A model generated the notes under the pieces. It was not told where the DNA came from, ran no database searches, and saw only the letters and a program-made list of their open reading frames with translations. DNA of 37,245 nt from a virus: positions 1 through 37,245 of the IMG/VR virus record IMGVR_UViG_3300042568_001536; one strand, 5' to 3'. Of this stretch, positions 1 through 37,245 are shown in pieces. Position numbers and translations under genes: made by a program. Numbering within the stretch: the stretch's first letter is position 1; each line of letters opens with the position of its first letter.

Positions 1-2
1 TC

Positions 3-56
3 CACTGCACAGCTCCGACACTCGCCACCATTACCATTTACGAGCCTTGCGAATAA
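3..56 (+). CDS. possible 3' end of an upstream gene (partial)
   Basis: The window opens in what may be the last 17 codons of a gene, ending APTLATITIYEPCE and stop. Codon choice in this frame resembles the structural genes downstream. The neighbouring frame (2-127) is also open and ends SNDKKKLG, so the frame is not certain. Its position before the neck genes suggests a virion protein, but nothing more can be said. Confidence 0.3.
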   Translation, partial: HCTAPTLATITIYEPCE

Positions 57-194
57 ACCAAATTTCAGGAACGGTAGTTTCAGTTATGGCTCCATCTGAA
101 AGTAACGACAAGAAAAAATTAGGGTGACTTATACCAAGTAAACAAAACTTCACATCTTAAGGATTGGTACTGCCACAAGCTGTACTTTGACACG

Positions 195-230
195 AAGGGG
201 GTGCGTCTCATAAGGGCGCACTCCCTTTTA
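195..230 (+). terminator. intrinsic terminator
   Basis: AAGGGGGTGCG (195-205) pairs with CGCACTCCCTT (217-227) with one G-U pair, and is followed by TTTTAATTCTT. This looks like a rho-independent terminator closing the operon that enters from the left. Confidence 0.75.
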
Positions 231-372
231 ATTCTTACTTCCGGGGCTTCTCTTGCCCGCAGTGGTTCTCGATAGAAAAGTAATGCGCAGGCTTATAAAT
301 AACCTGCCATACTGGCTTTGCAAACTGGACAGGTCCAAAGCAAAGGGAAAGATTCAAAGGGAGATATCAATC

Positions 373-642
373 ATGACTGATGGTAGGAAAGAGGTGCTTT
401 TTAGCGATGTTGCAATAGCGTTGGATATCGTCCTATTGCTGTTTAATCAATTAAACATCCCTGCTGCCCGAGCTCAGGAATTTGCTATAACCACGTCGGT
501 ACTCACCGAAGTCAAAAAATTCGTTGATGAAAAGCTCCAGAAAGACTCGTCTGCTCAGGACCCGAATGAAGAGGCTTTAAGTGCCGCTTCCAATAGTGAA
601 GAGGCCAACGCAAGCCAGCCATCGGACAACACGGAAGCATAA
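373..642 (+). CDS. small hypothetical protein
   Basis: 89 residues starting MTDGRKEV. I chose this ATG because AAGGGAG lies 9 nt upstream; a longer reading from TTG at 253 has no such signal. The N-terminal half is hydrophobic-helical (residues 10-30), the middle is amphipathic, and the last 30 residues are Ser/Ala/Glu/Asn-rich and probably disordered. It sits between a terminator and a holin-like gene, ahead of the neck genes, and a CATAAATA late box overlaps its stop codon. No family recognised. Confidence 0.6.
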   Translation: MTDGRKEVLFSDVAIALDIVLLLFNQLNIPAARAQEFAITTSVLTEVKKFVDEKLQKDSSAQDPNEEALSAASNSEEANASQPSDNTEA

Positions 643-645
643 ATA
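638..645 (+). promoter_or_regulatory. late promoter CATAAATA
   Basis: T4-type late box overlapping the stop of the preceding gene. It would transcribe the holin-like gene and genes 13, 14 and 15 after a leader of about 230 nt that carries the hairpin at 718-745. Confidence 0.5.
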
Positions 646-717
646 GTCACATAGACTACAGAGATTGCTTTCGATGAATTTCACTCAATCTTCTGGCGTA
701 AGACCTACGACTTCGGG

Positions 718-745
718 GGTTCATATCGACGTATCGATATGAACC
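718..745 (+). repeat. perfect inverted repeat (hairpin)
   Basis: GGTTCATATCGA (718-729) and TCGATATGAACC (734-745) form a perfect 12-bp stem around CGTA. There is no U tract after it, so it is not a typical terminator. It lies in the otherwise gene-free stretch 643-885 and could be an RNA processing or stability element, or a protein site in DNA. I see nothing else in that stretch. Confidence 0.7.
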
Positions 746-885
746 TCTTCGTTAGATATCAAGCGGGCTCAAAAAGCTCGTGTCGCCACTTTTGATACAA
801 GGAAGGGCCGCCGGACTGAGCACTGAATGGGTAACGGTTGCTTAATAATTCATCGTAGGTCGGCAGATTTGATGTGAGATATACG

Positions 886-1455
886 ATGTTTCAGGCTCCT
901 CCACACAGCACTTCGGTTACAACTGGAGACTCATTCTCCCTTGACAGTATTGTTACGTTTGCGCTTTCCCTCCTTGCTGTTTTTGCGCCCCTTCAAAAAA
1001 TGATGGTGGCGCTTTTGTTCTTGGTGTCTGCGGATTTTCTTACCGGAATATGGGCTGCATATCACACGAAAAGTCCCATCTCTTCGCGCAGGCTTGCCAG
1101 AACCATTGTTAAAACGTTCGTTTACCTGACCACTGTCTGTGTAGTTCACGTTGCTAATAAGTTCCTCTTATCGGCCGGGGATTTCTCTCTCCCTCTGGAC
1201 AGCCTGATTATATCGTTTATCGCGCTCACGGAGCTTAAGTCCATCTTTGAGAACCTTCACAAAGTTCAAAAGCAACCGTTTTTACAATTTCTCATTGACC
1301 GCATCGCCTCTGATTCCTCTCAAGTTGCGGATCGCCTCGATGCTGCTACCTCTGTAGTTCGAACGATTGACACTGAGGAATCCAAGCCCACCGAAAATAA
1401 GAAGGCGGGAAAGAAAAAGGAGAAAAAGCGTGGCCCTTCCAACAGACAGAAATAG
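886..1455 (+). CDS. holin-like membrane protein
   Basis: 189 residues. After a polar N-terminus, three hydrophobic segments lie at roughly residues 15-30, 35-55 and 70-95, with the signature ADFLTGIWAA followed by SSRRLARTIVKT. This matches the general pattern of the phage_holin_4 / toxin-secretion holin family (DxxTGxxxA, then Ser-Arg...K). The C-terminus is long, basic and lysine-rich (KKAGKKKEKKRG), as in many holins. Holins form inner-membrane holes at the end of infection. A GTG at 874 is an alternative start. The gene overlaps gene 13 downstream by 26 nt, so the two are probably translated from one late mRNA. Position outside a lysis cassette is unusual, so the holin role is inferred. 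Confidence 0.6.
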   Translation: MFQAPPHSTSVTTGDSFSLDSIVTFALSLLAVFAPLQKMMVALLFLVSADFLTGIWAAYHTKSPISSRRLARTIVKTFVYLTTVCVVHVANKFLLSAGDFSLPLDSLIISFIALTELKSIFENLHKVQKQPFLQFLIDRIASDSSQVADRLDAATSVVRTIDTEESKPTENKKAGKKKEKKRGPSNRQK

Positions 1456-2416
1456 TCTTATAAAGTTTTGCCTCCAAGAGCTTGGTGCCCCTGTCATTCA
1501 GATCAATCTTGACGAAGGACAGATTGAGAATCAGGTAGACAAGGCGCTAGAGCTTTTCAAGGAGTACCACATCGATGGTACGGCAGTCTTTTATAAAGCT
1601 TTCAAGGTAACTGCTTCGTCCCTTGTTCTTGCTGGTATTCCCGGCAAGGATTTTAAGGTTCATGAGATTATCCAGGGCGGAGTCTCCGGTGCCCAGGCAC
1701 GCGTTGAGGCGTATGACAAAAGCACACGCACGATAAAATTCACTTTTACCGATAGGCTTGCCCCTGTTCATTTCATGGATGGGGAAATAATTACCGGCCT
1801 CACGTCTGGTGCAACAACAACTCTGACAAATTGTCACGCTCAGACTCTCGGCATGATGGACAACAAGTACATCGACCTTCCAGACTCGGTCGTTGGAGTA
1901 ATTGAGGTGCTTAAATCCAGAAGCTCCTTTGGTTCACATCCAATTAACCCGTTCGACCTTCAGTATCAGCTCGCTCAGCAGGTAACCATTCAAACGTTCC
2001 TTAACGCTGATGTCATGACGTACTACATGTACCAGCAGGATATTCAGCTATGGAACCAGATGTTCGTTGGGGTGAAACCACACTGGCACTCTCGTAAGCA
2101 AAACCGTCTCTACATCGCCACAAACTGGCCTGAAGAGTTCCGGTTGGGTGAGTACATCGTTCTTAAGTTCTGGGGTGCCGTTAAGCCAGAAGATTTCCCA
2201 AAGGTGTACGGCGACAAATGGGTCAGGAAGTATCTCACCGCGCTCTTACAGGTTCAGTGGGGACGAAACCTTACCAAATACAACAACGTAACGCTTCCCG
2301 GCGGAATCGTGCTTAACGGACAACAGATCCTTGAGCTTGGCCTGAAGGACAAAGAAGAGGCAGAAATTGAGCTTCGTTCGACCTATGAGATGAAGACTCC
2401 GTTCAAGATAGGATAA
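1430..2416 (+). CDS. 13: neck protein, T4 gp13-like
   Basis: 328 residues starting at GTG with AAGGAG 8 nt upstream, inside the end of the holin-like gene. The N-terminus (RNSLIKFCLQELGAPVIQIN, then DEGQIENQVDKALELF) is characteristic of T4 gp13 and its cyanophage relatives. T4 gp13 is about 309 residues; this one has an extra stretch at about 60-140 rich in Thr/Gly that resembles a small beta insert. Gp13 and gp14 form the neck that closes the filled head and binds the tail. It is followed after 14 nt by gene 14, as in T4. Confidence 0.9.
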   Translation: MALPTDRNSLIKFCLQELGAPVIQINLDEGQIENQVDKALELFKEYHIDGTAVFYKAFKVTASSLVLAGIPGKDFKVHEIIQGGVSGAQARVEAYDKSTRTIKFTFTDRLAPVHFMDGEIITGLTSGATTTLTNCHAQTLGMMDNKYIDLPDSVVGVIEVLKSRSSFGSHPINPFDLQYQLAQQVTIQTFLNADVMTYYMYQQDIQLWNQMFVGVKPHWHSRKQNRLYIATNWPEEFRLGEYIVLKFWGAVKPEDFPKVYGDKWVRKYLTALLQVQWGRNLTKYNNVTLPGGIVLNGQQILELGLKDKEEAEIELRSTYEMKTPFKIG

Positions 2417-2430
2417 GAGCGGAGGAAAGC

Positions 2431-3291
2431 ATGACTTCCAATAAGTACTTTAACCTCTTCAAGAACAAGCCAGAGCAGGACCTCATGGATGACCTCATGA
2501 ACGAGGTTATTGAGATCCATGGGGTAAACTGCTTTTACATCTCCCGCTCAGGCCCCGTTGACCTTTTCTACGGCGAGGACCCGCTTGCTAAGTTCGACAA
2601 GTGGTTTGAGATGGTGTCGTACATCAAAAGCGCTGACGGTTTCACAGGCCGAGCTGCAATGCAGAAGTGGGGCATTACGATGGAGCAGTCCATCACCATT
2701 CAAATTGGTAAAACCGAGTTCACGAAACAAGTTGGCGGCGAGCTTGGTGCAGTTAATAGGCCCCGCGAGGGAGACCTTATCTATTTCCCGTACGGTGTCC
2801 CTGGCCAATATCTCCTTGAGATTAAGTACGTAAACGACAACATTCCATTCATCGAGCTTGGTCGCGATTACATTTACGAGATTGACTGCCGCATCTTTAC
2901 CTATGGGAACGAGAGCATTAAGACGGGGCTTCCCGAGATTGACGCCATCGAGCAAGAGATTAAGCAACGTCTTGAGATTGAGGTTGGGTCAGGGGCAGGG
3001 GAATTTGTCCCTGGTGAGGTTGTCTACCAAGGTAATTCATTTGCAAATTCAACCTTCAAAGCTGTCGTAAACCGAATAGAAGGTACAACAATCTACCTAA
3101 CCAACATTAACGGTAACATCAAAGACACGGCTGAGCTTCTTGGGAACACCTCCGGGGCCTCTCGTAGTGTAGGGGCCGACAAGGAAGAGATCCTTAACGA
3201 TATCTCCGCTCAGAACTCTCTCATTCAAACGGAAGCTTCTGGGGTTGTTCTTAAAAACTCACGTAATCCATTCGATAAGGGTAAATTGTAA
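2431..3291 (+). CDS. 14: neck protein, T4 gp14-like
   Basis: 286 residues, with ribosome site GGAGGAAAGC before ATG. Recognisable gp14 family features are LMDDLMNEVIEIHGV...FYISR, GEDPLAKFDKWFEM and the Gln/Ile-rich strand ITMEQSITIQIGKTEF. Gp14 pairs with gp13 in the head-to-tail neck. The residues at about 195-245 (SFANSTFKAVVNRIEGTTIY) look like a beta insert similar in style to the one in gp13. Its stop codon overlaps the next start (TAATG), so gene 15 is translationally coupled. Confidence 0.9.
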   Translation: MTSNKYFNLFKNKPEQDLMDDLMNEVIEIHGVNCFYISRSGPVDLFYGEDPLAKFDKWFEMVSYIKSADGFTGRAAMQKWGITMEQSITIQIGKTEFTKQVGGELGAVNRPREGDLIYFPYGVPGQYLLEIKYVNDNIPFIELGRDYIYEIDCRIFTYGNESIKTGLPEIDAIEQEIKQRLEIEVGSGAGEFVPGEVVYQGNSFANSTFKAVVNRIEGTTIYLTNINGNIKDTAELLGNTSGASRSVGADKEEILNDISAQNSLIQTEASGVVLKNSRNPFDKGKL

Positions 3292-4121
3292 TGTTTACCT
3301 ATTTCTACCACGGCATTTTAGAGAAGGTCACTAAGGCGTTTGGGTCGCTCTTTAATGGCATCTATGTCGCCAAATACGACGAGAACGGTAATGTGGTCGA
3401 GAAGAACCTAGTTCCAATAAACTACGCAAACCGTCATGCGTATATCGCACGGCTTGCAGCCAATCCAGACCTTGAGGATTCAGTGTACGTGGAGCAAACG
3501 TTCCCGCGTATGGCATTTGAGATTTCAGCCATTACCTACGACCCTTCTCGCAAGTTCAACACCATTCATCGACACTCAACCGATAATGCTACAGACGGGG
3601 AAAAGTTTGCCGCATATCAATCAGTTGCCTATACGATTGATTTCTCCCTTACCATCGTTGCAAAGCATGTAGTGGATGCAAATCAGATTTTAGAGCAGAT
3701 TCTTCCGTATTTCACTCCAAGCTTTACCCTTAAGATAGTAACCGTACCTGCCATGGGGTACGAGGAGAACATCCCAATTGAGCTTAACTCTATTTCCCCT
3801 TCGGATAACTACGAAGCTGAGCTAGACATGCAACCGCGCCAGGTGCGGTATGACCTGAGCTTTTCGGCCAAGATGAACTTCCACGGTCCGGTCGAGACCG
3901 CCAAGATTATTAAGAAGGTTCAGGTCGACCTCTATACTCCGAGTGACCTTACTCAGGAAAAGATGGAGAAGACCCCGCGTATTGCTCGTAACACAACTGT
4001 CACCGAGCCAGCGTCTGCTGGGCCGCAAGATGACTTTGGATACAGCGACACCTGGGAAAGGTTTAGCGACAACAAACGCTACAATCCAGTGACAGGGGAA
4101 GACGAAGAAATCCCTAAATAG
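3291..4121 (+). CDS. 15: tail completion / sheath stabiliser, T4 gp15-like
   Basis: 276 residues, close to T4 gp15 (272). The N-terminus MFTYFYHGILEKVTKAFGSL, the motif VPINYANRHAYIARL and DANQILEQILPYFTPSFTL are typical of this family. Gp15 forms a ring that caps the finished tail and binds the neck, locking the sheath. The last 60 residues are polar and proline-rich and probably disordered. It overlaps gene 14 by one base. A late promoter for the next gene begins 16 nt after its stop. Confidence 0.92.
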   Translation: MFTYFYHGILEKVTKAFGSLFNGIYVAKYDENGNVVEKNLVPINYANRHAYIARLAANPDLEDSVYVEQTFPRMAFEISAITYDPSRKFNTIHRHSTDNATDGEKFAAYQSVAYTIDFSLTIVAKHVVDANQILEQILPYFTPSFTLKIVTVPAMGYEENIPIELNSISPSDNYEAELDMQPRQVRYDLSFSAKMNFHGPVETAKIIKKVQVDLYTPSDLTQEKMEKTPRIARNTTVTEPASAGPQDDFGYSDTWERFSDNKRYNPVTGEDEEIPK

Positions 4122-4137
4122 TATTCCCATGATGAGC

Positions 4138-4145
4138 TATAAATA
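4138..4145 (+). promoter_or_regulatory. late promoter TATAAATA
   Basis: Consensus late box 8 nt before the ATG at 4154. Start of transcription about 6 nt after the box would leave a 3-nt leader. Confidence 0.8.
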
Positions 4146-4153
4146 GTCAGTCT

Positions 4154-5506
4154 ATGCTGACCTTTAAGCAATTCAAAATGCTCCAAGAAGCCCTTAGGAA
4201 TGACCAAAAGGCCGACGTAAATGCCTGGAGGAAGGGAAATAATGAGTTTAGTGACAAGCTTTTTGGCGGCCCCGATACGGATAAAGAAACCCACCAACGG
4301 CGATACTTTGACTTTGACTCAACCGCCCATGCGGATTCCCCGGCGAAGGAAGCGATAGAAGGACACCTTTCAAAGCACGGATATAAGGTTCACGACTACA
4401 AGGCAGGTTTAGCAAAGGATAAGCACGGACGAGACGTGCGGATTGGTAAGGCTCTCGGTCAGACTAAGGCTGAGCCAAACCTTGTAAAGAAGTTCGCTGA
4501 GGATCCTGTTCGTGCTCAGAAAAACAAACAAAACCTCAGAGTCCTCATTTCCAGACACCCACATGATGTCGCAGGAATGACGAGCTGTGGACACTCTTGG
4601 GAAAACAGCTCGTGTATGAACTTTGAGAGTGGTAAAAACAGGCATAATCTTCAACAAGACCTAAAGCACGGCACGCACGTTGCCTATCTTGTTCATGCTG
4701 ATGACCAGGGGCATCCTCAAAAGCCACTTGCTCGGATTGCTATAAAAAAACACAGTGATGAGAACCAAAACTCTATCTTGGTCCCTGAGCCAAGTATATA
4801 TGGTGATGCACCAAAAGGATTCGAAGATCAGGTCAAGCACATTCTCGATACCCATCATAATCATCATCAGCCGATGGGGGCTTATCATAAGAATGAAAAT
4901 ATTTACGATGATGGCTCGGGGCGTACAGTTGCTCACGTTAGGTCCCATGAAATTGGTGCTGCCCTTGGTCATCATTCGATAGATGTTAGAGTTGCCGCAA
5001 TTTCCCACCCAAATGCTACACACGAGCACATTACTAAAGCGCTTGCTGATGGAAATCCCCTCGTAAGGGTCAATGCAATTCGTCATCCAAATGCTACACA
5101 CGAGCACATTACTAAAGCGCTTGCTGATGCACAGCCGCCGGTAAGAGATGCCGCAATTTCCCACCCAAATGCTACATACGAGCACATTACTAAAGCGCTT
5201 GCGGATGGAAGTGCGCCAATCAGGGGGAGCGCCGTTTCACATCCAAATGCTACACACGAGCACATTACTAAAGCGCTTGCTGATGAAGATTACTATGTAA
5301 GGGCTAAAGCCGTTTCACATCCAAATGCTACACACGAGCACATTACTAAAGCGCTTGCTGATGAAGACGATTATGTAAGGGCTAAAGCCGTTTCACATCC
5401 AAATGCTACACACGAGCACATTACTAAAGCGCTTGCTGATAAAAAAACATATGTCCGTAAGGCTGCGCTTTCCGCAATGACGAAAAGACAAGTCAACCCC
5501 GAATAG
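4154..5506 (+). CDS. putative internal head protein with solenoid repeats
   Basis: 450 residues. The start MLTFKQFKMLQEALRND resembles the capsid-targeting peptide of T4 internal proteins, with a possible prohead-protease cut at LQE|A. The middle (about 130-255) has LISRHPHDVAGMTSCGHSW and SSCMNFESGKNRHNL, then VAYLVHADDQGHPQKPLARI; I have seen this pattern in other large phages but know no function. Residues 285-440 hold six near-identical 26-residue units (HPNATHEHITKALAD...VR.A), resembling variant leucine-rich/HEAT-like solenoids, preceded by one degenerate unit. No ribosome site is present; a late promoter lies directly in front. Likely a packaged, injected protein that binds a partner through the solenoid. 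Confidence 0.7.
   Translation: MLTFKQFKMLQEALRNDQKADVNAWRKGNNEFSDKLFGGPDTDKETHQRRYFDFDSTAHADSPAKEAIEGHLSKHGYKVHDYKAGLAKDKHGRDVRIGKALGQTKAEPNLVKKFAEDPVRAQKNKQNLRVLISRHPHDVAGMTSCGHSWENSSCMNFESGKNRHNLQQDLKHGTHVAYLVHADDQGHPQKPLARIAIKKHSDENQNSILVPEPSIYGDAPKGFEDQVKHILDTHHNHHQPMGAYHKNENIYDDGSGRTVAHVRSHEIGAALGHHSIDVRVAAISHPNATHEHITKALADGNPLVRVNAIRHPNATHEHITKALADAQPPVRDAAISHPNATYEHITKALADGSAPIRGSAVSHPNATHEHITKALADEDYYVRAKAVSHPNATHEHITKALADEDDYVRAKAVSHPNATHEHITKALADKKTYVRKAALSAMTKRQVNPE
5006..5473 (+). repeat. six 78-bp in-frame tandem repeats
   Basis: Units start at 5006, 5084, 5162, 5240, 5318 and 5396. The first 45 bases of each are nearly identical (AAATGCTACACACGAGCACA and the following codons), while the second half varies. 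This encodes the HPNATHEHITKALAD solenoid units. Identity at the DNA level implies recent duplication or gene conversion. Confidence 0.9.
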
Positions 5507-5519
5507 TAACTCTCAAAAG

Positions 5520-5554
5520 GGTAATGCTCTAAGTACTGCCTACCCTGATAAAAC
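5520..5554 (+). promoter_or_regulatory. putative middle promoter (GGTAATGCTC-N19-TAAAAC)
   Basis: Box at 5520-5529 and -10 element at 5549-5554 (TAAAACT, the weakest of the nine). The predicted start is about 5561, exactly where a long base-paired region begins. Confidence 0.6.
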
Positions 5555-5560
5555 TATAGT

Positions 5561-5825
5561 GGGCGCTATGGTGTAAGATCGTAGCTTAAAGGGTTCGGCG
5601 GCTTGCGTGTTGGTGCTTCTTCTTGAACACCGTTTAGGTTTGCAGGTCCCATTGTCGGTTTTCGTGCCTTTAAGTGGAGAAACGATTGAAATAAATAGCA
5701 CAGCAACTGGTTTTGTTGTGACGCTTAGAGAGCAAGAGAGGCGGTCTCGCGGCCGTTAAGAGGACTCTAAGAGGTCACGTGGCAGGTGTCGGTGGACGAA
5801 TCGGGAATCCGACTAGCGCCCTCTT
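5561..5825 (+). ncRNA. candidate structured RNA, about 265 nt
   Basis: No ORF fits here. The 5' end GGGCGCTA (5561-5568) pairs perfectly with TAGCGCCC (5814-5821). Inside, CTTAAAGG (5585-5592) pairs with CCTTTAAG (5667-5674), and GTGAC plus TTAGAG (5718-5730) pair with CTCTAA plus GTCAC (5765-5778); GTCGG/CCGAC forms a last hairpin. The 3' end is CCCTCTTTAATTTG. Transcription is expected to begin at 5561 from the middle-type promoter; an AATAAATA late-like box at 5690 could give a shorter form. It has no tRNA T-loop, and I do not recognise tmRNA, RNase P, 6S or SRP motifs. Confidence 0.5.
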
Positions 5826-5846
5826 TAATTTGTAAAAGGTCCTTTG

Positions 5847-6098
5847 ATGAGCAAACAATTAACCATTCAGCAAATCGAGGACGGACTCCAGGAAGGGATC
5901 TCTAAGATGGAAGAGCTCTTTCCGTTTGGGATTACCCTTTCCATTATCGGGATAGACGAGAGGGGATTAGGCTATAACTTCGTCCTATCTGACTCGGAGC
6001 CAGAGGCTCTTATTGAGTGTATTAAGAACGCTTACAGCGCAAAACGCCCCGTGAAGAAGGCTTCCGCTAAAAAGAAAGCTCCAAGTAAAAAGAAGTAA
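5847..6098 (+). CDS. small hypothetical protein with lysine-rich tail
   Basis: 83 residues starting MSKQLTIQQIEDGLQ, with AAAAGG 7 nt upstream. Residues 1-60 form an alpha/beta fold-like stretch (SKMEELFPFGITLSIIGIDE), and the last 20 are Lys/Ala/Pro-rich (KKASAKKKAPSKKK), suggesting nucleic-acid binding or an unstructured basic tail. It lies just after the structured RNA and convergent with the metalloprotease gene. No family recognised. Confidence 0.65.
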   Translation: MSKQLTIQQIEDGLQEGISKMEELFPFGITLSIIGIDERGLGYNFVLSDSEPEALIECIKNAYSAKRPVKKASAKKKAPSKKK

Positions 6099-6102
6099 TT
6101 CC

Positions 6103-7365
6103 CTATTTGAACCGTATCCGAGCCCGAGCGGTGATTGTGGTTTCGGTTGCGACATGAGCGGCTATTGTAAAGACGCCCTTACTTTTAACTGGGATTACGA
6201 TAGACCCACGAGAAGAAGTTACCTTTGATGCCGTTTTCCCATTTACGGCGTATCTCACTAAGACCCCATCCAAAAGCGTCCCCCGAGTTGAGCGAAGGGT
6301 AAGGATAAAGCTCTTTTTCCCCCTATTCACGCTAAGCTTTGCACCAGAGAGAAGGGGAGTCATTGAGTCTCTCCCCAAGCACTCCCCAAAGTAGCTTAGG
6401 TGGCTTTCAATCTGTCCTAGGCTTAAAGGGCTAAAGCCTGATTGGTTAGTCCCAATGGACGGGTACATGAGCGTATCGGGGTTATAGAAGTCGTGAGAGG
6501 CGCCAAGGTTATGTCCAACCTCATGAGCGAATATGGCTCCTGAAAGTGCCCCATAGCTTTGAGTAACGCTGAATGAGTACTCTGGCGCGTAGCAGACAAC
6601 TCCCACATAGGCTATTCCAATGGTGCTTCCGTCCATGTCTTTCCCTGTAAAGAGAGCCTTTAGGTTTGCTTCCCCTTCTGCTGATGGACTCACTCTAAAC
6701 TCATTGAGAAGGGGAGAGGGGGAAGAGTTTAAGAAAGAATCAAGAAGAGAGGTAATGCTTAACACCTTAAACCGAATCCCAAGCTGCCTGTTGTAAATGC
6801 TTTCTGCCACATTGATAGCGCTTGCTACATCAGATGAGGAGTTCCCTCCATGGATACTTTGCCACTCGGGGTCTGTAAAAGCTCTTAACGAAATGACTCG
6901 TACGGTCTCTTTCGCCTGAACATCTGAAAATTCCTTAACAGTTGGTCTGTGTTCCTCTATCCCACTCTCATGAGCTTCAGCGCACGAGGCGGGAGGTAGA
7001 TATGAGCGAGGGATACTTGTAACCTTTACCCTTTTCCCCGTTACCTTAACCGTATAGAGCCTCTGTCTTCTCCCTTCACTCCCTGTGGCCTTCCCAGGGA
7101 AGGTAAGTGTCAAAGTCTCTAAATCCTTTGATGCTGCAAGGGGAAACCTATGAGAGGTGAACCGTACCTGACCTTGGAAGAAGTCTTTAGAAAGATTAAG
7201 CCCAGGGAAGTCTCTTTTTACTGACAAAGAGGCCCTAACGCGCCCGAGCTCTCGTACTCTAAATGTAACGCTCTCACACCGAGCAGAAGAGGTGAGTGTG
7301 AAAAGTAACACAACCACCACTAGTAGCTGCCACCGTCTCACCCATTTTGCAAACGTGAACTGCAT
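6103..7365 (-). CDS. secreted zinc metalloprotease, reprolysin-like
   Basis: 420 residues. I chose the ATG at 7365 because AGAGG lies 6 nt upstream; an N-terminal signal peptide follows (WVRRWQLLVVVVLLFTLTSS, cut near ARC/E). At about residue 280 is HEVGHNLGASHDF, the HExxHxxGxxHD zinc site of metzincins, with the Met-turn at TLMYPS. The preceding DVASAINVAESIYNRQLGI resembles the M12B/reprolysin fold. A C-terminal Ig-like beta segment (about 345-420) follows. It is expected to act outside the cytoplasm. Secreted proteases are unusual in T4-like phages; it may degrade a host surface layer or serve the infected host. Confidence 0.8.
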   Translation of the reverse strand: MQFTFAKWVRRWQLLVVVVLLFTLTSSARCESVTFRVRELGRVRASLSVKRDFPGLNLSKDFFQGQVRFTSHRFPLAASKDLETLTLTFPGKATGSEGRRQRLYTVKVTGKRVKVTSIPRSYLPPASCAEAHESGIEEHRPTVKEFSDVQAKETVRVISLRAFTDPEWQSIHGGNSSSDVASAINVAESIYNRQLGIRFKVLSITSLLDSFLNSSPSPLLNEFRVSPSAEGEANLKALFTGKDMDGSTIGIAYVGVVCYAPEYSFSVTQSYGALSGAIFAHEVGHNLGASHDFYNPDTLMYPSIGTNQSGFSPLSLGQIESHLSYFGECLGRDSMTPLLSGAKLSVNRGKKSFILTLRSTRGTLLDGVLVRYAVNGKTASKVTSSRGSIVIPVKSKGVFTIAAHVATETTITARARIRFK

Positions 7366-7454
7366 TTGACCTCTTACAAGGTCAGACGCCACAGCGTTTG
7401 TTTGGACTACTCCCTAAACCTAAATAGAACTAGGCAACGAAATATGTGTGAAAC

Positions 7455-7781
7455 ATGTTTGAAACATTCTTTAACGAGATGCTTGATACGATAACCGAAG
7501 GGTTCTCAAACTCTCAAAAGAGCTTCCTTCGCTATGCGCTCTATACGGTCTATGAGGAAAAGACTAAGCAGCTCTTTGATGCCCTGCAGGAGTGCGAGAA
7601 GAATGAGTCCCATATCGAGACAGCATCTCTTGCCCATTTAAAAGATGAAATAAGGCTTCAGTTCCTCTTAACCCCTCTCCATACCACTAAGACACGGGAA
7701 GAGATAACCGCAATAATTGAGCGGCAGGCACGGTTTAAAGAGAGATGGAAAGCTCTGGCTCAATCAAAAGGGATTGAATAA
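7455..7781 (+). CDS. hypothetical helical protein
   Basis: 108 residues, almost entirely predicted helix and charged (MFETFFNEMLDTITEGFSNS; later TREEITAIIERQARF). No clear ribosome site; TATGTG sits 7-12 nt before the ATG, so it could be leaderless. It overlaps the tail of the convergent small membrane-protein gene by 18 nt. No family recognised. Confidence 0.6.
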   Translation: MFETFFNEMLDTITEGFSNSQKSFLRYALYTVYEEKTKQLFDALQECEKNESHIETASLAHLKDEIRLQFLLTPLHTTKTREEITAIIERQARFKERWKALAQSKGIE

Positions 7782-7964
7782 CCCCTTACCCTTTTTGTCT
7801 AACCCAAGAGCCCTATCAAGCACATGGGTAAAGAGCTTTAGGGTAATCGCTACTACGACAAGGACCGTAAAGAGAACAATGGTCCCAAAGAGCTTTCGGT
7901 AATTGGCCCTTGGCTCCTCTGCCCTTAGCTTTTCAAAAGCGACACTAGCTCTCATATCCCCCAT
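7764..7964 (-). CDS. small membrane protein
   Basis: 66 residues (63 if the second ATG at 7955 is used). One hydrophobic segment at about residues 27-46 (LFGTIVLFTVLVVVAITLKL) between a basic N-terminal region and a short Lys-rich tail. It follows a copy of the 14-bp early-type motif at 7981-7994. With the start at 7955 the leader from CATGAT would be only about 6 nt. Probably an early gene product acting at the host inner membrane; no family recognised. Confidence 0.6.
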   Translation of the reverse strand: MGDMRASVAFEKLRAEEPRANYRKLFGTIVLFTVLVVVAITLKLFTHVLDRALGLDKKGKGLFNPF

Positions 7965-7980
7965 GGTATCATGTCCCCTA

Positions 7981-7994
7981 GTCCGCCTTCAAAC
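7981..7994 (-). promoter_or_regulatory. early-type motif GTTTGAAGGCGGAC
   Basis: Directly upstream of the small membrane-protein gene; CATGAT/ATGATA 11-12 nt downstream may be its -10 element. Confidence 0.5.
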
Positions 7995-8004
7995 GCTTTT
8001 AAAA

Positions 8005-8039
8005 GGTAATGCTCGGGCGATCCCCTAACTCCTTAAGGT
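8005..8039 (+). promoter_or_regulatory. putative middle promoter (GGTAATGCTC-N19-TAAGGT)
   Basis: Box at 8005-8014, TAAGGT at 8034-8039. The predicted start is 8046, one base before the ATG at 8047. Confidence 0.65.
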
Positions 8040-8046
8040 AAGGGGC

Positions 8047-8508
8047 ATGGGACGAAAAGACACAAGCAACGAAGCCTACGAGGACCTTGTATCAAACGGG
8101 TTCCTCCAGACTCAAAAAGGGATCGTGTACAAGCTCTTAAAAGAGTTAGGTCCATCCACACAGAGGGAAATAGAGGCTCACTATGAACGCACAACGGGGT
8201 CATATCTCATGCTTCGGTGTCGCTTCTCAGCCCTTGAAGAGGACGGGCTCATAAAGCCCACTGCAAAGCGTCCATGTCGAGTCACGGGAAAGATTGCCTA
8301 TGTTTGGGAAGCTGACCCAACCACACCAAGCTTAGAGAGAAAGATTTCAAAGGCGGAAGAGATTAAACAGTTAAAACATCTCCTAGAACAAATAGCTAAG
8401 GCTCAAACGATAGAGGAGGTAAGAGCTATCCTTGGACTTGAAACCTCTCACTATGAACCACCAGTGTTAAGGCTTAATCCTTTCCACTCAGAGAACGAAG
8501 GTAGCTAG
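8047..8508 (+). CDS. winged-helix DNA-binding protein
   Basis: 153 residues. Residues 20-85 read as a winged helix: GIVYKLLKELGPSTQREIEA, then CRFSALEEDGLIKP, and a wing with TGKIAYVWEA. Similar domains occur in phage and bacterial regulators. The C-terminal half has a charged helix (KAEEIKQLKHLLEQI). The promoter is of the GGTAATGCTC class, with the predicted start at 8046, so the mRNA would be leaderless. Likely a transcription or replication regulator made in the middle phase; target unknown. Confidence 0.65.
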   Translation: MGRKDTSNEAYEDLVSNGFLQTQKGIVYKLLKELGPSTQREIEAHYERTTGSYLMLRCRFSALEEDGLIKPTAKRPCRVTGKIAYVWEADPTTPSLERKISKAEEIKQLKHLLEQIAKAQTIEEVRAILGLETSHYEPPVLRLNPFHSENEGS

Positions 8509-8791
8509 CATCTCTCTTTAATCCTTTAGGGGAAGAGTCCCTGACATGGGTCCAATCAAAGTCTGCTTCAAGTGCAGTTTTCAAATCGATACGCCCGAGC
8601 CCGTCACATAAGAGATACGCGGTGAGCCACTGTGAATGTGTGATATGAGACGCCAGAGAGCCCTGTGGACCTAAAGCTTCATGGACAAGTGCCTTATCAG
8701 ATGGGGGAAGAGGTAACCTCATGCCATAAAAGGTATCGTCACACGTAAAACCTTCCCAAAGAGTTACTTTGTGAGAATTACCACGGGGCAC
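8474..8791 (-). CDS. hypothetical protein
   Basis: 105 residues from GTG at 8791 (an internal ATG at 8722 is possible). It overlaps the end of the convergent winged-helix gene by 35 nt. Sequence features are unremarkable (SDKALVHEALGPQGSLASHI, then HSQWLTAYLL). On its own strand TTACGA-N18-TATAAT lies about 70-95 nt upstream and could be a housekeeping-type promoter. No family recognised. Confidence 0.5.
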   Translation of the reverse strand: MPRGNSHKVTLWEGFTCDDTFYGMRLPLPPSDKALVHEALGPQGSLASHITHSQWLTAYLLCDGLGRIDLKTALEADFDWTHVRDSSPKGLKRDASYLRSLSGKD

Positions 8792-8942
8792 ATGTTCTCG
8801 ATATCAAAGAAAGGTGAATGAAATTAGGGCCTTGGCCGCCTAGTTTCCGAGTATTATAAGCTACTTACTCTACTTCTCGTAATTTTTCATAGTCTCAAAA
8901 TCGCCCTTTGCGGATGGTGAGCGATTGAATAGAACGCTGGTT

Positions 8943-8956
8943 GTTTGAAGGCGGAC
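8943..8956 (+). promoter_or_regulatory. early-type motif GTTTGAAGGCGGAC
   Basis: Located in the gene-free stretch 8792-9076, pointing to the right. CTAGAT/TAGATC follows at 9-10 nt. No gene is obvious before the late gene at 9077; I see nothing else firm in this stretch. Confidence 0.4.
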
Positions 8957-9062
8957 GAAGGCTAGATCCGGACTGACGGTGTGTTTGAAAGATTGCTACC
9001 CCTCCCCGTTGTGGATTTAAAGGAGCCTATTCGCGCCCTAGGCGATTATCTCATTCGCCCAC

Positions 9063-9070
9063 TCTAAATA
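9063..9070 (+). promoter_or_regulatory. late promoter variant TCTAAATA
   Basis: Six nt before the ATG at 9077, the same geometry as the consensus late boxes; predicted leader about 1 nt. Confidence 0.55.
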
Positions 9071-9076
9071 GATGGC

Positions 9077-9406
9077 ATGAGCAAAAAAGATGCCAGGGAG
9101 ATTATCGCAGAGGCTATTAGGTCATTCGTGACAGAAAGCCAAGATGACCTCTACGCACGGGCGAAGCAGGCGAGAGATTCACTTGAGGCGGACGTCTCTC
9201 GACATAAAGCTGAACTGTCGAAGTTCCCAAAGTTAGAGAACGGACTCACCCCTGACCATGTAAGAAACTCGCCCGACTTCAAAGCTCACAAGCAGAACTT
9301 TGATATCGCCTTTAAGCGCCTCCAGACTTTCAATCAGTCCTTCACCAAGAAGTTTAAGAGTGAGATTCGAGCGGACCGAGACGCGGCGCGCCTTAAAGGG
9401 AAGTAA
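9077..9406 (+). CDS. putative internal head protein
   Basis: 109 residues starting MSKKDAREIIAEAIRSFVTE. This is the tag shared by many proteins in this window, with prohead-protease-type sites IIAE|A and VTE|S. The rest is charged, helical and possibly coiled-coil (LYARAKQARDSLEADVSRH), ending in a basic tail. No ribosome site; a late box lies directly in front. Cargo function unknown. Confidence 0.65.
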   Translation: MSKKDAREIIAEAIRSFVTESQDDLYARAKQARDSLEADVSRHKAELSKFPKLENGLTPDHVRNSPDFKAHKQNFDIAFKRLQTFNQSFTKKFKSEIRADRDAARLKGK

Positions 9407-9434
9407 GCCAGACAAACACGTCCTCTCTTACATC

Positions 9435-9448
9435 GTCACCTTTCAAAC
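9435..9448 (-). promoter_or_regulatory. diverged early-type motif GTTTGAAAGGTGAC
   Basis: A variant of the 14-bp motif on the - strand in the stretch 9407-9672, with no gene downstream on that strand; possibly a relic. The imperfect palindrome ATTCCC/GGGGAAT near 9568-9583 is the only other structure seen there. Confidence 0.3.
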
Positions 9449-9672
9449 AAAACTTTAGCCTCCAGCGCCAAAATCCAAGATCCTCTGATTTACGAAATCT
9501 GGAAAACGTCAAACAAATTCCAAGTTCCTCTTAAGACGAGGTGACATGAAGCCTTCTACCCATACGAAGTATTCCCATAGGGGAATGTTGTAGGGGAGAG
9601 CTTACCATGTACGGTCTCGGCTAATCAAAGTTTTCAACACTTTTGTGGATAGAATTGGATAGGGGAATGGAT

Positions 9673-9966
9673 ATGAAAAAGAGCATTAAAGACCTTGCGC
9701 GTGAGACCCTAGAGAATGTCTATGACCTTTCTCCCCATGAATGGACCGACTGCCACCAGTGCTTTGCGTTGGGGTACCAAATGGGACGAGCTCCCGAGTG
9801 GGTGAGTCTTAGAGAGGAGACCCCGGAACCTGAAAGGGATGTACTGTGGTCTATTCCATCGTTAGGGGTGATATCAGGCACACTTAATGAGTTCTCCTAT
9901 GAGGTGAGGACTCAAGCGCCCGTGTATTGGACTGTGCTGCCTAAGGCTCCTTTTGGTCAAAGGTGA
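9673..9966 (+). CDS. DUF551-like small protein
   Basis: 97 residues. The ATG at 9673 has GGGGA 8 nt upstream. After a helix (KKSIKDLARETLENVYDLS) comes WVSLREETPEPERDVLWSIP and the C-terminal YWTVLPKAP. This W..L.E..P......HW..LP.PP pattern resembles the DUF551 family common in phages; function unknown. It is followed immediately by a second protein of the same style, so the two are probably tandem paralogues. Confidence 0.6.
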   Translation: MKKSIKDLARETLENVYDLSPHEWTDCHQCFALGYQMGRAPEWVSLREETPEPERDVLWSIPSLGVISGTLNEFSYEVRTQAPVYWTVLPKAPFGQR

Positions 9967-10004
9967 ATGTTACTCAGTGCCTTGTCTTAACTAGAGTAGT
10001 GACC

Positions 10005-10277
10005 ATGAGTGAAACGCCGCCTGTTGAGTCCATATCACCACCTGATCCCAATGTGTACTTTTTGGCCGGGTACATTGCGGCAACGCCCAAATGGGTAAAC
10101 GTCAAGGATCATCTCCCATCAACCTATTCACAGTACTTGGTTCACGTGACCAACGGGCAGATTAAATACATGGAAGCTCTCTATTGGAATCCCTATCAAG
10201 CTGCGTGGTCAGGGCTTATCTACGGAAACACCGTGACTCATTGGATGGAGATGCCAGAGGGGCCTACTGATGAGTAG
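10005..10277 (+). CDS. DUF551-like small protein
   Basis: 90 residues from ATG at 10005; a GTG at 9963 that overlaps the upstream stop is an alternative. The pattern WVNVKDHLPSTYSQYLVHV ... VTHWMEMPEGP fits DUF551 better than its upstream neighbour does. The same style recurs at 20136-20333. Function unknown; DUF551 proteins are usually small accessory phage products. Confidence 0.65.
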   Translation: MSETPPVESISPPDPNVYFLAGYIAATPKWVNVKDHLPSTYSQYLVHVTNGQIKYMEALYWNPYQAAWSGLIYGNTVTHWMEMPEGPTDE

Positions 10278-10307
10278 GTCAAATCGAGATAGCACCTTGT
10301 AACTCTC

Positions 10308-10315
10308 TATAAATA
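10308..10315 (+). promoter_or_regulatory. late promoter TATAAATA
   Basis: Consensus box 7 nt before ATG 10323, in the context TATAAATAGACCTCTATG that is repeated at 14869. Predicted leader 2 nt. Confidence 0.85.
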
Positions 10316-10322
10316 GACCTCT

Positions 10323-11111
10323 ATGAGCAAGAAAACCGAACAAGAGTTAATCGCGGAAGCCATCGACCTCACTGAGACCTCCCTCGTGCGTGAACTAATC
10401 GCCGAAGCTAGAGAGGTTCATCAAGTGTTCATAGACGGGAAGCTTGAAAGCTCACATTCCTCCGAAGAGGATGCAAAGAAACGCCTGAAGCAACTTGATT
10501 TTGATTGGAAGCATCGGACCAAAGAGCCTTTTATGCGCGGTGGAGAGGACAAAAAGCCCACCATTGAAATTAAAAAGAGTCTCAAAGAGGCTATCTCTGA
10601 CGACAAAGCCAAGAAGGCAGAGCGCGTCTTTACAAAGGCGTACCTTGACCTCCAGGATAAGAACCGAGACCTCACCCAAGCTCAAAAGGATGACCCCTAC
10701 ATTAGCCATAAAGAGTTTGACGACCTTGAAGACCAAAAAGACGCTAATGTGGCCAAGGCCGTAAACGTCTACGGTAAAGTCAGAGACTACGCAGCAAAGC
10801 ATAAGCTCCCTGGAAAACTTGGGCACATTACAGGTGAGCCTGAAGGGTTCTCTAAGCGCGTTAGCCGCCCTATGGACTTAGGGTATGAGTTTGGAAAGAA
10901 GATGCTCAAACAGTCCAAAGGTGATGACTTCCATCACACCCGCTACATCGACAAGCTCAACAGCCACTCTGATACCTACCAAGAGCGATCATCAAAAGAA
11001 TCTGACCCTGCCAAAAAGGAGCACTACAAACACCTTTCCTCGCGCCTTCGAGCGTTTGCTCACGGGATGCACAGTGCAAAGGATGACTGGGACAACAATG
11101 GCGGGTTTTAA
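10323..11111 (+). CDS. putative internal head protein (two tags)
   Basis: 262 residues. It starts MSKKTEQELIAEAID and carries a second copy of the tag at residues 24-30 (ELIAEAR). Prohead-protease-type sites are LIAE|A at 12 and 28 and LKE|A at 88, the last in KKSLKEAISDDKAKKAE, which recurs in the next gene. The remainder is highly charged and helical and ends SAKDDWDNNGGF. First gene of a four-gene late unit (10323-12711). It has no ribosome site, unlike the genes behind it. Cargo function unknown. Confidence 0.65.
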   Translation: MSKKTEQELIAEAIDLTETSLVRELIAEAREVHQVFIDGKLESSHSSEEDAKKRLKQLDFDWKHRTKEPFMRGGEDKKPTIEIKKSLKEAISDDKAKKAERVFTKAYLDLQDKNRDLTQAQKDDPYISHKEFDDLEDQKDANVAKAVNVYGKVRDYAAKHKLPGKLGHITGEPEGFSKRVSRPMDLGYEFGKKMLKQSKGDDFHHTRYIDKLNSHSDTYQERSSKESDPAKKEHYKHLSSRLRAFAHGMHSAKDDWDNNGGF

Positions 11112-11123
11112 TTTGAGATAATT

Positions 11124-11831
11124 ATGACCAAGAAAACCGAACAAGAGTTAATCGCTGAAGCTATCGACTCTGACCTTCAGGAAAAGATTGGTGACTCAAA
11201 GCTCGCCAAGATAAATCGCATTATTCAAAAAGCGGATAAAAGCATCGCAAAGAGCGACAAGGCCGCCGAGGCCGCAAAGGCTAAGGGCGACAAGGCAGGA
11301 TTTGAAAAGAACGCTAGCAAGTTTGGGCGTCACCACGATCTCCAGACGGTGCTCATGGCAGATAGGGCCGCTGAGGAGAAGGCCGAGTTGGAGGGGATAA
11401 AGGCCAAACATGCAGCCTTACGATACGGCGGTGTGAGTGAGGCTATCTCTGACGACAAGGCCAGGGCTAAGAAAGCGTGGGCTCCTGAGCAGCTTGCATA
11501 TAAGCATGGCATGAAGATTAGCCCCGAGGAGCTTAAGCAGAGAGTAAAGCGCGTTGATGACATTCATCAAAGGTCCGAGAAGAAATATCAGGAATTGATT
11601 GCGGCGCATCAGACAAGAACGAGAGACCTTCCTGCACACCCAGGTGAATGGTCTGAAGAGCAGCGAAGCGCGTACCGAGAAAGTAGCGGACCAGCAGGCA
11701 AAGCTCATAAAACCCACTGGGCATCTCAACGGGTACAGAGCGGACTTAGAAAAGCGGCCTACGAAAGAGGTCTTCTTAAAAAGGACGGTTGGGGTCACTT
11801 CTCTGACTTTCTGGACGATGAGACTAAGTAG
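11124..11831 (+). CDS. putative internal head protein
   Basis: 235 residues starting MTKKTEQELIAEAIDSDLQE, with sites LIAE|A (12) and VSE|A (106). Residues 20-110 (KIGDSKLAKINRIIQKADKS ... YGGVSEAISD) are clearly paralogous to residues 120-210 of the 486-residue protein at 14884. The rest is charged and helical. A weak ribosome site (GAGAT) precedes the ATG, 12 nt after the previous gene, so it is translated from the same late mRNA. Function unknown. Confidence 0.65.
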   Translation: MTKKTEQELIAEAIDSDLQEKIGDSKLAKINRIIQKADKSIAKSDKAAEAAKAKGDKAGFEKNASKFGRHHDLQTVLMADRAAEEKAELEGIKAKHAALRYGGVSEAISDDKARAKKAWAPEQLAYKHGMKISPEELKQRVKRVDDIHQRSEKKYQELIAAHQTRTRDLPAHPGEWSEEQRSAYRESSGPAGKAHKTHWASQRVQSGLRKAAYERGLLKKDGWGHFSDFLDDETK

Positions 11832-11871
11832 CAAGTAATTTAAGAATCATCCCCCAATGAAAGGGCTCACT

Positions 11872-12114
11872 ATGTCCAAAAAGTCAGAACAGGACCTTAT
11901 TGCTGAGTCAATTGAGACCTACCTTGGAGAGGCTTTACGTGGTCACCCAGAAGGAACCAAGGTGAGAGTGCCGCATAAGGGCAAAATGACATCAGGCAAA
12001 GTTGTCCGATATGACCAAGGCTACCGCCACGGAAGCCCCTTCTACGTTGTGGACGTCGGTGAATACGAGTCTATAAAAGTACCTGAGCATAAAGTAGAGC
12101 GCGAAAAGGAATAG
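11872..12114 (+). CDS. putative internal head protein with SH3-like domain
   Basis: 80 residues from ATG 11872 (AAAGGG upstream; an ATG at 11857 is less likely). The tag KKSEQDLIAESIETYLGEAL has sites LIAE|S and LGE|A. The remaining 60 residues (TKVRVPHKGKMTSGKVVRYD, then FYVVDVGEYESIKVPEHK) look like a small SH3/KOW-like beta barrel of the type found on nucleic-acid-binding proteins. Third gene of the late unit. The partner it would bind after injection is unknown. Confidence 0.6.
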   Translation: MSKKSEQDLIAESIETYLGEALRGHPEGTKVRVPHKGKMTSGKVVRYDQGYRHGSPFYVVDVGEYESIKVPEHKVEREKE

Positions 12115-12117
12115 GGT

Positions 12118-12711
12118 ATGTCCAAAAAGACCACACTATCGCTTACTGAAGATGCAGTTAAGCATCAGTTAAAAATTGCAGCATCAACACTCAAAATGAG
12201 TGACGCCGGAGCATCGCTCCTTGGTGGCATGTCAAAGTCTGAAGCAGCAAAGCTCATCGCCCGACATAAAGGAAGGGAGCACGCGGTAAAGTCTTTGAAA
12301 CAATCCGGGCATACCGACCAAGAGATAGCTAAGCTCTTAGAGGGGAAAAAGACCGAACAAGATATCATCGCCGAATCCATTTCAACTAAGGTTGATAACC
12401 ACGGGTTTGAGATCGATTTAGACCGTGCAATCGGTGACCACGATTCAGAGCGACGCTTCATGGCAGCCCGTCACCCAAAGGCTCAAGACCACCACATTGA
12501 AAAAGGACTTTCCGATGAGGATTGGGTAGTAAGACACGCTGCGGCAAAGAACCCTGTTGCTAAAGACCACCACATTGAGAAGGCTCTCTCAGATAATGAC
12601 TACATGGTCCGTATGGGAGCGGCAGAGAATCCAAGCGCCAAACCATCACACTTAGAAAAAGCTGCTAAGGACCCACACTGGGCAGTTCGAGCGGCAGCTA
12701 GAAGGGATTAG
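12118..12711 (+). CDS. putative internal head protein with solenoid repeats
   Basis: 197 residues; AAAGGA lies in front of the ATG, 3 nt after the previous stop. Residues 1-75 form a helical domain with SKSEAAKLIARHKGREHAVK and TDQEIAKLLE, resembling a helix-turn-helix. An internal tag KKTEQDIIAESIST (78-91) with site IIAE|S divides it from three solenoid units of about 26 residues (HPKAQDHHIEKGLSDEDWVV and following). If the site is cut, two cargo pieces result. Related repeats occur at 4154-5506 and 24649-25401. Confidence 0.65.
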   Translation: MSKKTTLSLTEDAVKHQLKIAASTLKMSDAGASLLGGMSKSEAAKLIARHKGREHAVKSLKQSGHTDQEIAKLLEGKKTEQDIIAESISTKVDNHGFEIDLDRAIGDHDSERRFMAARHPKAQDHHIEKGLSDEDWVVRHAAAKNPVAKDHHIEKALSDNDYMVRMGAAENPSAKPSHLEKAAKDPHWAVRAAARRD

Positions 12712-12721
12712 TTTACAAGGC

Positions 12722-12988
12722 TCACTTCTCCGCCTTTAACTTCTCAGCTACCCACATCTTTACAAGTGACTGTCTGGCGATCCCAAGACGATCCGCCTTT
12801 ACGTCAAGCTCTCTAATCATCCACTCAGGGAAATCGATGTTGACCCGTCTTACCTTGTTTGGCTCATGCCGAACGGCCTTGTCCCACTGAATGTGTTCCG
12901 AGACGTCCTCTCCGGCGTCAAACTTTTCATCAAACTCTTTTGCCGTAATGGGCTTAAGTGCTTTGGTGGAGCTTTTTCTCTGTGTCAC
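12722..12988 (-). CDS. brnA: BrnA-type antitoxin
   Basis: 88 residues from GTG, with GGAG upstream. KPITAKEFDEKFDAGEDVSE followed by RRVNIDFPEWMIRELDVKAD and RLGIARQSLVKMWV fits the BrnA/CopG-like antitoxins: an N-terminal toxin-binding part and a C-terminal ribbon-helix-helix. These neutralise BrnT, a RelE-fold ribonuclease, and repress their own operon. It overlaps the 3' end of the toxin gene by 35 nt, the usual BrnT-BrnA order. In a phage it may act in host takeover, exclusion of other phages or maintenance. Confidence 0.75.
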   Translation of the reverse strand: MTQRKSSTKALKPITAKEFDEKFDAGEDVSEHIQWDKAVRHEPNKVRRVNIDFPEWMIRELDVKADRLGIARQSLVKMWVAEKLKAEK

Positions 12989-13130
12989 GTGATCTCCTAA
13001 CCGATATAAATCTCACCTTACCGAAACGGTAAGTGATAACATCTGTCCAGTAAAACGGTCCGACCTTACCAATAGGGAGGAATCTCTCCTCGCCATAAAT
13101 GACAGCAGCGGGGTCGAACTCAAACGCCAT
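12954..13130 (-). CDS. brnT: short BrnT-type toxin
   Basis: 58 residues: FEFDPAAVIYGEERFLPIGK, then VITYRFGKVRFISVRRSRDT. It matches the second half of BrnT (YGEERF.PIG ... R.IS.R....E) joined directly to the first few residues (FEFD). BrnT proteins are usually about 90 residues, so the segment that normally holds KHGI-type residues is missing. It may be a minimal or inactive toxin. The ATG coincides with the transcription start predicted from TATAAT 7-12 nt upstream, so the mRNA would be leaderless. Antitoxin downstream. Confidence 0.65.
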   Translation of the reverse strand: MAFEFDPAAVIYGEERFLPIGKVGPFYWTDVITYRFGKVRFISVRRSRDTEKKLHQST

Positions 13131-13156
13131 ACCATAATTATACCATAATTATACCC
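13130..13156 (-). promoter_or_regulatory. toxin-antitoxin promoter/operator
   Basis: On the - strand GGTATAATTAT occurs twice in tandem, followed by a partial third copy ending at the start codon. Each copy contains TATAAT. The proximal one places the start at the A of the toxin ATG. The 11-bp direct repeats are a plausible operator for the antitoxin. Confidence 0.6.
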
Positions 13157-13223
13157 TCACCCCGAAGCACTTTCTAGGGGCATAAGCCCATGTAACTGCT
13201 TAACACCGCTCCTTCTCACTCTC

Positions 13224-13231
13224 TATAAATA
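13224..13231 (+). promoter_or_regulatory. late promoter TATAAATA
   Basis: Consensus box 8 nt before ATG 13240 (TATAAATAGACTCTCTATG); predicted leader 3 nt. Confidence 0.85.
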
Positions 13232-13239
13232 GACTCTCT

Positions 13240-13560
13240 ATGAGCAAGAAGACCGAACAAGACATTATCACGGAAGAGATTGATGCTCATCTCATTGAGC
13301 AAAAGACTCCTATGGACCTTGTTCATAGGGGTAGCTCAGTGGATGTTGAGACTAAAGGGAAACTTCTTGGTTCATACACTCAGTTAAACGGCAAATTTCA
13401 CTCTTCCGTGACAGATGATGACATTAGTGTTCATAAAGGGAGTTACGACACAGAAGACGAGGCATTGGCCGCTATCAGGTTTCACCACCGAATAGGTGCG
13501 GCTAAAATCACCCGCCATCAAAATCGAGTATTGCCCCACGCACAAGCAATCAAGCCTTAA
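13240..13560 (+). CDS. putative internal head protein
   Basis: 106 residues starting MSKKTEQDIITEEIDAHLIE. The rest (DLVHRGSSVDVETKGKLLGS ... YDTEDEALAAIRFHHR) is a small alpha/beta domain also found at residues 20-95 of the protein at 14884 and in the protein at 23775; shared features are a Gly-rich strand and DEA.AA...FH. No ribosome site; a late box lies directly in front. Function of the domain unknown. Confidence 0.65.
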   Translation: MSKKTEQDIITEEIDAHLIEQKTPMDLVHRGSSVDVETKGKLLGSYTQLNGKFHSSVTDDDISVHKGSYDTEDEALAAIRFHHRIGAAKITRHQNRVLPHAQAIKP

Positions 13561-13596
13561 AGGGTAGATACGAAAGTCCCTAATCCTTCGACAAAC

Positions 13597-13616
13597 TTGA
13601 CCTTTTCTACATTCCG
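13597..13616 (+). repeat. 20-bp direct repeat, left copy
   Basis: TTGACCTTTTCTACATTCCG, identical to 14717-14736. The two copies flank the methyltransferase gene. Confidence 0.85.
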
Positions 13617-13658
13617 CGACCAGTGCTCGATGGGCTCGCCCCGCTGTCCAATGAGTTA

Positions 13659-14654
13659 TCATTCAAAAATGTGATCTACCGGCAAGACGTTTGAGATTAA
13701 CCATTTGTCAATTCTCTCACTTGCAATTTGTGCGTACTTTGGATTGATCTCTACACCGAGGTAATTTCGCCCAAGCTTCTTTGCTACAAGTCCCGTAGTC
13801 CCCGCCCCAAAAAAGGGATCAAGCACCAAGCCACCCTTCGGGGAGCCTGCTAGAATACAAGGCTCTACTAGCTTCTCCGGAAATGTTGCAAAATGTGCCT
13901 CCTTGAAAGGTTTTGTATTTACGCTCCACACCGAGCGGCGATTACGAGTAGGCTTTACTTGCCATGGCTGATCATTTCCTCTTGCGCCATTTTTATCTTT
14001 GTACGAAAGCCGACATTCTCTCTTAAACCCATTACCTGAAGGATGAGTGGAAACGGACGGCTCTTGTATAGCTTCGCTATCAAAGTAATACTTTGGAGAT
14101 TTGCTTAGTAGAAATATGTACTCATGCGCCTTGGTGCAGCGGTCTTTAACACTCTCAGGCATTGAGTTTGGCTTATGCCAGATGGTGTCTTGCCTTAAGT
14201 GCCAGCCATCCGCACGAAGCGCAAAGGCAAGCATCCAAGGGATTCCTATGAGGTCTTTGGGTTTTAAATCCCCGTACTTTTCAGTTGGAATACGCCACCA
14301 GAAATTTGTACCGCCACCCTTCCCCCACCTAATTTTTGTTCTAATGGGAGGCATCGCTTGTTTGGCTCCAACCCCTGGAGATTCTTTTTTTCCACTGCGC
14401 TGCATCGTTGCATAACTATCCCCGATGTTGACCCACAGTGTCCCATCGTCCCTTAGAACACGACGGACCTCACGAAACACCTCTACCAATTTTTGAATGA
14501 ACTGCTCTGGGCCTTGCTCCAATCCTATTTGACCATCAACGCCATAGTCCCGGAGGCCAAAATAAGGTGGAGACGTAACACAGGTGTTAATGATGCCGTC
14601 TGGTAGGGTCTTTAAGATCTCTAAGGCATCGCCAATCAGGATTTGGTCTTTCAT
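13659..14654 (-). CDS. orphan DNA methyltransferase, beta class
   Basis: 331 residues. Catalytic motif IV TSPPY is at 27-31 and the AdoMet-binding motif I (LDPFFGAGTTG) at about 278-288, the order of beta-class amino-methyltransferases. TSPPY is frequent in N4-cytosine enzymes, but N6-adenine cannot be excluded. The central part (about 90-240) is the target-recognition region. No restriction endonuclease gene is adjacent, so it probably modifies phage DNA against host restriction or alters promoter use. It is transcribed from a GGTAATGCTC-type promoter with the ATG at about +3 and no ribosome site. Flanked by 20-bp direct repeats, it may be a mobile addition. Confidence 0.88.
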   Translation of the reverse strand: MKDQILIGDALEILKTLPDGIINTCVTSPPYFGLRDYGVDGQIGLEQGPEQFIQKLVEVFREVRRVLRDDGTLWVNIGDSYATMQRSGKKESPGVGAKQAMPPIRTKIRWGKGGGTNFWWRIPTEKYGDLKPKDLIGIPWMLAFALRADGWHLRQDTIWHKPNSMPESVKDRCTKAHEYIFLLSKSPKYYFDSEAIQEPSVSTHPSGNGFKRECRLSYKDKNGARGNDQPWQVKPTRNRRSVWSVNTKPFKEAHFATFPEKLVEPCILAGSPKGGLVLDPFFGAGTTGLVAKKLGRNYLGVEINPKYAQIASERIDKWLISNVLPVDHIFE

Positions 14655-14662
14655 ATCGATAA

Positions 14663-14697
14663 ACGATACGAAAACTGGGCAAGGCTAGAGCATTACC
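14663..14697 (-). promoter_or_regulatory. putative middle promoter (GGTAATGCTC-N19-TATCGT)
   Basis: Box at 14697-14688 and TATCGT at 14668-14663 on the - strand. The predicted start is 14656; the methyltransferase ATG is at 14654. Confidence 0.7.
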
Positions 14698-14716
14698 CTT
14701 TAGTGATCCCTCCAAT

Positions 14717-14736
14717 TTGACCTTTTCTACATTCCG
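14717..14736 (+). repeat. 20-bp direct repeat, right copy
   Basis: Identical to 13597-13616. Confidence 0.85.
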
Positions 14737-14788
14737 TAAATCACAGATCTCCGTAGGGAAAGAGCGCTCTCGCTAGTCGTACACACTG

Positions 14789-14827
14789 AGCAAATGCACC
14801 CAAAGGGGGACAGTGGGTACATTTGCT
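14789..14827. repeat. long hairpin between divergent genes
   Basis: AGCAAATGCACCCA (14789-14802) pairs with TGGGTACATTTGCT (14814-14827): 8 bp, one mismatch, 5 bp, with an 11-nt loop rich in G. A perfect palindrome AGAGCGCTCT lies just upstream (14761-14770). It separates the methyltransferase promoter from the next late promoter; it could be a regulator site or a transcription block. Confidence 0.6.
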
Positions 14828-14868
14828 AAACGTCAAATTGCAAAGGTCGCTCAGGGCAAAGAGGGCTT

Positions 14869-14876
14869 TATAAATA
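14869..14876 (+). promoter_or_regulatory. late promoter TATAAATA
   Basis: Consensus box 7 nt before ATG 14884; predicted leader 2 nt. Confidence 0.85.
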
Positions 14877-14883
14877 GACCTCT

Positions 14884-16344
14884 ATGGCAAAGCAGACACT
14901 CGCAGAGGGCATCAATCAGATCAAAGCTCACGGCAATCGTACCATTCTCATGAAGGGGAAAGAGGCCGGGGACCTTGTAGGACACGTTGACGTCATCCCA
15001 CGAGTGGATGTCACCACCATGGCCGACAAGGGAGAGGGCCACCATGCCTACGCCGTCTCTAAGCGAAAAGGCAAACATGGCATCTCACACTATGTTACCC
15101 GTCGCCTGGGCGAATTTAACACACATGACGAGGCCGTAGCGGCTGTTAAGAAGTTTCACAAGATTGAAGAGGGCGTTTCTGTGCCTACGAAGAAGAGCGA
15201 AGGTGACATTATCACTGAAGCTATCGATACTCACCTTCAAGAGCAGATCGGTGACTCAAAGATCACCAAGTTAAACCGAATCATGCAAAAGACCATGAGA
15301 AACAGCATGAAAAACATGCTCAAGGGCGGTCGCGCAAAGGAAGCGGGTAATGAGGAAGAGTTTGATAAGCAATTCAAAAAATTCAAACATAACCTCAGTC
15401 GTTATGCCTCAGTTAGACCTCACCAGGACGCAGAGGAGAAAGCCCAAGACCAGATCGAAAAGGCCAAGCGGGCTGCAAGCCAATACGGCGGCCTGAGTGA
15501 GGCTGCGGAATCCGAGCATGAGCCTTTTCCGTCTAAGGATTTCAAAAAGGTAAAGCTTGGCACTAAGGGTAAGCACACCCTCTCTCACGTGACCCGGCTT
15601 AAGGATAACCACTCCTTCTATCACCTCTCGGACGATTGGAGATCGGACTATCCCGTCCATTACTCCCACACTGACCGAGTCGGATTTGATAACCCCGAGT
15701 TCTTTCCCAAGAAGGTTGTCTCGTGGGCATCTGACCTTGTGAAAAAGCACGCTAAGGGTACCGTCTCCGAAGGTACCGAGTCCCTCATCGAGGAAAACTA
15801 CAAAGCACGGCTTAAAAAGTTAGGCTTTTCGGAACAGATCCCAGCCCAGACAAAAGATGGACTTAGTGGCGTGTACCGATTTGACCATCCCGATTATGAA
15901 ATTGAGGCCAGACCCAAAGCCGATCCAGGCAAAGATTTCAAATACACCATCAAGGATAAGCGCACTGGACGGCGTCACGTTTCTCAACACCTCACGCGAG
16001 TTGAGAAGTTCCTAACCGATAAGGGCGCTCTTAAAGAAGCCTGGTACGGAAACTCCTCTTTTCTCTCACACCCCTCTTATACGACGGGGAAATCAATAGG
16101 TACGGCTGACCCAGGTTCGGCAAGCGGCCTTAGGGATAAGCTCTACAGCGTCCATCAGCGACACAGTGAGATAGCCGATTCACTCGGTCGGGAAATGGAC
16201 AAGCTCGATGGCGCAAAGCCAGGGACGCCCGAGTACACACGATACCATGAGCTTGGGGATAAGAGGTCCCGTCATGCACGCCTCTCCAATAGGGCCTATG
16301 CCGCATTTCGCGGCATCTCCACTGGGCAGAGAGCTAAGAAGTAA
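14884..16344 (+). CDS. putative internal head polyprotein
   Basis: 486 residues with prohead-protease-type sites at regular spacing: LAE|G (8), ITE|A (112, within the tag KKSEGDIITEAID), LSE|A (206), VSE|G (296) and LKE|A (385). Cutting at all would give pieces of about 104, 94, 90, 89 and 101 residues. Piece 1 is related to the proteins at 13240 and 23775; piece 2 is related to residues 20-106 of the protein at 11124; pieces 3-5 are unrecognised, charged small domains. No ribosome site; a late box lies directly in front. I interpret it as a fused set of internal head proteins matured inside the capsid. Confidence 0.65.
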   Translation: MAKQTLAEGINQIKAHGNRTILMKGKEAGDLVGHVDVIPRVDVTTMADKGEGHHAYAVSKRKGKHGISHYVTRRLGEFNTHDEAVAAVKKFHKIEEGVSVPTKKSEGDIITEAIDTHLQEQIGDSKITKLNRIMQKTMRNSMKNMLKGGRAKEAGNEEEFDKQFKKFKHNLSRYASVRPHQDAEEKAQDQIEKAKRAASQYGGLSEAAESEHEPFPSKDFKKVKLGTKGKHTLSHVTRLKDNHSFYHLSDDWRSDYPVHYSHTDRVGFDNPEFFPKKVVSWASDLVKKHAKGTVSEGTESLIEENYKARLKKLGFSEQIPAQTKDGLSGVYRFDHPDYEIEARPKADPGKDFKYTIKDKRTGRRHVSQHLTRVEKFLTDKGALKEAWYGNSSFLSHPSYTTGKSIGTADPGSASGLRDKLYSVHQRHSEIADSLGREMDKLDGAKPGTPEYTRYHELGDKRSRHARLSNRAYAAFRGISTGQRAKK

Positions 16345-16349
16345 CCCCG

Positions 16350-16595
16350 TCACGCATCGGCGAGTAATTCACTATCGGCAAATAGAAAGTCTTTCACCTT
16401 TCGGTAATCCTCACTTGGCATGGAGAGGGCGCTTATGATCTTTAAAAAGTCGTATGCTGCCCTTTCCGTTGGGAGCTCTGGGGCTTCAGTCTTACATGCT
16501 TTAATGTACGCTTGAGCCTCAGTGATAGTGACCCAGGCTACTATCTGAAGGCGCACTGGGATATCGAGCGAGAGCACAAGTCGTTCAACTGTCAT
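16350..16595 (-). CDS. small hypothetical protein
   Basis: 81 residues; AAAAGGAGATATGT precedes the ATG, a strong ribosome site. The N-terminus is beta-rich (MTVERLVLSLDIPVRLQIVA), followed by helices (ITEAQAYIKACKTEAPELPT). It is the last gene of a - strand run that starts from the motif at 17147. It ends 5 nt from the end of the convergent polyprotein gene. No family recognised. Confidence 0.65.
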   Translation of the reverse strand: MTVERLVLSLDIPVRLQIVAWVTITEAQAYIKACKTEAPELPTERAAYDFLKIISALSMPSEDYRKVKDFLFADSELLADA

Positions 16596-16613
16596 ACATA
16601 TCTCCTTTTGTTG

Positions 16614-17108
16614 TTATCCCTCTACCGGAGCAAAGCCCCTAGCTGAAAGCTCCCGTATGAATCTCCCTTCAGGGCTCTCCGGTTGAACTGGAGTCGAGTC
16701 ACTTGGGATTCGTGCATAGGACACACCGTCCGTAAGCAGTACGCCCGTGTCGGCGTTACGGTAATCGGGAGTCTTCCATTGGCGATGGTAGGAGAGGTTC
16801 GCCTGGCCCTTATCGGACGAGATCCTGTTCTGGAGCTTCCATTGGTAGCCCTGCTCAAGCATCTCCTTTTGGCGCTCCTCGTGGGACTTTAAGGCCTCCG
16901 CTTCAGCCTTAATGGCACGGGCCGACTTGGGCTTTCCTGACCTGGACAAAAGCACACTTGCGCAGTCGACCCCTACGCGAGTAACTTCCAGGAGCGACTC
17001 CCCATCTTTGAACACTTCAAGAGCGACCGTGCGCTTAAGGCCCTTGCGCCCACAGCAATCGCACTCTGTCTGGTCGTCGCTGATACCTCGGATTTTGTAC
17101 TGGTACAT
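16614..17108 (-). CDS. zinc-ribbon protein
   Basis: 164 residues. The N-terminal CDCCGRKGLKRTVALEVF and then RVGVDCA resemble a widespread small family (CxxCG...L..TV.L......GxDCA) found in phages and bacteria, probably binding zinc. A charged helix with a Lys/Glu-rich stretch follows. The ribosome site is AAGGAGC. It is the first gene behind an early-type motif (17147-17160). Likely an early accessory protein; exact role unknown. Confidence 0.65.
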   Translation of the reverse strand: MYQYKIRGISDDQTECDCCGRKGLKRTVALEVFKDGESLLEVTRVGVDCASVLLSRSGKPKSARAIKAEAEALKSHEERQKEMLEQGYQWKLQNRISSDKGQANLSYHRQWKTPDYRNADTGVLLTDGVSYARIPSDSTPVQPESPEGRFIRELSARGFAPVEG

Positions 17109-17146
17109 AGTGCTCCTTATCCTTTGCCCTTGTAAGAATAAGTATC

Positions 17147-17160
17147 GTCAGCCTTCAAAC
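17147..17160 (-). promoter_or_regulatory. early-type motif GTTTGAAGGCTGAC
   Basis: About 40 nt upstream of the zinc-ribbon gene. On the same strand ATTCCCCTATT lies about 10 nt further upstream, an arrangement repeated at 21936-21960. Confidence 0.55.
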
Positions 17161-17199
17161 ATAGCTGAATAGGGGAATCTTGGAATTTTTCAACTTTCT

Positions 17200-17487
17200 T
17201 TACCGGTGAGTCGGAAAGTCGATCTTAAACCCATGGGTATTCCCTAAGTCGTATATCCACCTATGCCCGTTACAGGCGGGGTCGGTGACCGTCGAAGGGT
17301 AGTCAGTGGCAAAGGCGACAAGGGCATTTATGAAGTTGAGAGCAGCCACTTTGCTCCTAAACTGAAAAGCCTTCCCTGCACTCGGGGTCCTATCCAGTTC
17401 CCGGTATTTCACGTGGTCGATTCGCCCAGCGTGCTTAGCGTCAAGGAAGAGGGTGCTATTAACGTGAACGTTTATGTACTTACTCAT
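17200..17487 (-). CDS. small hypothetical protein
   Basis: 95 residues starting MSKYINVHVNSTLF. I chose the ATG at 17487 because AAGGGAG is 6 nt upstream; the ATG at 17493 is too close to it. Mixed alpha/beta sequence with AFQFRSKVAALNFINALVAF and a C-terminal HGFKIDFPTHR. It lies 12 nt after the gene at 17500-18036, in the same operon. No family recognised. Confidence 0.65.
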   Translation of the reverse strand: MSKYINVHVNSTLFLDAKHAGRIDHVKYRELDRTPSAGKAFQFRSKVAALNFINALVAFATDYPSTVTDPACNGHRWIYDLGNTHGFKIDFPTHR

Positions 17488-17499
17488 ATTCATCTCCCT

Positions 17500-18036
17500 T
17501 TAGGCTAATACACACTTTGAAAGAAGGTTTAGGCCTTCGCGGCGCTGGTATGATTCATAGGTAACCAGGTGCTCCTTGCGGTCTGCCGTTGTGACCCGGA
17601 CAGTGTTGGAATCAACGCCTTCGGCACAGACAATCAGATCCGGGGAGCGCTCAGCCCTAAGCCTCTGGTCTTCTTTAGAGACAAGCCACTGAGCGTAGAG
17701 GGAGGCTTCCGGGGAGAACCCACGCTCGATGAGATAGTCGGGGTACCAGCGCGAGAGGGTCTTAAAGACCTTTTCGTCGGTGACCTCCTGGAAGTTCGTG
17801 TAGAGGACACGAGTGTAGGGGAGTTCAAATTCGACGATTGCAGCGGCGCAATCTTCCTCGAAGGCATAGTAGCCGCCCCAGACCTCGGCTCGTTTAAGGG
17901 CACTTGGGGTAAGGTGCTTTTCAGCGTAGCCCTTACTAACCAAGAACCCACCGTGCCCGGCGGTCGTATGGAAGGTGAGCCCACGAGCGAACTGAGTTGA
18001 ATTTTGTGATTTGCCCCAAGGAGTGTTCGTTGCCAT
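17500..18036 (-). CDS. DUF7007-like protein
   Basis: 178 residues; AGAGG is present upstream. The opening TPWGKSQNSTQFARGLTFHT with AGHGGFLVS resembles the DUF7007 domain (TPWG.aQ...G......s.HGG...S). The middle has YYAFEEDCAAAIVEFELPY. The C-terminus SNTVRVTTADRKEHLVTYES is beta-rich. It is found in plasmids and phages near anti-defence genes, but the function is not known to me. Second gene of the - strand operon 17200-18342. Confidence 0.6.
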   Translation of the reverse strand: MATNTPWGKSQNSTQFARGLTFHTTAGHGGFLVSKGYAEKHLTPSALKRAEVWGGYYAFEEDCAAAIVEFELPYTRVLYTNFQEVTDEKVFKTLSRWYPDYLIERGFSPEASLYAQWLVSKEDQRLRAERSPDLIVCAEGVDSNTVRVTTADRKEHLVTYESYQRREGLNLLSKCVLA

Positions 18037-18072
18037 GGTGTACCTCTTAAAAGCTAGACGTGAGAAAGGGGG

Positions 18073-18342
18073 TTAGTGGCCAATAAGGACAAATTCGCGA
18101 ATCCGATAGTGAGACCCAAAGCGCTCCTTTGCGGCCCCTTCGACCTCTGAGATGAAGGCCTTAAGGCGCTTGCAGCGGATGGTTTGAATCTTGTCCATGC
18201 CGCGTTTAAGGTTAATCACGTAGCCATAGTCGCCTAGGTAGGTAGCGGTCTCTTTAAAGCTCGTTTCGTTTGAGTGTACGGTTGCAAGCTCAAGGAAGAG
18301 CTTCCCAGTCTGTGTCGCTCGTGCGTAAACTTGCTTTGCCAT
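18073..18342 (-). CDS. small hypothetical protein
   Basis: 89 residues starting MAKQVYARATQTGKLFLELA; GCGAGG lies upstream. Charged and mixed alpha/beta, ending REFVLIGH. First gene after the early-type motif at 18381-18394, so presumably made early with the two following genes. No family recognised. Confidence 0.65.
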   Translation of the reverse strand: MAKQVYARATQTGKLFLELATVHSNETSFKETATYLGDYGYVINLKRGMDKIQTIRCKRLKAFISEVEGAAKERFGSHYRIREFVLIGH

Positions 18343-18380
18343 AGTGAACCTCGCTATAAACTGCTTACATAGAGCCTATC

Positions 18381-18394
18381 GTCCGCCTTCAAAC
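18381..18394 (-). promoter_or_regulatory. early-type motif GTTTGAAGGCGGAC
   Basis: Upstream of the operon 18342-17200; TATGTA 13 nt further down may be the -10 element. Confidence 0.55.
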
Positions 18395-18468
18395 ATAGCT
18401 TAACAGCTTAGACACTACTTTTCTACAAAAGTTGACCTTTCCCCTCACATTCCCAGTATTTCGTAGGT

Positions 18469-18476
18469 GATAAATA
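18469..18476 (+). promoter_or_regulatory. late promoter variant GATAAATA
   Basis: Same sequence form as the boxes at 22598 and 23760. No ORF follows; the predicted start at 18482 coincides with the 5' end of a closed RNA structure. Confidence 0.6.
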
Positions 18477-18481
18477 CCTGC

Positions 18482-18572
18482 AGTCAGCCGCTAGGGGGTG
18501 TTTTTACCGTTTCCTGCCACGCACTCCACCTCGAAGCAGAACGGTGTCAGAGGGGAGGGCGGCTGGCTTTTT
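18482..18572 (+). ncRNA. candidate late small RNA, about 91 nt
   Basis: AGTCAGCCGC (18482-18491), starting exactly at the predicted late start, pairs over 10 bp (one G-U) with GCGGCTGGCT (18559-18568), which runs into a U tract (TTTTTC). Inside, ACCGTT and CTGC pair with GCAG and AACGGT to form a second long hairpin with an 18-nt loop. No ORF fits the stretch 18343-18644. The form (closed stem, U tract, own promoter) is that of a discrete structured RNA; its target or packaging role is unknown. Confidence 0.5.
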
Positions 18573-18630
18573 CGTTACTCCGTCTTGTAAAACCTTAGTA
18601 CTCAGCCGACCCAGTACTCTTTCCGCCGGT

Positions 18631-18638
18631 CATAAATA
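18631..18638 (+). promoter_or_regulatory. late promoter variant CATAAATA
   Basis: Six nt before ATG 18645; predicted leader 1 nt. Confidence 0.7.
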
Positions 18639-18644
18639 TGGCTC

Positions 18645-19100
18645 ATGGGAAAAGACCATGACCTATTAGCGGAAGCCATATCGACGTTTACAGAGGCTAC
18701 CTCTCCCAAATCCCGCTTTGAGCTTGTCCCATACGACTCGCTTAAGTACCGCGATGACGAGGATGACTACCTGTATCACGCAACAAGTGAACCGGCGGCA
18801 AAGGCCATAGTGCAACATGGGCTAAAGCCGGGCGGAACTGGCACAAAGTCCATGTTTACTGCTGGGGCGTATCCGGCTCATTCCAAGGGAAGAGCATTTC
18901 TCTCTAGTCGCTCCTCGGCGAAGGCCTGGGCCGATAAGGTCGAAGACCACCTGTTTCACTCTCACGATGACCCTCCACCGGTAGCAGTGGTGAGGATTCA
19001 CAAAAGCCACGTTCCGGATATTGAAAAAGACGAAGAGGGGTCCAAGGACGTAGGGCATAGCTTCTTTGTAAAGAGGCACGTACCCGCTCGGGAAGATTAG
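18645..19100 (+). CDS. putative packaged ADP-ribosyltransferase-like protein
   Basis: 151 residues. The tag DHDLLAEAISTFTEA has sites LLAE|A and FTE|A. The body has YLYHATSEPAAKAIVQHGLKP (H45), then KGRAFLSSRSSAKAWADKV, the layout of KptA/PARP-like ADP-ribosyltransferase folds: a Tyr/His start strand, the helix before GL.P, and a later strand with FLS. I do not see a clear final catalytic Glu/Tyr, so activity is open. No ribosome site; late box directly in front. If packaged it would reach the host with the DNA, as T4 Alt does. Confidence 0.55.
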   Translation: MGKDHDLLAEAISTFTEATSPKSRFELVPYDSLKYRDDEDDYLYHATSEPAAKAIVQHGLKPGGTGTKSMFTAGAYPAHSKGRAFLSSRSSAKAWADKVEDHLFHSHDDPPPVAVVRIHKSHVPDIEKDEEGSKDVGHSFFVKRHVPARED

Positions 19101-19110
19101 AAATCTTCCT

Positions 19111-19118
19111 CATAAATA
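19111..19118 (+). promoter_or_regulatory. late promoter variant CATAAATA
   Basis: 25 nt before ATG 19144, so this gene would have a leader of about 20 nt. Confidence 0.6.
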
Positions 19119-19143
19119 CACTCGTCTAAGTAGATTAGAGTGT

Positions 19144-19752
19144 ATGTCAGACTTGGTAAAAAGAGCCCGTCAGTTTGCTATCGAGCGTCACGGGGAACAA
19201 AAGAGAAAGTACACCGGGGAACCCTACTGGCATCACCTACGGGACGTTGCTGCAATGTCCATGGCGGATACTCCACAGGAAACTGAGCACGCCAAGGCCG
19301 TAGCATGGCTCCATGATACCTTAGAAGACACCCCTACGACCTATGATGAGATTCATCATCATTTCGGGAAGCGAGTTGCGGACGATGTTGAAACCTTAAC
19401 GGACAGGGGTAAGCCTGGGGTAGATGGAAATAGGGCAACGCGGAAAGCCGCCTATAATGACAAGATAAAGTCTGGGAGTCACATCGCTCATACAGTGAAA
19501 GCTGCGGACCTTATCTCGAACAGTCATTCTATTGCAAAGCACGACCCTAAGTTCTCTAAGACGTATTTCAAAGAGAAAGGGGAGACGTTGCAAATTCTTG
19601 ATAAAGCTCATCCAAAGCTTTTAGGCGCAGCTAAGAATCTTTTAAATAAGATAAACGCTCGCTCGGGCAATGTTAACGAGAGCCTCACCATAGACAGCGT
19701 GTCGGAACAGGACATCATCGCTGAAGGCATCGGGATATATTTCCCCAAATAA
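19144..19752 (+). CDS. SpoT/MESH1-type HD hydrolase with C-terminal tag
   Basis: 202 residues. H31 in WHHLRDVAAM, H57-D58 in AWLHDTLEDTPTTYDEI and D122 in VKAADLISNS reproduce the metal and catalytic ladder of ppGpp hydrolases (HP/HxxxVA, HDxxED, ADxxxN). Full-length MESH1-type enzymes are about 180 residues, so the domain is complete. The final 16 residues, SEQDIIAEGIGIYFPK, are the capsid tag of the other cargo proteins, here placed at the C-terminus with site IIAE|G. It probably hydrolyses (p)ppGpp or a related nucleotide, relieving the stringent response at infection. Confidence 0.75.
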   Translation: MSDLVKRARQFAIERHGEQKRKYTGEPYWHHLRDVAAMSMADTPQETEHAKAVAWLHDTLEDTPTTYDEIHHHFGKRVADDVETLTDRGKPGVDGNRATRKAAYNDKIKSGSHIAHTVKAADLISNSHSIAKHDPKFSKTYFKEKGETLQILDKAHPKLLGAAKNLLNKINARSGNVNESLTIDSVSEQDIIAEGIGIYFPK

Positions 19753-19763
19753 TTTACTCGATA

Positions 19764-19777
19764 GGGGAATGTTCCCC
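19764..19777. promoter_or_regulatory. palindrome GGGGAATGTTCCCC
   Basis: Perfect 6+6 palindrome around TG, preceded by ATA. The half-site ATAGGGGAAT recurs near 9574, 9660 and 17170, which suggests an operator for a dimeric regulator. It lies 56 nt before the next gene. Confidence 0.45.
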
Positions 19778-19833
19778 GATTGTTCACATTTCATACTCTA
19801 CCCTCGGGCGATTTACCTTTATGAGGATTGGAG

Positions 19834-20064
19834 ATGAAGACTGGCGTACCATCGGCAGAGACTGTTCATGATGTACTGACTGACATCACCGAATCAATTA
19901 AATCGATTGTGGCTAAGGGTGGGGCACTCAAAGGTCACTCCCTAGTGGTCGGAGCAGAGGACGCCAAGGTCCTAAGCCACGTTCTCACTTATTTGAGAGA
20001 GGACTGGGACAGTTTTAATGAGTTTTCAAAGAGTGAAGCCTTGCGTCAGTTAGCAAAGGGGTAA
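19834..20064 (+). CDS. small hypothetical protein
   Basis: 76 residues starting MKTGVPSAETVHDVLTDITE. GAGGA is 6 nt upstream of this ATG; a TTG at 19828 is less likely. Mostly helical with a central SLVVGAEDAKVLSHVLTYL. The operator-like palindrome at 19764 lies upstream. The next middle promoter box overlaps its stop codon. No family recognised. Confidence 0.6.
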   Translation: MKTGVPSAETVHDVLTDITESIKSIVAKGGALKGHSLVVGAEDAKVLSHVLTYLREDWDSFNEFSKSEALRQLAKG

Positions 20065-20094
20065 TGCTCGACGGGTCACTATCTCAGGTACACT
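20060..20094 (+). promoter_or_regulatory. putative middle promoter (GGTAATGCTC-N19-TACACT)
   Basis: Box at 20060-20069, TACACT at 20089-20094; predicted start about 20101, giving a 35-nt leader to the gene at 20136. Confidence 0.65.
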
Positions 20095-20135
20095 CACTCA
20101 CATAGGACCTTATTCCCAAGGCCATGTGAGGGTGT

Positions 20136-20333
20136 ATGAACTGGAACAAATTCGATAAAGATGACCGGGCTACGCACCCCACCGAAGGGGGCACTTACCT
20201 TGTAGCCTTTGGGGAGAACTTTCAGATCGTGTGCTTTGTGGGGGGAGCTTTTAAGTACTCAGCCCTTGGGTCTGAGCTCTCATGGGTCGATTTCTGGATG
20301 GAGTTACCTAGTCCTCCGGCTGTTCAGGAATAG
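20136..20333 (+). CDS. DUF551-like small protein
   Basis: 65 residues; GAGGG lies upstream. GGTYLVAFGENFQIVCFVGG ends in VDFWMELPSPP, the DUF551-type layout also seen at 9673 and 10005. Function unknown. Expressed from the middle-type promoter at 20060 and followed by a late promoter for the next gene. Confidence 0.65.
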   Translation: MNWNKFDKDDRATHPTEGGTYLVAFGENFQIVCFVGGAFKYSALGSELSWVDFWMELPSPPAVQE

Positions 20334-20349
20334 ATGAGAATCGGCTCTC

Positions 20350-20357
20350 TATAAATA
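20350..20357 (+). promoter_or_regulatory. late promoter TATAAATA
   Basis: Seven nt before a GTG start at 20365; predicted leader 2 nt. Confidence 0.85.
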
Positions 20358-20364
20358 GCCCTCT

Positions 20365-20883
20365 GTGGCTAAGAAGAGAACCGAAACTGACATTATCGCC
20401 GAGGCGATCCGGTCATTCCTTAACGAAAAGGAGTACCGAGGGGAGCATACCGCACCTGACTCTACCGATGGCTCACCCCTGCACGATGTTACGGCTAAGG
20501 GCACATACCCGGATGATTTCTACTCCCATAAAGGCTTTAGGTACTATTCAGATTACGGAAATGGGTATGACTCAAAGTCTCATTTTAAAGTGACTACTAT
20601 GAGACATAAGCCAGACGACAAGGTGTGGATTCACCGGGCTATCCCGACAGACGTCTATAAAAACGCTTTCAAGGAAGCTAAGAAGAGCGGCAAGTCTCCC
20701 CTCCATCACATGATTCAAAAGGGAGATTGGGTCACTATTTCGAAAGAGTACGCACACGACCATGGGGAAGGCGCTCTAAACGGAGATTACAAAGTCGCCA
20801 GTATGAGAGTTCCAGCGAAGCACGTTTTCACGAACGGGGACTCCATTCACGAGTGGGGGTATGACCCAAAGGATGAGGACTGA
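20365..20883 (+). CDS. putative packaged ADP-ribosyltransferase
   Basis: 172 residues from GTG. The tag KKRTETDIIAEAIRSFLNE has site IIAE|A. The enzyme part has R91 (VWIHRAIP), an STS-like strand with S126 (KGDWVTISKEYAHDHG) and E163 in NGDSIHEWGYDP. This R-S-E arrangement, with GDWVT.S.EYA..HG and NGDSI.EWGYD, is familiar from phage-associated ADP-ribosyltransferase domains. It would modify host proteins or RNA on injection, like T4 Alt. No ribosome site; late promoter directly in front. The next gene follows after 5 nt. Confidence 0.7.
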   Translation: MAKKRTETDIIAEAIRSFLNEKEYRGEHTAPDSTDGSPLHDVTAKGTYPDDFYSHKGFRYYSDYGNGYDSKSHFKVTTMRHKPDDKVWIHRAIPTDVYKNAFKEAKKSGKSPLHHMIQKGDWVTISKEYAHDHGEGALNGDYKVASMRVPAKHVFTNGDSIHEWGYDPKDED

Positions 20884-20888
20884 TTGTC

Positions 20889-21146
20889 ATGAGTAGACAC
20901 TGGAAAGAGCACAAGTACACAAGCGCCGAAAACCTTTGGTTTTGGGTCGATGAGACATCGACTAGGCTAGACGACAAGCTTACCGAGGACACATCTAAGA
21001 CAGGCGAGTTCTACAAGGCGTTCCTGGCGGGGCAGAAAGAGCTTCTTGAAAAGCTTTGCGATTACCTGCACGAAAATGAAACAACCTTGCGCGACATATT
21101 AGAAGTACGCGGGGTGCATACCATAAAGCTAGACGACGAAGAGTAA
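20889..21146 (+). CDS. small hypothetical protein
   Basis: 85 residues; GAGGAC is upstream, at the end of the previous gene. Acidic and helical (TSAENLWFWVDETSTRLDDK, ELLEKLCDYLHENETTLRDI). Because it follows the ADP-ribosyltransferase gene by 5 nt it could be an immunity or partner protein, but this rests on position only. It has no capsid tag. Confidence 0.6.
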   Translation: MSRHWKEHKYTSAENLWFWVDETSTRLDDKLTEDTSKTGEFYKAFLAGQKELLEKLCDYLHENETTLRDILEVRGVHTIKLDDEE

Positions 21147-21171
21147 AAAGGGCGCTCGGCGGATTTCTCGC

Positions 21172-21918
21172 CTACTCCCGTTTCAGGCTAAACTGAGCCC
21201 GTGTGATAGCGGTCTGTTTCTTACCTTGGTACTCATAGTGCTCCTTGACGGTAGCGAGGCCGGTTACAACATCACCCGCCTGGAGGGCTGAGCAGCCGGA
21301 AGCCTTCCATGTCACGCGGTTTCCTGCGCTGTCCTTAAAGGCAATAAAGGTACTACAAAAGCGGCCCTCAGACAGCTTGGTAAAAGTCACCGTGAGGGTA
21401 AACTCTCGGCGTTCCCCGACTGTCCCGAGGTGAGCGCTTGGAAGCTCATTTGCAATCTGATCAATCTTACGCTGTCCCGCAGCTATCTGGGCTGCAGTCA
21501 GGGTACCTTTTCGGTCAAACTGCTCAACAAGCGAAGTGGCAAAGGAGTCCGTGTGAGAGCGTAAGTTCTCAATAAGCCCTGGGTTCTGAGCTGTGAATTG
21601 CGCTTTAGTCTCCTCCAGTGCAGCTACCTTTGCGGCTCTCTCTGCCTGACGCTTTGCCTCTTTAGCGGCTTGGCGCTTTTGCTTAGAGGCTTGCAAACGC
21701 GAAAGTGCTTCGCTGGTGAAAATCCTAGCGGTAATCTTGACGCGGCCTGCTGTATTGCATTTCAAACATTTCCCCTCCCATGCGATAGACGGGTATCTAC
21801 CGCTTCCATTACAGCGGGGGCATGTATCGATGTACGAGATGGTAGCCGTCGCAGCGTCACCCGTCGGGGCCTGTCCCTCGTAGCTTCTTCCGTCAGCAAA
21901 AAACCATTGTGTCGTCAT
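21172..21918 (-). CDS. DnaJ-type zinc-finger and coiled-coil protein
   Basis: 248 residues. Residues 33-58 have two CxxC(x)G units (CPRCNGSGRYP, then KCLKCNTAGRV) like the DnaJ zinc-binding region. A long Ala/Lys/Arg/Gln helix (about 75-105) follows, then a beta-rich C-terminal domain (EFTLTVTFTKLSEGRFCSTF) seen in similar phage and bacterial proteins. TATACT lies 8-13 nt before the ATG and there is no ribosome site, so the mRNA is probably leaderless. The early-type motif at 21936 precedes it. Confidence 0.65.
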   Translation of the reverse strand: MTTQWFFADGRSYEGQAPTGDAATATISYIDTCPRCNGSGRYPSIAWEGKCLKCNTAGRVKITARIFTSEALSRLQASKQKRQAAKEAKRQAERAAKVAALEETKAQFTAQNPGLIENLRSHTDSFATSLVEQFDRKGTLTAAQIAAGQRKIDQIANELPSAHLGTVGERREFTLTVTFTKLSEGRFCSTFIAFKDSAGNRVTWKASGCSALQAGDVVTGLATVKEHYEYQGKKQTAITRAQFSLKRE

Positions 21919-21935
21919 AACGTCAAGTATACGCA

Positions 21936-21949
21936 GTCCGCCTTCAAAC
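21936..21949 (-). promoter_or_regulatory. early-type motif GTTTGAAGGCGGAC with TATACT
   Basis: TATACT at 21931-21926 is a good -10 element and puts the start at 21919, next to the ATG (21918). Confidence 0.6.
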
Positions 21950-22041
21950 TATCAATAAGGGAAACCTGGAATTGTATACGTTTCGAAGTGACTCTAACGA
22001 AAAAGTTTGATCGTCAAACATTACCTTTCAATGACTTAGCG

Positions 22042-22055
22042 ATCAGCCTTCAAAC
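22042..22055 (-). promoter_or_regulatory. early-type motif GTTTGAAGGCTGAT
   Basis: A second copy about 100 bp upstream of the previous one, possibly a tandem promoter for the same - strand gene. Confidence 0.4.
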
Positions 22056-22131
22056 AATATGCGCAAACGCCGTTGATTTCAAATGTTGGGGTGCCCTACC
22101 ATAGGTCTACCGGCTCATTTAAGGGGGAAAT

Positions 22132-22572
22132 ATGAAAAAGCTCACTACTCTTGCCACAATCCTTTTCTGCGTCATAGGGGCTCCCGTAGCTCAGTCGGAG
22201 GGCATCCCTCCTGGGTGCTACATCACGGATTCGGAAAGGAATTTATTTGGGCAGACTTTTGGTTACGTTCCGAGGTGCTTTGTCGCATCGGACAACTATT
22301 ACAACTGGTTTACTCACAACCAATATGGCCGAACCGAGATGAGCGTTTTCTATGGTCCAGCCGTCGAAGCCATCCTTTACGCAGATTACCAAGACCTTAA
22401 TGCCTGTATGGGGGCTCATAACTCCCTCCTGGCAGATCACCAAGCTTTAACCGGTAACTATAACGCAGCAACTGCTAACCTTAACGCAGCAACTGCGGAC
22501 AACAAGGCCCGTATTACCTTGGAGAAAAAGCTCCGAAAGGCGTGTGGGTCGAAATGCAAGCGGATCAAGTAG
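22132..22572 (+). CDS. small exported protein
   Basis: 146 residues; AAGGGGGAAAT precedes the ATG. The N-terminus MKKLTTLATILFCVIGAPVA followed by QS/EG is a Sec signal peptide. The mature part has four or more cysteines (GCYITD, CFVAS, CMGAH, CGSKC), suggesting disulphides in the periplasm or outside. Residues 105-130 contain the repeat LNAATA and look coiled-coil. It may act on the host envelope. No family recognised. Confidence 0.7.
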   Translation: MKKLTTLATILFCVIGAPVAQSEGIPPGCYITDSERNLFGQTFGYVPRCFVASDNYYNWFTHNQYGRTEMSVFYGPAVEAILYADYQDLNACMGAHNSLLADHQALTGNYNAATANLNAATADNKARITLEKKLRKACGSKCKRIK

Positions 22573-22597
22573 CTAAAATGGGTCGTCTTCGACGGGA

Positions 22598-22605
22598 GAT
22601 AAATA
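22598..22605 (+). promoter_or_regulatory. late promoter variant GATAAATA
   Basis: Nine nt before ATG 22615; predicted leader 4 nt. Confidence 0.65.
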
Positions 22606-22614
22606 CCTCCCGTC

Positions 22615-23058
22615 ATGAAGACCTTCTTACAATTCATAGTTGAGCGCCTTGGGCTGCCTGAGAAGCTCCCAAGCGGTACCGTTCTCCACATGCAGGAGAT
22701 TGACCACCCATCTGACCGAGGCAGAAAAGCCCATATGGTAGTAGCCTACCATCCCGACGCCTCAACCGACGACACAAGCTATGCCAGGAGTGAGATTGTA
22801 AAACATGCTAAGGAGCACCCAGCGGGAATGGGGCCTCAGCATGGGATAGGATTTGCAATATTTCACAAGGACCCTAGGGGAAAGGGTTTCCGGGCACATA
22901 AGCTTCATACTGACTATGGGTGGCAGCGAAGAGGGGTCGCCACGGCAATGTATGACCATGCCCGAGAGAAGGGGCTAGCGATTAAACCATCAAGTGACCA
23001 AAGCGAGAAGGGAAAGCTTTTCTGGAAAGGATATAAGAAGCACCTAAAGGCTAACTAG
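22615..23058 (+). CDS. putative packaged GNAT-like acetyltransferase
   Basis: 147 residues. The first ten, MKTFLQFIVE, closely resemble the classical T4 capsid-targeting peptide, with a cut site IVE|R. The C-terminal half has YGWQRRGVATAMYDHAREKG (Q104-A109), which matches the acetyl-CoA pyrophosphate loop (Q/RxxGxG/A) of GNAT enzymes, followed by a C-terminal strand/helix region (SDQSEKGKLFWKGY). It lacks a recognisable substrate motif. It would be carried in the capsid and acetylate a host or phage target. Confidence 0.65.
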   Translation: MKTFLQFIVERLGLPEKLPSGTVLHMQEIDHPSDRGRKAHMVVAYHPDASTDDTSYARSEIVKHAKEHPAGMGPQHGIGFAIFHKDPRGKGFRAHKLHTDYGWQRRGVATAMYDHAREKGLAIKPSSDQSEKGKLFWKGYKKHLKAN

Positions 23059-23258
23059 AGAGATTGCCTGTCCGACTCATAGCACAGGTCTTCAAAGGTA
23101 TTGGCATCGATCCCTGTCGTCTTAAAAAAGAAGGCTTGGGTGTCTTCGTAGTTAAAGCCCATAGACCGTAGCTGGTCGACTACCTTGGAAAACATTACCA
23201 GGTCGCTGGTTTGAATTGACTTTTGGGCTGCTTCTTTCAACGTGAGTCGGTTAGTCAT
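23055..23258 (-). CDS. small hypothetical protein
   Basis: 67 residues from the ATG at 23258, chosen because GGAGG is 6 nt upstream. Helical (LTLKEAAQKSIQTSDLVMFS, VVDQLRSMGFNYEDTQAFFF), similar in style to small helical adaptors. Last gene of the three-gene - strand operon 23673-23055, convergent with the GNAT-like gene (4-nt overlap). No family recognised. Confidence 0.65.
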   Translation of the reverse strand: MTNRLTLKEAAQKSIQTSDLVMFSKVVDQLRSMGFNYEDTQAFFFKTTGIDANTFEDLCYESDRQSL

Positions 23259-23273
23259 ATTCATCCTCCGTGT

Positions 23274-23480
23274 CTAGTTAGACAAGATTGACTGGTACCT
23301 GGGCCGCAAGCTTGAAACCTTAAATTCTATATAATCTCGCTTAGCTCCTTTGTAGTCCTCATCCTCTTGAAAGGTTTTCAGCCACTGAGCTTCGGTCTCT
23401 GGAGAAACGTCGCGAATGTGCTCCCATAGCCCTGAAATACGTTTTAGGCCCCAGAGGGACTTAGGCTTTTTATGCGTCAT
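23274..23480 (-). CDS. small hypothetical protein
   Basis: 68 residues starting MTHKKPKSLWGLKRISGLWE; GGAGG is 9 nt upstream. Basic N-terminus, then an acidic centre (FQEDEDYKGAKRD). The start overlaps the end of the upstream gene, so translation is coupled. No family recognised. Confidence 0.65.
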   Translation of the reverse strand: MTHKKPKSLWGLKRISGLWEHIRDVSPETEAQWLKTFQEDEDYKGAKRDYIEFKVSSLRPRYQSILSN

Positions 23481-23673
23481 AAGACCGAGCCTCCTTCACA
23501 AACCTCTCAGACTGTATAGCTCCACCACCTTGGACTGTAATCTCGACGTCCAGGCGCTCCGGGCGAAGTCCGGTCTGCTGGCAATAGAGCTTTGCCTCTC
23601 GTTTGGAGGTAAAAGTCTGGGTTGTCTCTTGGCCGTCTGATGTAATAGTTTTGATGGTATATTTTCGTCTCAT
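23470..23673 (-). CDS. small hypothetical protein
   Basis: 67 residues from the ATG at 23673: MRRKYTIKTITSDGQETTQT, beta-rich then a helix (SKREAKLYCQQTGLRPE). There is no ribosome site in front, consistent with a very short or absent leader; the early-type motif ends 12 nt upstream. First gene of a three-gene operon. Confidence 0.6.
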   Translation of the reverse strand: MRRKYTIKTITSDGQETTQTFTSKREAKLYCQQTGLRPERLDVEITVQGGGAIQSERFVKEARSYDA

Positions 23674-23685
23674 ACTAAGACCATC

Positions 23686-23699
23686 GTCCGCCTTCAAAC
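23686..23699 (-). promoter_or_regulatory. early-type motif GTTTGAAGGCGGAC
   Basis: 12 nt upstream of the first ATG of the operon 23673-23055. TAGTAT 12 nt further on overlaps the start codon, so the real -10 position here is unclear. Confidence 0.5.
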
Positions 23700-23759
23700 G
23701 TCACTTTAGCGTTCCAATGAAAAATACGCAAATTGCGCACGAAATTTATCTTTTATTAA

Positions 23760-23767
23760 GATAAATA
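23760..23767 (+). promoter_or_regulatory. late promoter variant GATAAATA
   Basis: Seven nt before ATG 23775; predicted leader 2 nt. Confidence 0.7.
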
Positions 23768-23774
23768 CCTGGCT

Positions 23775-24068
23775 ATGGCCGCTCAGACAGACAAGGTTAT
23801 CATCGCAAATACCGATTACGAATTAGGGCCGGAGACTGCCCACGGTAGACAGGTTCATTACAGAGGGAAGCAGGTAGGATCAATTTTCTACATTACCTCC
23901 GCTGAAACTGGCGAGCATGTTCGCTTCCTAGCTCTGGTTCAGATTTACAAAACCAGCTCACAATTTATCACCAGATGCCTAGGTGAATTTCTGACATTAG
24001 ATGGGGCTCTTGCTGATATTACAGCTACTCATTTCAACGAATCGAAAAAAGAACCTTTGAGAGGGTAA
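23775..24068 (+). CDS. small late protein, paralogue of cargo domain
   Basis: 97 residues. It lacks a clear capsid tag, but the body (VHYRGKQVGSIFYITSAETG ... RCLGEFLTLDGALADITATH) matches the small domain in the proteins at 13240 and 14884 (R.LGEF.T.DEA.A). No ribosome site; late box directly in front. Perhaps a cytoplasmic or tag-less form of the packaged domain. Function unknown. Confidence 0.6.
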   Translation: MAAQTDKVIIANTDYELGPETAHGRQVHYRGKQVGSIFYITSAETGEHVRFLALVQIYKTSSQFITRCLGEFLTLDGALADITATHFNESKKEPLRG

Positions 24069-24098
24069 TGCTCGCCGCATCACTCACTCTAGTACCGT
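24064..24098 (+). promoter_or_regulatory. putative middle promoter (GGTAATGCTC-N19-TACCGT)
   Basis: Box at 24064-24073, TACCGT at 24093-24098; predicted start about 24105, where a structured region without an ORF begins. Confidence 0.6.
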
Positions 24099-24104
24099 AG
24101 GATA

Positions 24105-24196
24105 ATGGGTGTCGGGGCAGGGAGGTAGCCAGCCCTCAATAAGCCGACCAGCGCGACCGCAGTAGTACCCGTGAGTGCTTGAGCTAAGCCTTTTTT
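24105..24196 (+). ncRNA. candidate structured small RNA
   Basis: From the predicted start, GGGT pairs with ACCC near 24170, enclosing GTCGG/CCGAC with an inner AGGG/CCCT stem, and a GCG/CGC hairpin. A weak stem GCTT/AAGC then runs into six T residues (24191-24196), which could end transcription. No ORF fits. The fold is a by-eye proposal. Confidence 0.35.
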
Positions 24197-24212
24197 CCCG
24201 GAAAGGTTTCAT

Positions 24213-24289
24213 TGGGCGCTTGTTGGGGAGTGGACCTAATGGCTCTTAAGGCTCCTCGCGTCGAATCCGTTCGAGTCGGATGCGCCCGC
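24213..24289 (+). ncRNA. tRNA-like element (degenerate)
   Basis: GGGCGC (24214-24219) and GCGCCC (24282-24287) can form an acceptor-like stem 74 nt apart. In front of the 3' strand is a perfect T-arm, ATCCG-TTCGAGT-CGGAT. I could not fold convincing D and anticodon arms (CTCTTAA would give anticodon CTT but lacks a flanking stem), and no CCA is encoded. It could be a decayed tRNA or a tRNA mimic. Confidence 0.3.
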
Positions 24290-24373
24290 TTTGTTTACTC
24301 TAGTCAGATGCACGAGGCATGAGTGAGATCAAAGGTTATATCCATCATTACACACCCGATAAGGACACTTCAC

Positions 24374-24571
24374 ATGGCCTACGTAGAACGTCAGGCGAGA
24401 AGGGTCTTGGGACTTCCCCGAAAGTACACCGAATGGGACCTGCACGTGGCGTACCGGGCACTTGTGTCAAAACATCATCCTAATCTTGGAGGTAACCGGC
24501 TGGCTTGGGCTACAATTAACGGTGCTTTTGATCTCCTACGAAAACGATTTGATGGTACCACGGGGAATTGA
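24374..24571 (+). CDS. J-domain-like protein with HPN in place of HPD
   Basis: 65 residues from the ATG at 24374 (AAGGA is 9 nt upstream; a GTG at 24323 would add 17 residues). VLGLPRKYTEWDLHVAYRAL and VSKHHPNLGGNRLAWATING form helices II-III of a J domain, closely similar to residues 33-80 of the protein at 24649. The invariant HPD tripeptide is HPN (35-37). HPD is needed to stimulate Hsp70, so this copy may compete with working J proteins. It carries no capsid tag. Confidence 0.65.
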   Translation: MAYVERQARRVLGLPRKYTEWDLHVAYRALVSKHHPNLGGNRLAWATINGAFDLLRKRFDGTTGN

Positions 24572-24594
24572 TCCGGGGAGCGAGGCGGCACTTC

Positions 24595-24602
24595 TATAAA
24601 TA
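24595..24602 (+). promoter_or_regulatory. late promoter TATAAATA
   Basis: Consensus box 46 nt before ATG 24649; here the leader would be about 40 nt. Confidence 0.7.
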
Positions 24603-24648
24603 GACTCGTTACGACCAGAAAGGTCTCTCTATTGAACGCTACTCGCAT

Positions 24649-25401
24649 ATGTCCAAGAAGACGCTTCAAGATTTAATACAAGAGCAAATAGATAAGGATT
24701 TCCGTTCCCTCGTTGAGAGTATGAGCCACGATGAGGCAAGGTCTGTCCTTGGTCTGGAACCTGATCACTCCGAGGATGAATTGAAGACTGCCTTCCGGGC
24801 AGCATCAAAACGACATCATCCTGACCTAGGTGGAAGTCCTGAAGCAATGAAGCATGTAAATGCTGCGTATGAGAAATTAAAGGGAGCCGGTGGGCATTTC
24901 CATGCTGACCAAGGAGGAGACCCAATCTTCAACAAACTCAGGCATCCTGATTCTGACGTAAGAGCAAATGCAATTCAGCATCCTAACGTGCAGCATCATC
25001 ATATCGACCATGCTTTGAATGATAATGACTACTGGGTAAGGTTAAAGGCCGTCTCTCATCCTAATGCTCAACCTCATCACATCGACAAAGCCCTTGATGA
25101 TAAAGACTCAATGGTAGCAAATGCCGCTATGGAGCATCCAAACGCAACCCATGACAATATCTCTAAGGGGCTTCGTCATGAGGACGAGTCCGTAAGAGAG
25201 GACGCAATTCGACATCCTAACTCCCACGAAGGGCACATTGACCAGGCGCTTAACGATGACAGTAGCTTCGTGAGGTTCGCGGCAATGGAGCATCCCAAGG
25301 TTCACATTGGACACATCGAAAAAGGCCTTCACGATGAGGACGAAGATGTACGAAAGCTTGCAATCGACCACCTTCGGCGGCGCGGTGCTTTCAAAGCCTA
25401 A
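24649..25401 (+). CDS. putative packaged J-domain/solenoid protein
   Basis: 250 residues. A tag-like start (KKTLQDLIQEQIDKDFRSLV) is followed by a J domain at 26-80 with intact HPD (57-59, ASKRHHPDLGG) and then six or so solenoid units of about 25 residues (HPNVQHHHIDHALNDNDYWV and following), related to those at 4154 and 12118. The J domain should recruit and activate host DnaK and the solenoid should bind a client. The tag lacks the usual AE|A site (IQE|Q), so packaging is less sure than for the others. Confidence 0.7.
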   Translation: MSKKTLQDLIQEQIDKDFRSLVESMSHDEARSVLGLEPDHSEDELKTAFRAASKRHHPDLGGSPEAMKHVNAAYEKLKGAGGHFHADQGGDPIFNKLRHPDSDVRANAIQHPNVQHHHIDHALNDNDYWVRLKAVSHPNAQPHHIDKALDDKDSMVANAAMEHPNATHDNISKGLRHEDESVREDAIRHPNSHEGHIDQALNDDSSFVRFAAMEHPKVHIGHIEKGLHDEDEDVRKLAIDHLRRRGAFKA

Positions 25402-25412
25402 ACCCTTAAAGC

Positions 25413-25426
25413 GTCAGCCTTCGAAC
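25413..25426 (-). promoter_or_regulatory. diverged early-type motif GTTCGAAGGCTGAC
   Basis: Points into the end of the solenoid gene with no - strand gene downstream; probably a relic or a non-promoter use of the motif. Confidence 0.3.
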
Positions 25427-25503
25427 AAGCTGTTGAATCCGCTTGCGTTTTCAAACTCCTAAAAAGTGTTCTGAATCGACGCTCAAGGAAGGTTAAGAAT
25501 TGT

Positions 25504-25531
25504 GTTTGAAGGCGGAACTTCCTGTGATAAT
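25504..25531 (+). promoter_or_regulatory. early-type promoter (motif plus GATAAT)
   Basis: GTTTGAAGGCGGAA at 25504-25517, with GATAAT at 25526-25531 (12 nt after GTTTGAAGGC). Start about 25538, upstream of the gene at 25559. Confidence 0.6.
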
Positions 25532-25558
25532 AGCCATCTCACACGAACGTGGGTATGT

Positions 25559-25789
25559 ATGACTAAACATGTTGGCTTTATTGTGCAGGTTGGGGACACG
25601 AAGAGCTTCTGCTCCACTATGACCCGAGCAATCATGCTGGGAAGACTACTGTGCAACGTTTACAGGCGCGATTCATTCTCCATTACACTTACAATTACCG
25701 GGGATTCGGTTACGTTTTCAAAAGACACAGTTGTTGAGCAAAAGCCCCTCTTGGCGAAATTCAAGAAGATGGTGCCCGAGTCCGCCTAA
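25559..25789 (+). CDS. small hypothetical protein
   Basis: 76 residues from ATG 25559 (an open frame extends upstream through the promoter, which is not credible). MTKHVGFIVQVGDTKSFCST, beta-rich C-terminal half (FSITLTITGDSVTFSKDTVV). It follows an early-type promoter on the + strand, an exception to the rule that such genes are on -. No family recognised. Confidence 0.55.
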   Translation: MTKHVGFIVQVGDTKSFCSTMTRAIMLGRLLCNVYRRDSFSITLTITGDSVTFSKDTVVEQKPLLAKFKKMVPESA

Positions 25790-25978
25790 AGGGGCCAAAT
25801 TGCACTTCTCTCCGGATTCAAGGTTGCTACCTGATTCTGAAACACATCCCGAATAAGAGAACCCGGATGAGTTTTCAACCATTCACTTTGCCTGTTAAAA
25901 CGTCAATAAAAGTGTGAGAAAGATATCCCATCGACGGCAGCTGCTGTCGGGTTAAGCATATAAATGCCAGAGGGAGAT

Positions 25979-26467
25979 ATGTTCATAGATACGCTTATAA
26001 CCGGGATAGAAGCAGGAAATACGACCAACCCTTTTGTTCTCGTTGAGTACTGTAAACAAGGAGCAATGGCTCAGAATATTGTGATGCGACGAGATCTGGC
26101 CTCATGGAAGGACGGTCAGCAACTAGTCGCGACCTATCTATGGCACAACAGGGTGGCGGACCAAGATACTATCGTAAGGGTTGTGTCAGCGCTTGATCAT
26201 TGGCTGGATGAAAAGAGGGAAGAGCTCCTGGAATTAGTGCTGAACTTCGGGCATGTCTACGTTGAAAAATACACAATCCTCTACTCCCAACACGACATCA
26301 TTGAGGAGCAGGCGACATGGGAAGAGTCTCATAAGCTTAAACGGTTTAACTTCAAGGTAAGCCCGTTTTGGATCGTTATAAGTGAGGAGAAAGACGGTAT
26401 CACACGCGCTCCTCTGGCTATTTTTGATAGACGTGATTTAGGGGATTTCTTCAGGTATCAATTGTAA
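25979..26467 (+). CDS. hypothetical protein
   Basis: 162 residues from the ATG at 25979, behind GAGGGAGAT; an ATG at 25964 is the alternative. TATAAATG at 25959-25966 is close to a late box and would start about 7 nt before this ATG. Alpha/beta sequence (FIDTLITGIEAGNTTNPFVL; SALDHWLDEKREELLELVLN) ending GDFFRYQL. No family recognised. Confidence 0.65.
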   Translation: MFIDTLITGIEAGNTTNPFVLVEYCKQGAMAQNIVMRRDLASWKDGQQLVATYLWHNRVADQDTIVRVVSALDHWLDEKREELLELVLNFGHVYVEKYTILYSQHDIIEEQATWEESHKLKRFNFKVSPFWIVISEEKDGITRAPLAIFDRRDLGDFFRYQL

Positions 26468-26479
26468 GTAGCCTTATCC

Positions 26480-26573
26480 AAGGGAAAGAGGGGGGAGTGT
26501 GGAGATGTCGCATCTTCACAAGCAACACACATCCCAGACCCAACCAGCGCTCGGCTCCTCTCTCTTTCCCCTT
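26480..26573. terminator. possible bidirectional terminator hairpin
   Basis: AAGGGAAAGAG (26480-26490) pairs with CTCTTTCCCCTT (26562-26573) with one bulge, across a 70-nt loop between convergent genes. The loop is long, so termination is plausible but not certain. Confidence 0.35.
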
Positions 26574-26579
26574 CTTGCT

Positions 26580-26783
26580 TTACCTGCTCCCTATCTCGGC
26601 GGGTATGTTGCCTTCTACTACTGACAGAAACGCATCAAAAAATGAGGTCGAAGTTGGCATATCCGCCCAGACCCGATTGACATATAGAATCTCGGCTTCG
26701 TTCATAAAATCGTATATGGAAGGCTGATACTTGGATGACGATAGGTACTGCTGATATATCTCATAGGCCCGAAATCGGTTCAT
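26580..26783 (-). CDS. small hypothetical protein
   Basis: 67 residues starting MNRFRAYEIYQQYLSSSKYQ; GGGGTGAG precedes the ATG. Helical, with a Tyr-rich start. Second gene of the - strand pair that begins at 27226; 11 nt separate them. No family recognised. Confidence 0.6.
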   Translation of the reverse strand: MNRFRAYEIYQQYLSSSKYQPSIYDFMNEAEILYVNRVWADMPTSTSFFDAFLSVVEGNIPAEIGSR

Positions 26784-26794
26784 GGCTCACCCCG

Positions 26795-27226
26795 TTAAAA
26801 CCTGGAAGGCTTAAAAATTACAGCATCCCTTACCCCGTCCAGGATGTCCGTGACGTTTCGTGGATCGCTTGAGCGATACTTGGCTTGCGAGACCGCAGCA
26901 ATCCCACCAGCGACCTGCTTAGGCTCATTAAACTGAATTTCTGCTTTGAGGCTCGGGTGTCCTTTTATGATTGCCGGGAGCTTCGAGAAGCTGTGACTTG
27001 CGTAGTAATAGTCGTACGAATCACTTCGCTTTCGCTTCTGTCTAAATGTCACCTTTACCGCTTCGTCATACTGAGCATAGCTGCACCGAGTGACCTCTTT
27101 GACTGAGATAGGAGTCACATAGGCATATCCAAAATCGGACAGTCCCACGAGGGTTACGTCGCCTGCGTTTGAGAGGGTTTCGATGAATTGATCGAGCTCT
27201 GTTTTTGGGCAGTATGTGTTTGTCAT
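26795..27226 (-). CDS. hypothetical protein
   Basis: 143 residues from the second of two ATGs (27232 and 27226): TACAAT at 27238-27233 puts the transcription start exactly at 27226, and there is no ribosome site, so the mRNA would be leaderless. Sequence is alpha/beta with a basic Tyr-rich centre (KRKRSDSYDYYYASHSFSKL). An early-type motif lies at 27251. No family recognised. Confidence 0.6.
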   Translation of the reverse strand: MTNTYCPKTELDQFIETLSNAGDVTLVGLSDFGYAYVTPISVKEVTRCSYAQYDEAVKVTFRQKRKRSDSYDYYYASHSFSKLPAIIKGHPSLKAEIQFNEPKQVAGGIAAVSQAKYRSSDPRNVTDILDGVRDAVIFKPSRF

Positions 27227-27250
27227 GCCCATATTGTAACCTGTTTAACA

Positions 27251-27264
27251 GTCCGCCTTCAAAC
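27251..27264 (-). promoter_or_regulatory. early-type motif GTTTGAAGGCGGAC with TACAAT
   Basis: TACAAT follows 16 nt after GTTTGAAGGC, further than in the other copies; TTGAAG-N18-TACAAT also fits a sigma-70-like spacing. The hairpin GCCTG-GTAA-CAGGC (27285-27298) just upstream may end transcription of the gene before it. Confidence 0.5.
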
Positions 27265-27316
27265 CCTTTTTTTGATTGTTTGAAGCCTGGTAACAGGCAG
27301 TTAGGGCGTGTGCGGC

Positions 27317-27580
27317 TTAGATCCAAGTAAACAGGACTGGACAGCCTGCTTTTACGAAAGCGTTGCGAACTCGCTCCTTAAGAGCCTCGGTTACTTTTAT
27401 TGATGGCACCTGAAGGCTAGGGCAGAATGTTCTTTTGCGAGAGTCCTTATCGCCCATAAGAGACGTAAGGGCATAGTGAGGGCGTGCGGTAAGAGCTTCT
27501 TTAAGCTCATTGTCGGCCAGTCGGGGAAGATCATCGGCACGATACGCGATAACCTCAGTACGTGAGTGTGAAAGAGTCAT
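27317..27580 (-). CDS. small hypothetical protein
   Basis: 87 residues starting MTLSHSRTEVIAYRADDLPR. Helical centre (ADNELKEALTARPHYALTSL) and a C-terminal KAGCPVLFTWI. AAAGG sits only 2 nt from the ATG, too close for a normal ribosome site. About 90 nt downstream of the larger gene at 27674. No family recognised. Confidence 0.55.
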   Translation of the reverse strand: MTLSHSRTEVIAYRADDLPRLADNELKEALTARPHYALTSLMGDKDSRKRTFCPSLQVPSIKVTEALKERVRNAFVKAGCPVLFTWI

Positions 27581-27673
27581 AACCTTTAACCAAATGACCT
27601 AAACGTTGGTGGTGGGTGCCATGTATTTAGGGTTCGGTTTCAAATAGGTCGACGTCTTCCCCGCAGCTGCAGC

Positions 27674-28315
27674 CTAGGCAACTTCAATTGAAGCGGCCTC
27701 ACAGGCCTTCTCCTCTGGAAGCTCCTGATCCATTCGCTCAACGTCATTCAGAAGGGTAAGAAGAGCGTTCAGGTCATATGCCTCTCGTCCGTTTATCATA
27801 ACCCTTACATCTCCGGGAGCTATTGCAGAGTCGTTTATGGCGATAGTGACTGGGCCTGGTCGCTTCTGATTCGGATTGGTAACCAGAAAGAGTCTTTTGG
27901 CTGTTATTTGTCCGTTTTGGTAGGTACCAAACATTTCACAAAGCCATCGTGGGGCCTTTGAAAGGGCATAGTCGAGCGATGAAGCCAGGGAGGAGTGTCC
28001 GCCTGATATCTGATTCTCAACTGACTGGATCTGCTGTGAAATTAGGTGCCTAATGAACAGGGATGAAATTGCTCGAACCGCTGAAGTCCATTGAAAGCTT
28101 CCTGCTCCTCGAAACGCCCCAGGCGTCTTGCCCCTAATGCAACGCAAGGGCTCCCCACTAAAAGAGGTAAATTTGGTCTCTGCAAGCTCGTAGCCGCTTT
28201 TAGTATTAAAGAAGTGGATCTCAAATGCTCTCTTCATAGGCTCCTTGTACTCGTTTAGACGTAACAGATCGAACCGCTTTTTAACTTCGAGTACACCATT
28301 AACACTGAGCCGCAT
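27674..28315 (-). CDS. hypothetical protein, possibly autoregulated
   Basis: 213 residues starting MRLSVNGVLEVKKRFDLLRL. Central part IRHLISQQIQSVENQISGGH is helical; later VTIAINDSAIAPGDVRVMIN is beta-rich; the acidic tail ends EEKACEAASIEVA. Two palindromes lie just upstream (28331-28365), suggesting control by a dimeric DNA-binding protein. No family recognised. Confidence 0.6.
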   Translation of the reverse strand: MRLSVNGVLEVKKRFDLLRLNEYKEPMKRAFEIHFFNTKSGYELAETKFTSFSGEPLRCIRGKTPGAFRGAGSFQWTSAVRAISSLFIRHLISQQIQSVENQISGGHSSLASSLDYALSKAPRWLCEMFGTYQNGQITAKRLFLVTNPNQKRPGPVTIAINDSAIAPGDVRVMINGREAYDLNALLTLLNDVERMDQELPEEKACEAASIEVA

Positions 28316-28330
28316 GACCTACAAGCAGAA

Positions 28331-28365
28331 ATTAACCGAACCGGTTAATCAGGTATTGAATACCT
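28331..28365. promoter_or_regulatory. two adjacent palindromes (operator-like)
   Basis: ATTAACCG-AAC-CGGTTAAT (28331-28349) and AGGTATT-G-AATACCT (28351-28365), both perfect, between the divergent genes at 28315 (-) and 28483 (+). They may bind the XRE regulator encoded at 29384. Confidence 0.55.
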
Positions 28366-28482
28366 AGGTGTCTTAATGTATTAACGATCATGAGACTAAA
28401 GACATATTCCGCTAGATAGTTTCTGAAATCTTGGTAGTATTTCATCCTGTCTAGCAAACCCATTTTGTTAAGGGGATGATAT

Positions 28483-28698
28483 ATGAAGCTTAAGGAACTT
28501 GTTCATTGGGATCAAAGCGGCGGCGCCGGTTCACCTGCTTTCTGGGTGGATGAAGAGACTGGAGATTTTTTCTTCCAGGGATACAAGGTGGAAACAGGCG
28601 TTCGCGAAGAGACCAAGTGTCCAGGGCATGAGGACCTAGTTCGAGTGCCAGCAAGCTTTTGGACGCAGCTCAAGGCTTACGCGAAAGATTCGAAGTAA
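28483..28698 (+). CDS. small acidic protein of the DUF6879/XRE cassette
   Basis: 71 residues; AAGGGGATGAT precedes the ATG. MKLKELVHWDQSGGAGSPAF, WVDEETGDFFFQGYKVETGV and EDLVRVPASFW resemble short proteins that in Actinobacteria lie next to DUF6879 and XRE-DUF5753 genes (xxCPALYxTDxGTxxVQGxxVxxxxxVxIP-type). Here the first Cys is replaced by Ser/Gly. A strong hairpin ends the gene. Role unknown; probably part of a signalling or toxin-antitoxin-like set. Confidence 0.55.
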   Translation: MKLKELVHWDQSGGAGSPAFWVDEETGDFFFQGYKVETGVREETKCPGHEDLVRVPASFWTQLKAYAKDSK

Positions 28699-28712
28699 GT
28701 TTTGACAAGTTA

Positions 28713-28748
28713 CCAAGGGGCGCTGAAATATGCGCCCCTTGGTTATTC
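28713..28748 (+). terminator. strong hairpin, terminator or attenuator
   Basis: CCAAGGGGCGC (28713-28723) and GCGCCCCTTGG (28732-28742): perfect 11-bp stem, 8-nt loop, then TTATTC. It lies between the small acidic gene and the DUF6879-like gene and could lower expression of the genes behind it. Confidence 0.65.
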
Positions 28749-28776
28749 GCTCTATTTGAATAATGAGATATCAACC

Positions 28777-29373
28777 ATGATGCAGACACAGAGAGAGCAA
28801 GGAACAGCTATTCCACAGGTATCATGGCGCACTATCCCAATAGGCGACGAGTGGAGTGCAATGTTCCAGTCGTTCAAGCAGTCGGCTTACCGACTTGAGA
28901 CTCTTCAAGCTTATGCTGAACCATCGGAGTCCTCACCATTCAATCAGTACCGAAGAGGAACACGTCCAGATCCATCATTCATGGCCGACTGGTGCAGTCT
29001 AGTAAAGGGGCACGTAGACGCGGGTCGGTCCATGCGAAGAGTTCACATTGTTGACCTTCCGCTCAGCGAATACATGAAGTTTGAAATAGAGTGTTGTTAC
29101 AAAGATACAGGTTTAGCTGGGGAAGATATTCGACTGTTGGACAGGGTCAATCTTTCTCCTGAGCTCTTAAAGATTACTCAAGAGGATTTCTGGTTCCTTG
29201 ACGGCTCAACTGTCGTGGTTAACGACTACGATCCTACAGGTGCGCTCTACCAAGCTCGTATTACAACAGATCTAAAAGCGGTGGCGTACTATTCAAGTGT
29301 CGATCAAAAGCTCTGGGGCATTGGAGTGCCATTTAGGGAATTTTATAAAACCCACACTGGTATAGAACTGTAG
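28777..29373 (+). CDS. DUF6879-like protein
   Basis: 198 residues from ATG 28777 (the frame stays open through the hairpin upstream, which I exclude). FKQSAYRLETLQAYAEPSES, then MADWCSLVKGHVDAGRSMRR, VHIVDLPLSEYMKFEIECC, AGEDIRLLD and DFWFLDGSTVVVNDYD follow the DUF6879 pattern closely (WRLE...Y....WC.LV....GR...RVHIVDxPLSDY...E). DUF6879 proteins are mostly actinobacterial and sit beside XRE-DUF5753 regulators, as here. Biochemical function is unknown; a nucleotide- or ligand-linked regulator is possible. Confidence 0.75.
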   Translation: MMQTQREQGTAIPQVSWRTIPIGDEWSAMFQSFKQSAYRLETLQAYAEPSESSPFNQYRRGTRPDPSFMADWCSLVKGHVDAGRSMRRVHIVDLPLSEYMKFEIECCYKDTGLAGEDIRLLDRVNLSPELLKITQEDFWFLDGSTVVVNDYDPTGALYQARITTDLKAVAYYSSVDQKLWGIGVPFREFYKTHTGIEL

Positions 29374-29383
29374 TCAGGTAAAA

Positions 29384-30214
29384 GTGGACCGGGAAAGCGT
29401 AGGTGCCAGAATAAAGGCACTGCGAAAACTACGAGGATTTACAGGAAAGGACTTAGCTGAAAAGACAGGTCTATCGGCGGCAGCTGTATCAAAGTTTGAA
29501 AATGGGCTGCTTCGACCCACTGAAAATTTCATCGAAGCCACTATCGCAGCTCTCAATCTCTCATCATCTGAGGCGTACGCACTACGCGAACTCTCCGCTT
29601 TCGTAAATTCGCAGTTTGCTAGATGGACCTTGAGTCAAAATCAAGTCACAAACAACCAAATTAACATTGGACTCAGGGAAAAAAACTCCAAGAATATTAG
29701 AGTTTTCTACAATCAGATAATCCCCGGTCTTCTGCAGTCGCAGGAGTACATGCGAGTTGTGTTTCAGCACCTAGTAGGCTCCGAAAAGGATAACCTGAAT
29801 AGGCTCGTAAAGACCCGATTAAAAAGACAGAACATACTTCACAGTAAGCGAACTGCGCTGACGTTTGTGTTGGGAGAGGGAGCTATTCGGACATGCTTTG
29901 GTTCTAGGTCTGTTTTGATAGACCAGCTTAAGCGGCTAATTGATATCATCAATACATCGCCTTCAGTAGAGATCCGCGTTCTTCCGTGGCAAAAGGTGCT
30001 GAATCGTTTTATTATGGATTCCTTTATTCTTTACGACGAAAGGACTGTGAATATTGAGGTCCTTAAGGGAGAGTTGGACCTGTGGACTGGGGAAGATGTC
30101 TCGTACTACATTGAAACCATGAACTACCTGATATCTGCATCCCTATCTCCGGCTGCAAGTAAGGAGTTTATAAAGCGAGTCGTTAACGAGTTAGAGAAAG
30201 AAGGCGAATTTTAA
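29384..30214 (+). CDS. XRE-family regulator with DUF5753 domain
   Basis: 276 residues from GTG with AGG upstream. Residues 6-62 form a Cro/CI-type helix-turn-helix (RIKALRKLRGFTGKDLAEKT, GLSAAAVSKFENGLLRPTEN). The C-terminal part (about 100-270: YNQIIPGLLQSQEYMRVVF, LKRQNILHS, VLGEGAIRTCFGSR, EIRVLPW) is the DUF5753 domain typical of Streptomyces-type regulators. These bind DNA and usually pair with a small partner protein. It is flanked by the DUF6879-like and formyltransferase genes in one operon (10 nt and 1 nt gaps). Confidence 0.8.
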   Translation: MDRESVGARIKALRKLRGFTGKDLAEKTGLSAAAVSKFENGLLRPTENFIEATIAALNLSSSEAYALRELSAFVNSQFARWTLSQNQVTNNQINIGLREKNSKNIRVFYNQIIPGLLQSQEYMRVVFQHLVGSEKDNLNRLVKTRLKRQNILHSKRTALTFVLGEGAIRTCFGSRSVLIDQLKRLIDIINTSPSVEIRVLPWQKVLNRFIMDSFILYDERTVNIEVLKGELDLWTGEDVSYYIETMNYLISASLSPAASKEFIKRVVNELEKEGEF

Positions 30215-30215
30215 C

Positions 30216-31028
30216 ATGAAGATAGCACTTTGCACCTCAGACTTTTACGCTCCCGTTCATCAAAGTATCAGAGATACTGGCCATGAGGTTTCTCACGTCT
30301 TTACATCCTGTGACCTAGATAGTGGGTGGAGTCTTAAAACCGCCGAGTTTGCAAAAGAAATGAGGTCGCAGTTCGCCGTTGGTGCTGTCACTGAAGAACA
30401 TATTGCACGCATGAAAGATGATGGGGTCGACCTGCTCATTTCAGCTGCATATGATTACAAGGTCCCTGTTCCTCAAGACGGTAGCCTAAAGAGTATAAAC
30501 GTTCACGGGACATTGCTCCCTGAGGGGAGAGGTCCATGGCCTTCCCCTCACGTTCTTTTGCGGCACCCCGAGGCAGCGGGGATGACCCTACATACCATGA
30601 CTGATAAGTGGGATTTTGGTGAGATAGTCTTGCAGGAGAAGATTGAAGTCTCCGACACGGATGATTCGGACTCTCTAATATCGAAGATGGTTTACATGTC
30701 TGGTAAGCTCACCAAGCAGTTACTGGGTGATTTTGAGAAAATATGGGCAGGTCGAAAGCCCATGGAAGGAAAGGGGTCCTACTGGAAGAAGCCAACGGAC
30801 GCTGACAGAACAGTAACGCCACTCGATGATCCGGAAAGGATAGCTGCAACCTATAGAGCGTTTGGGAATCTGACCATCTTTAGCGATGGTGTATCTCCTG
30901 CCTCTAATGTTTCAAGAATAGTCATGTGGAAGCAGCAGACTGACAATTTACCTGGCACGCTTGTTAGTTCAAATAATACTCAGCGGATCTATGCGATCCG
31001 TGGTGGCCTTATGTCGGTTTATAACTAG
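30216..31028 (+). CDS. formyltransferase-fold protein
   Basis: 270 residues. The signature SINVHGTLLPEGRGPWPSPH (N-x-H ... LLP...G) and TDKWDFGEIVLQE, with the conserved Asp, are those of the GART/methionyl-tRNA formyltransferase fold, which moves a formyl group from 10-formyl-tetrahydrofolate. The C-terminal region (about 190-270) is short, as in sugar-amine or peptide formyltransferases rather than full Fmt enzymes (about 310). One base separates it from the XRE gene. Substrate unknown; it could formylate a cassette protein, a small molecule or the initiator tRNA. Confidence 0.75.
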   Translation: MKIALCTSDFYAPVHQSIRDTGHEVSHVFTSCDLDSGWSLKTAEFAKEMRSQFAVGAVTEEHIARMKDDGVDLLISAAYDYKVPVPQDGSLKSINVHGTLLPEGRGPWPSPHVLLRHPEAAGMTLHTMTDKWDFGEIVLQEKIEVSDTDDSDSLISKMVYMSGKLTKQLLGDFEKIWAGRKPMEGKGSYWKKPTDADRTVTPLDDPERIAATYRAFGNLTIFSDGVSPASNVSRIVMWKQQTDNLPGTLVSSNNTQRIYAIRGGLMSVYN

Positions 31029-31805
31029 CTAGTCTTTCGTCTTTTTATTGCGCTCGTGCTCACTGAGTCGTGCGTAGTAGGTGAGGCTCTCTCGCGGAAC
31101 TGGGGAGTCCTCATCCTCCGAGAACTCAAACTCAAAAGATTCAAAAACAAACGATTTTTTTCGAAGACTAGCCTGCTTGTGAGCTTCGCGCTCTTCCGGG
31201 GACATTTCTGCCCGAGGCTTTGATGAGTCTGCGTCCCCGTGAAGGGCCGTAAAATATTCCCCAAATTTACCCGCCTTGAATCCACCTAGTGGTTGTTCCT
31301 GTCCTCTTGGGAACTCTTTATCTCGGTCTGATGTCGAGATCGAATGGATGTGCGGGCTGGAGTGGTGCTTATATAGCACTGCGTCCTGGCTATACTTGCT
31401 GCCATGTTGGGTAAGGAAGCTCTTCAGTTTTCCACCGTCGTCTCCCTTTGGTCCTACTACGATGTAAGATGGCTCGTACTTACTCGCGCCAGCTTGTTTT
31501 TTGCCGTCCTTATCGACCTCGGGATAGCCGCCCTTTACTCGAATGAAGCTGTACCCGGCCTTACGAATGTCATGTTCCAGGGATTTGTTATTTGATCGGT
31601 TCTCAGCAGTAGAGACTCTGACCTCACTCTCTTTCCCGTCGACTGAACCTGGCTTCTTGAGGCGATTAGCCGTAATGAAGCCAACACTGCGCGTACTCAA
31701 ATGCTGATTGACGCGATTAAGCGAACGCTTGGCAGCCTCTGAAAGGGCTGTGATGTTAAGCTCTTGAATGTATTCAAGAAGTTTCTCAAATCTAGCATCT
31801 GACAT
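31029..31805 (-). CDS. late protein, possible internal head protein
   Basis: 258 residues with ribosome site GGGGAG and a late box on the - strand. The N-terminus FEKLLEYIQELNITALSEAA has possible prohead-protease-type sites (LSE|A). The body has VGFITANRLKKPGS, LEHDIRKAGYSFIRVKGGYP, YIVVGPKGDDGGKLKSFL and QDAVLYKH, a pattern I recall from conserved phage proteins of unknown role. Its stop directly abuts the formyltransferase stop (convergent). Packaging is inferred only from the N-terminus. Confidence 0.6.
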   Translation of the reverse strand: MSDARFEKLLEYIQELNITALSEAAKRSLNRVNQHLSTRSVGFITANRLKKPGSVDGKESEVRVSTAENRSNNKSLEHDIRKAGYSFIRVKGGYPEVDKDGKKQAGASKYEPSYIVVGPKGDDGGKLKSFLTQHGSKYSQDAVLYKHHSSPHIHSISTSDRDKEFPRGQEQPLGGFKAGKFGEYFTALHGDADSSKPRAEMSPEEREAHKQASLRKKSFVFESFEFEFSEDEDSPVPRESLTYYARLSEHERNKKTKD

Positions 31806-31825
31806 GGAATAATCTCCCCTACGTC

Positions 31826-31833
31826 TATTTATA
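31826..31833 (-). promoter_or_regulatory. late promoter TATAAATA
   Basis: Consensus box on the - strand, 20 nt before ATG 31805; this late gene does have a ribosome site and a short leader. Confidence 0.75.
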
Positions 31834-31852
31834 TAGTATCCAAACGCCCTTG

Positions 31853-32173
31853 TTAGAGACTTACATACAGGCCAGTGGCTGCACAGAAGCTCTCCCTTAA
31901 GCCATCGCAGTAGATATCCTCATCAACGGTAACTGTCTTTGCGCTTGTTCCCCGTACACTCAGATACTCAATTTTGTACGTGTCCGATGGGGTCAGTTGA
32001 ATCCTTACCTTGTTGATCCCGTTCTTTGCCAGACGGGAGGGGAGAGAGAACTGCAAACCGGTTTCAAGGGCAATTAGGTCCTTTGCTCCGGTCATGGCCC
32101 GAAACTGCGCACCTCCAAGCTGTTCAATTATTGTGCTAGCGATCTGAAGTCTTTCTTCTTTGGTGTAGTTCAT
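31853..32173 (-). CDS. conserved phage hypothetical protein
   Basis: 106 residues from ATG 32173 (MNYTKEER; GGGGG about 9 nt upstream). IIEQLGGAQFRAMTGAKDLI, GLQFSLPSRLAKNGINKVRI, YCDGLRESFCAATGLYVSL: the combination RAMTGAK...AKNGIN.V.I...TGLYxSL is a recurrent small family in phages and mobile elements. Function unknown. Start of transcription from the early-type promoter is about 32199. Confidence 0.7.
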   Translation of the reverse strand: MNYTKEERLQIASTIIEQLGGAQFRAMTGAKDLIALETGLQFSLPSRLAKNGINKVRIQLTPSDTYKIEYLSVRGTSAKTVTVDEDIYCDGLRESFCAATGLYVSL

Positions 32174-32205
32174 GTCGGTAGACCCCCGGTATAACTCTGA
32201 TATCA

Positions 32206-32233
32206 ATTATACCGCAATCGGCAGCCTTCAAAC
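32206..32233 (-). promoter_or_regulatory. early-type promoter (motif plus TATAAT)
   Basis: GTTTGAAGGCTGCC at 32233-32220 and a perfect TATAAT at 32211-32206, 12 nt after GTTTGAAGGC. Best example of this class. Confidence 0.7.
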
Positions 32234-32339
32234 AATGCTTAAGTGAAAATTGACTGAAAGCGCGTAACTGTCCCACAATACGATTGAAATAATTAAATAT
32301 GTGCCGTAAGTGGGTTCTCTTTAAAAGCTAACCCTATGA

Positions 32340-32546
32340 TCACCCTTTAGAGAGGAGAGATAGCTCAAGCGCTCTAACAATCTCGCTATGATGATCTGCC
32401 CGCTCATGTTGACCGAGCTTTCTCAATGTATCACGCCTGTCCCTATGATAGGCGATACGCTCATGAATAAAAGGAGTGATGTCTCCTGCCTGACACGCCC
32501 TATTAAGGATGTCTTGGAGGTACTGCTTCCTCAAATGTTCATCCAT
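32340..32546 (-). CDS. small hypothetical protein
   Basis: 68 residues starting MDEHLRKQYLQDILNRACQA, charged and helical with many His/Arg (IHERIAYHRDRRDTLRKLGQ). Its start overlaps the end of the lipoprotein gene by 16 nt, so it is the third gene of the sigma-factor operon. No family recognised. Confidence 0.6.
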   Translation of the reverse strand: MDEHLRKQYLQDILNRACQAGDITPFIHERIAYHRDRRDTLRKLGQHERADHHSEIVRALELSLLSKG

Positions 32547-32755
32547 AAAATGCCTCGCAGGAATCCACCCCTACTTTGGGGCGACTGACCGCGTACGCCA
32601 TCCACACCAATAGGCACGTCTCGCTGAATCGAGTCCCCGCCAAGCCCTTCGATTCTGACGTCGAGGCATCCTGGATGCTTTGGCGTTCCAACGCAGCATC
32701 CTGAAAATGCACACGATACGTAAGTAAATAACAGAAGTAGAGCTATGCGTATCAT
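32531..32755 (-). CDS. small lipoprotein
   Basis: 74 residues starting MIRIALLLLFTYVSCAFSGC. Hydrophobic signal with lipobox FSG|C, so lipid-anchored if exported; a Cys-Cys pair follows. The start overlaps the sigma-factor stop (TGATG), so translation is coupled. The rest is Gly/Pro-rich and probably loose. Coupling to a sigma gene suggests a role in sensing or anchoring, or in anti-sigma control, but no anti-sigma fold is visible. Confidence 0.65.
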   Translation of the reverse strand: MIRIALLLLFTYVSCAFSGCCVGTPKHPGCLDVRIEGLGGDSIQRDVPIGVDGVRGQSPQSRGGFLRGILWMNI

Positions 32756-33351
32756 CACGCTGCGAGCTCGCACTCTTTTAAATATTCCTCCACCTTCTCC
32801 CGAACTAGGTAACGCGCACGAAGAATCCGGTTTTTTACGGACGTTTCCGTGAGATGAAGCAAGTTGCTAGCTTCTTTATTGCTGAGACCGTCAATATCTC
32901 GAAGGCAGAATATTTCACGATACGCTATTGGAAGGCTGTCAATTGCCTCTTGCAGGATCGCCCGTATCTCATGCTGGCAAGTCATGTAGTCGATGTTTGT
33001 AGAATCTGACCGATGAGCCACCAACGAGTTAAAATCTGTTCCTGAGAGGTCCTCCATAGAAGTCGATGGGCGTCGTTTGACTGAGCGAAGACGCATCAGA
33101 GCCACATTTGCGGCTACTCTGTGTATCCAGCTTGTAAATTTACACTGGAATTTAAACTCTCCGACTTTGGTCAGTACCTTAATAAAGACCTCTTGTACGA
33201 TGTCCTCAGCATCGGCTTGATTGTTAAGGATTCGGTAAGCGACCCGGTACACTCTCGGGCTGTGTCGATTAAAAAGCTCAAGGAAACATGCTTCGTCGCC
33301 GCGCTGTACTAATCCTTGCACTAAATCGAAGTCGCTTTGGCCCTTTGACAT
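32755..33351 (-). CDS. ECF-type sigma factor
   Basis: 198 residues from ATG 33351, with GGAGG upstream. Region 2 spans about 10-95: FNRHSPRVYRVAYRILNNQA, DAEDIVQEVFIKVL, FTSWIHRVAANVALMRLRS. Region 4 spans about 135-190: LPIAYREIFCLRDIDGLSNK, EASNLLHLTETSVKNRILRA, with helix-turn-helix. This is a complete group IV sigma factor, unusual in a phage. T4 uses the small gp55 (185 residues) for late TATAAATA promoters; this protein is a candidate for that job or for the GGTAATGCTC class. Expressed from a middle-type promoter with a leader of about 48 nt. Confidence 0.82.
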   Translation of the reverse strand: MSKGQSDFDLVQGLVQRGDEACFLELFNRHSPRVYRVAYRILNNQADAEDIVQEVFIKVLTKVGEFKFQCKFTSWIHRVAANVALMRLRSVKRRPSTSMEDLSGTDFNSLVAHRSDSTNIDYMTCQHEIRAILQEAIDSLPIAYREIFCLRDIDGLSNKEASNLLHLTETSVKNRILRARYLVREKVEEYLKECELAA

Positions 33352-33405
33352 GTAACCCTGCCTCCAAACTACAAAACAGAACGAAAAAGCTCTCAATGCT
33401 TGTTC

Positions 33406-33440
33406 ACTGTAGCGATATTGGGGAGGCGCCGAGCATTACC
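33406..33440 (-). promoter_or_regulatory. putative middle promoter (GGTAATGCTC-N19-TACAGT)
   Basis: Box at 33440-33431, TACAGT at 33411-33406; predicted start 33399, upstream of the sigma-factor operon. Confidence 0.7.
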
Positions 33441-33532
33441 TAATAAAGATTTCCGATTTCGTCCGTGGATGTAGGGGGCTGTCGGCCAAGAGAAGAGGTC
33501 ACTGCGCTCTTTCGTTTGAGGTTAGGAACATT

Positions 33533-33739
33533 TCACACTAGACCTTTGCGTTGAAGATGGGGGGACTTACTTCGCCCAACTCTTTTTGTCTTTGTTTGGG
33601 ATTTCTTCACGCCGTTAGAATGTGAGGAGCTAGTTTGCTGGGCCGATACCGCTGCTTTTGGCTTATGCTGATGAGCGACGGATGGGTGCCGCGAGGCTTG
33701 TGGCAGTAGAACCAATAACGTAACAATCAATTCCCGCAT
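33533..33739 (-). CDS. small exported basic protein
   Basis: 68 residues; CGGAG lies upstream of the ATG. Short signal-like start MRELIVTLLVLLPQ, then a strongly basic, Ser/Gln/Lys/His-rich chain (SSSHSNGVKKSQTKTKRVGR) that is likely disordered. Expressed from the - strand late promoter at 33792-33799. It might bind DNA, cell-wall polymers or membranes. No family recognised. Confidence 0.55.
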   Translation of the reverse strand: MRELIVTLLVLLPQASRHPSVAHQHKPKAAVSAQQTSSSHSNGVKKSQTKTKRVGRSKSPHLQRKGLV

Positions 33740-33791
33740 AAATCACTCCGAGTAAAACATAGCCCGAATCAGATACATGGTGGTGTCATGG

Positions 33792-33799
33792 TATTTATA
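33792..33799 (-). promoter_or_regulatory. late promoter TATAAATA
   Basis: - strand box; start about 33786, leader about 47 nt to the gene at 33739. Confidence 0.65.
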
Positions 33800-33835
33800 G
33801 ATTCAGATATTGAGGCCCTATCCAAGGTGGTTCTG

Positions 33836-34114
33836 CTACCAAAAGCACCGGGAAAATCCCCAAAAAGCGAATCTTAGTACCCTAAAGTCGTCGCCAAAGT
33901 ATTTAAATCCTCTCTGCTCCGCTTCGATAAGTATTTCCGTGAAGATGCGGTTTGGCATGTCGTGCAGTTCCGCGACTTCTACATTTGGACGAACACAAAA
34001 TGAAAAGCTACCGGCGCTATCAGTTTCGATTTGTCGGCGGACAAGTCGATCTTCCTCTTCGAGTTCAAAGATAGCCTTACCCTCCTGAAGCACTGTTACT
34101 AATATGACGTTCAT
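33836..34114 (-). CDS. small hypothetical protein
   Basis: 92 residues starting MNVILVTVLQEGKAIFELEE, acidic then RRQIETDSAGSFSFCVRPNV and a C-terminal RFAFWGFSRCFW. It follows the DUF2786-like gene by 11 nt and is probably translated with it. No family recognised. Confidence 0.55.
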   Translation of the reverse strand: MNVILVTVLQEGKAIFELEEEDRLVRRQIETDSAGSFSFCVRPNVEVAELHDMPNRIFTEILIEAEQRGFKYFGDDFRVLRFAFWGFSRCFW

Positions 34115-34125
34115 CTGACCTATGC

Positions 34126-34794
34126 TTACTTTTTAAGAAAGTCGTGGAGTTCAAGGCTGACCAAGCCTGCCGCAGCGGATCCGCGATGAAATGCCCGCCT
34201 GTCAATTTCGCCATTCGAGGATTTGGTGGATTGGCCCGATGGGTTAGCTTCCTTTTCACTCGGATCTGAAGATTGGCTCTCTGAAGCCTTCTTCATTTCC
34301 GGAATGGAGTCAGTTAGTGAACCGCGATTATCAGCAATCATTTGTTCATCGACCCTGGCCCAGATTCGACATGCAAATCCTTTTTTAAAGGAGCGCATGA
34401 AGGTTTGGCTTTTCCCTGCTTCCTTGGCCAAGGTAATAGCAATCACCACAATATGAGCAGCGACCTTCTTGGCTGTTTCAACATCGCCCGGAGAGCCGAC
34501 GATGGTTCGTACTGCGCGGTCGTTACTGTCATATCGCTTCGTATAGGTGCAACCGTAAAGCTTTGATATGGCAACGTAGATTGAGTCCTGCCACGTTGCT
34601 CTTAATGCCCCAACCATCAACCCATCAAACATATAGTCTTCTGAGGTAGTCGCGGTGTTTATATTGGCGATTAGGAGGCTGTACTTTGACAATAACTCAT
34701 CGGCCATTTTTTGTGCGGTTTGGGACTCCGCCTGAGTGCCGCCGCGTCTCGCAAGTTCAAGCATTTTGTTTATTTTGGCGATGATGTTGTCCAT
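34126..34794 (-). CDS. DUF2786-like protein
   Basis: 222 residues. The N-terminus IIAKINKMLELARRGGTQAE ... KMADELLSKYSLL matches the DUF2786 pattern (KI.KLL.LA...ExEA..A...A..LL.KY.L). The centre (about 60-150) is alpha/beta with YGCTYTKRYDSNDRAVRTIV; the C-terminal 70 residues are polar and disordered. TATAGAT lies 7-13 nt before the ATG with AGG too close to it, so it may be leaderless. Function of DUF2786 is unknown; found in many phages and prophages. Confidence 0.65.
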   Translation of the reverse strand: MDNIIAKINKMLELARRGGTQAESQTAQKMADELLSKYSLLIANINTATTSEDYMFDGLMVGALRATWQDSIYVAISKLYGCTYTKRYDSNDRAVRTIVGSPGDVETAKKVAAHIVVIAITLAKEAGKSQTFMRSFKKGFACRIWARVDEQMIADNRGSLTDSIPEMKKASESQSSDPSEKEANPSGQSTKSSNGEIDRRAFHRGSAAAGLVSLELHDFLKK

Positions 34795-34903
34795 TTACCT
34801 ATCTATAAGGGAGGCAGTCGCCTTTATTGATTTGGACCGATTATAGGTAATCAGACCCACTCTTGAGCCTTTCCTCTTGCCAGATGTAGTCAGCTCTCTA
34901 TTA

Positions 34904-34938
34904 GGTAATGCTCGGCACCTGAACGACTTGGTTATTGT
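34904..34938 (+). promoter_or_regulatory. putative middle promoter (GGTAATGCTC-N19-TATTGT)
   Basis: Box at 34904-34913, TATTGT at 34933-34938; predicted start 34945, which is the A of the ATG. Confidence 0.75.
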
Positions 34939-34944
34939 GAAAGG

Positions 34945-35142
34945 ATGAATTGTGCACAAAAGCCCAACGAGGTGAGGATAAGCTGCAAATGTTGCCGTGT
35001 ACTGGTAGACGTACCGCATGTACCAGGGATGGTGTCCGCAATCTGTAAAAAATGCTCCGATAAATACCTAGGAGGAAATCGAACTCAGGGAGATGTTCGC
35101 TTGGTGGTAATGCTCAAGAGTGCTGGAGGGTTGGTAGGTTAA
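34945..35142 (+). CDS. zinc-ribbon-like protein
   Basis: 65 residues starting at the predicted transcription start (AAAGG directly abuts the ATG, so it cannot act as a ribosome site). CKCC (14-17) and CKKC (34-37) could bind zinc between two beta strands. The next promoter box lies inside its last codons (VVMLK encodes GGTAATGCTC). Small zinc ribbons of this kind act in transcription or as adaptors; partner unknown. Confidence 0.65.
   Translation: MNCAQKPNEVRISCKCCRVLVDVPHVPGMVSAICKKCSDKYLGGNRTQGDVRLVVMLKSAGGLVG
35106..35140 (+). promoter_or_regulatory. putative middle promoter (GGTAATGCTC-N19-TAGGTT)
   Basis: Box at 35106-35115, TAGGTT at 35135-35140; predicted start 35147, the A of the next ATG. 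The promoter is embedded in the preceding gene. Confidence 0.75.
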
Positions 35143-35146
35143 TATA

Positions 35147-35521
35147 ATGGACTTCTATAGCCTTGATTATATTTTTGCAGAAACTCAATTTACCTCGGGG
35201 CTCCATGCAAATCTCCAGAGAACTTATGACTTTGTTCGTCAGCCAGTTGGACCCCAGACTCGGGACGTAACCTCCACATTCTTTTGTGACCTTGAGGTAG
35301 ATCAAGGGATGCCAGATCACCTTGCCGCACAGGCTATAATCGACAAGGGTATTAGCCACTTTACTGAGTTTCTTAAGAAAGACTCAGTTCAAGGGATCAA
35401 ATTTACACGCATTGAAGTCTTGAAAGCCTTTGCGTGCCGAACCGGCTCGGGAAAACAAACGTTGGCATTGGTGATTGATTACACAACCCCAGCAAAACGA
35501 ACCATCAAGTCCTTTGTTTAG
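35147..35521 (+). CDS. hypothetical protein
   Basis: 124 residues starting MDFYSLDYIFAETQFTSGLH. No ribosome site; ATG at the predicted +1. Alpha/beta, with STFFCDLEVDQGMPDHLAAQ and a basic C-terminus TTPAKRTIKSFV. It is not packaged in style and is expected in the middle phase with the zinc-ribbon protein. No family recognised. Confidence 0.65.
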   Translation: MDFYSLDYIFAETQFTSGLHANLQRTYDFVRQPVGPQTRDVTSTFFCDLEVDQGMPDHLAAQAIIDKGISHFTEFLKKDSVQGIKFTRIEVLKAFACRTGSGKQTLALVIDYTTPAKRTIKSFV

Positions 35522-35588
35522 CATCGGTAATTTCTCAATCTCATTCAGCTACTTGTACAGTACAAAAAACTTCAAACATTTTGTTGGG

Positions 35589-35623
35589 GGTAATGCTCGC
35601 GGCTGTTGGGCATCTGTTAGATT
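35589..35623 (+). promoter_or_regulatory. putative middle promoter (GGTAATGCTC-N19-TAGATT)
   Basis: Box at 35589-35598, TAGATT at 35618-35623; start about 35630, leader about 33 nt to the ATPase gene. Confidence 0.7.
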
Positions 35624-35662
35624 TTGTTTCAACAGAGTGTGAAAACCAGTTAGCGAGGTTCT

Positions 35663-36235
35663 ATGAAATTGCGATCCGGTATCCCCGAGCTAGACAGAAC
35701 ATTATGTGGAGGGTTTGAGAAAGGAAGCCTGTCGATTATTATCGGCGAAGGGGAAATGTCAGGTAAAACTACCACCTTGACCTACCTTGCTAATAAGGCA
35801 GTGGACTCCGGAAGTAACGTTGCGTTCATCTCGTTCGAAGATGACACTGAGGTCCTTGCCGAGAAAATTGTGAACCCCTACGCAAAGCTGACATATTTAG
35901 AGCCAAAGACAAAGCTTGAAACTCTTCAATTAGCCATAGCCGGACTAAGTTCTGACCTCATAGTTATCGATGACCTTAGCCAGATTGACTGTTTTCAGTT
36001 TAATGCCGAGGCCGTTAGCGTGCTTCACAACTTACGAGTGTCGGCGATGATGTGTAGCAAAGCTATTGTTGCTGGTGTGGGGATATTCCCCGAGAACGAT
36101 ATAGTAAAGCTGCTCCGCATGTCTGATGTAGCAATGGACATTCAGGAGTTTCACCACAACACATATACTCTGGGAGTTCTCAAGAACAGTTTTGGGAAAG
36201 CCGGATTCTCTCTGAGTTTTGGGGTAGCCCACTAA
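35663..36235 (+). CDS. RecA/KaiC-like ATPase
   Basis: 190 residues; GCGAGG is upstream. GIPELDRTLCGGFEKGSLSI leads into the Walker A loop GEGEMSGKTTT (about 29-39); Walker B is DLIVIDDLSQID (about 98-109). This is the core fold of RadA/KaiC/DnaB-type ATPases, without extra domains and shorter than usual. It may act in phage DNA replication or recombination, but the fold does not fix the role. Regulated by a middle-type promoter. Confidence 0.75.
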   Translation: MKLRSGIPELDRTLCGGFEKGSLSIIIGEGEMSGKTTTLTYLANKAVDSGSNVAFISFEDDTEVLAEKIVNPYAKLTYLEPKTKLETLQLAIAGLSSDLIVIDDLSQIDCFQFNAEAVSVLHNLRVSAMMCSKAIVAGVGIFPENDIVKLLRMSDVAMDIQEFHHNTYTLGVLKNSFGKAGFSLSFGVAH

Positions 36236-36336
36236 CTAAGGTCCATCACCCGACCGTCGGATTCGTGCATCTCTGGTGCATATGCGCAAGAGAATCCCCT
36301 AGACGCACGGATTAAGGTTTGAGAAAGTAAGGAAAT

Positions 36337-36350
36337 GTTTGAAGGTGGAA
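36337..36350 (+). promoter_or_regulatory. early-type motif GTTTGAAGGTGGAA
   Basis: Upstream of the subtilisin gene, followed 19 bp later by a second copy at 36369. Confidence 0.45.
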
Positions 36351-36368
36351 CATAAAACCTCAAGCCCT

Positions 36369-36382
36369 GATTGAAGGCTGCC
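36369..36382 (+). promoter_or_regulatory. early-type motif GATTGAAGGCTGCC
   Basis: Second, diverged copy; GTGATA/TGATAT 12-13 nt downstream could be the -10 element and ends at the ATG (36396). Confidence 0.4.
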
Positions 36383-36395
36383 GATATGGAGTGAT

Positions 36396-37245
36396 ATGAA
36401 GAATGTTGTTGCTGTTGTGGTTAGTCTTGCGCTGTATATCACTCGCATTGGTATGGTCTATGGAGATCAACTAGTGTATCCGGGGGCCGTAGTGACCGTT
36501 CCTAGGTCCGTATCCTCCGAAAGTTTATCGTCAATGGTGGCAAGTGCACCATCTGGGTTTCGCATTAGTTCGATATCATCAAAGACTCTGTTCTTTGATG
36601 AGAAGACGTCCGGACTGACCGCTCTTTCTCTCGTTTCAGACTCAAAACCAATAGTTCTCACGAGAAAAAATAATGCATGTAAGTCGCCTAAGGTTCGAAA
36701 GGCTTTGGCTAAGCTTGGTAAGAGGGTAAAGTGCGAGCCTAACTTTGCATACTCTAAGTCCGAGATTCCAAACGATTCCCTTTACTCTCAGCTATATGCC
36801 CAGGAAATGATCAAGGCCCCATTAGCATGGGAGCGAACGAAGGGTAGTGACGAACTGTTAGTTGTACTCGTCGACACCGGTATCTCTTACAACCATCCAG
36901 ATCTTAACCCTAATGTGTGGAGAAACCCGCGAGAGATTCCAGGTAATCGGATTGATGATGATGGTAACGGCGTCGTTGATGACGTATATGGCTACAATGC
37001 AATCAGAAACTCTGGAGATCCCCTTGATGATAATGGGCACGGTACGCACGTTGCTGGAATCATTGGCGCAAAAGGGAATAATTTAATCGGCATCCCCGGG
37101 ATTGTTTGGAATGTCAAACTGGTAGCCACCAAGTTTTTGGACAAGAATGGATACGGAAGTCTTGCTAATGCTATCAAGGCAATCAATTACGGAACAGCGC
37201 TTCGTAAGGCAGGATATAAAGTTGTCGTAAGTAATAACTCTTGGG
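36396..37245 (+). CDS. secreted subtilisin-family protease (partial)
   Basis: The reading frame is open to the window end (283 codons). The N-terminus MKNVVAVVVSLALYITRIGM is a signal peptide. A propeptide-like stretch of about 110 residues follows, then the S8 catalytic domain: Asp160 in VVLVDTGISYNHPDL and His215 in DDNGHGTHVAGI; the oxyanion Asn is in NNSWG at the very end. The catalytic Ser lies beyond the window. A Ca-binding-like loop GNRIDDDGNGVVDDVYGYNA precedes the His. With the metalloprotease at 6103 it forms a second secreted protease in this phage. Two early-type motifs lie upstream. Confidence 0.85.
   Translation, partial: MKNVVAVVVSLALYITRIGMVYGDQLVYPGAVVTVPRSVSSESLSSMVASAPSGFRISSISSKTLFFDEKTSGLTALSLVSDSKPIVLTRKNNACKSPKVRKALAKLGKRVKCEPNFAYSKSEIPNDSLYSQLYAQEMIKAPLAWERTKGSDELLVVLVDTGISYNHPDLNPNVWRNPREIPGNRIDDDGNGVVDDVYGYNAIRNSGDPLDDNGHGTHVAGIIGAKGNNLIGIPGIVWNVKLVATKFLDKNGYGSLANAIKAINYGTALRKAGYKVVVSNNSW

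Follow-up and report, generated by a model that had tools for sequence, protein, structure and literature searches.

Why does an uncultured T4-like phage carry, in one part of its genome, about a dozen proteins that share a short peptide tag, and are these proteins packaged into the phage head? The window examined here (the whole analyzed stretch of viral DNA, 37,245 nucleotides) matches a 145-kb T4-like phage contig, hereafter G001, at 100% identity. G001 possesses gp20, gp21, and gp23 by similarity to T4, and its gp21 protease matches PF03420 (2.9e-35); a gp22-like gene was identified by position and composition only, and a T4 gp22 query gave no match to G001. In the gene order of T4 and syn9, gp16 lies directly 3′ of gp15, whereas in G001 an island of putative cargo genes stands there instead, between gp15 and gp17. 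The sequence-only reading had listed about a dozen tagged proteins, and this claim held: an ORF check found all 13 at the positions below, 11 with a KKTEQDIIAEAI-type tag (hereafter KK tag) and two with T4-type leaders. We consider them likely to be internal head cargo, recruited by the tag and cut by gp21, although packaging, cleavage, and injection are all inferred. Proteins are named by their first coordinate, and arrows mark predicted cuts.

3291..4121, + strand: gp15, tail sheath stabiliser (phrog_227, 4.7e-65); left border of the cargo island
4154..5506, + strand: putative cargo, loose T4-type leader MLTFKQFKMLQE↓A; giant-phage-shared domain, HEAT/LRV-type repeats
9077..9406, + strand: putative cargo, N-terminal KK tag; body similar to phrog_7560 and to a protein of RB43 and relatives
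10323..11111, + strand: putative cargo, N-terminal KK tag and second LIAE↓A; internal LKE↓AISDDKA junction in common with 11124
11124..11831, + strand: putative cargo, N-terminal KK tag; initial half with homology to the central part of 14884
11872..12114, + strand: small putative cargo, N-terminal KK tag (start preferred over the 11857 given by the ORF list)
12118..12711, + strand: putative cargo, internal KK tag from residue 75, preceding HEAT-type repeats
13240..13560, + strand: putative cargo, N-terminal KK tag ending IITE↓E
14884..16344, + strand: candidate cargo polyprotein, internal KK tag
18645..19100, + strand: putative cargo, weak N-terminal tag MGKDHDLLAE↓A
19144..19752, + strand: HD_4 (RelA/SpoT-type phosphohydrolase-like) protein, C-terminal KK tag
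20365..20883, + strand: putative cargo, N-terminal KK tag, ADP-ribosyltransferase-like predicted fold; relatives with T4-type leaders
22615..23058, + strand: putative cargo, T4-type leader MKTFLQFIVE↓R; sub-threshold GNAT match
24649..25401, + strand: putative cargo, N-terminal KK tag, J domain with HPD, HEAT-type repeats

The 11 copies of the KK tag lie within one 17-kb stretch. Eight are N-terminal (9077, 10323, 11124, 11872, 13240, 20365, and 24649, with that of 18645 short and weak), two are internal (12118, and 14884 from residue 101), and one is C-terminal (19144, from residue 183). The N-terminal leader ends in (L/I)xE in the first seven and in 22615, and by motif also in 18645 and 4154. 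Nine of the 11 tags have A, S, or G directly after their first site, the exceptions being E (13240) and Q (24649), and eight of the 11 have a second [ILV]xE no more than about 20 residues away. A tag matrix scored the 11 members at 31 to 54.7 bits, compared with 6.9 for the best other among 982 G001 ORFs and 4.7 for the shuffled maximum. In a leave-one-out analysis, nine members scored 25.6 to 50 and 19144 scored 11.1, against 5.8 to 8.7 for the best non-members, so that 10 of the 11 outscored every non-member ORF; 18645 (1.9) fell below the best non-members and failed. The claim that 11 proteins carry variants of one tag was upheld, with 18645 weak, and the claim that most tags end in (I/L)xE followed by A, S, or G was upheld. 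The phage collection contained no relative of 18645 at E ≤ 1. Separately, its LYHAT-containing stretch is similar across 26 residues (E 0.002) to a protein with a capsid targeting sequence (CTS) leader in another T4-like virus, and the N-terminus of 12118, MSKKTTLSLTE↓D, looks like a worn tag.

Outside G001, the relative G002 encodes two KK-tagged proteins. A matrix built from the window tags only and run on 121 ORFs of T4 60–109 kb ranked ipIII first (8.8), ipII second (5.6), and gp7 third (5.3), with ipI at −9.8. Strict KK-tag patterns searched across viral contigs matched G001 and G002 only, or G001 alone, and a pattern scan of 15 records matched G001 only. Because strict patterns recover merely two or three of the 11 G001 tags, such scans reveal little about the spread of this tag class.

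The common tag could instead be a relic of recent gene-start duplication without a function of its own. Consistent with this, 10323 and 11124 are identical at 93% of 46 nt across the tag, and 11124 and 14884 have a longer block in common. However, the other tag copies of that family diverge by 20 to 39% in DNA with the peptide retained, most bodies are unalike beyond the tag except for repeats and the 11124/14884 pair, and tags are found at N-terminal, middle, and C-terminal positions. We regard this explanation as very unlikely.

The T4 CTS and the gp21 motif have been described (PMC9026906). The statement that 4154 and 22615 start like the T4 peptide MKTYQEFIAE held clearly for 22615 and only loosely for 4154. 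T4-type leaders also occur on relatives of KK-tagged proteins: L144, 61% identical to 20365, begins MLTFKQFMSE↓NSDYRGEH, and R11Z, a relative of 20365 in a Vibrio T4-like virus, begins MKTYTEFLSE↓YHMQHRAP. G001 itself has three J-domain paralogues, each with a different leader; the J domains of 24649 and 23892- (MLTFDEFLLE↓) are 52.5% identical over 59 residues, and 80199- begins MKTFQEYLNE↓. At the sequence level, the KK tag is exchangeable with a T4-type leader between related cargo, and we propose that it is a separable module. A strict [IL]xE lies within about six residues of the domain in nine of 15 distinct short-leader relatives of 20365 (without a chance rate); among the others, MSE alone is present in L144 and L191 and WLE alone in L151, and L145, L146, and L210 lack a site altogether. 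The RB43 relative of 9077 starts with MLTFEQY but has no (I/L)xE afterwards. In 85 loci, CTS-like leaders were found behind late promoters at none of 252 starts, and without the promoter condition there were 22 matches in 18 of the 85 loci (3.5 expected). In T4, the targeting determinant is residues 4 and 7 (PMC9026906). The T4-type leaders of the G001 phage retain F/Y at these positions, and in most KK tags, as judged by eye, the counterparts of Tyr4 and Phe7 are E and I/L. Because E replaces Tyr4 in most KK tags, binding to the T4-equivalent core partner is not shown.

The cleavage side of the system was examined through gp21 sites. G001 gp23 (KFITE↓D) aligns with the cleaved T4 gp23 (SFLTE↓A). 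In the 12 cargo bodies without 14884, the gp21 motif occurred twice against 11.7 expected (P 0.0002), whereas [IL]xD occurred 27 times against 16.9 expected. Counting the first 11 residues of 12118 as body gave 3 versus 11.8 (P 0.0018), and including 14884 weakened the result to 7 versus 14.3 (P 0.023) or 8 versus 14.4 (P 0.038). The test is partly post hoc, as the exclusion of 14884 and the shifted N-terminus of 12118 were chosen after the sites of 14884 had been seen. The 125 other G001 ORFs were not poor in the motif (353 versus 329), and none of 223 random sets was as low. [IL]xS was also low across all 13 cargo proteins (9 versus 16.4). The T4 IPs showed 0 versus 2.7 expected (P 0.057), and six other proteins of G001 with T4-type leaders showed weak scarcity (5 versus 7.4, P 0.22). 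Scarcity was absent from 17 CTS-like proteins of other viruses (20 versus 20.8), a set made up of 22 scan matches minus seven judged spurious by eye, plus L144 and L196.

Alternatively, the tag might be a helix that docks elsewhere in the virion (neck, tail tube, or baseplate) or on an assembly chaperone, with (I/L)xE incidental. The island adjoins the neck genes gp13–gp15, and KK tags seldom keep the T4 targeting determinant at position 4, both of which favor this idea. Against it, T4-type leaders occupy the same place on related cargo, and the gp21 motif is scarce in cargo bodies. We consider a docking helix unlikely and favor a modular capsid-targeting and cleavage system, given the tag exchange, the presence of gp21 and of the gp23 site in the phage itself, and the scarcity of gp21 sites in bodies.

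Protein 14884 contains [ILV]xE sites after residues 8, 77, 96, 112, 120, 206, 296, 303, 304, and 385. Its first domain is a stand-alone protein in G002, and its internal tag opens the block in common with 11124. 14884 looks like a polyprotein formed by fusion, with a junction evident in the sequence; its cutting by gp21 is inferred. A domain search gave two sub-threshold Pfam matches only and none in PHROGs, and 14884 as a query found only its own contig. An AlphaFold model of 14884 alone (pLDDT 47.8) was uninformative on domain borders, apart from a C-terminal helical stretch. A proposed likeness between its fourth stretch and G002 24931 (KARLK.LGF in both) gave no BLAST hit and was dropped.

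It remains possible that the internal and C-terminal tags are merely relics of gene fusion, and that 14884, 12118, and 19144 enter the head uncut or do not enter it. In support, 14884 resembles a G002-type stand-alone protein joined to an 11124-type tagged protein, and T4 CTSs are N-terminal. On the other hand, the internal tags retain IITE↓A and IIAE↓S intact, 14884 retains LSE↓A, LIE↓E, and LKE↓A while other bodies contain few sites, and T4 Alt undergoes C-terminal processing.

Regarding the bodies, the DnaJ domain of 24649 scored 34.5 bits (Pfam cut-off 27.8), with HPD visible in the alignment, and HD_4 in 19144 scored 37.7 bits (cut-off 27.2), with phage relatives of up to 44% identity. 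By its domain, 19144 is HD_4, or small alarmone hydrolase-like; activity and substrate are inferred. The GNAT match in 22615 was below the Pfam cut-off, and one weak relative of this protein was found in the phage collection. The predicted model of 20365 (pLDDT 87.7) gave Tpt1/KptA as its best VIA-align rows (Z 5.2, rmsd 2.8–3.0, 77–80 aligned), and ARTs account for most of the remaining 50 rows; Foldseek with this model gave no match at E ≤ 0.001. An alignment of 36 family members showed R91 and T124 to be nearly invariant and E163 invariant, and these may be catalytic residues of the R-S/T-E type, with catalysis inferred. A PDB sequence search with the family reached E 0.63 at best, Pfam found nothing in the 36 members at E ≤ 0.01, and tblastn with 20365 against Escherichia phage records gave no match at E ≤ 1. 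The domain is also embedded in longer proteins of other viruses.

Instead of being injected effectors, the tagged proteins could serve as structural or scaffold components of the head, as gp67/gp68 do. T4 core proteins also have several (I/L)xE sites, and IPIII affects head assembly (PMC9026906), which speak for this reading. Against it, several of the bodies look like enzymes or chaperones (HD_4, J domain, and ART-like fold), and the cargo set differs between G001 and the compared part of G002. We judge it unlikely and retain the cargo interpretation.

A late-promoter-like motif lies no more than 60 nt upstream of 10 of the 13 cargo genes.

10308..10315, + strand: late-promoter-like TATAAATA, 15 nt before the cargo start
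4138, 13224, 14869, 20350, and 24595: exact copies of TATAAATA at other cargo starts
9063, 18631, 19111, and 22598: copies of TATAAATA with one mismatch

The remaining three genes (11124, 11872, and 12118) have no such motif and lie close behind 10323. With up to one mismatch, TATAAATA occurs 34 times in the whole window against 25 expected, a number reached in 5 of 100 shuffles. As this enrichment is merely mild, the case for late promoters rests on position and not on count. The sequence-only reading had placed nearly all the genes under late promoters, which held by position for 10 of 13. Its claim that the attached domains differ held for the J domain, HD_4, and HEAT repeats (above Pfam cut-offs) but is sub-threshold for GNAT in 22615. 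Its modular cargo system with a common address label is supported by sequence, within the limits that 18645 is weak, 4154 is loose, and three tags are not N-terminal.

In the mechanism that we propose, the leader KKTEQ[DE][IL]IAE↓A, a second class beside M(K/L)TFxxFIxE↓, would recruit a protein to the prohead core. gp21 would cut after (I/L)xE and free the cargo body, which would remain in the head with the DNA, and delivery into the host is probable. Judged by anatomy, the tag may also function C-terminally, as in 19144, and between domains, as in 12118 and 14884, where gp21 would split one translation product into several cargo proteins. After entry, we can only guess at roles such as ADP-ribosylation of RNA or protein, alarmone removal, and recruitment of DnaK to refold threaded cargo. 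A bolder reading joins several proposals: a two-label system whose cargo the head protease releases, polyproteins with inter-domain tags packaged whole and cut into effectors in the head, a C-terminal tag equal to an N-terminal one, motif avoidance as a sequence-only test for packaged proteins, and J-domain proteins that recruit the DnaK of the new host. Taken jointly, we lean slightly against all of these holding.

With at least 10 cargo proteins marked by a readable tag that is interchangeable with that of T4, phage-delivered effectors would become findable by sequence. Internal and C-terminal tags, if true, would broaden the loadable content of T4 heads, and a gp21-cut polyprotein, if true, would give head proteases a new role. 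If site avoidance is general beyond the G001 phage, it would offer a cheap culture-free test, but the one test in other viruses was negative. A literature search limited to titles and abstract openings found no mention of a second class of CTS, of a CTS at an internal or C-terminal position, or of a cargo polyprotein cut by gp21, which does not prove absence.

Among known systems, polyvalent proteins and effectors fused to MuF (Iyer et al. 2017, PMC5512222) place several effector-like domains on one virion-delivered chain, as the candidate polyprotein 14884 may do, and the presence of the 20365 domain within longer proteins of other viruses is a further parallel. However, the G001 cargo mostly has one body per tagged protein, and polyvalent proteins use an embedded peptidase, whereas 14884 would be cut in trans by the head protease. 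The head ejection proteins of phiKZ and SPN3US likewise have propeptides cut by the prohead protease, sometimes at multiple sites (PMC5694885, PMC10052503), but these are mostly long and cut at S/A-x-E (phiKZ) or A-x-E (SPN3US), in contrast to the short repeated tag and I/L-x-E of G001. T4 Alt is a packaged ADP-ribosyltransferase, and 20365, with its ART-like predicted fold, would be packaged too, although it differs from Alt in its KK tag and its far smaller size (172 residues). The T4 internal proteins IPI–IPIII (Tequatrovirus) are alike in their short leader with a gp21 (I/L)xE end, unrelated bodies, and variable gene set, and KTxQ[DE]xIAE↓A of the KK tag overlaps MKTYQEFIAE↓A. T4 has three IPs, and at least 10 have been reported across related phages, Ip2 and Ip3 blocking GmrSD restriction (PMC12373910, 2025). 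Unlike T4, whose genes lie at the ip loci, G001 has its island between gp15 and gp17 and a second tag class, in 11 copies per 17 kb, with internal and C-terminal positions. Compared with T4, then, the second tag class, the non-N-terminal tags, the candidate gp21-cut polyprotein, and the large gp15–gp17 set appear to be new, as inferred from sequence alone.

The window, a 37,245-base IMG/VR fragment, was 100% identical to part of G001, a contig of 145,388 bases, on the opposite strand (window position p = G001 64356 - p). G001 belongs to a T4-like phage, as shown by matches to T4 gp2, gp3, gp4, gp5, gp6, gp12-gp15, gp17-gp21, gp23, and gp53 (queries were 31 proteins from T4 60-109 kb) and by a prohead protease profile (PF03420, 2.9e-35). 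T4 gp22 as a query gave no match in G001; a 434-residue ORF adjoining gp23 resembles gp22 only in its position and composition. In T4 and cyanophage syn9, gp15 is followed directly by the small terminase gene; the gp15-gp17 interval in G001 is approximately 37 kb, and this island contains 11 of 11 KK tags, the short cleavable tags of the KKTEQ[DE][IL]IAE↓A type (↓, predicted cut by the head protease gp21).

The sequence-only reading had proposed a set of cargo proteins, named by their start positions, comprising eleven with a KK tag and two (4154 and 22615) with T4-type leaders. This set held as described with two corrections: the KK tag is not always at the N-terminal start, and the tag of 18645 is weak. 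A matrix built from the 11 tags and run on 982 G001 ORFs in all scored the members at 31-54.7 bits, the best other ORF at 6.9, and shuffled ORFs at no more than 4.7. In a leave-one-out analysis, nine of the 11 tags scored 25.6-50 bits and 19144 scored 11.1, all ten being above every non-member, and 18645 failed (1.9 versus 7.1). DNA divergence among the tag copies of repeat family D3 reached 39%.

The strongest of the evidence for the tags as capsid targeting sequences (CTSs), judged from sequence alone, is their exchange between related cargo. In viral contig L144, beside a gp3-like match, a relative with 61% identity to the body of 20365 starts MLTFKQFMSE↓NSDYRGEH; a more remote relative, from Vibrio phage R11Z (Schizotequatrovirus), starts MKTYTEFLSE↓YHMQHRAP. 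Relatives in mycobacteriophage Colt and ct2t2046 have different N-termini. Relatives were taken from the best 80 of 102 viral loci (78 parsed, L144 read separately, L181 left out), and 15 distinct non-self proteins of <260 residues had leaders of about 30 residues or less. Nine of these 15 had a strict [IL]xE no more than about six residues from the domain (no chance rate was computed); the rest had MSE (L144 and L191), WLE (L151), or no site (L145, L146, and L210). Many other relatives carry the domain deeper inside longer proteins. The J domain of KK-tagged 24649 shares 52.5% identity over 59 residues with that of G001 23892- (leader MLTFDEFLLE↓) and is also related to that of G001 80199- (leader MKTFQEYLNE↓); in G001, similar J-domain cargo has three different leaders. 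In G002, a 26-kb viral fragment whose gp15 is 67% identical to that of G001, gp15 is followed by two KK-tagged proteins, 24931 (likely start, the second methionine) and 25314, and by an LLCE↓E protein, an LLLE↓G protein, and a T4-like MITFLEYIQLFE↓S protein.

Were cargo exposed to gp21, its bodies would be expected to avoid the gp21 motif. After leaders and tags were stripped, [IL]xE occurred twice in 12 cargo bodies (all except 14884; 2,121 residues) versus 11.7 expected from shuffles (P 0.0002). The controls were not reduced: [IL]xD 27 versus 16.9, the reversed motif 21 versus 11.6, and [AVFMYW]xE 30 versus 29.1; [IL]xS was likewise somewhat low (9 versus 16.4, all 13). The test is partly post hoc: the first count was 8 versus 14.5 (P 0.04), after which 14884 was excluded as a polyprotein and the first 11 residues of 12118 were reassigned to its leader. 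Including 14884 gave 7 versus 14.3 (P 0.023); keeping the 12118 residues as body gave 3 versus 11.8 (P 0.0018) for 12 proteins and 8 versus 14.4 (P 0.038) for 13. Counts were 47 versus 40.2 in 17 hand-picked untagged window ORFs and 353 versus 329 in other G001 ORFs (125 of a greedy set of 137). No random set of 12 ORFs came near the cargo value (0/223, those with a similar expectation among 200,000 draws, the rest being out of range; lowest ratio, 0.55). The three T4 internal proteins (IPs) had 0 versus 2.7 (P 0.057), compared with 45 versus 34.5 in 17 other T4 proteins picked by hand, and five G002 cargo proteins had 1 versus 4.1 (P 0.069). Scarcity was weak in six further T4-type-leader proteins of G001 (5 versus 7.4, P 0.22) and absent in 17 CTS-like proteins of other viruses (20 versus 20.8), several of which come from one MKSFxQF family.

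Unlike the other cargo bodies, 14884 retains sites, including LSE↓A, LIE↓E, and LKE↓A. Over residues 14-94 it shares 54% identity with a G002 protein of 132 residues that stands alone; the match stops one residue short of the end of that protein and, in 14884, two residues short of the predicted cut after E96. A KK tag follows in 14884, along with sequence homologous to the N-terminal half of 11124 (43%, 110 residues, 2e-22), and this similarity fades just past YGG[VL]SE↓A. Given the stand-alone match and the tagged 11124-like stretch, 14884 resembles a fusion, at a cleavage site, of two formerly separate cargo genes with the second tag now internal; the domain borders rest on homology alone, since the structure prediction for this protein was uninformative. 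It is probably a polyprotein cut by gp21, although cleavage is only predicted. The E↓AISDDKA junction is common to 10323 and 11124 (96% over 25 nt).

The cargo bodies suggest possible functions. 19144 is an HD_4 protein (2.2e-9) resembling phage proteins with RelA/SpoT-type or metal-dependent phosphohydrolase annotations; if delivered early, it could conceivably remove alarmones or counter alarmone-based defence, both activity and delivery being inferred. The structure model of 20365 was confident (pLDDT 87.7), and its top structural matches were Tpt1/KptA of the ART superfamily (Z 5.2, in the grey zone; 77-80 residues, 2.8-3.0 Å); most of the other matches were also taken to be ARTs, in part by title. 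Foldseek with this model returned nothing at E ≤ 0.001. An alignment of 36 sequences shows little or no variation at R91, T124, and E163. Packaging of ARTs in phage heads (PMC9503650; PMC5512222) and anti-restriction roles of T4 Ip1-3 (PMC12373910) have published support. 24649 carries a J domain with its HPD motif; packaged J proteins might recruit host DnaK so that cargo is refolded after threading through the tail, a proposal without experimental support. Just upstream, window 24323-24571 encodes a fourth J-domain-like protein, untagged and with HPN instead of HPD. The middle domain of 4154 is common to Atu_ph07, Lu11, HRDY3, and Dickeya JA29.

One strict DNA pattern found T4-type leaders in G001 (3), T4 (3), two IMG/VR contigs (4 and 3), R11Z (2), and two further records (1 each), with none in 8 of 15 records; its reversed control gave 0 in all 15. 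KK tags, 11 in G001, were otherwise met only in G002, by insensitive scans recovering 2 or 3 of 11. More T4-type leaders lie in G001 outside the window (24747+, 115931+, 80199-, and 23892-); 116375+ (58 residues) and 93338- (FISQ, without Glu) are doubtful. Two other T4-like viruses carry paired paralogous LYH/LFH-type proteins, possibly ARTs, directly after gp15 (L007 3910 and 4837; L008 10765 and 11724), with leaders such as MTSFKQFLEE↓GRDAPL. Conceivably, gp15 is a common border of cargo loci. Window 31029-31805 (-), counted as untagged among the 17 control ORFs, has a late-type promoter 28 nt upstream, an N-terminal ALSE↓AA, and matches to PHROG families without known function (best 1.5e-10), and may be a further cargo protein.

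Other elements and genes of the region were as follows.
Window 4138, 10308, 13224, 14869, 18631, 20350, and 22598, nine places elsewhere in G001, and also window 9063 and 23760: late-promoter-like NATAAATA.
Window 8942, 9431, 17143, 18377, 23682, 25409, 32216, 36336, and 36368: 19-bp element TGTTTGAAGGCNGACGATA.
Window 6103-7392 (-): metzincin-like protein 1, after gp15, with conserved counterparts in L004 (56%) and G002 (43%).
L020 13896-14705 (-): metzincin-like protein 2, between gp20 and gp23 of G001.
Window 32755-33396 (-, opposite strand, in the island): RNA polymerase sigma factor (phrog_1740, 2.4e-25).

The first base of NATAAATA lies 10-17 nt before the start codon of 16 G001 ORFs; a simple four-letter test found a Shine-Dalgarno-like stretch in 0 of these 16 and in 4 of 17 with the motif at longer distance. 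With the geometry of T4 late promoters, this spacing would make the late mRNAs of those ORFs nearly leaderless. The nine window copies of TGTTTGAAGGCNGACGATA have up to 3 mismatches (0.03 expected), and 16 of 25 loose matches in G001 lie 9-45 nt upstream of an ORF of ≥60 aa (no control); the element is a tentative candidate for an early/middle promoter or operator. The two metzincin-like proteins share HExxHxxGxxH (by eye, no family search) and a hydrophobic N-terminus.

By eye, KTEQDIIAE↓A of the KK tag overlays KTYQEFIAE↓A of T4. The tag matrix, made without T4 data, ranked ipIII first (8.8) and ipII second (5.6) among 121 ORFs of T4 60-109 kb; the margin for ipII is thin, as gp7 ranked third at 5.3, and ipI scored -9.8. 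T4 gp21 has an (I/L)xE habit at its cleavage sites (PMC9026906), and the G001 protease should share this preference because the gp23 site of G001 (..SKFITE↓DAA) aligns with that of T4 (..GSFLTE↓AEI). However, T4 targeting depends on residues 4 and 7 (PMC9026906), and most KK tags have glutamate at the place of T4 Tyr4, which argues against a simple equation of the KK tag with the T4 CTS. The earlier interpretation of the tags as capsid tags held well on sequence evidence and is likely, without proof from virions. The system appears to be a variant of that known in T4; we found no description of three of its features: the KK tag as a second tag class, tags away from the N-terminus, and a polyprotein that gp21 probably cuts.
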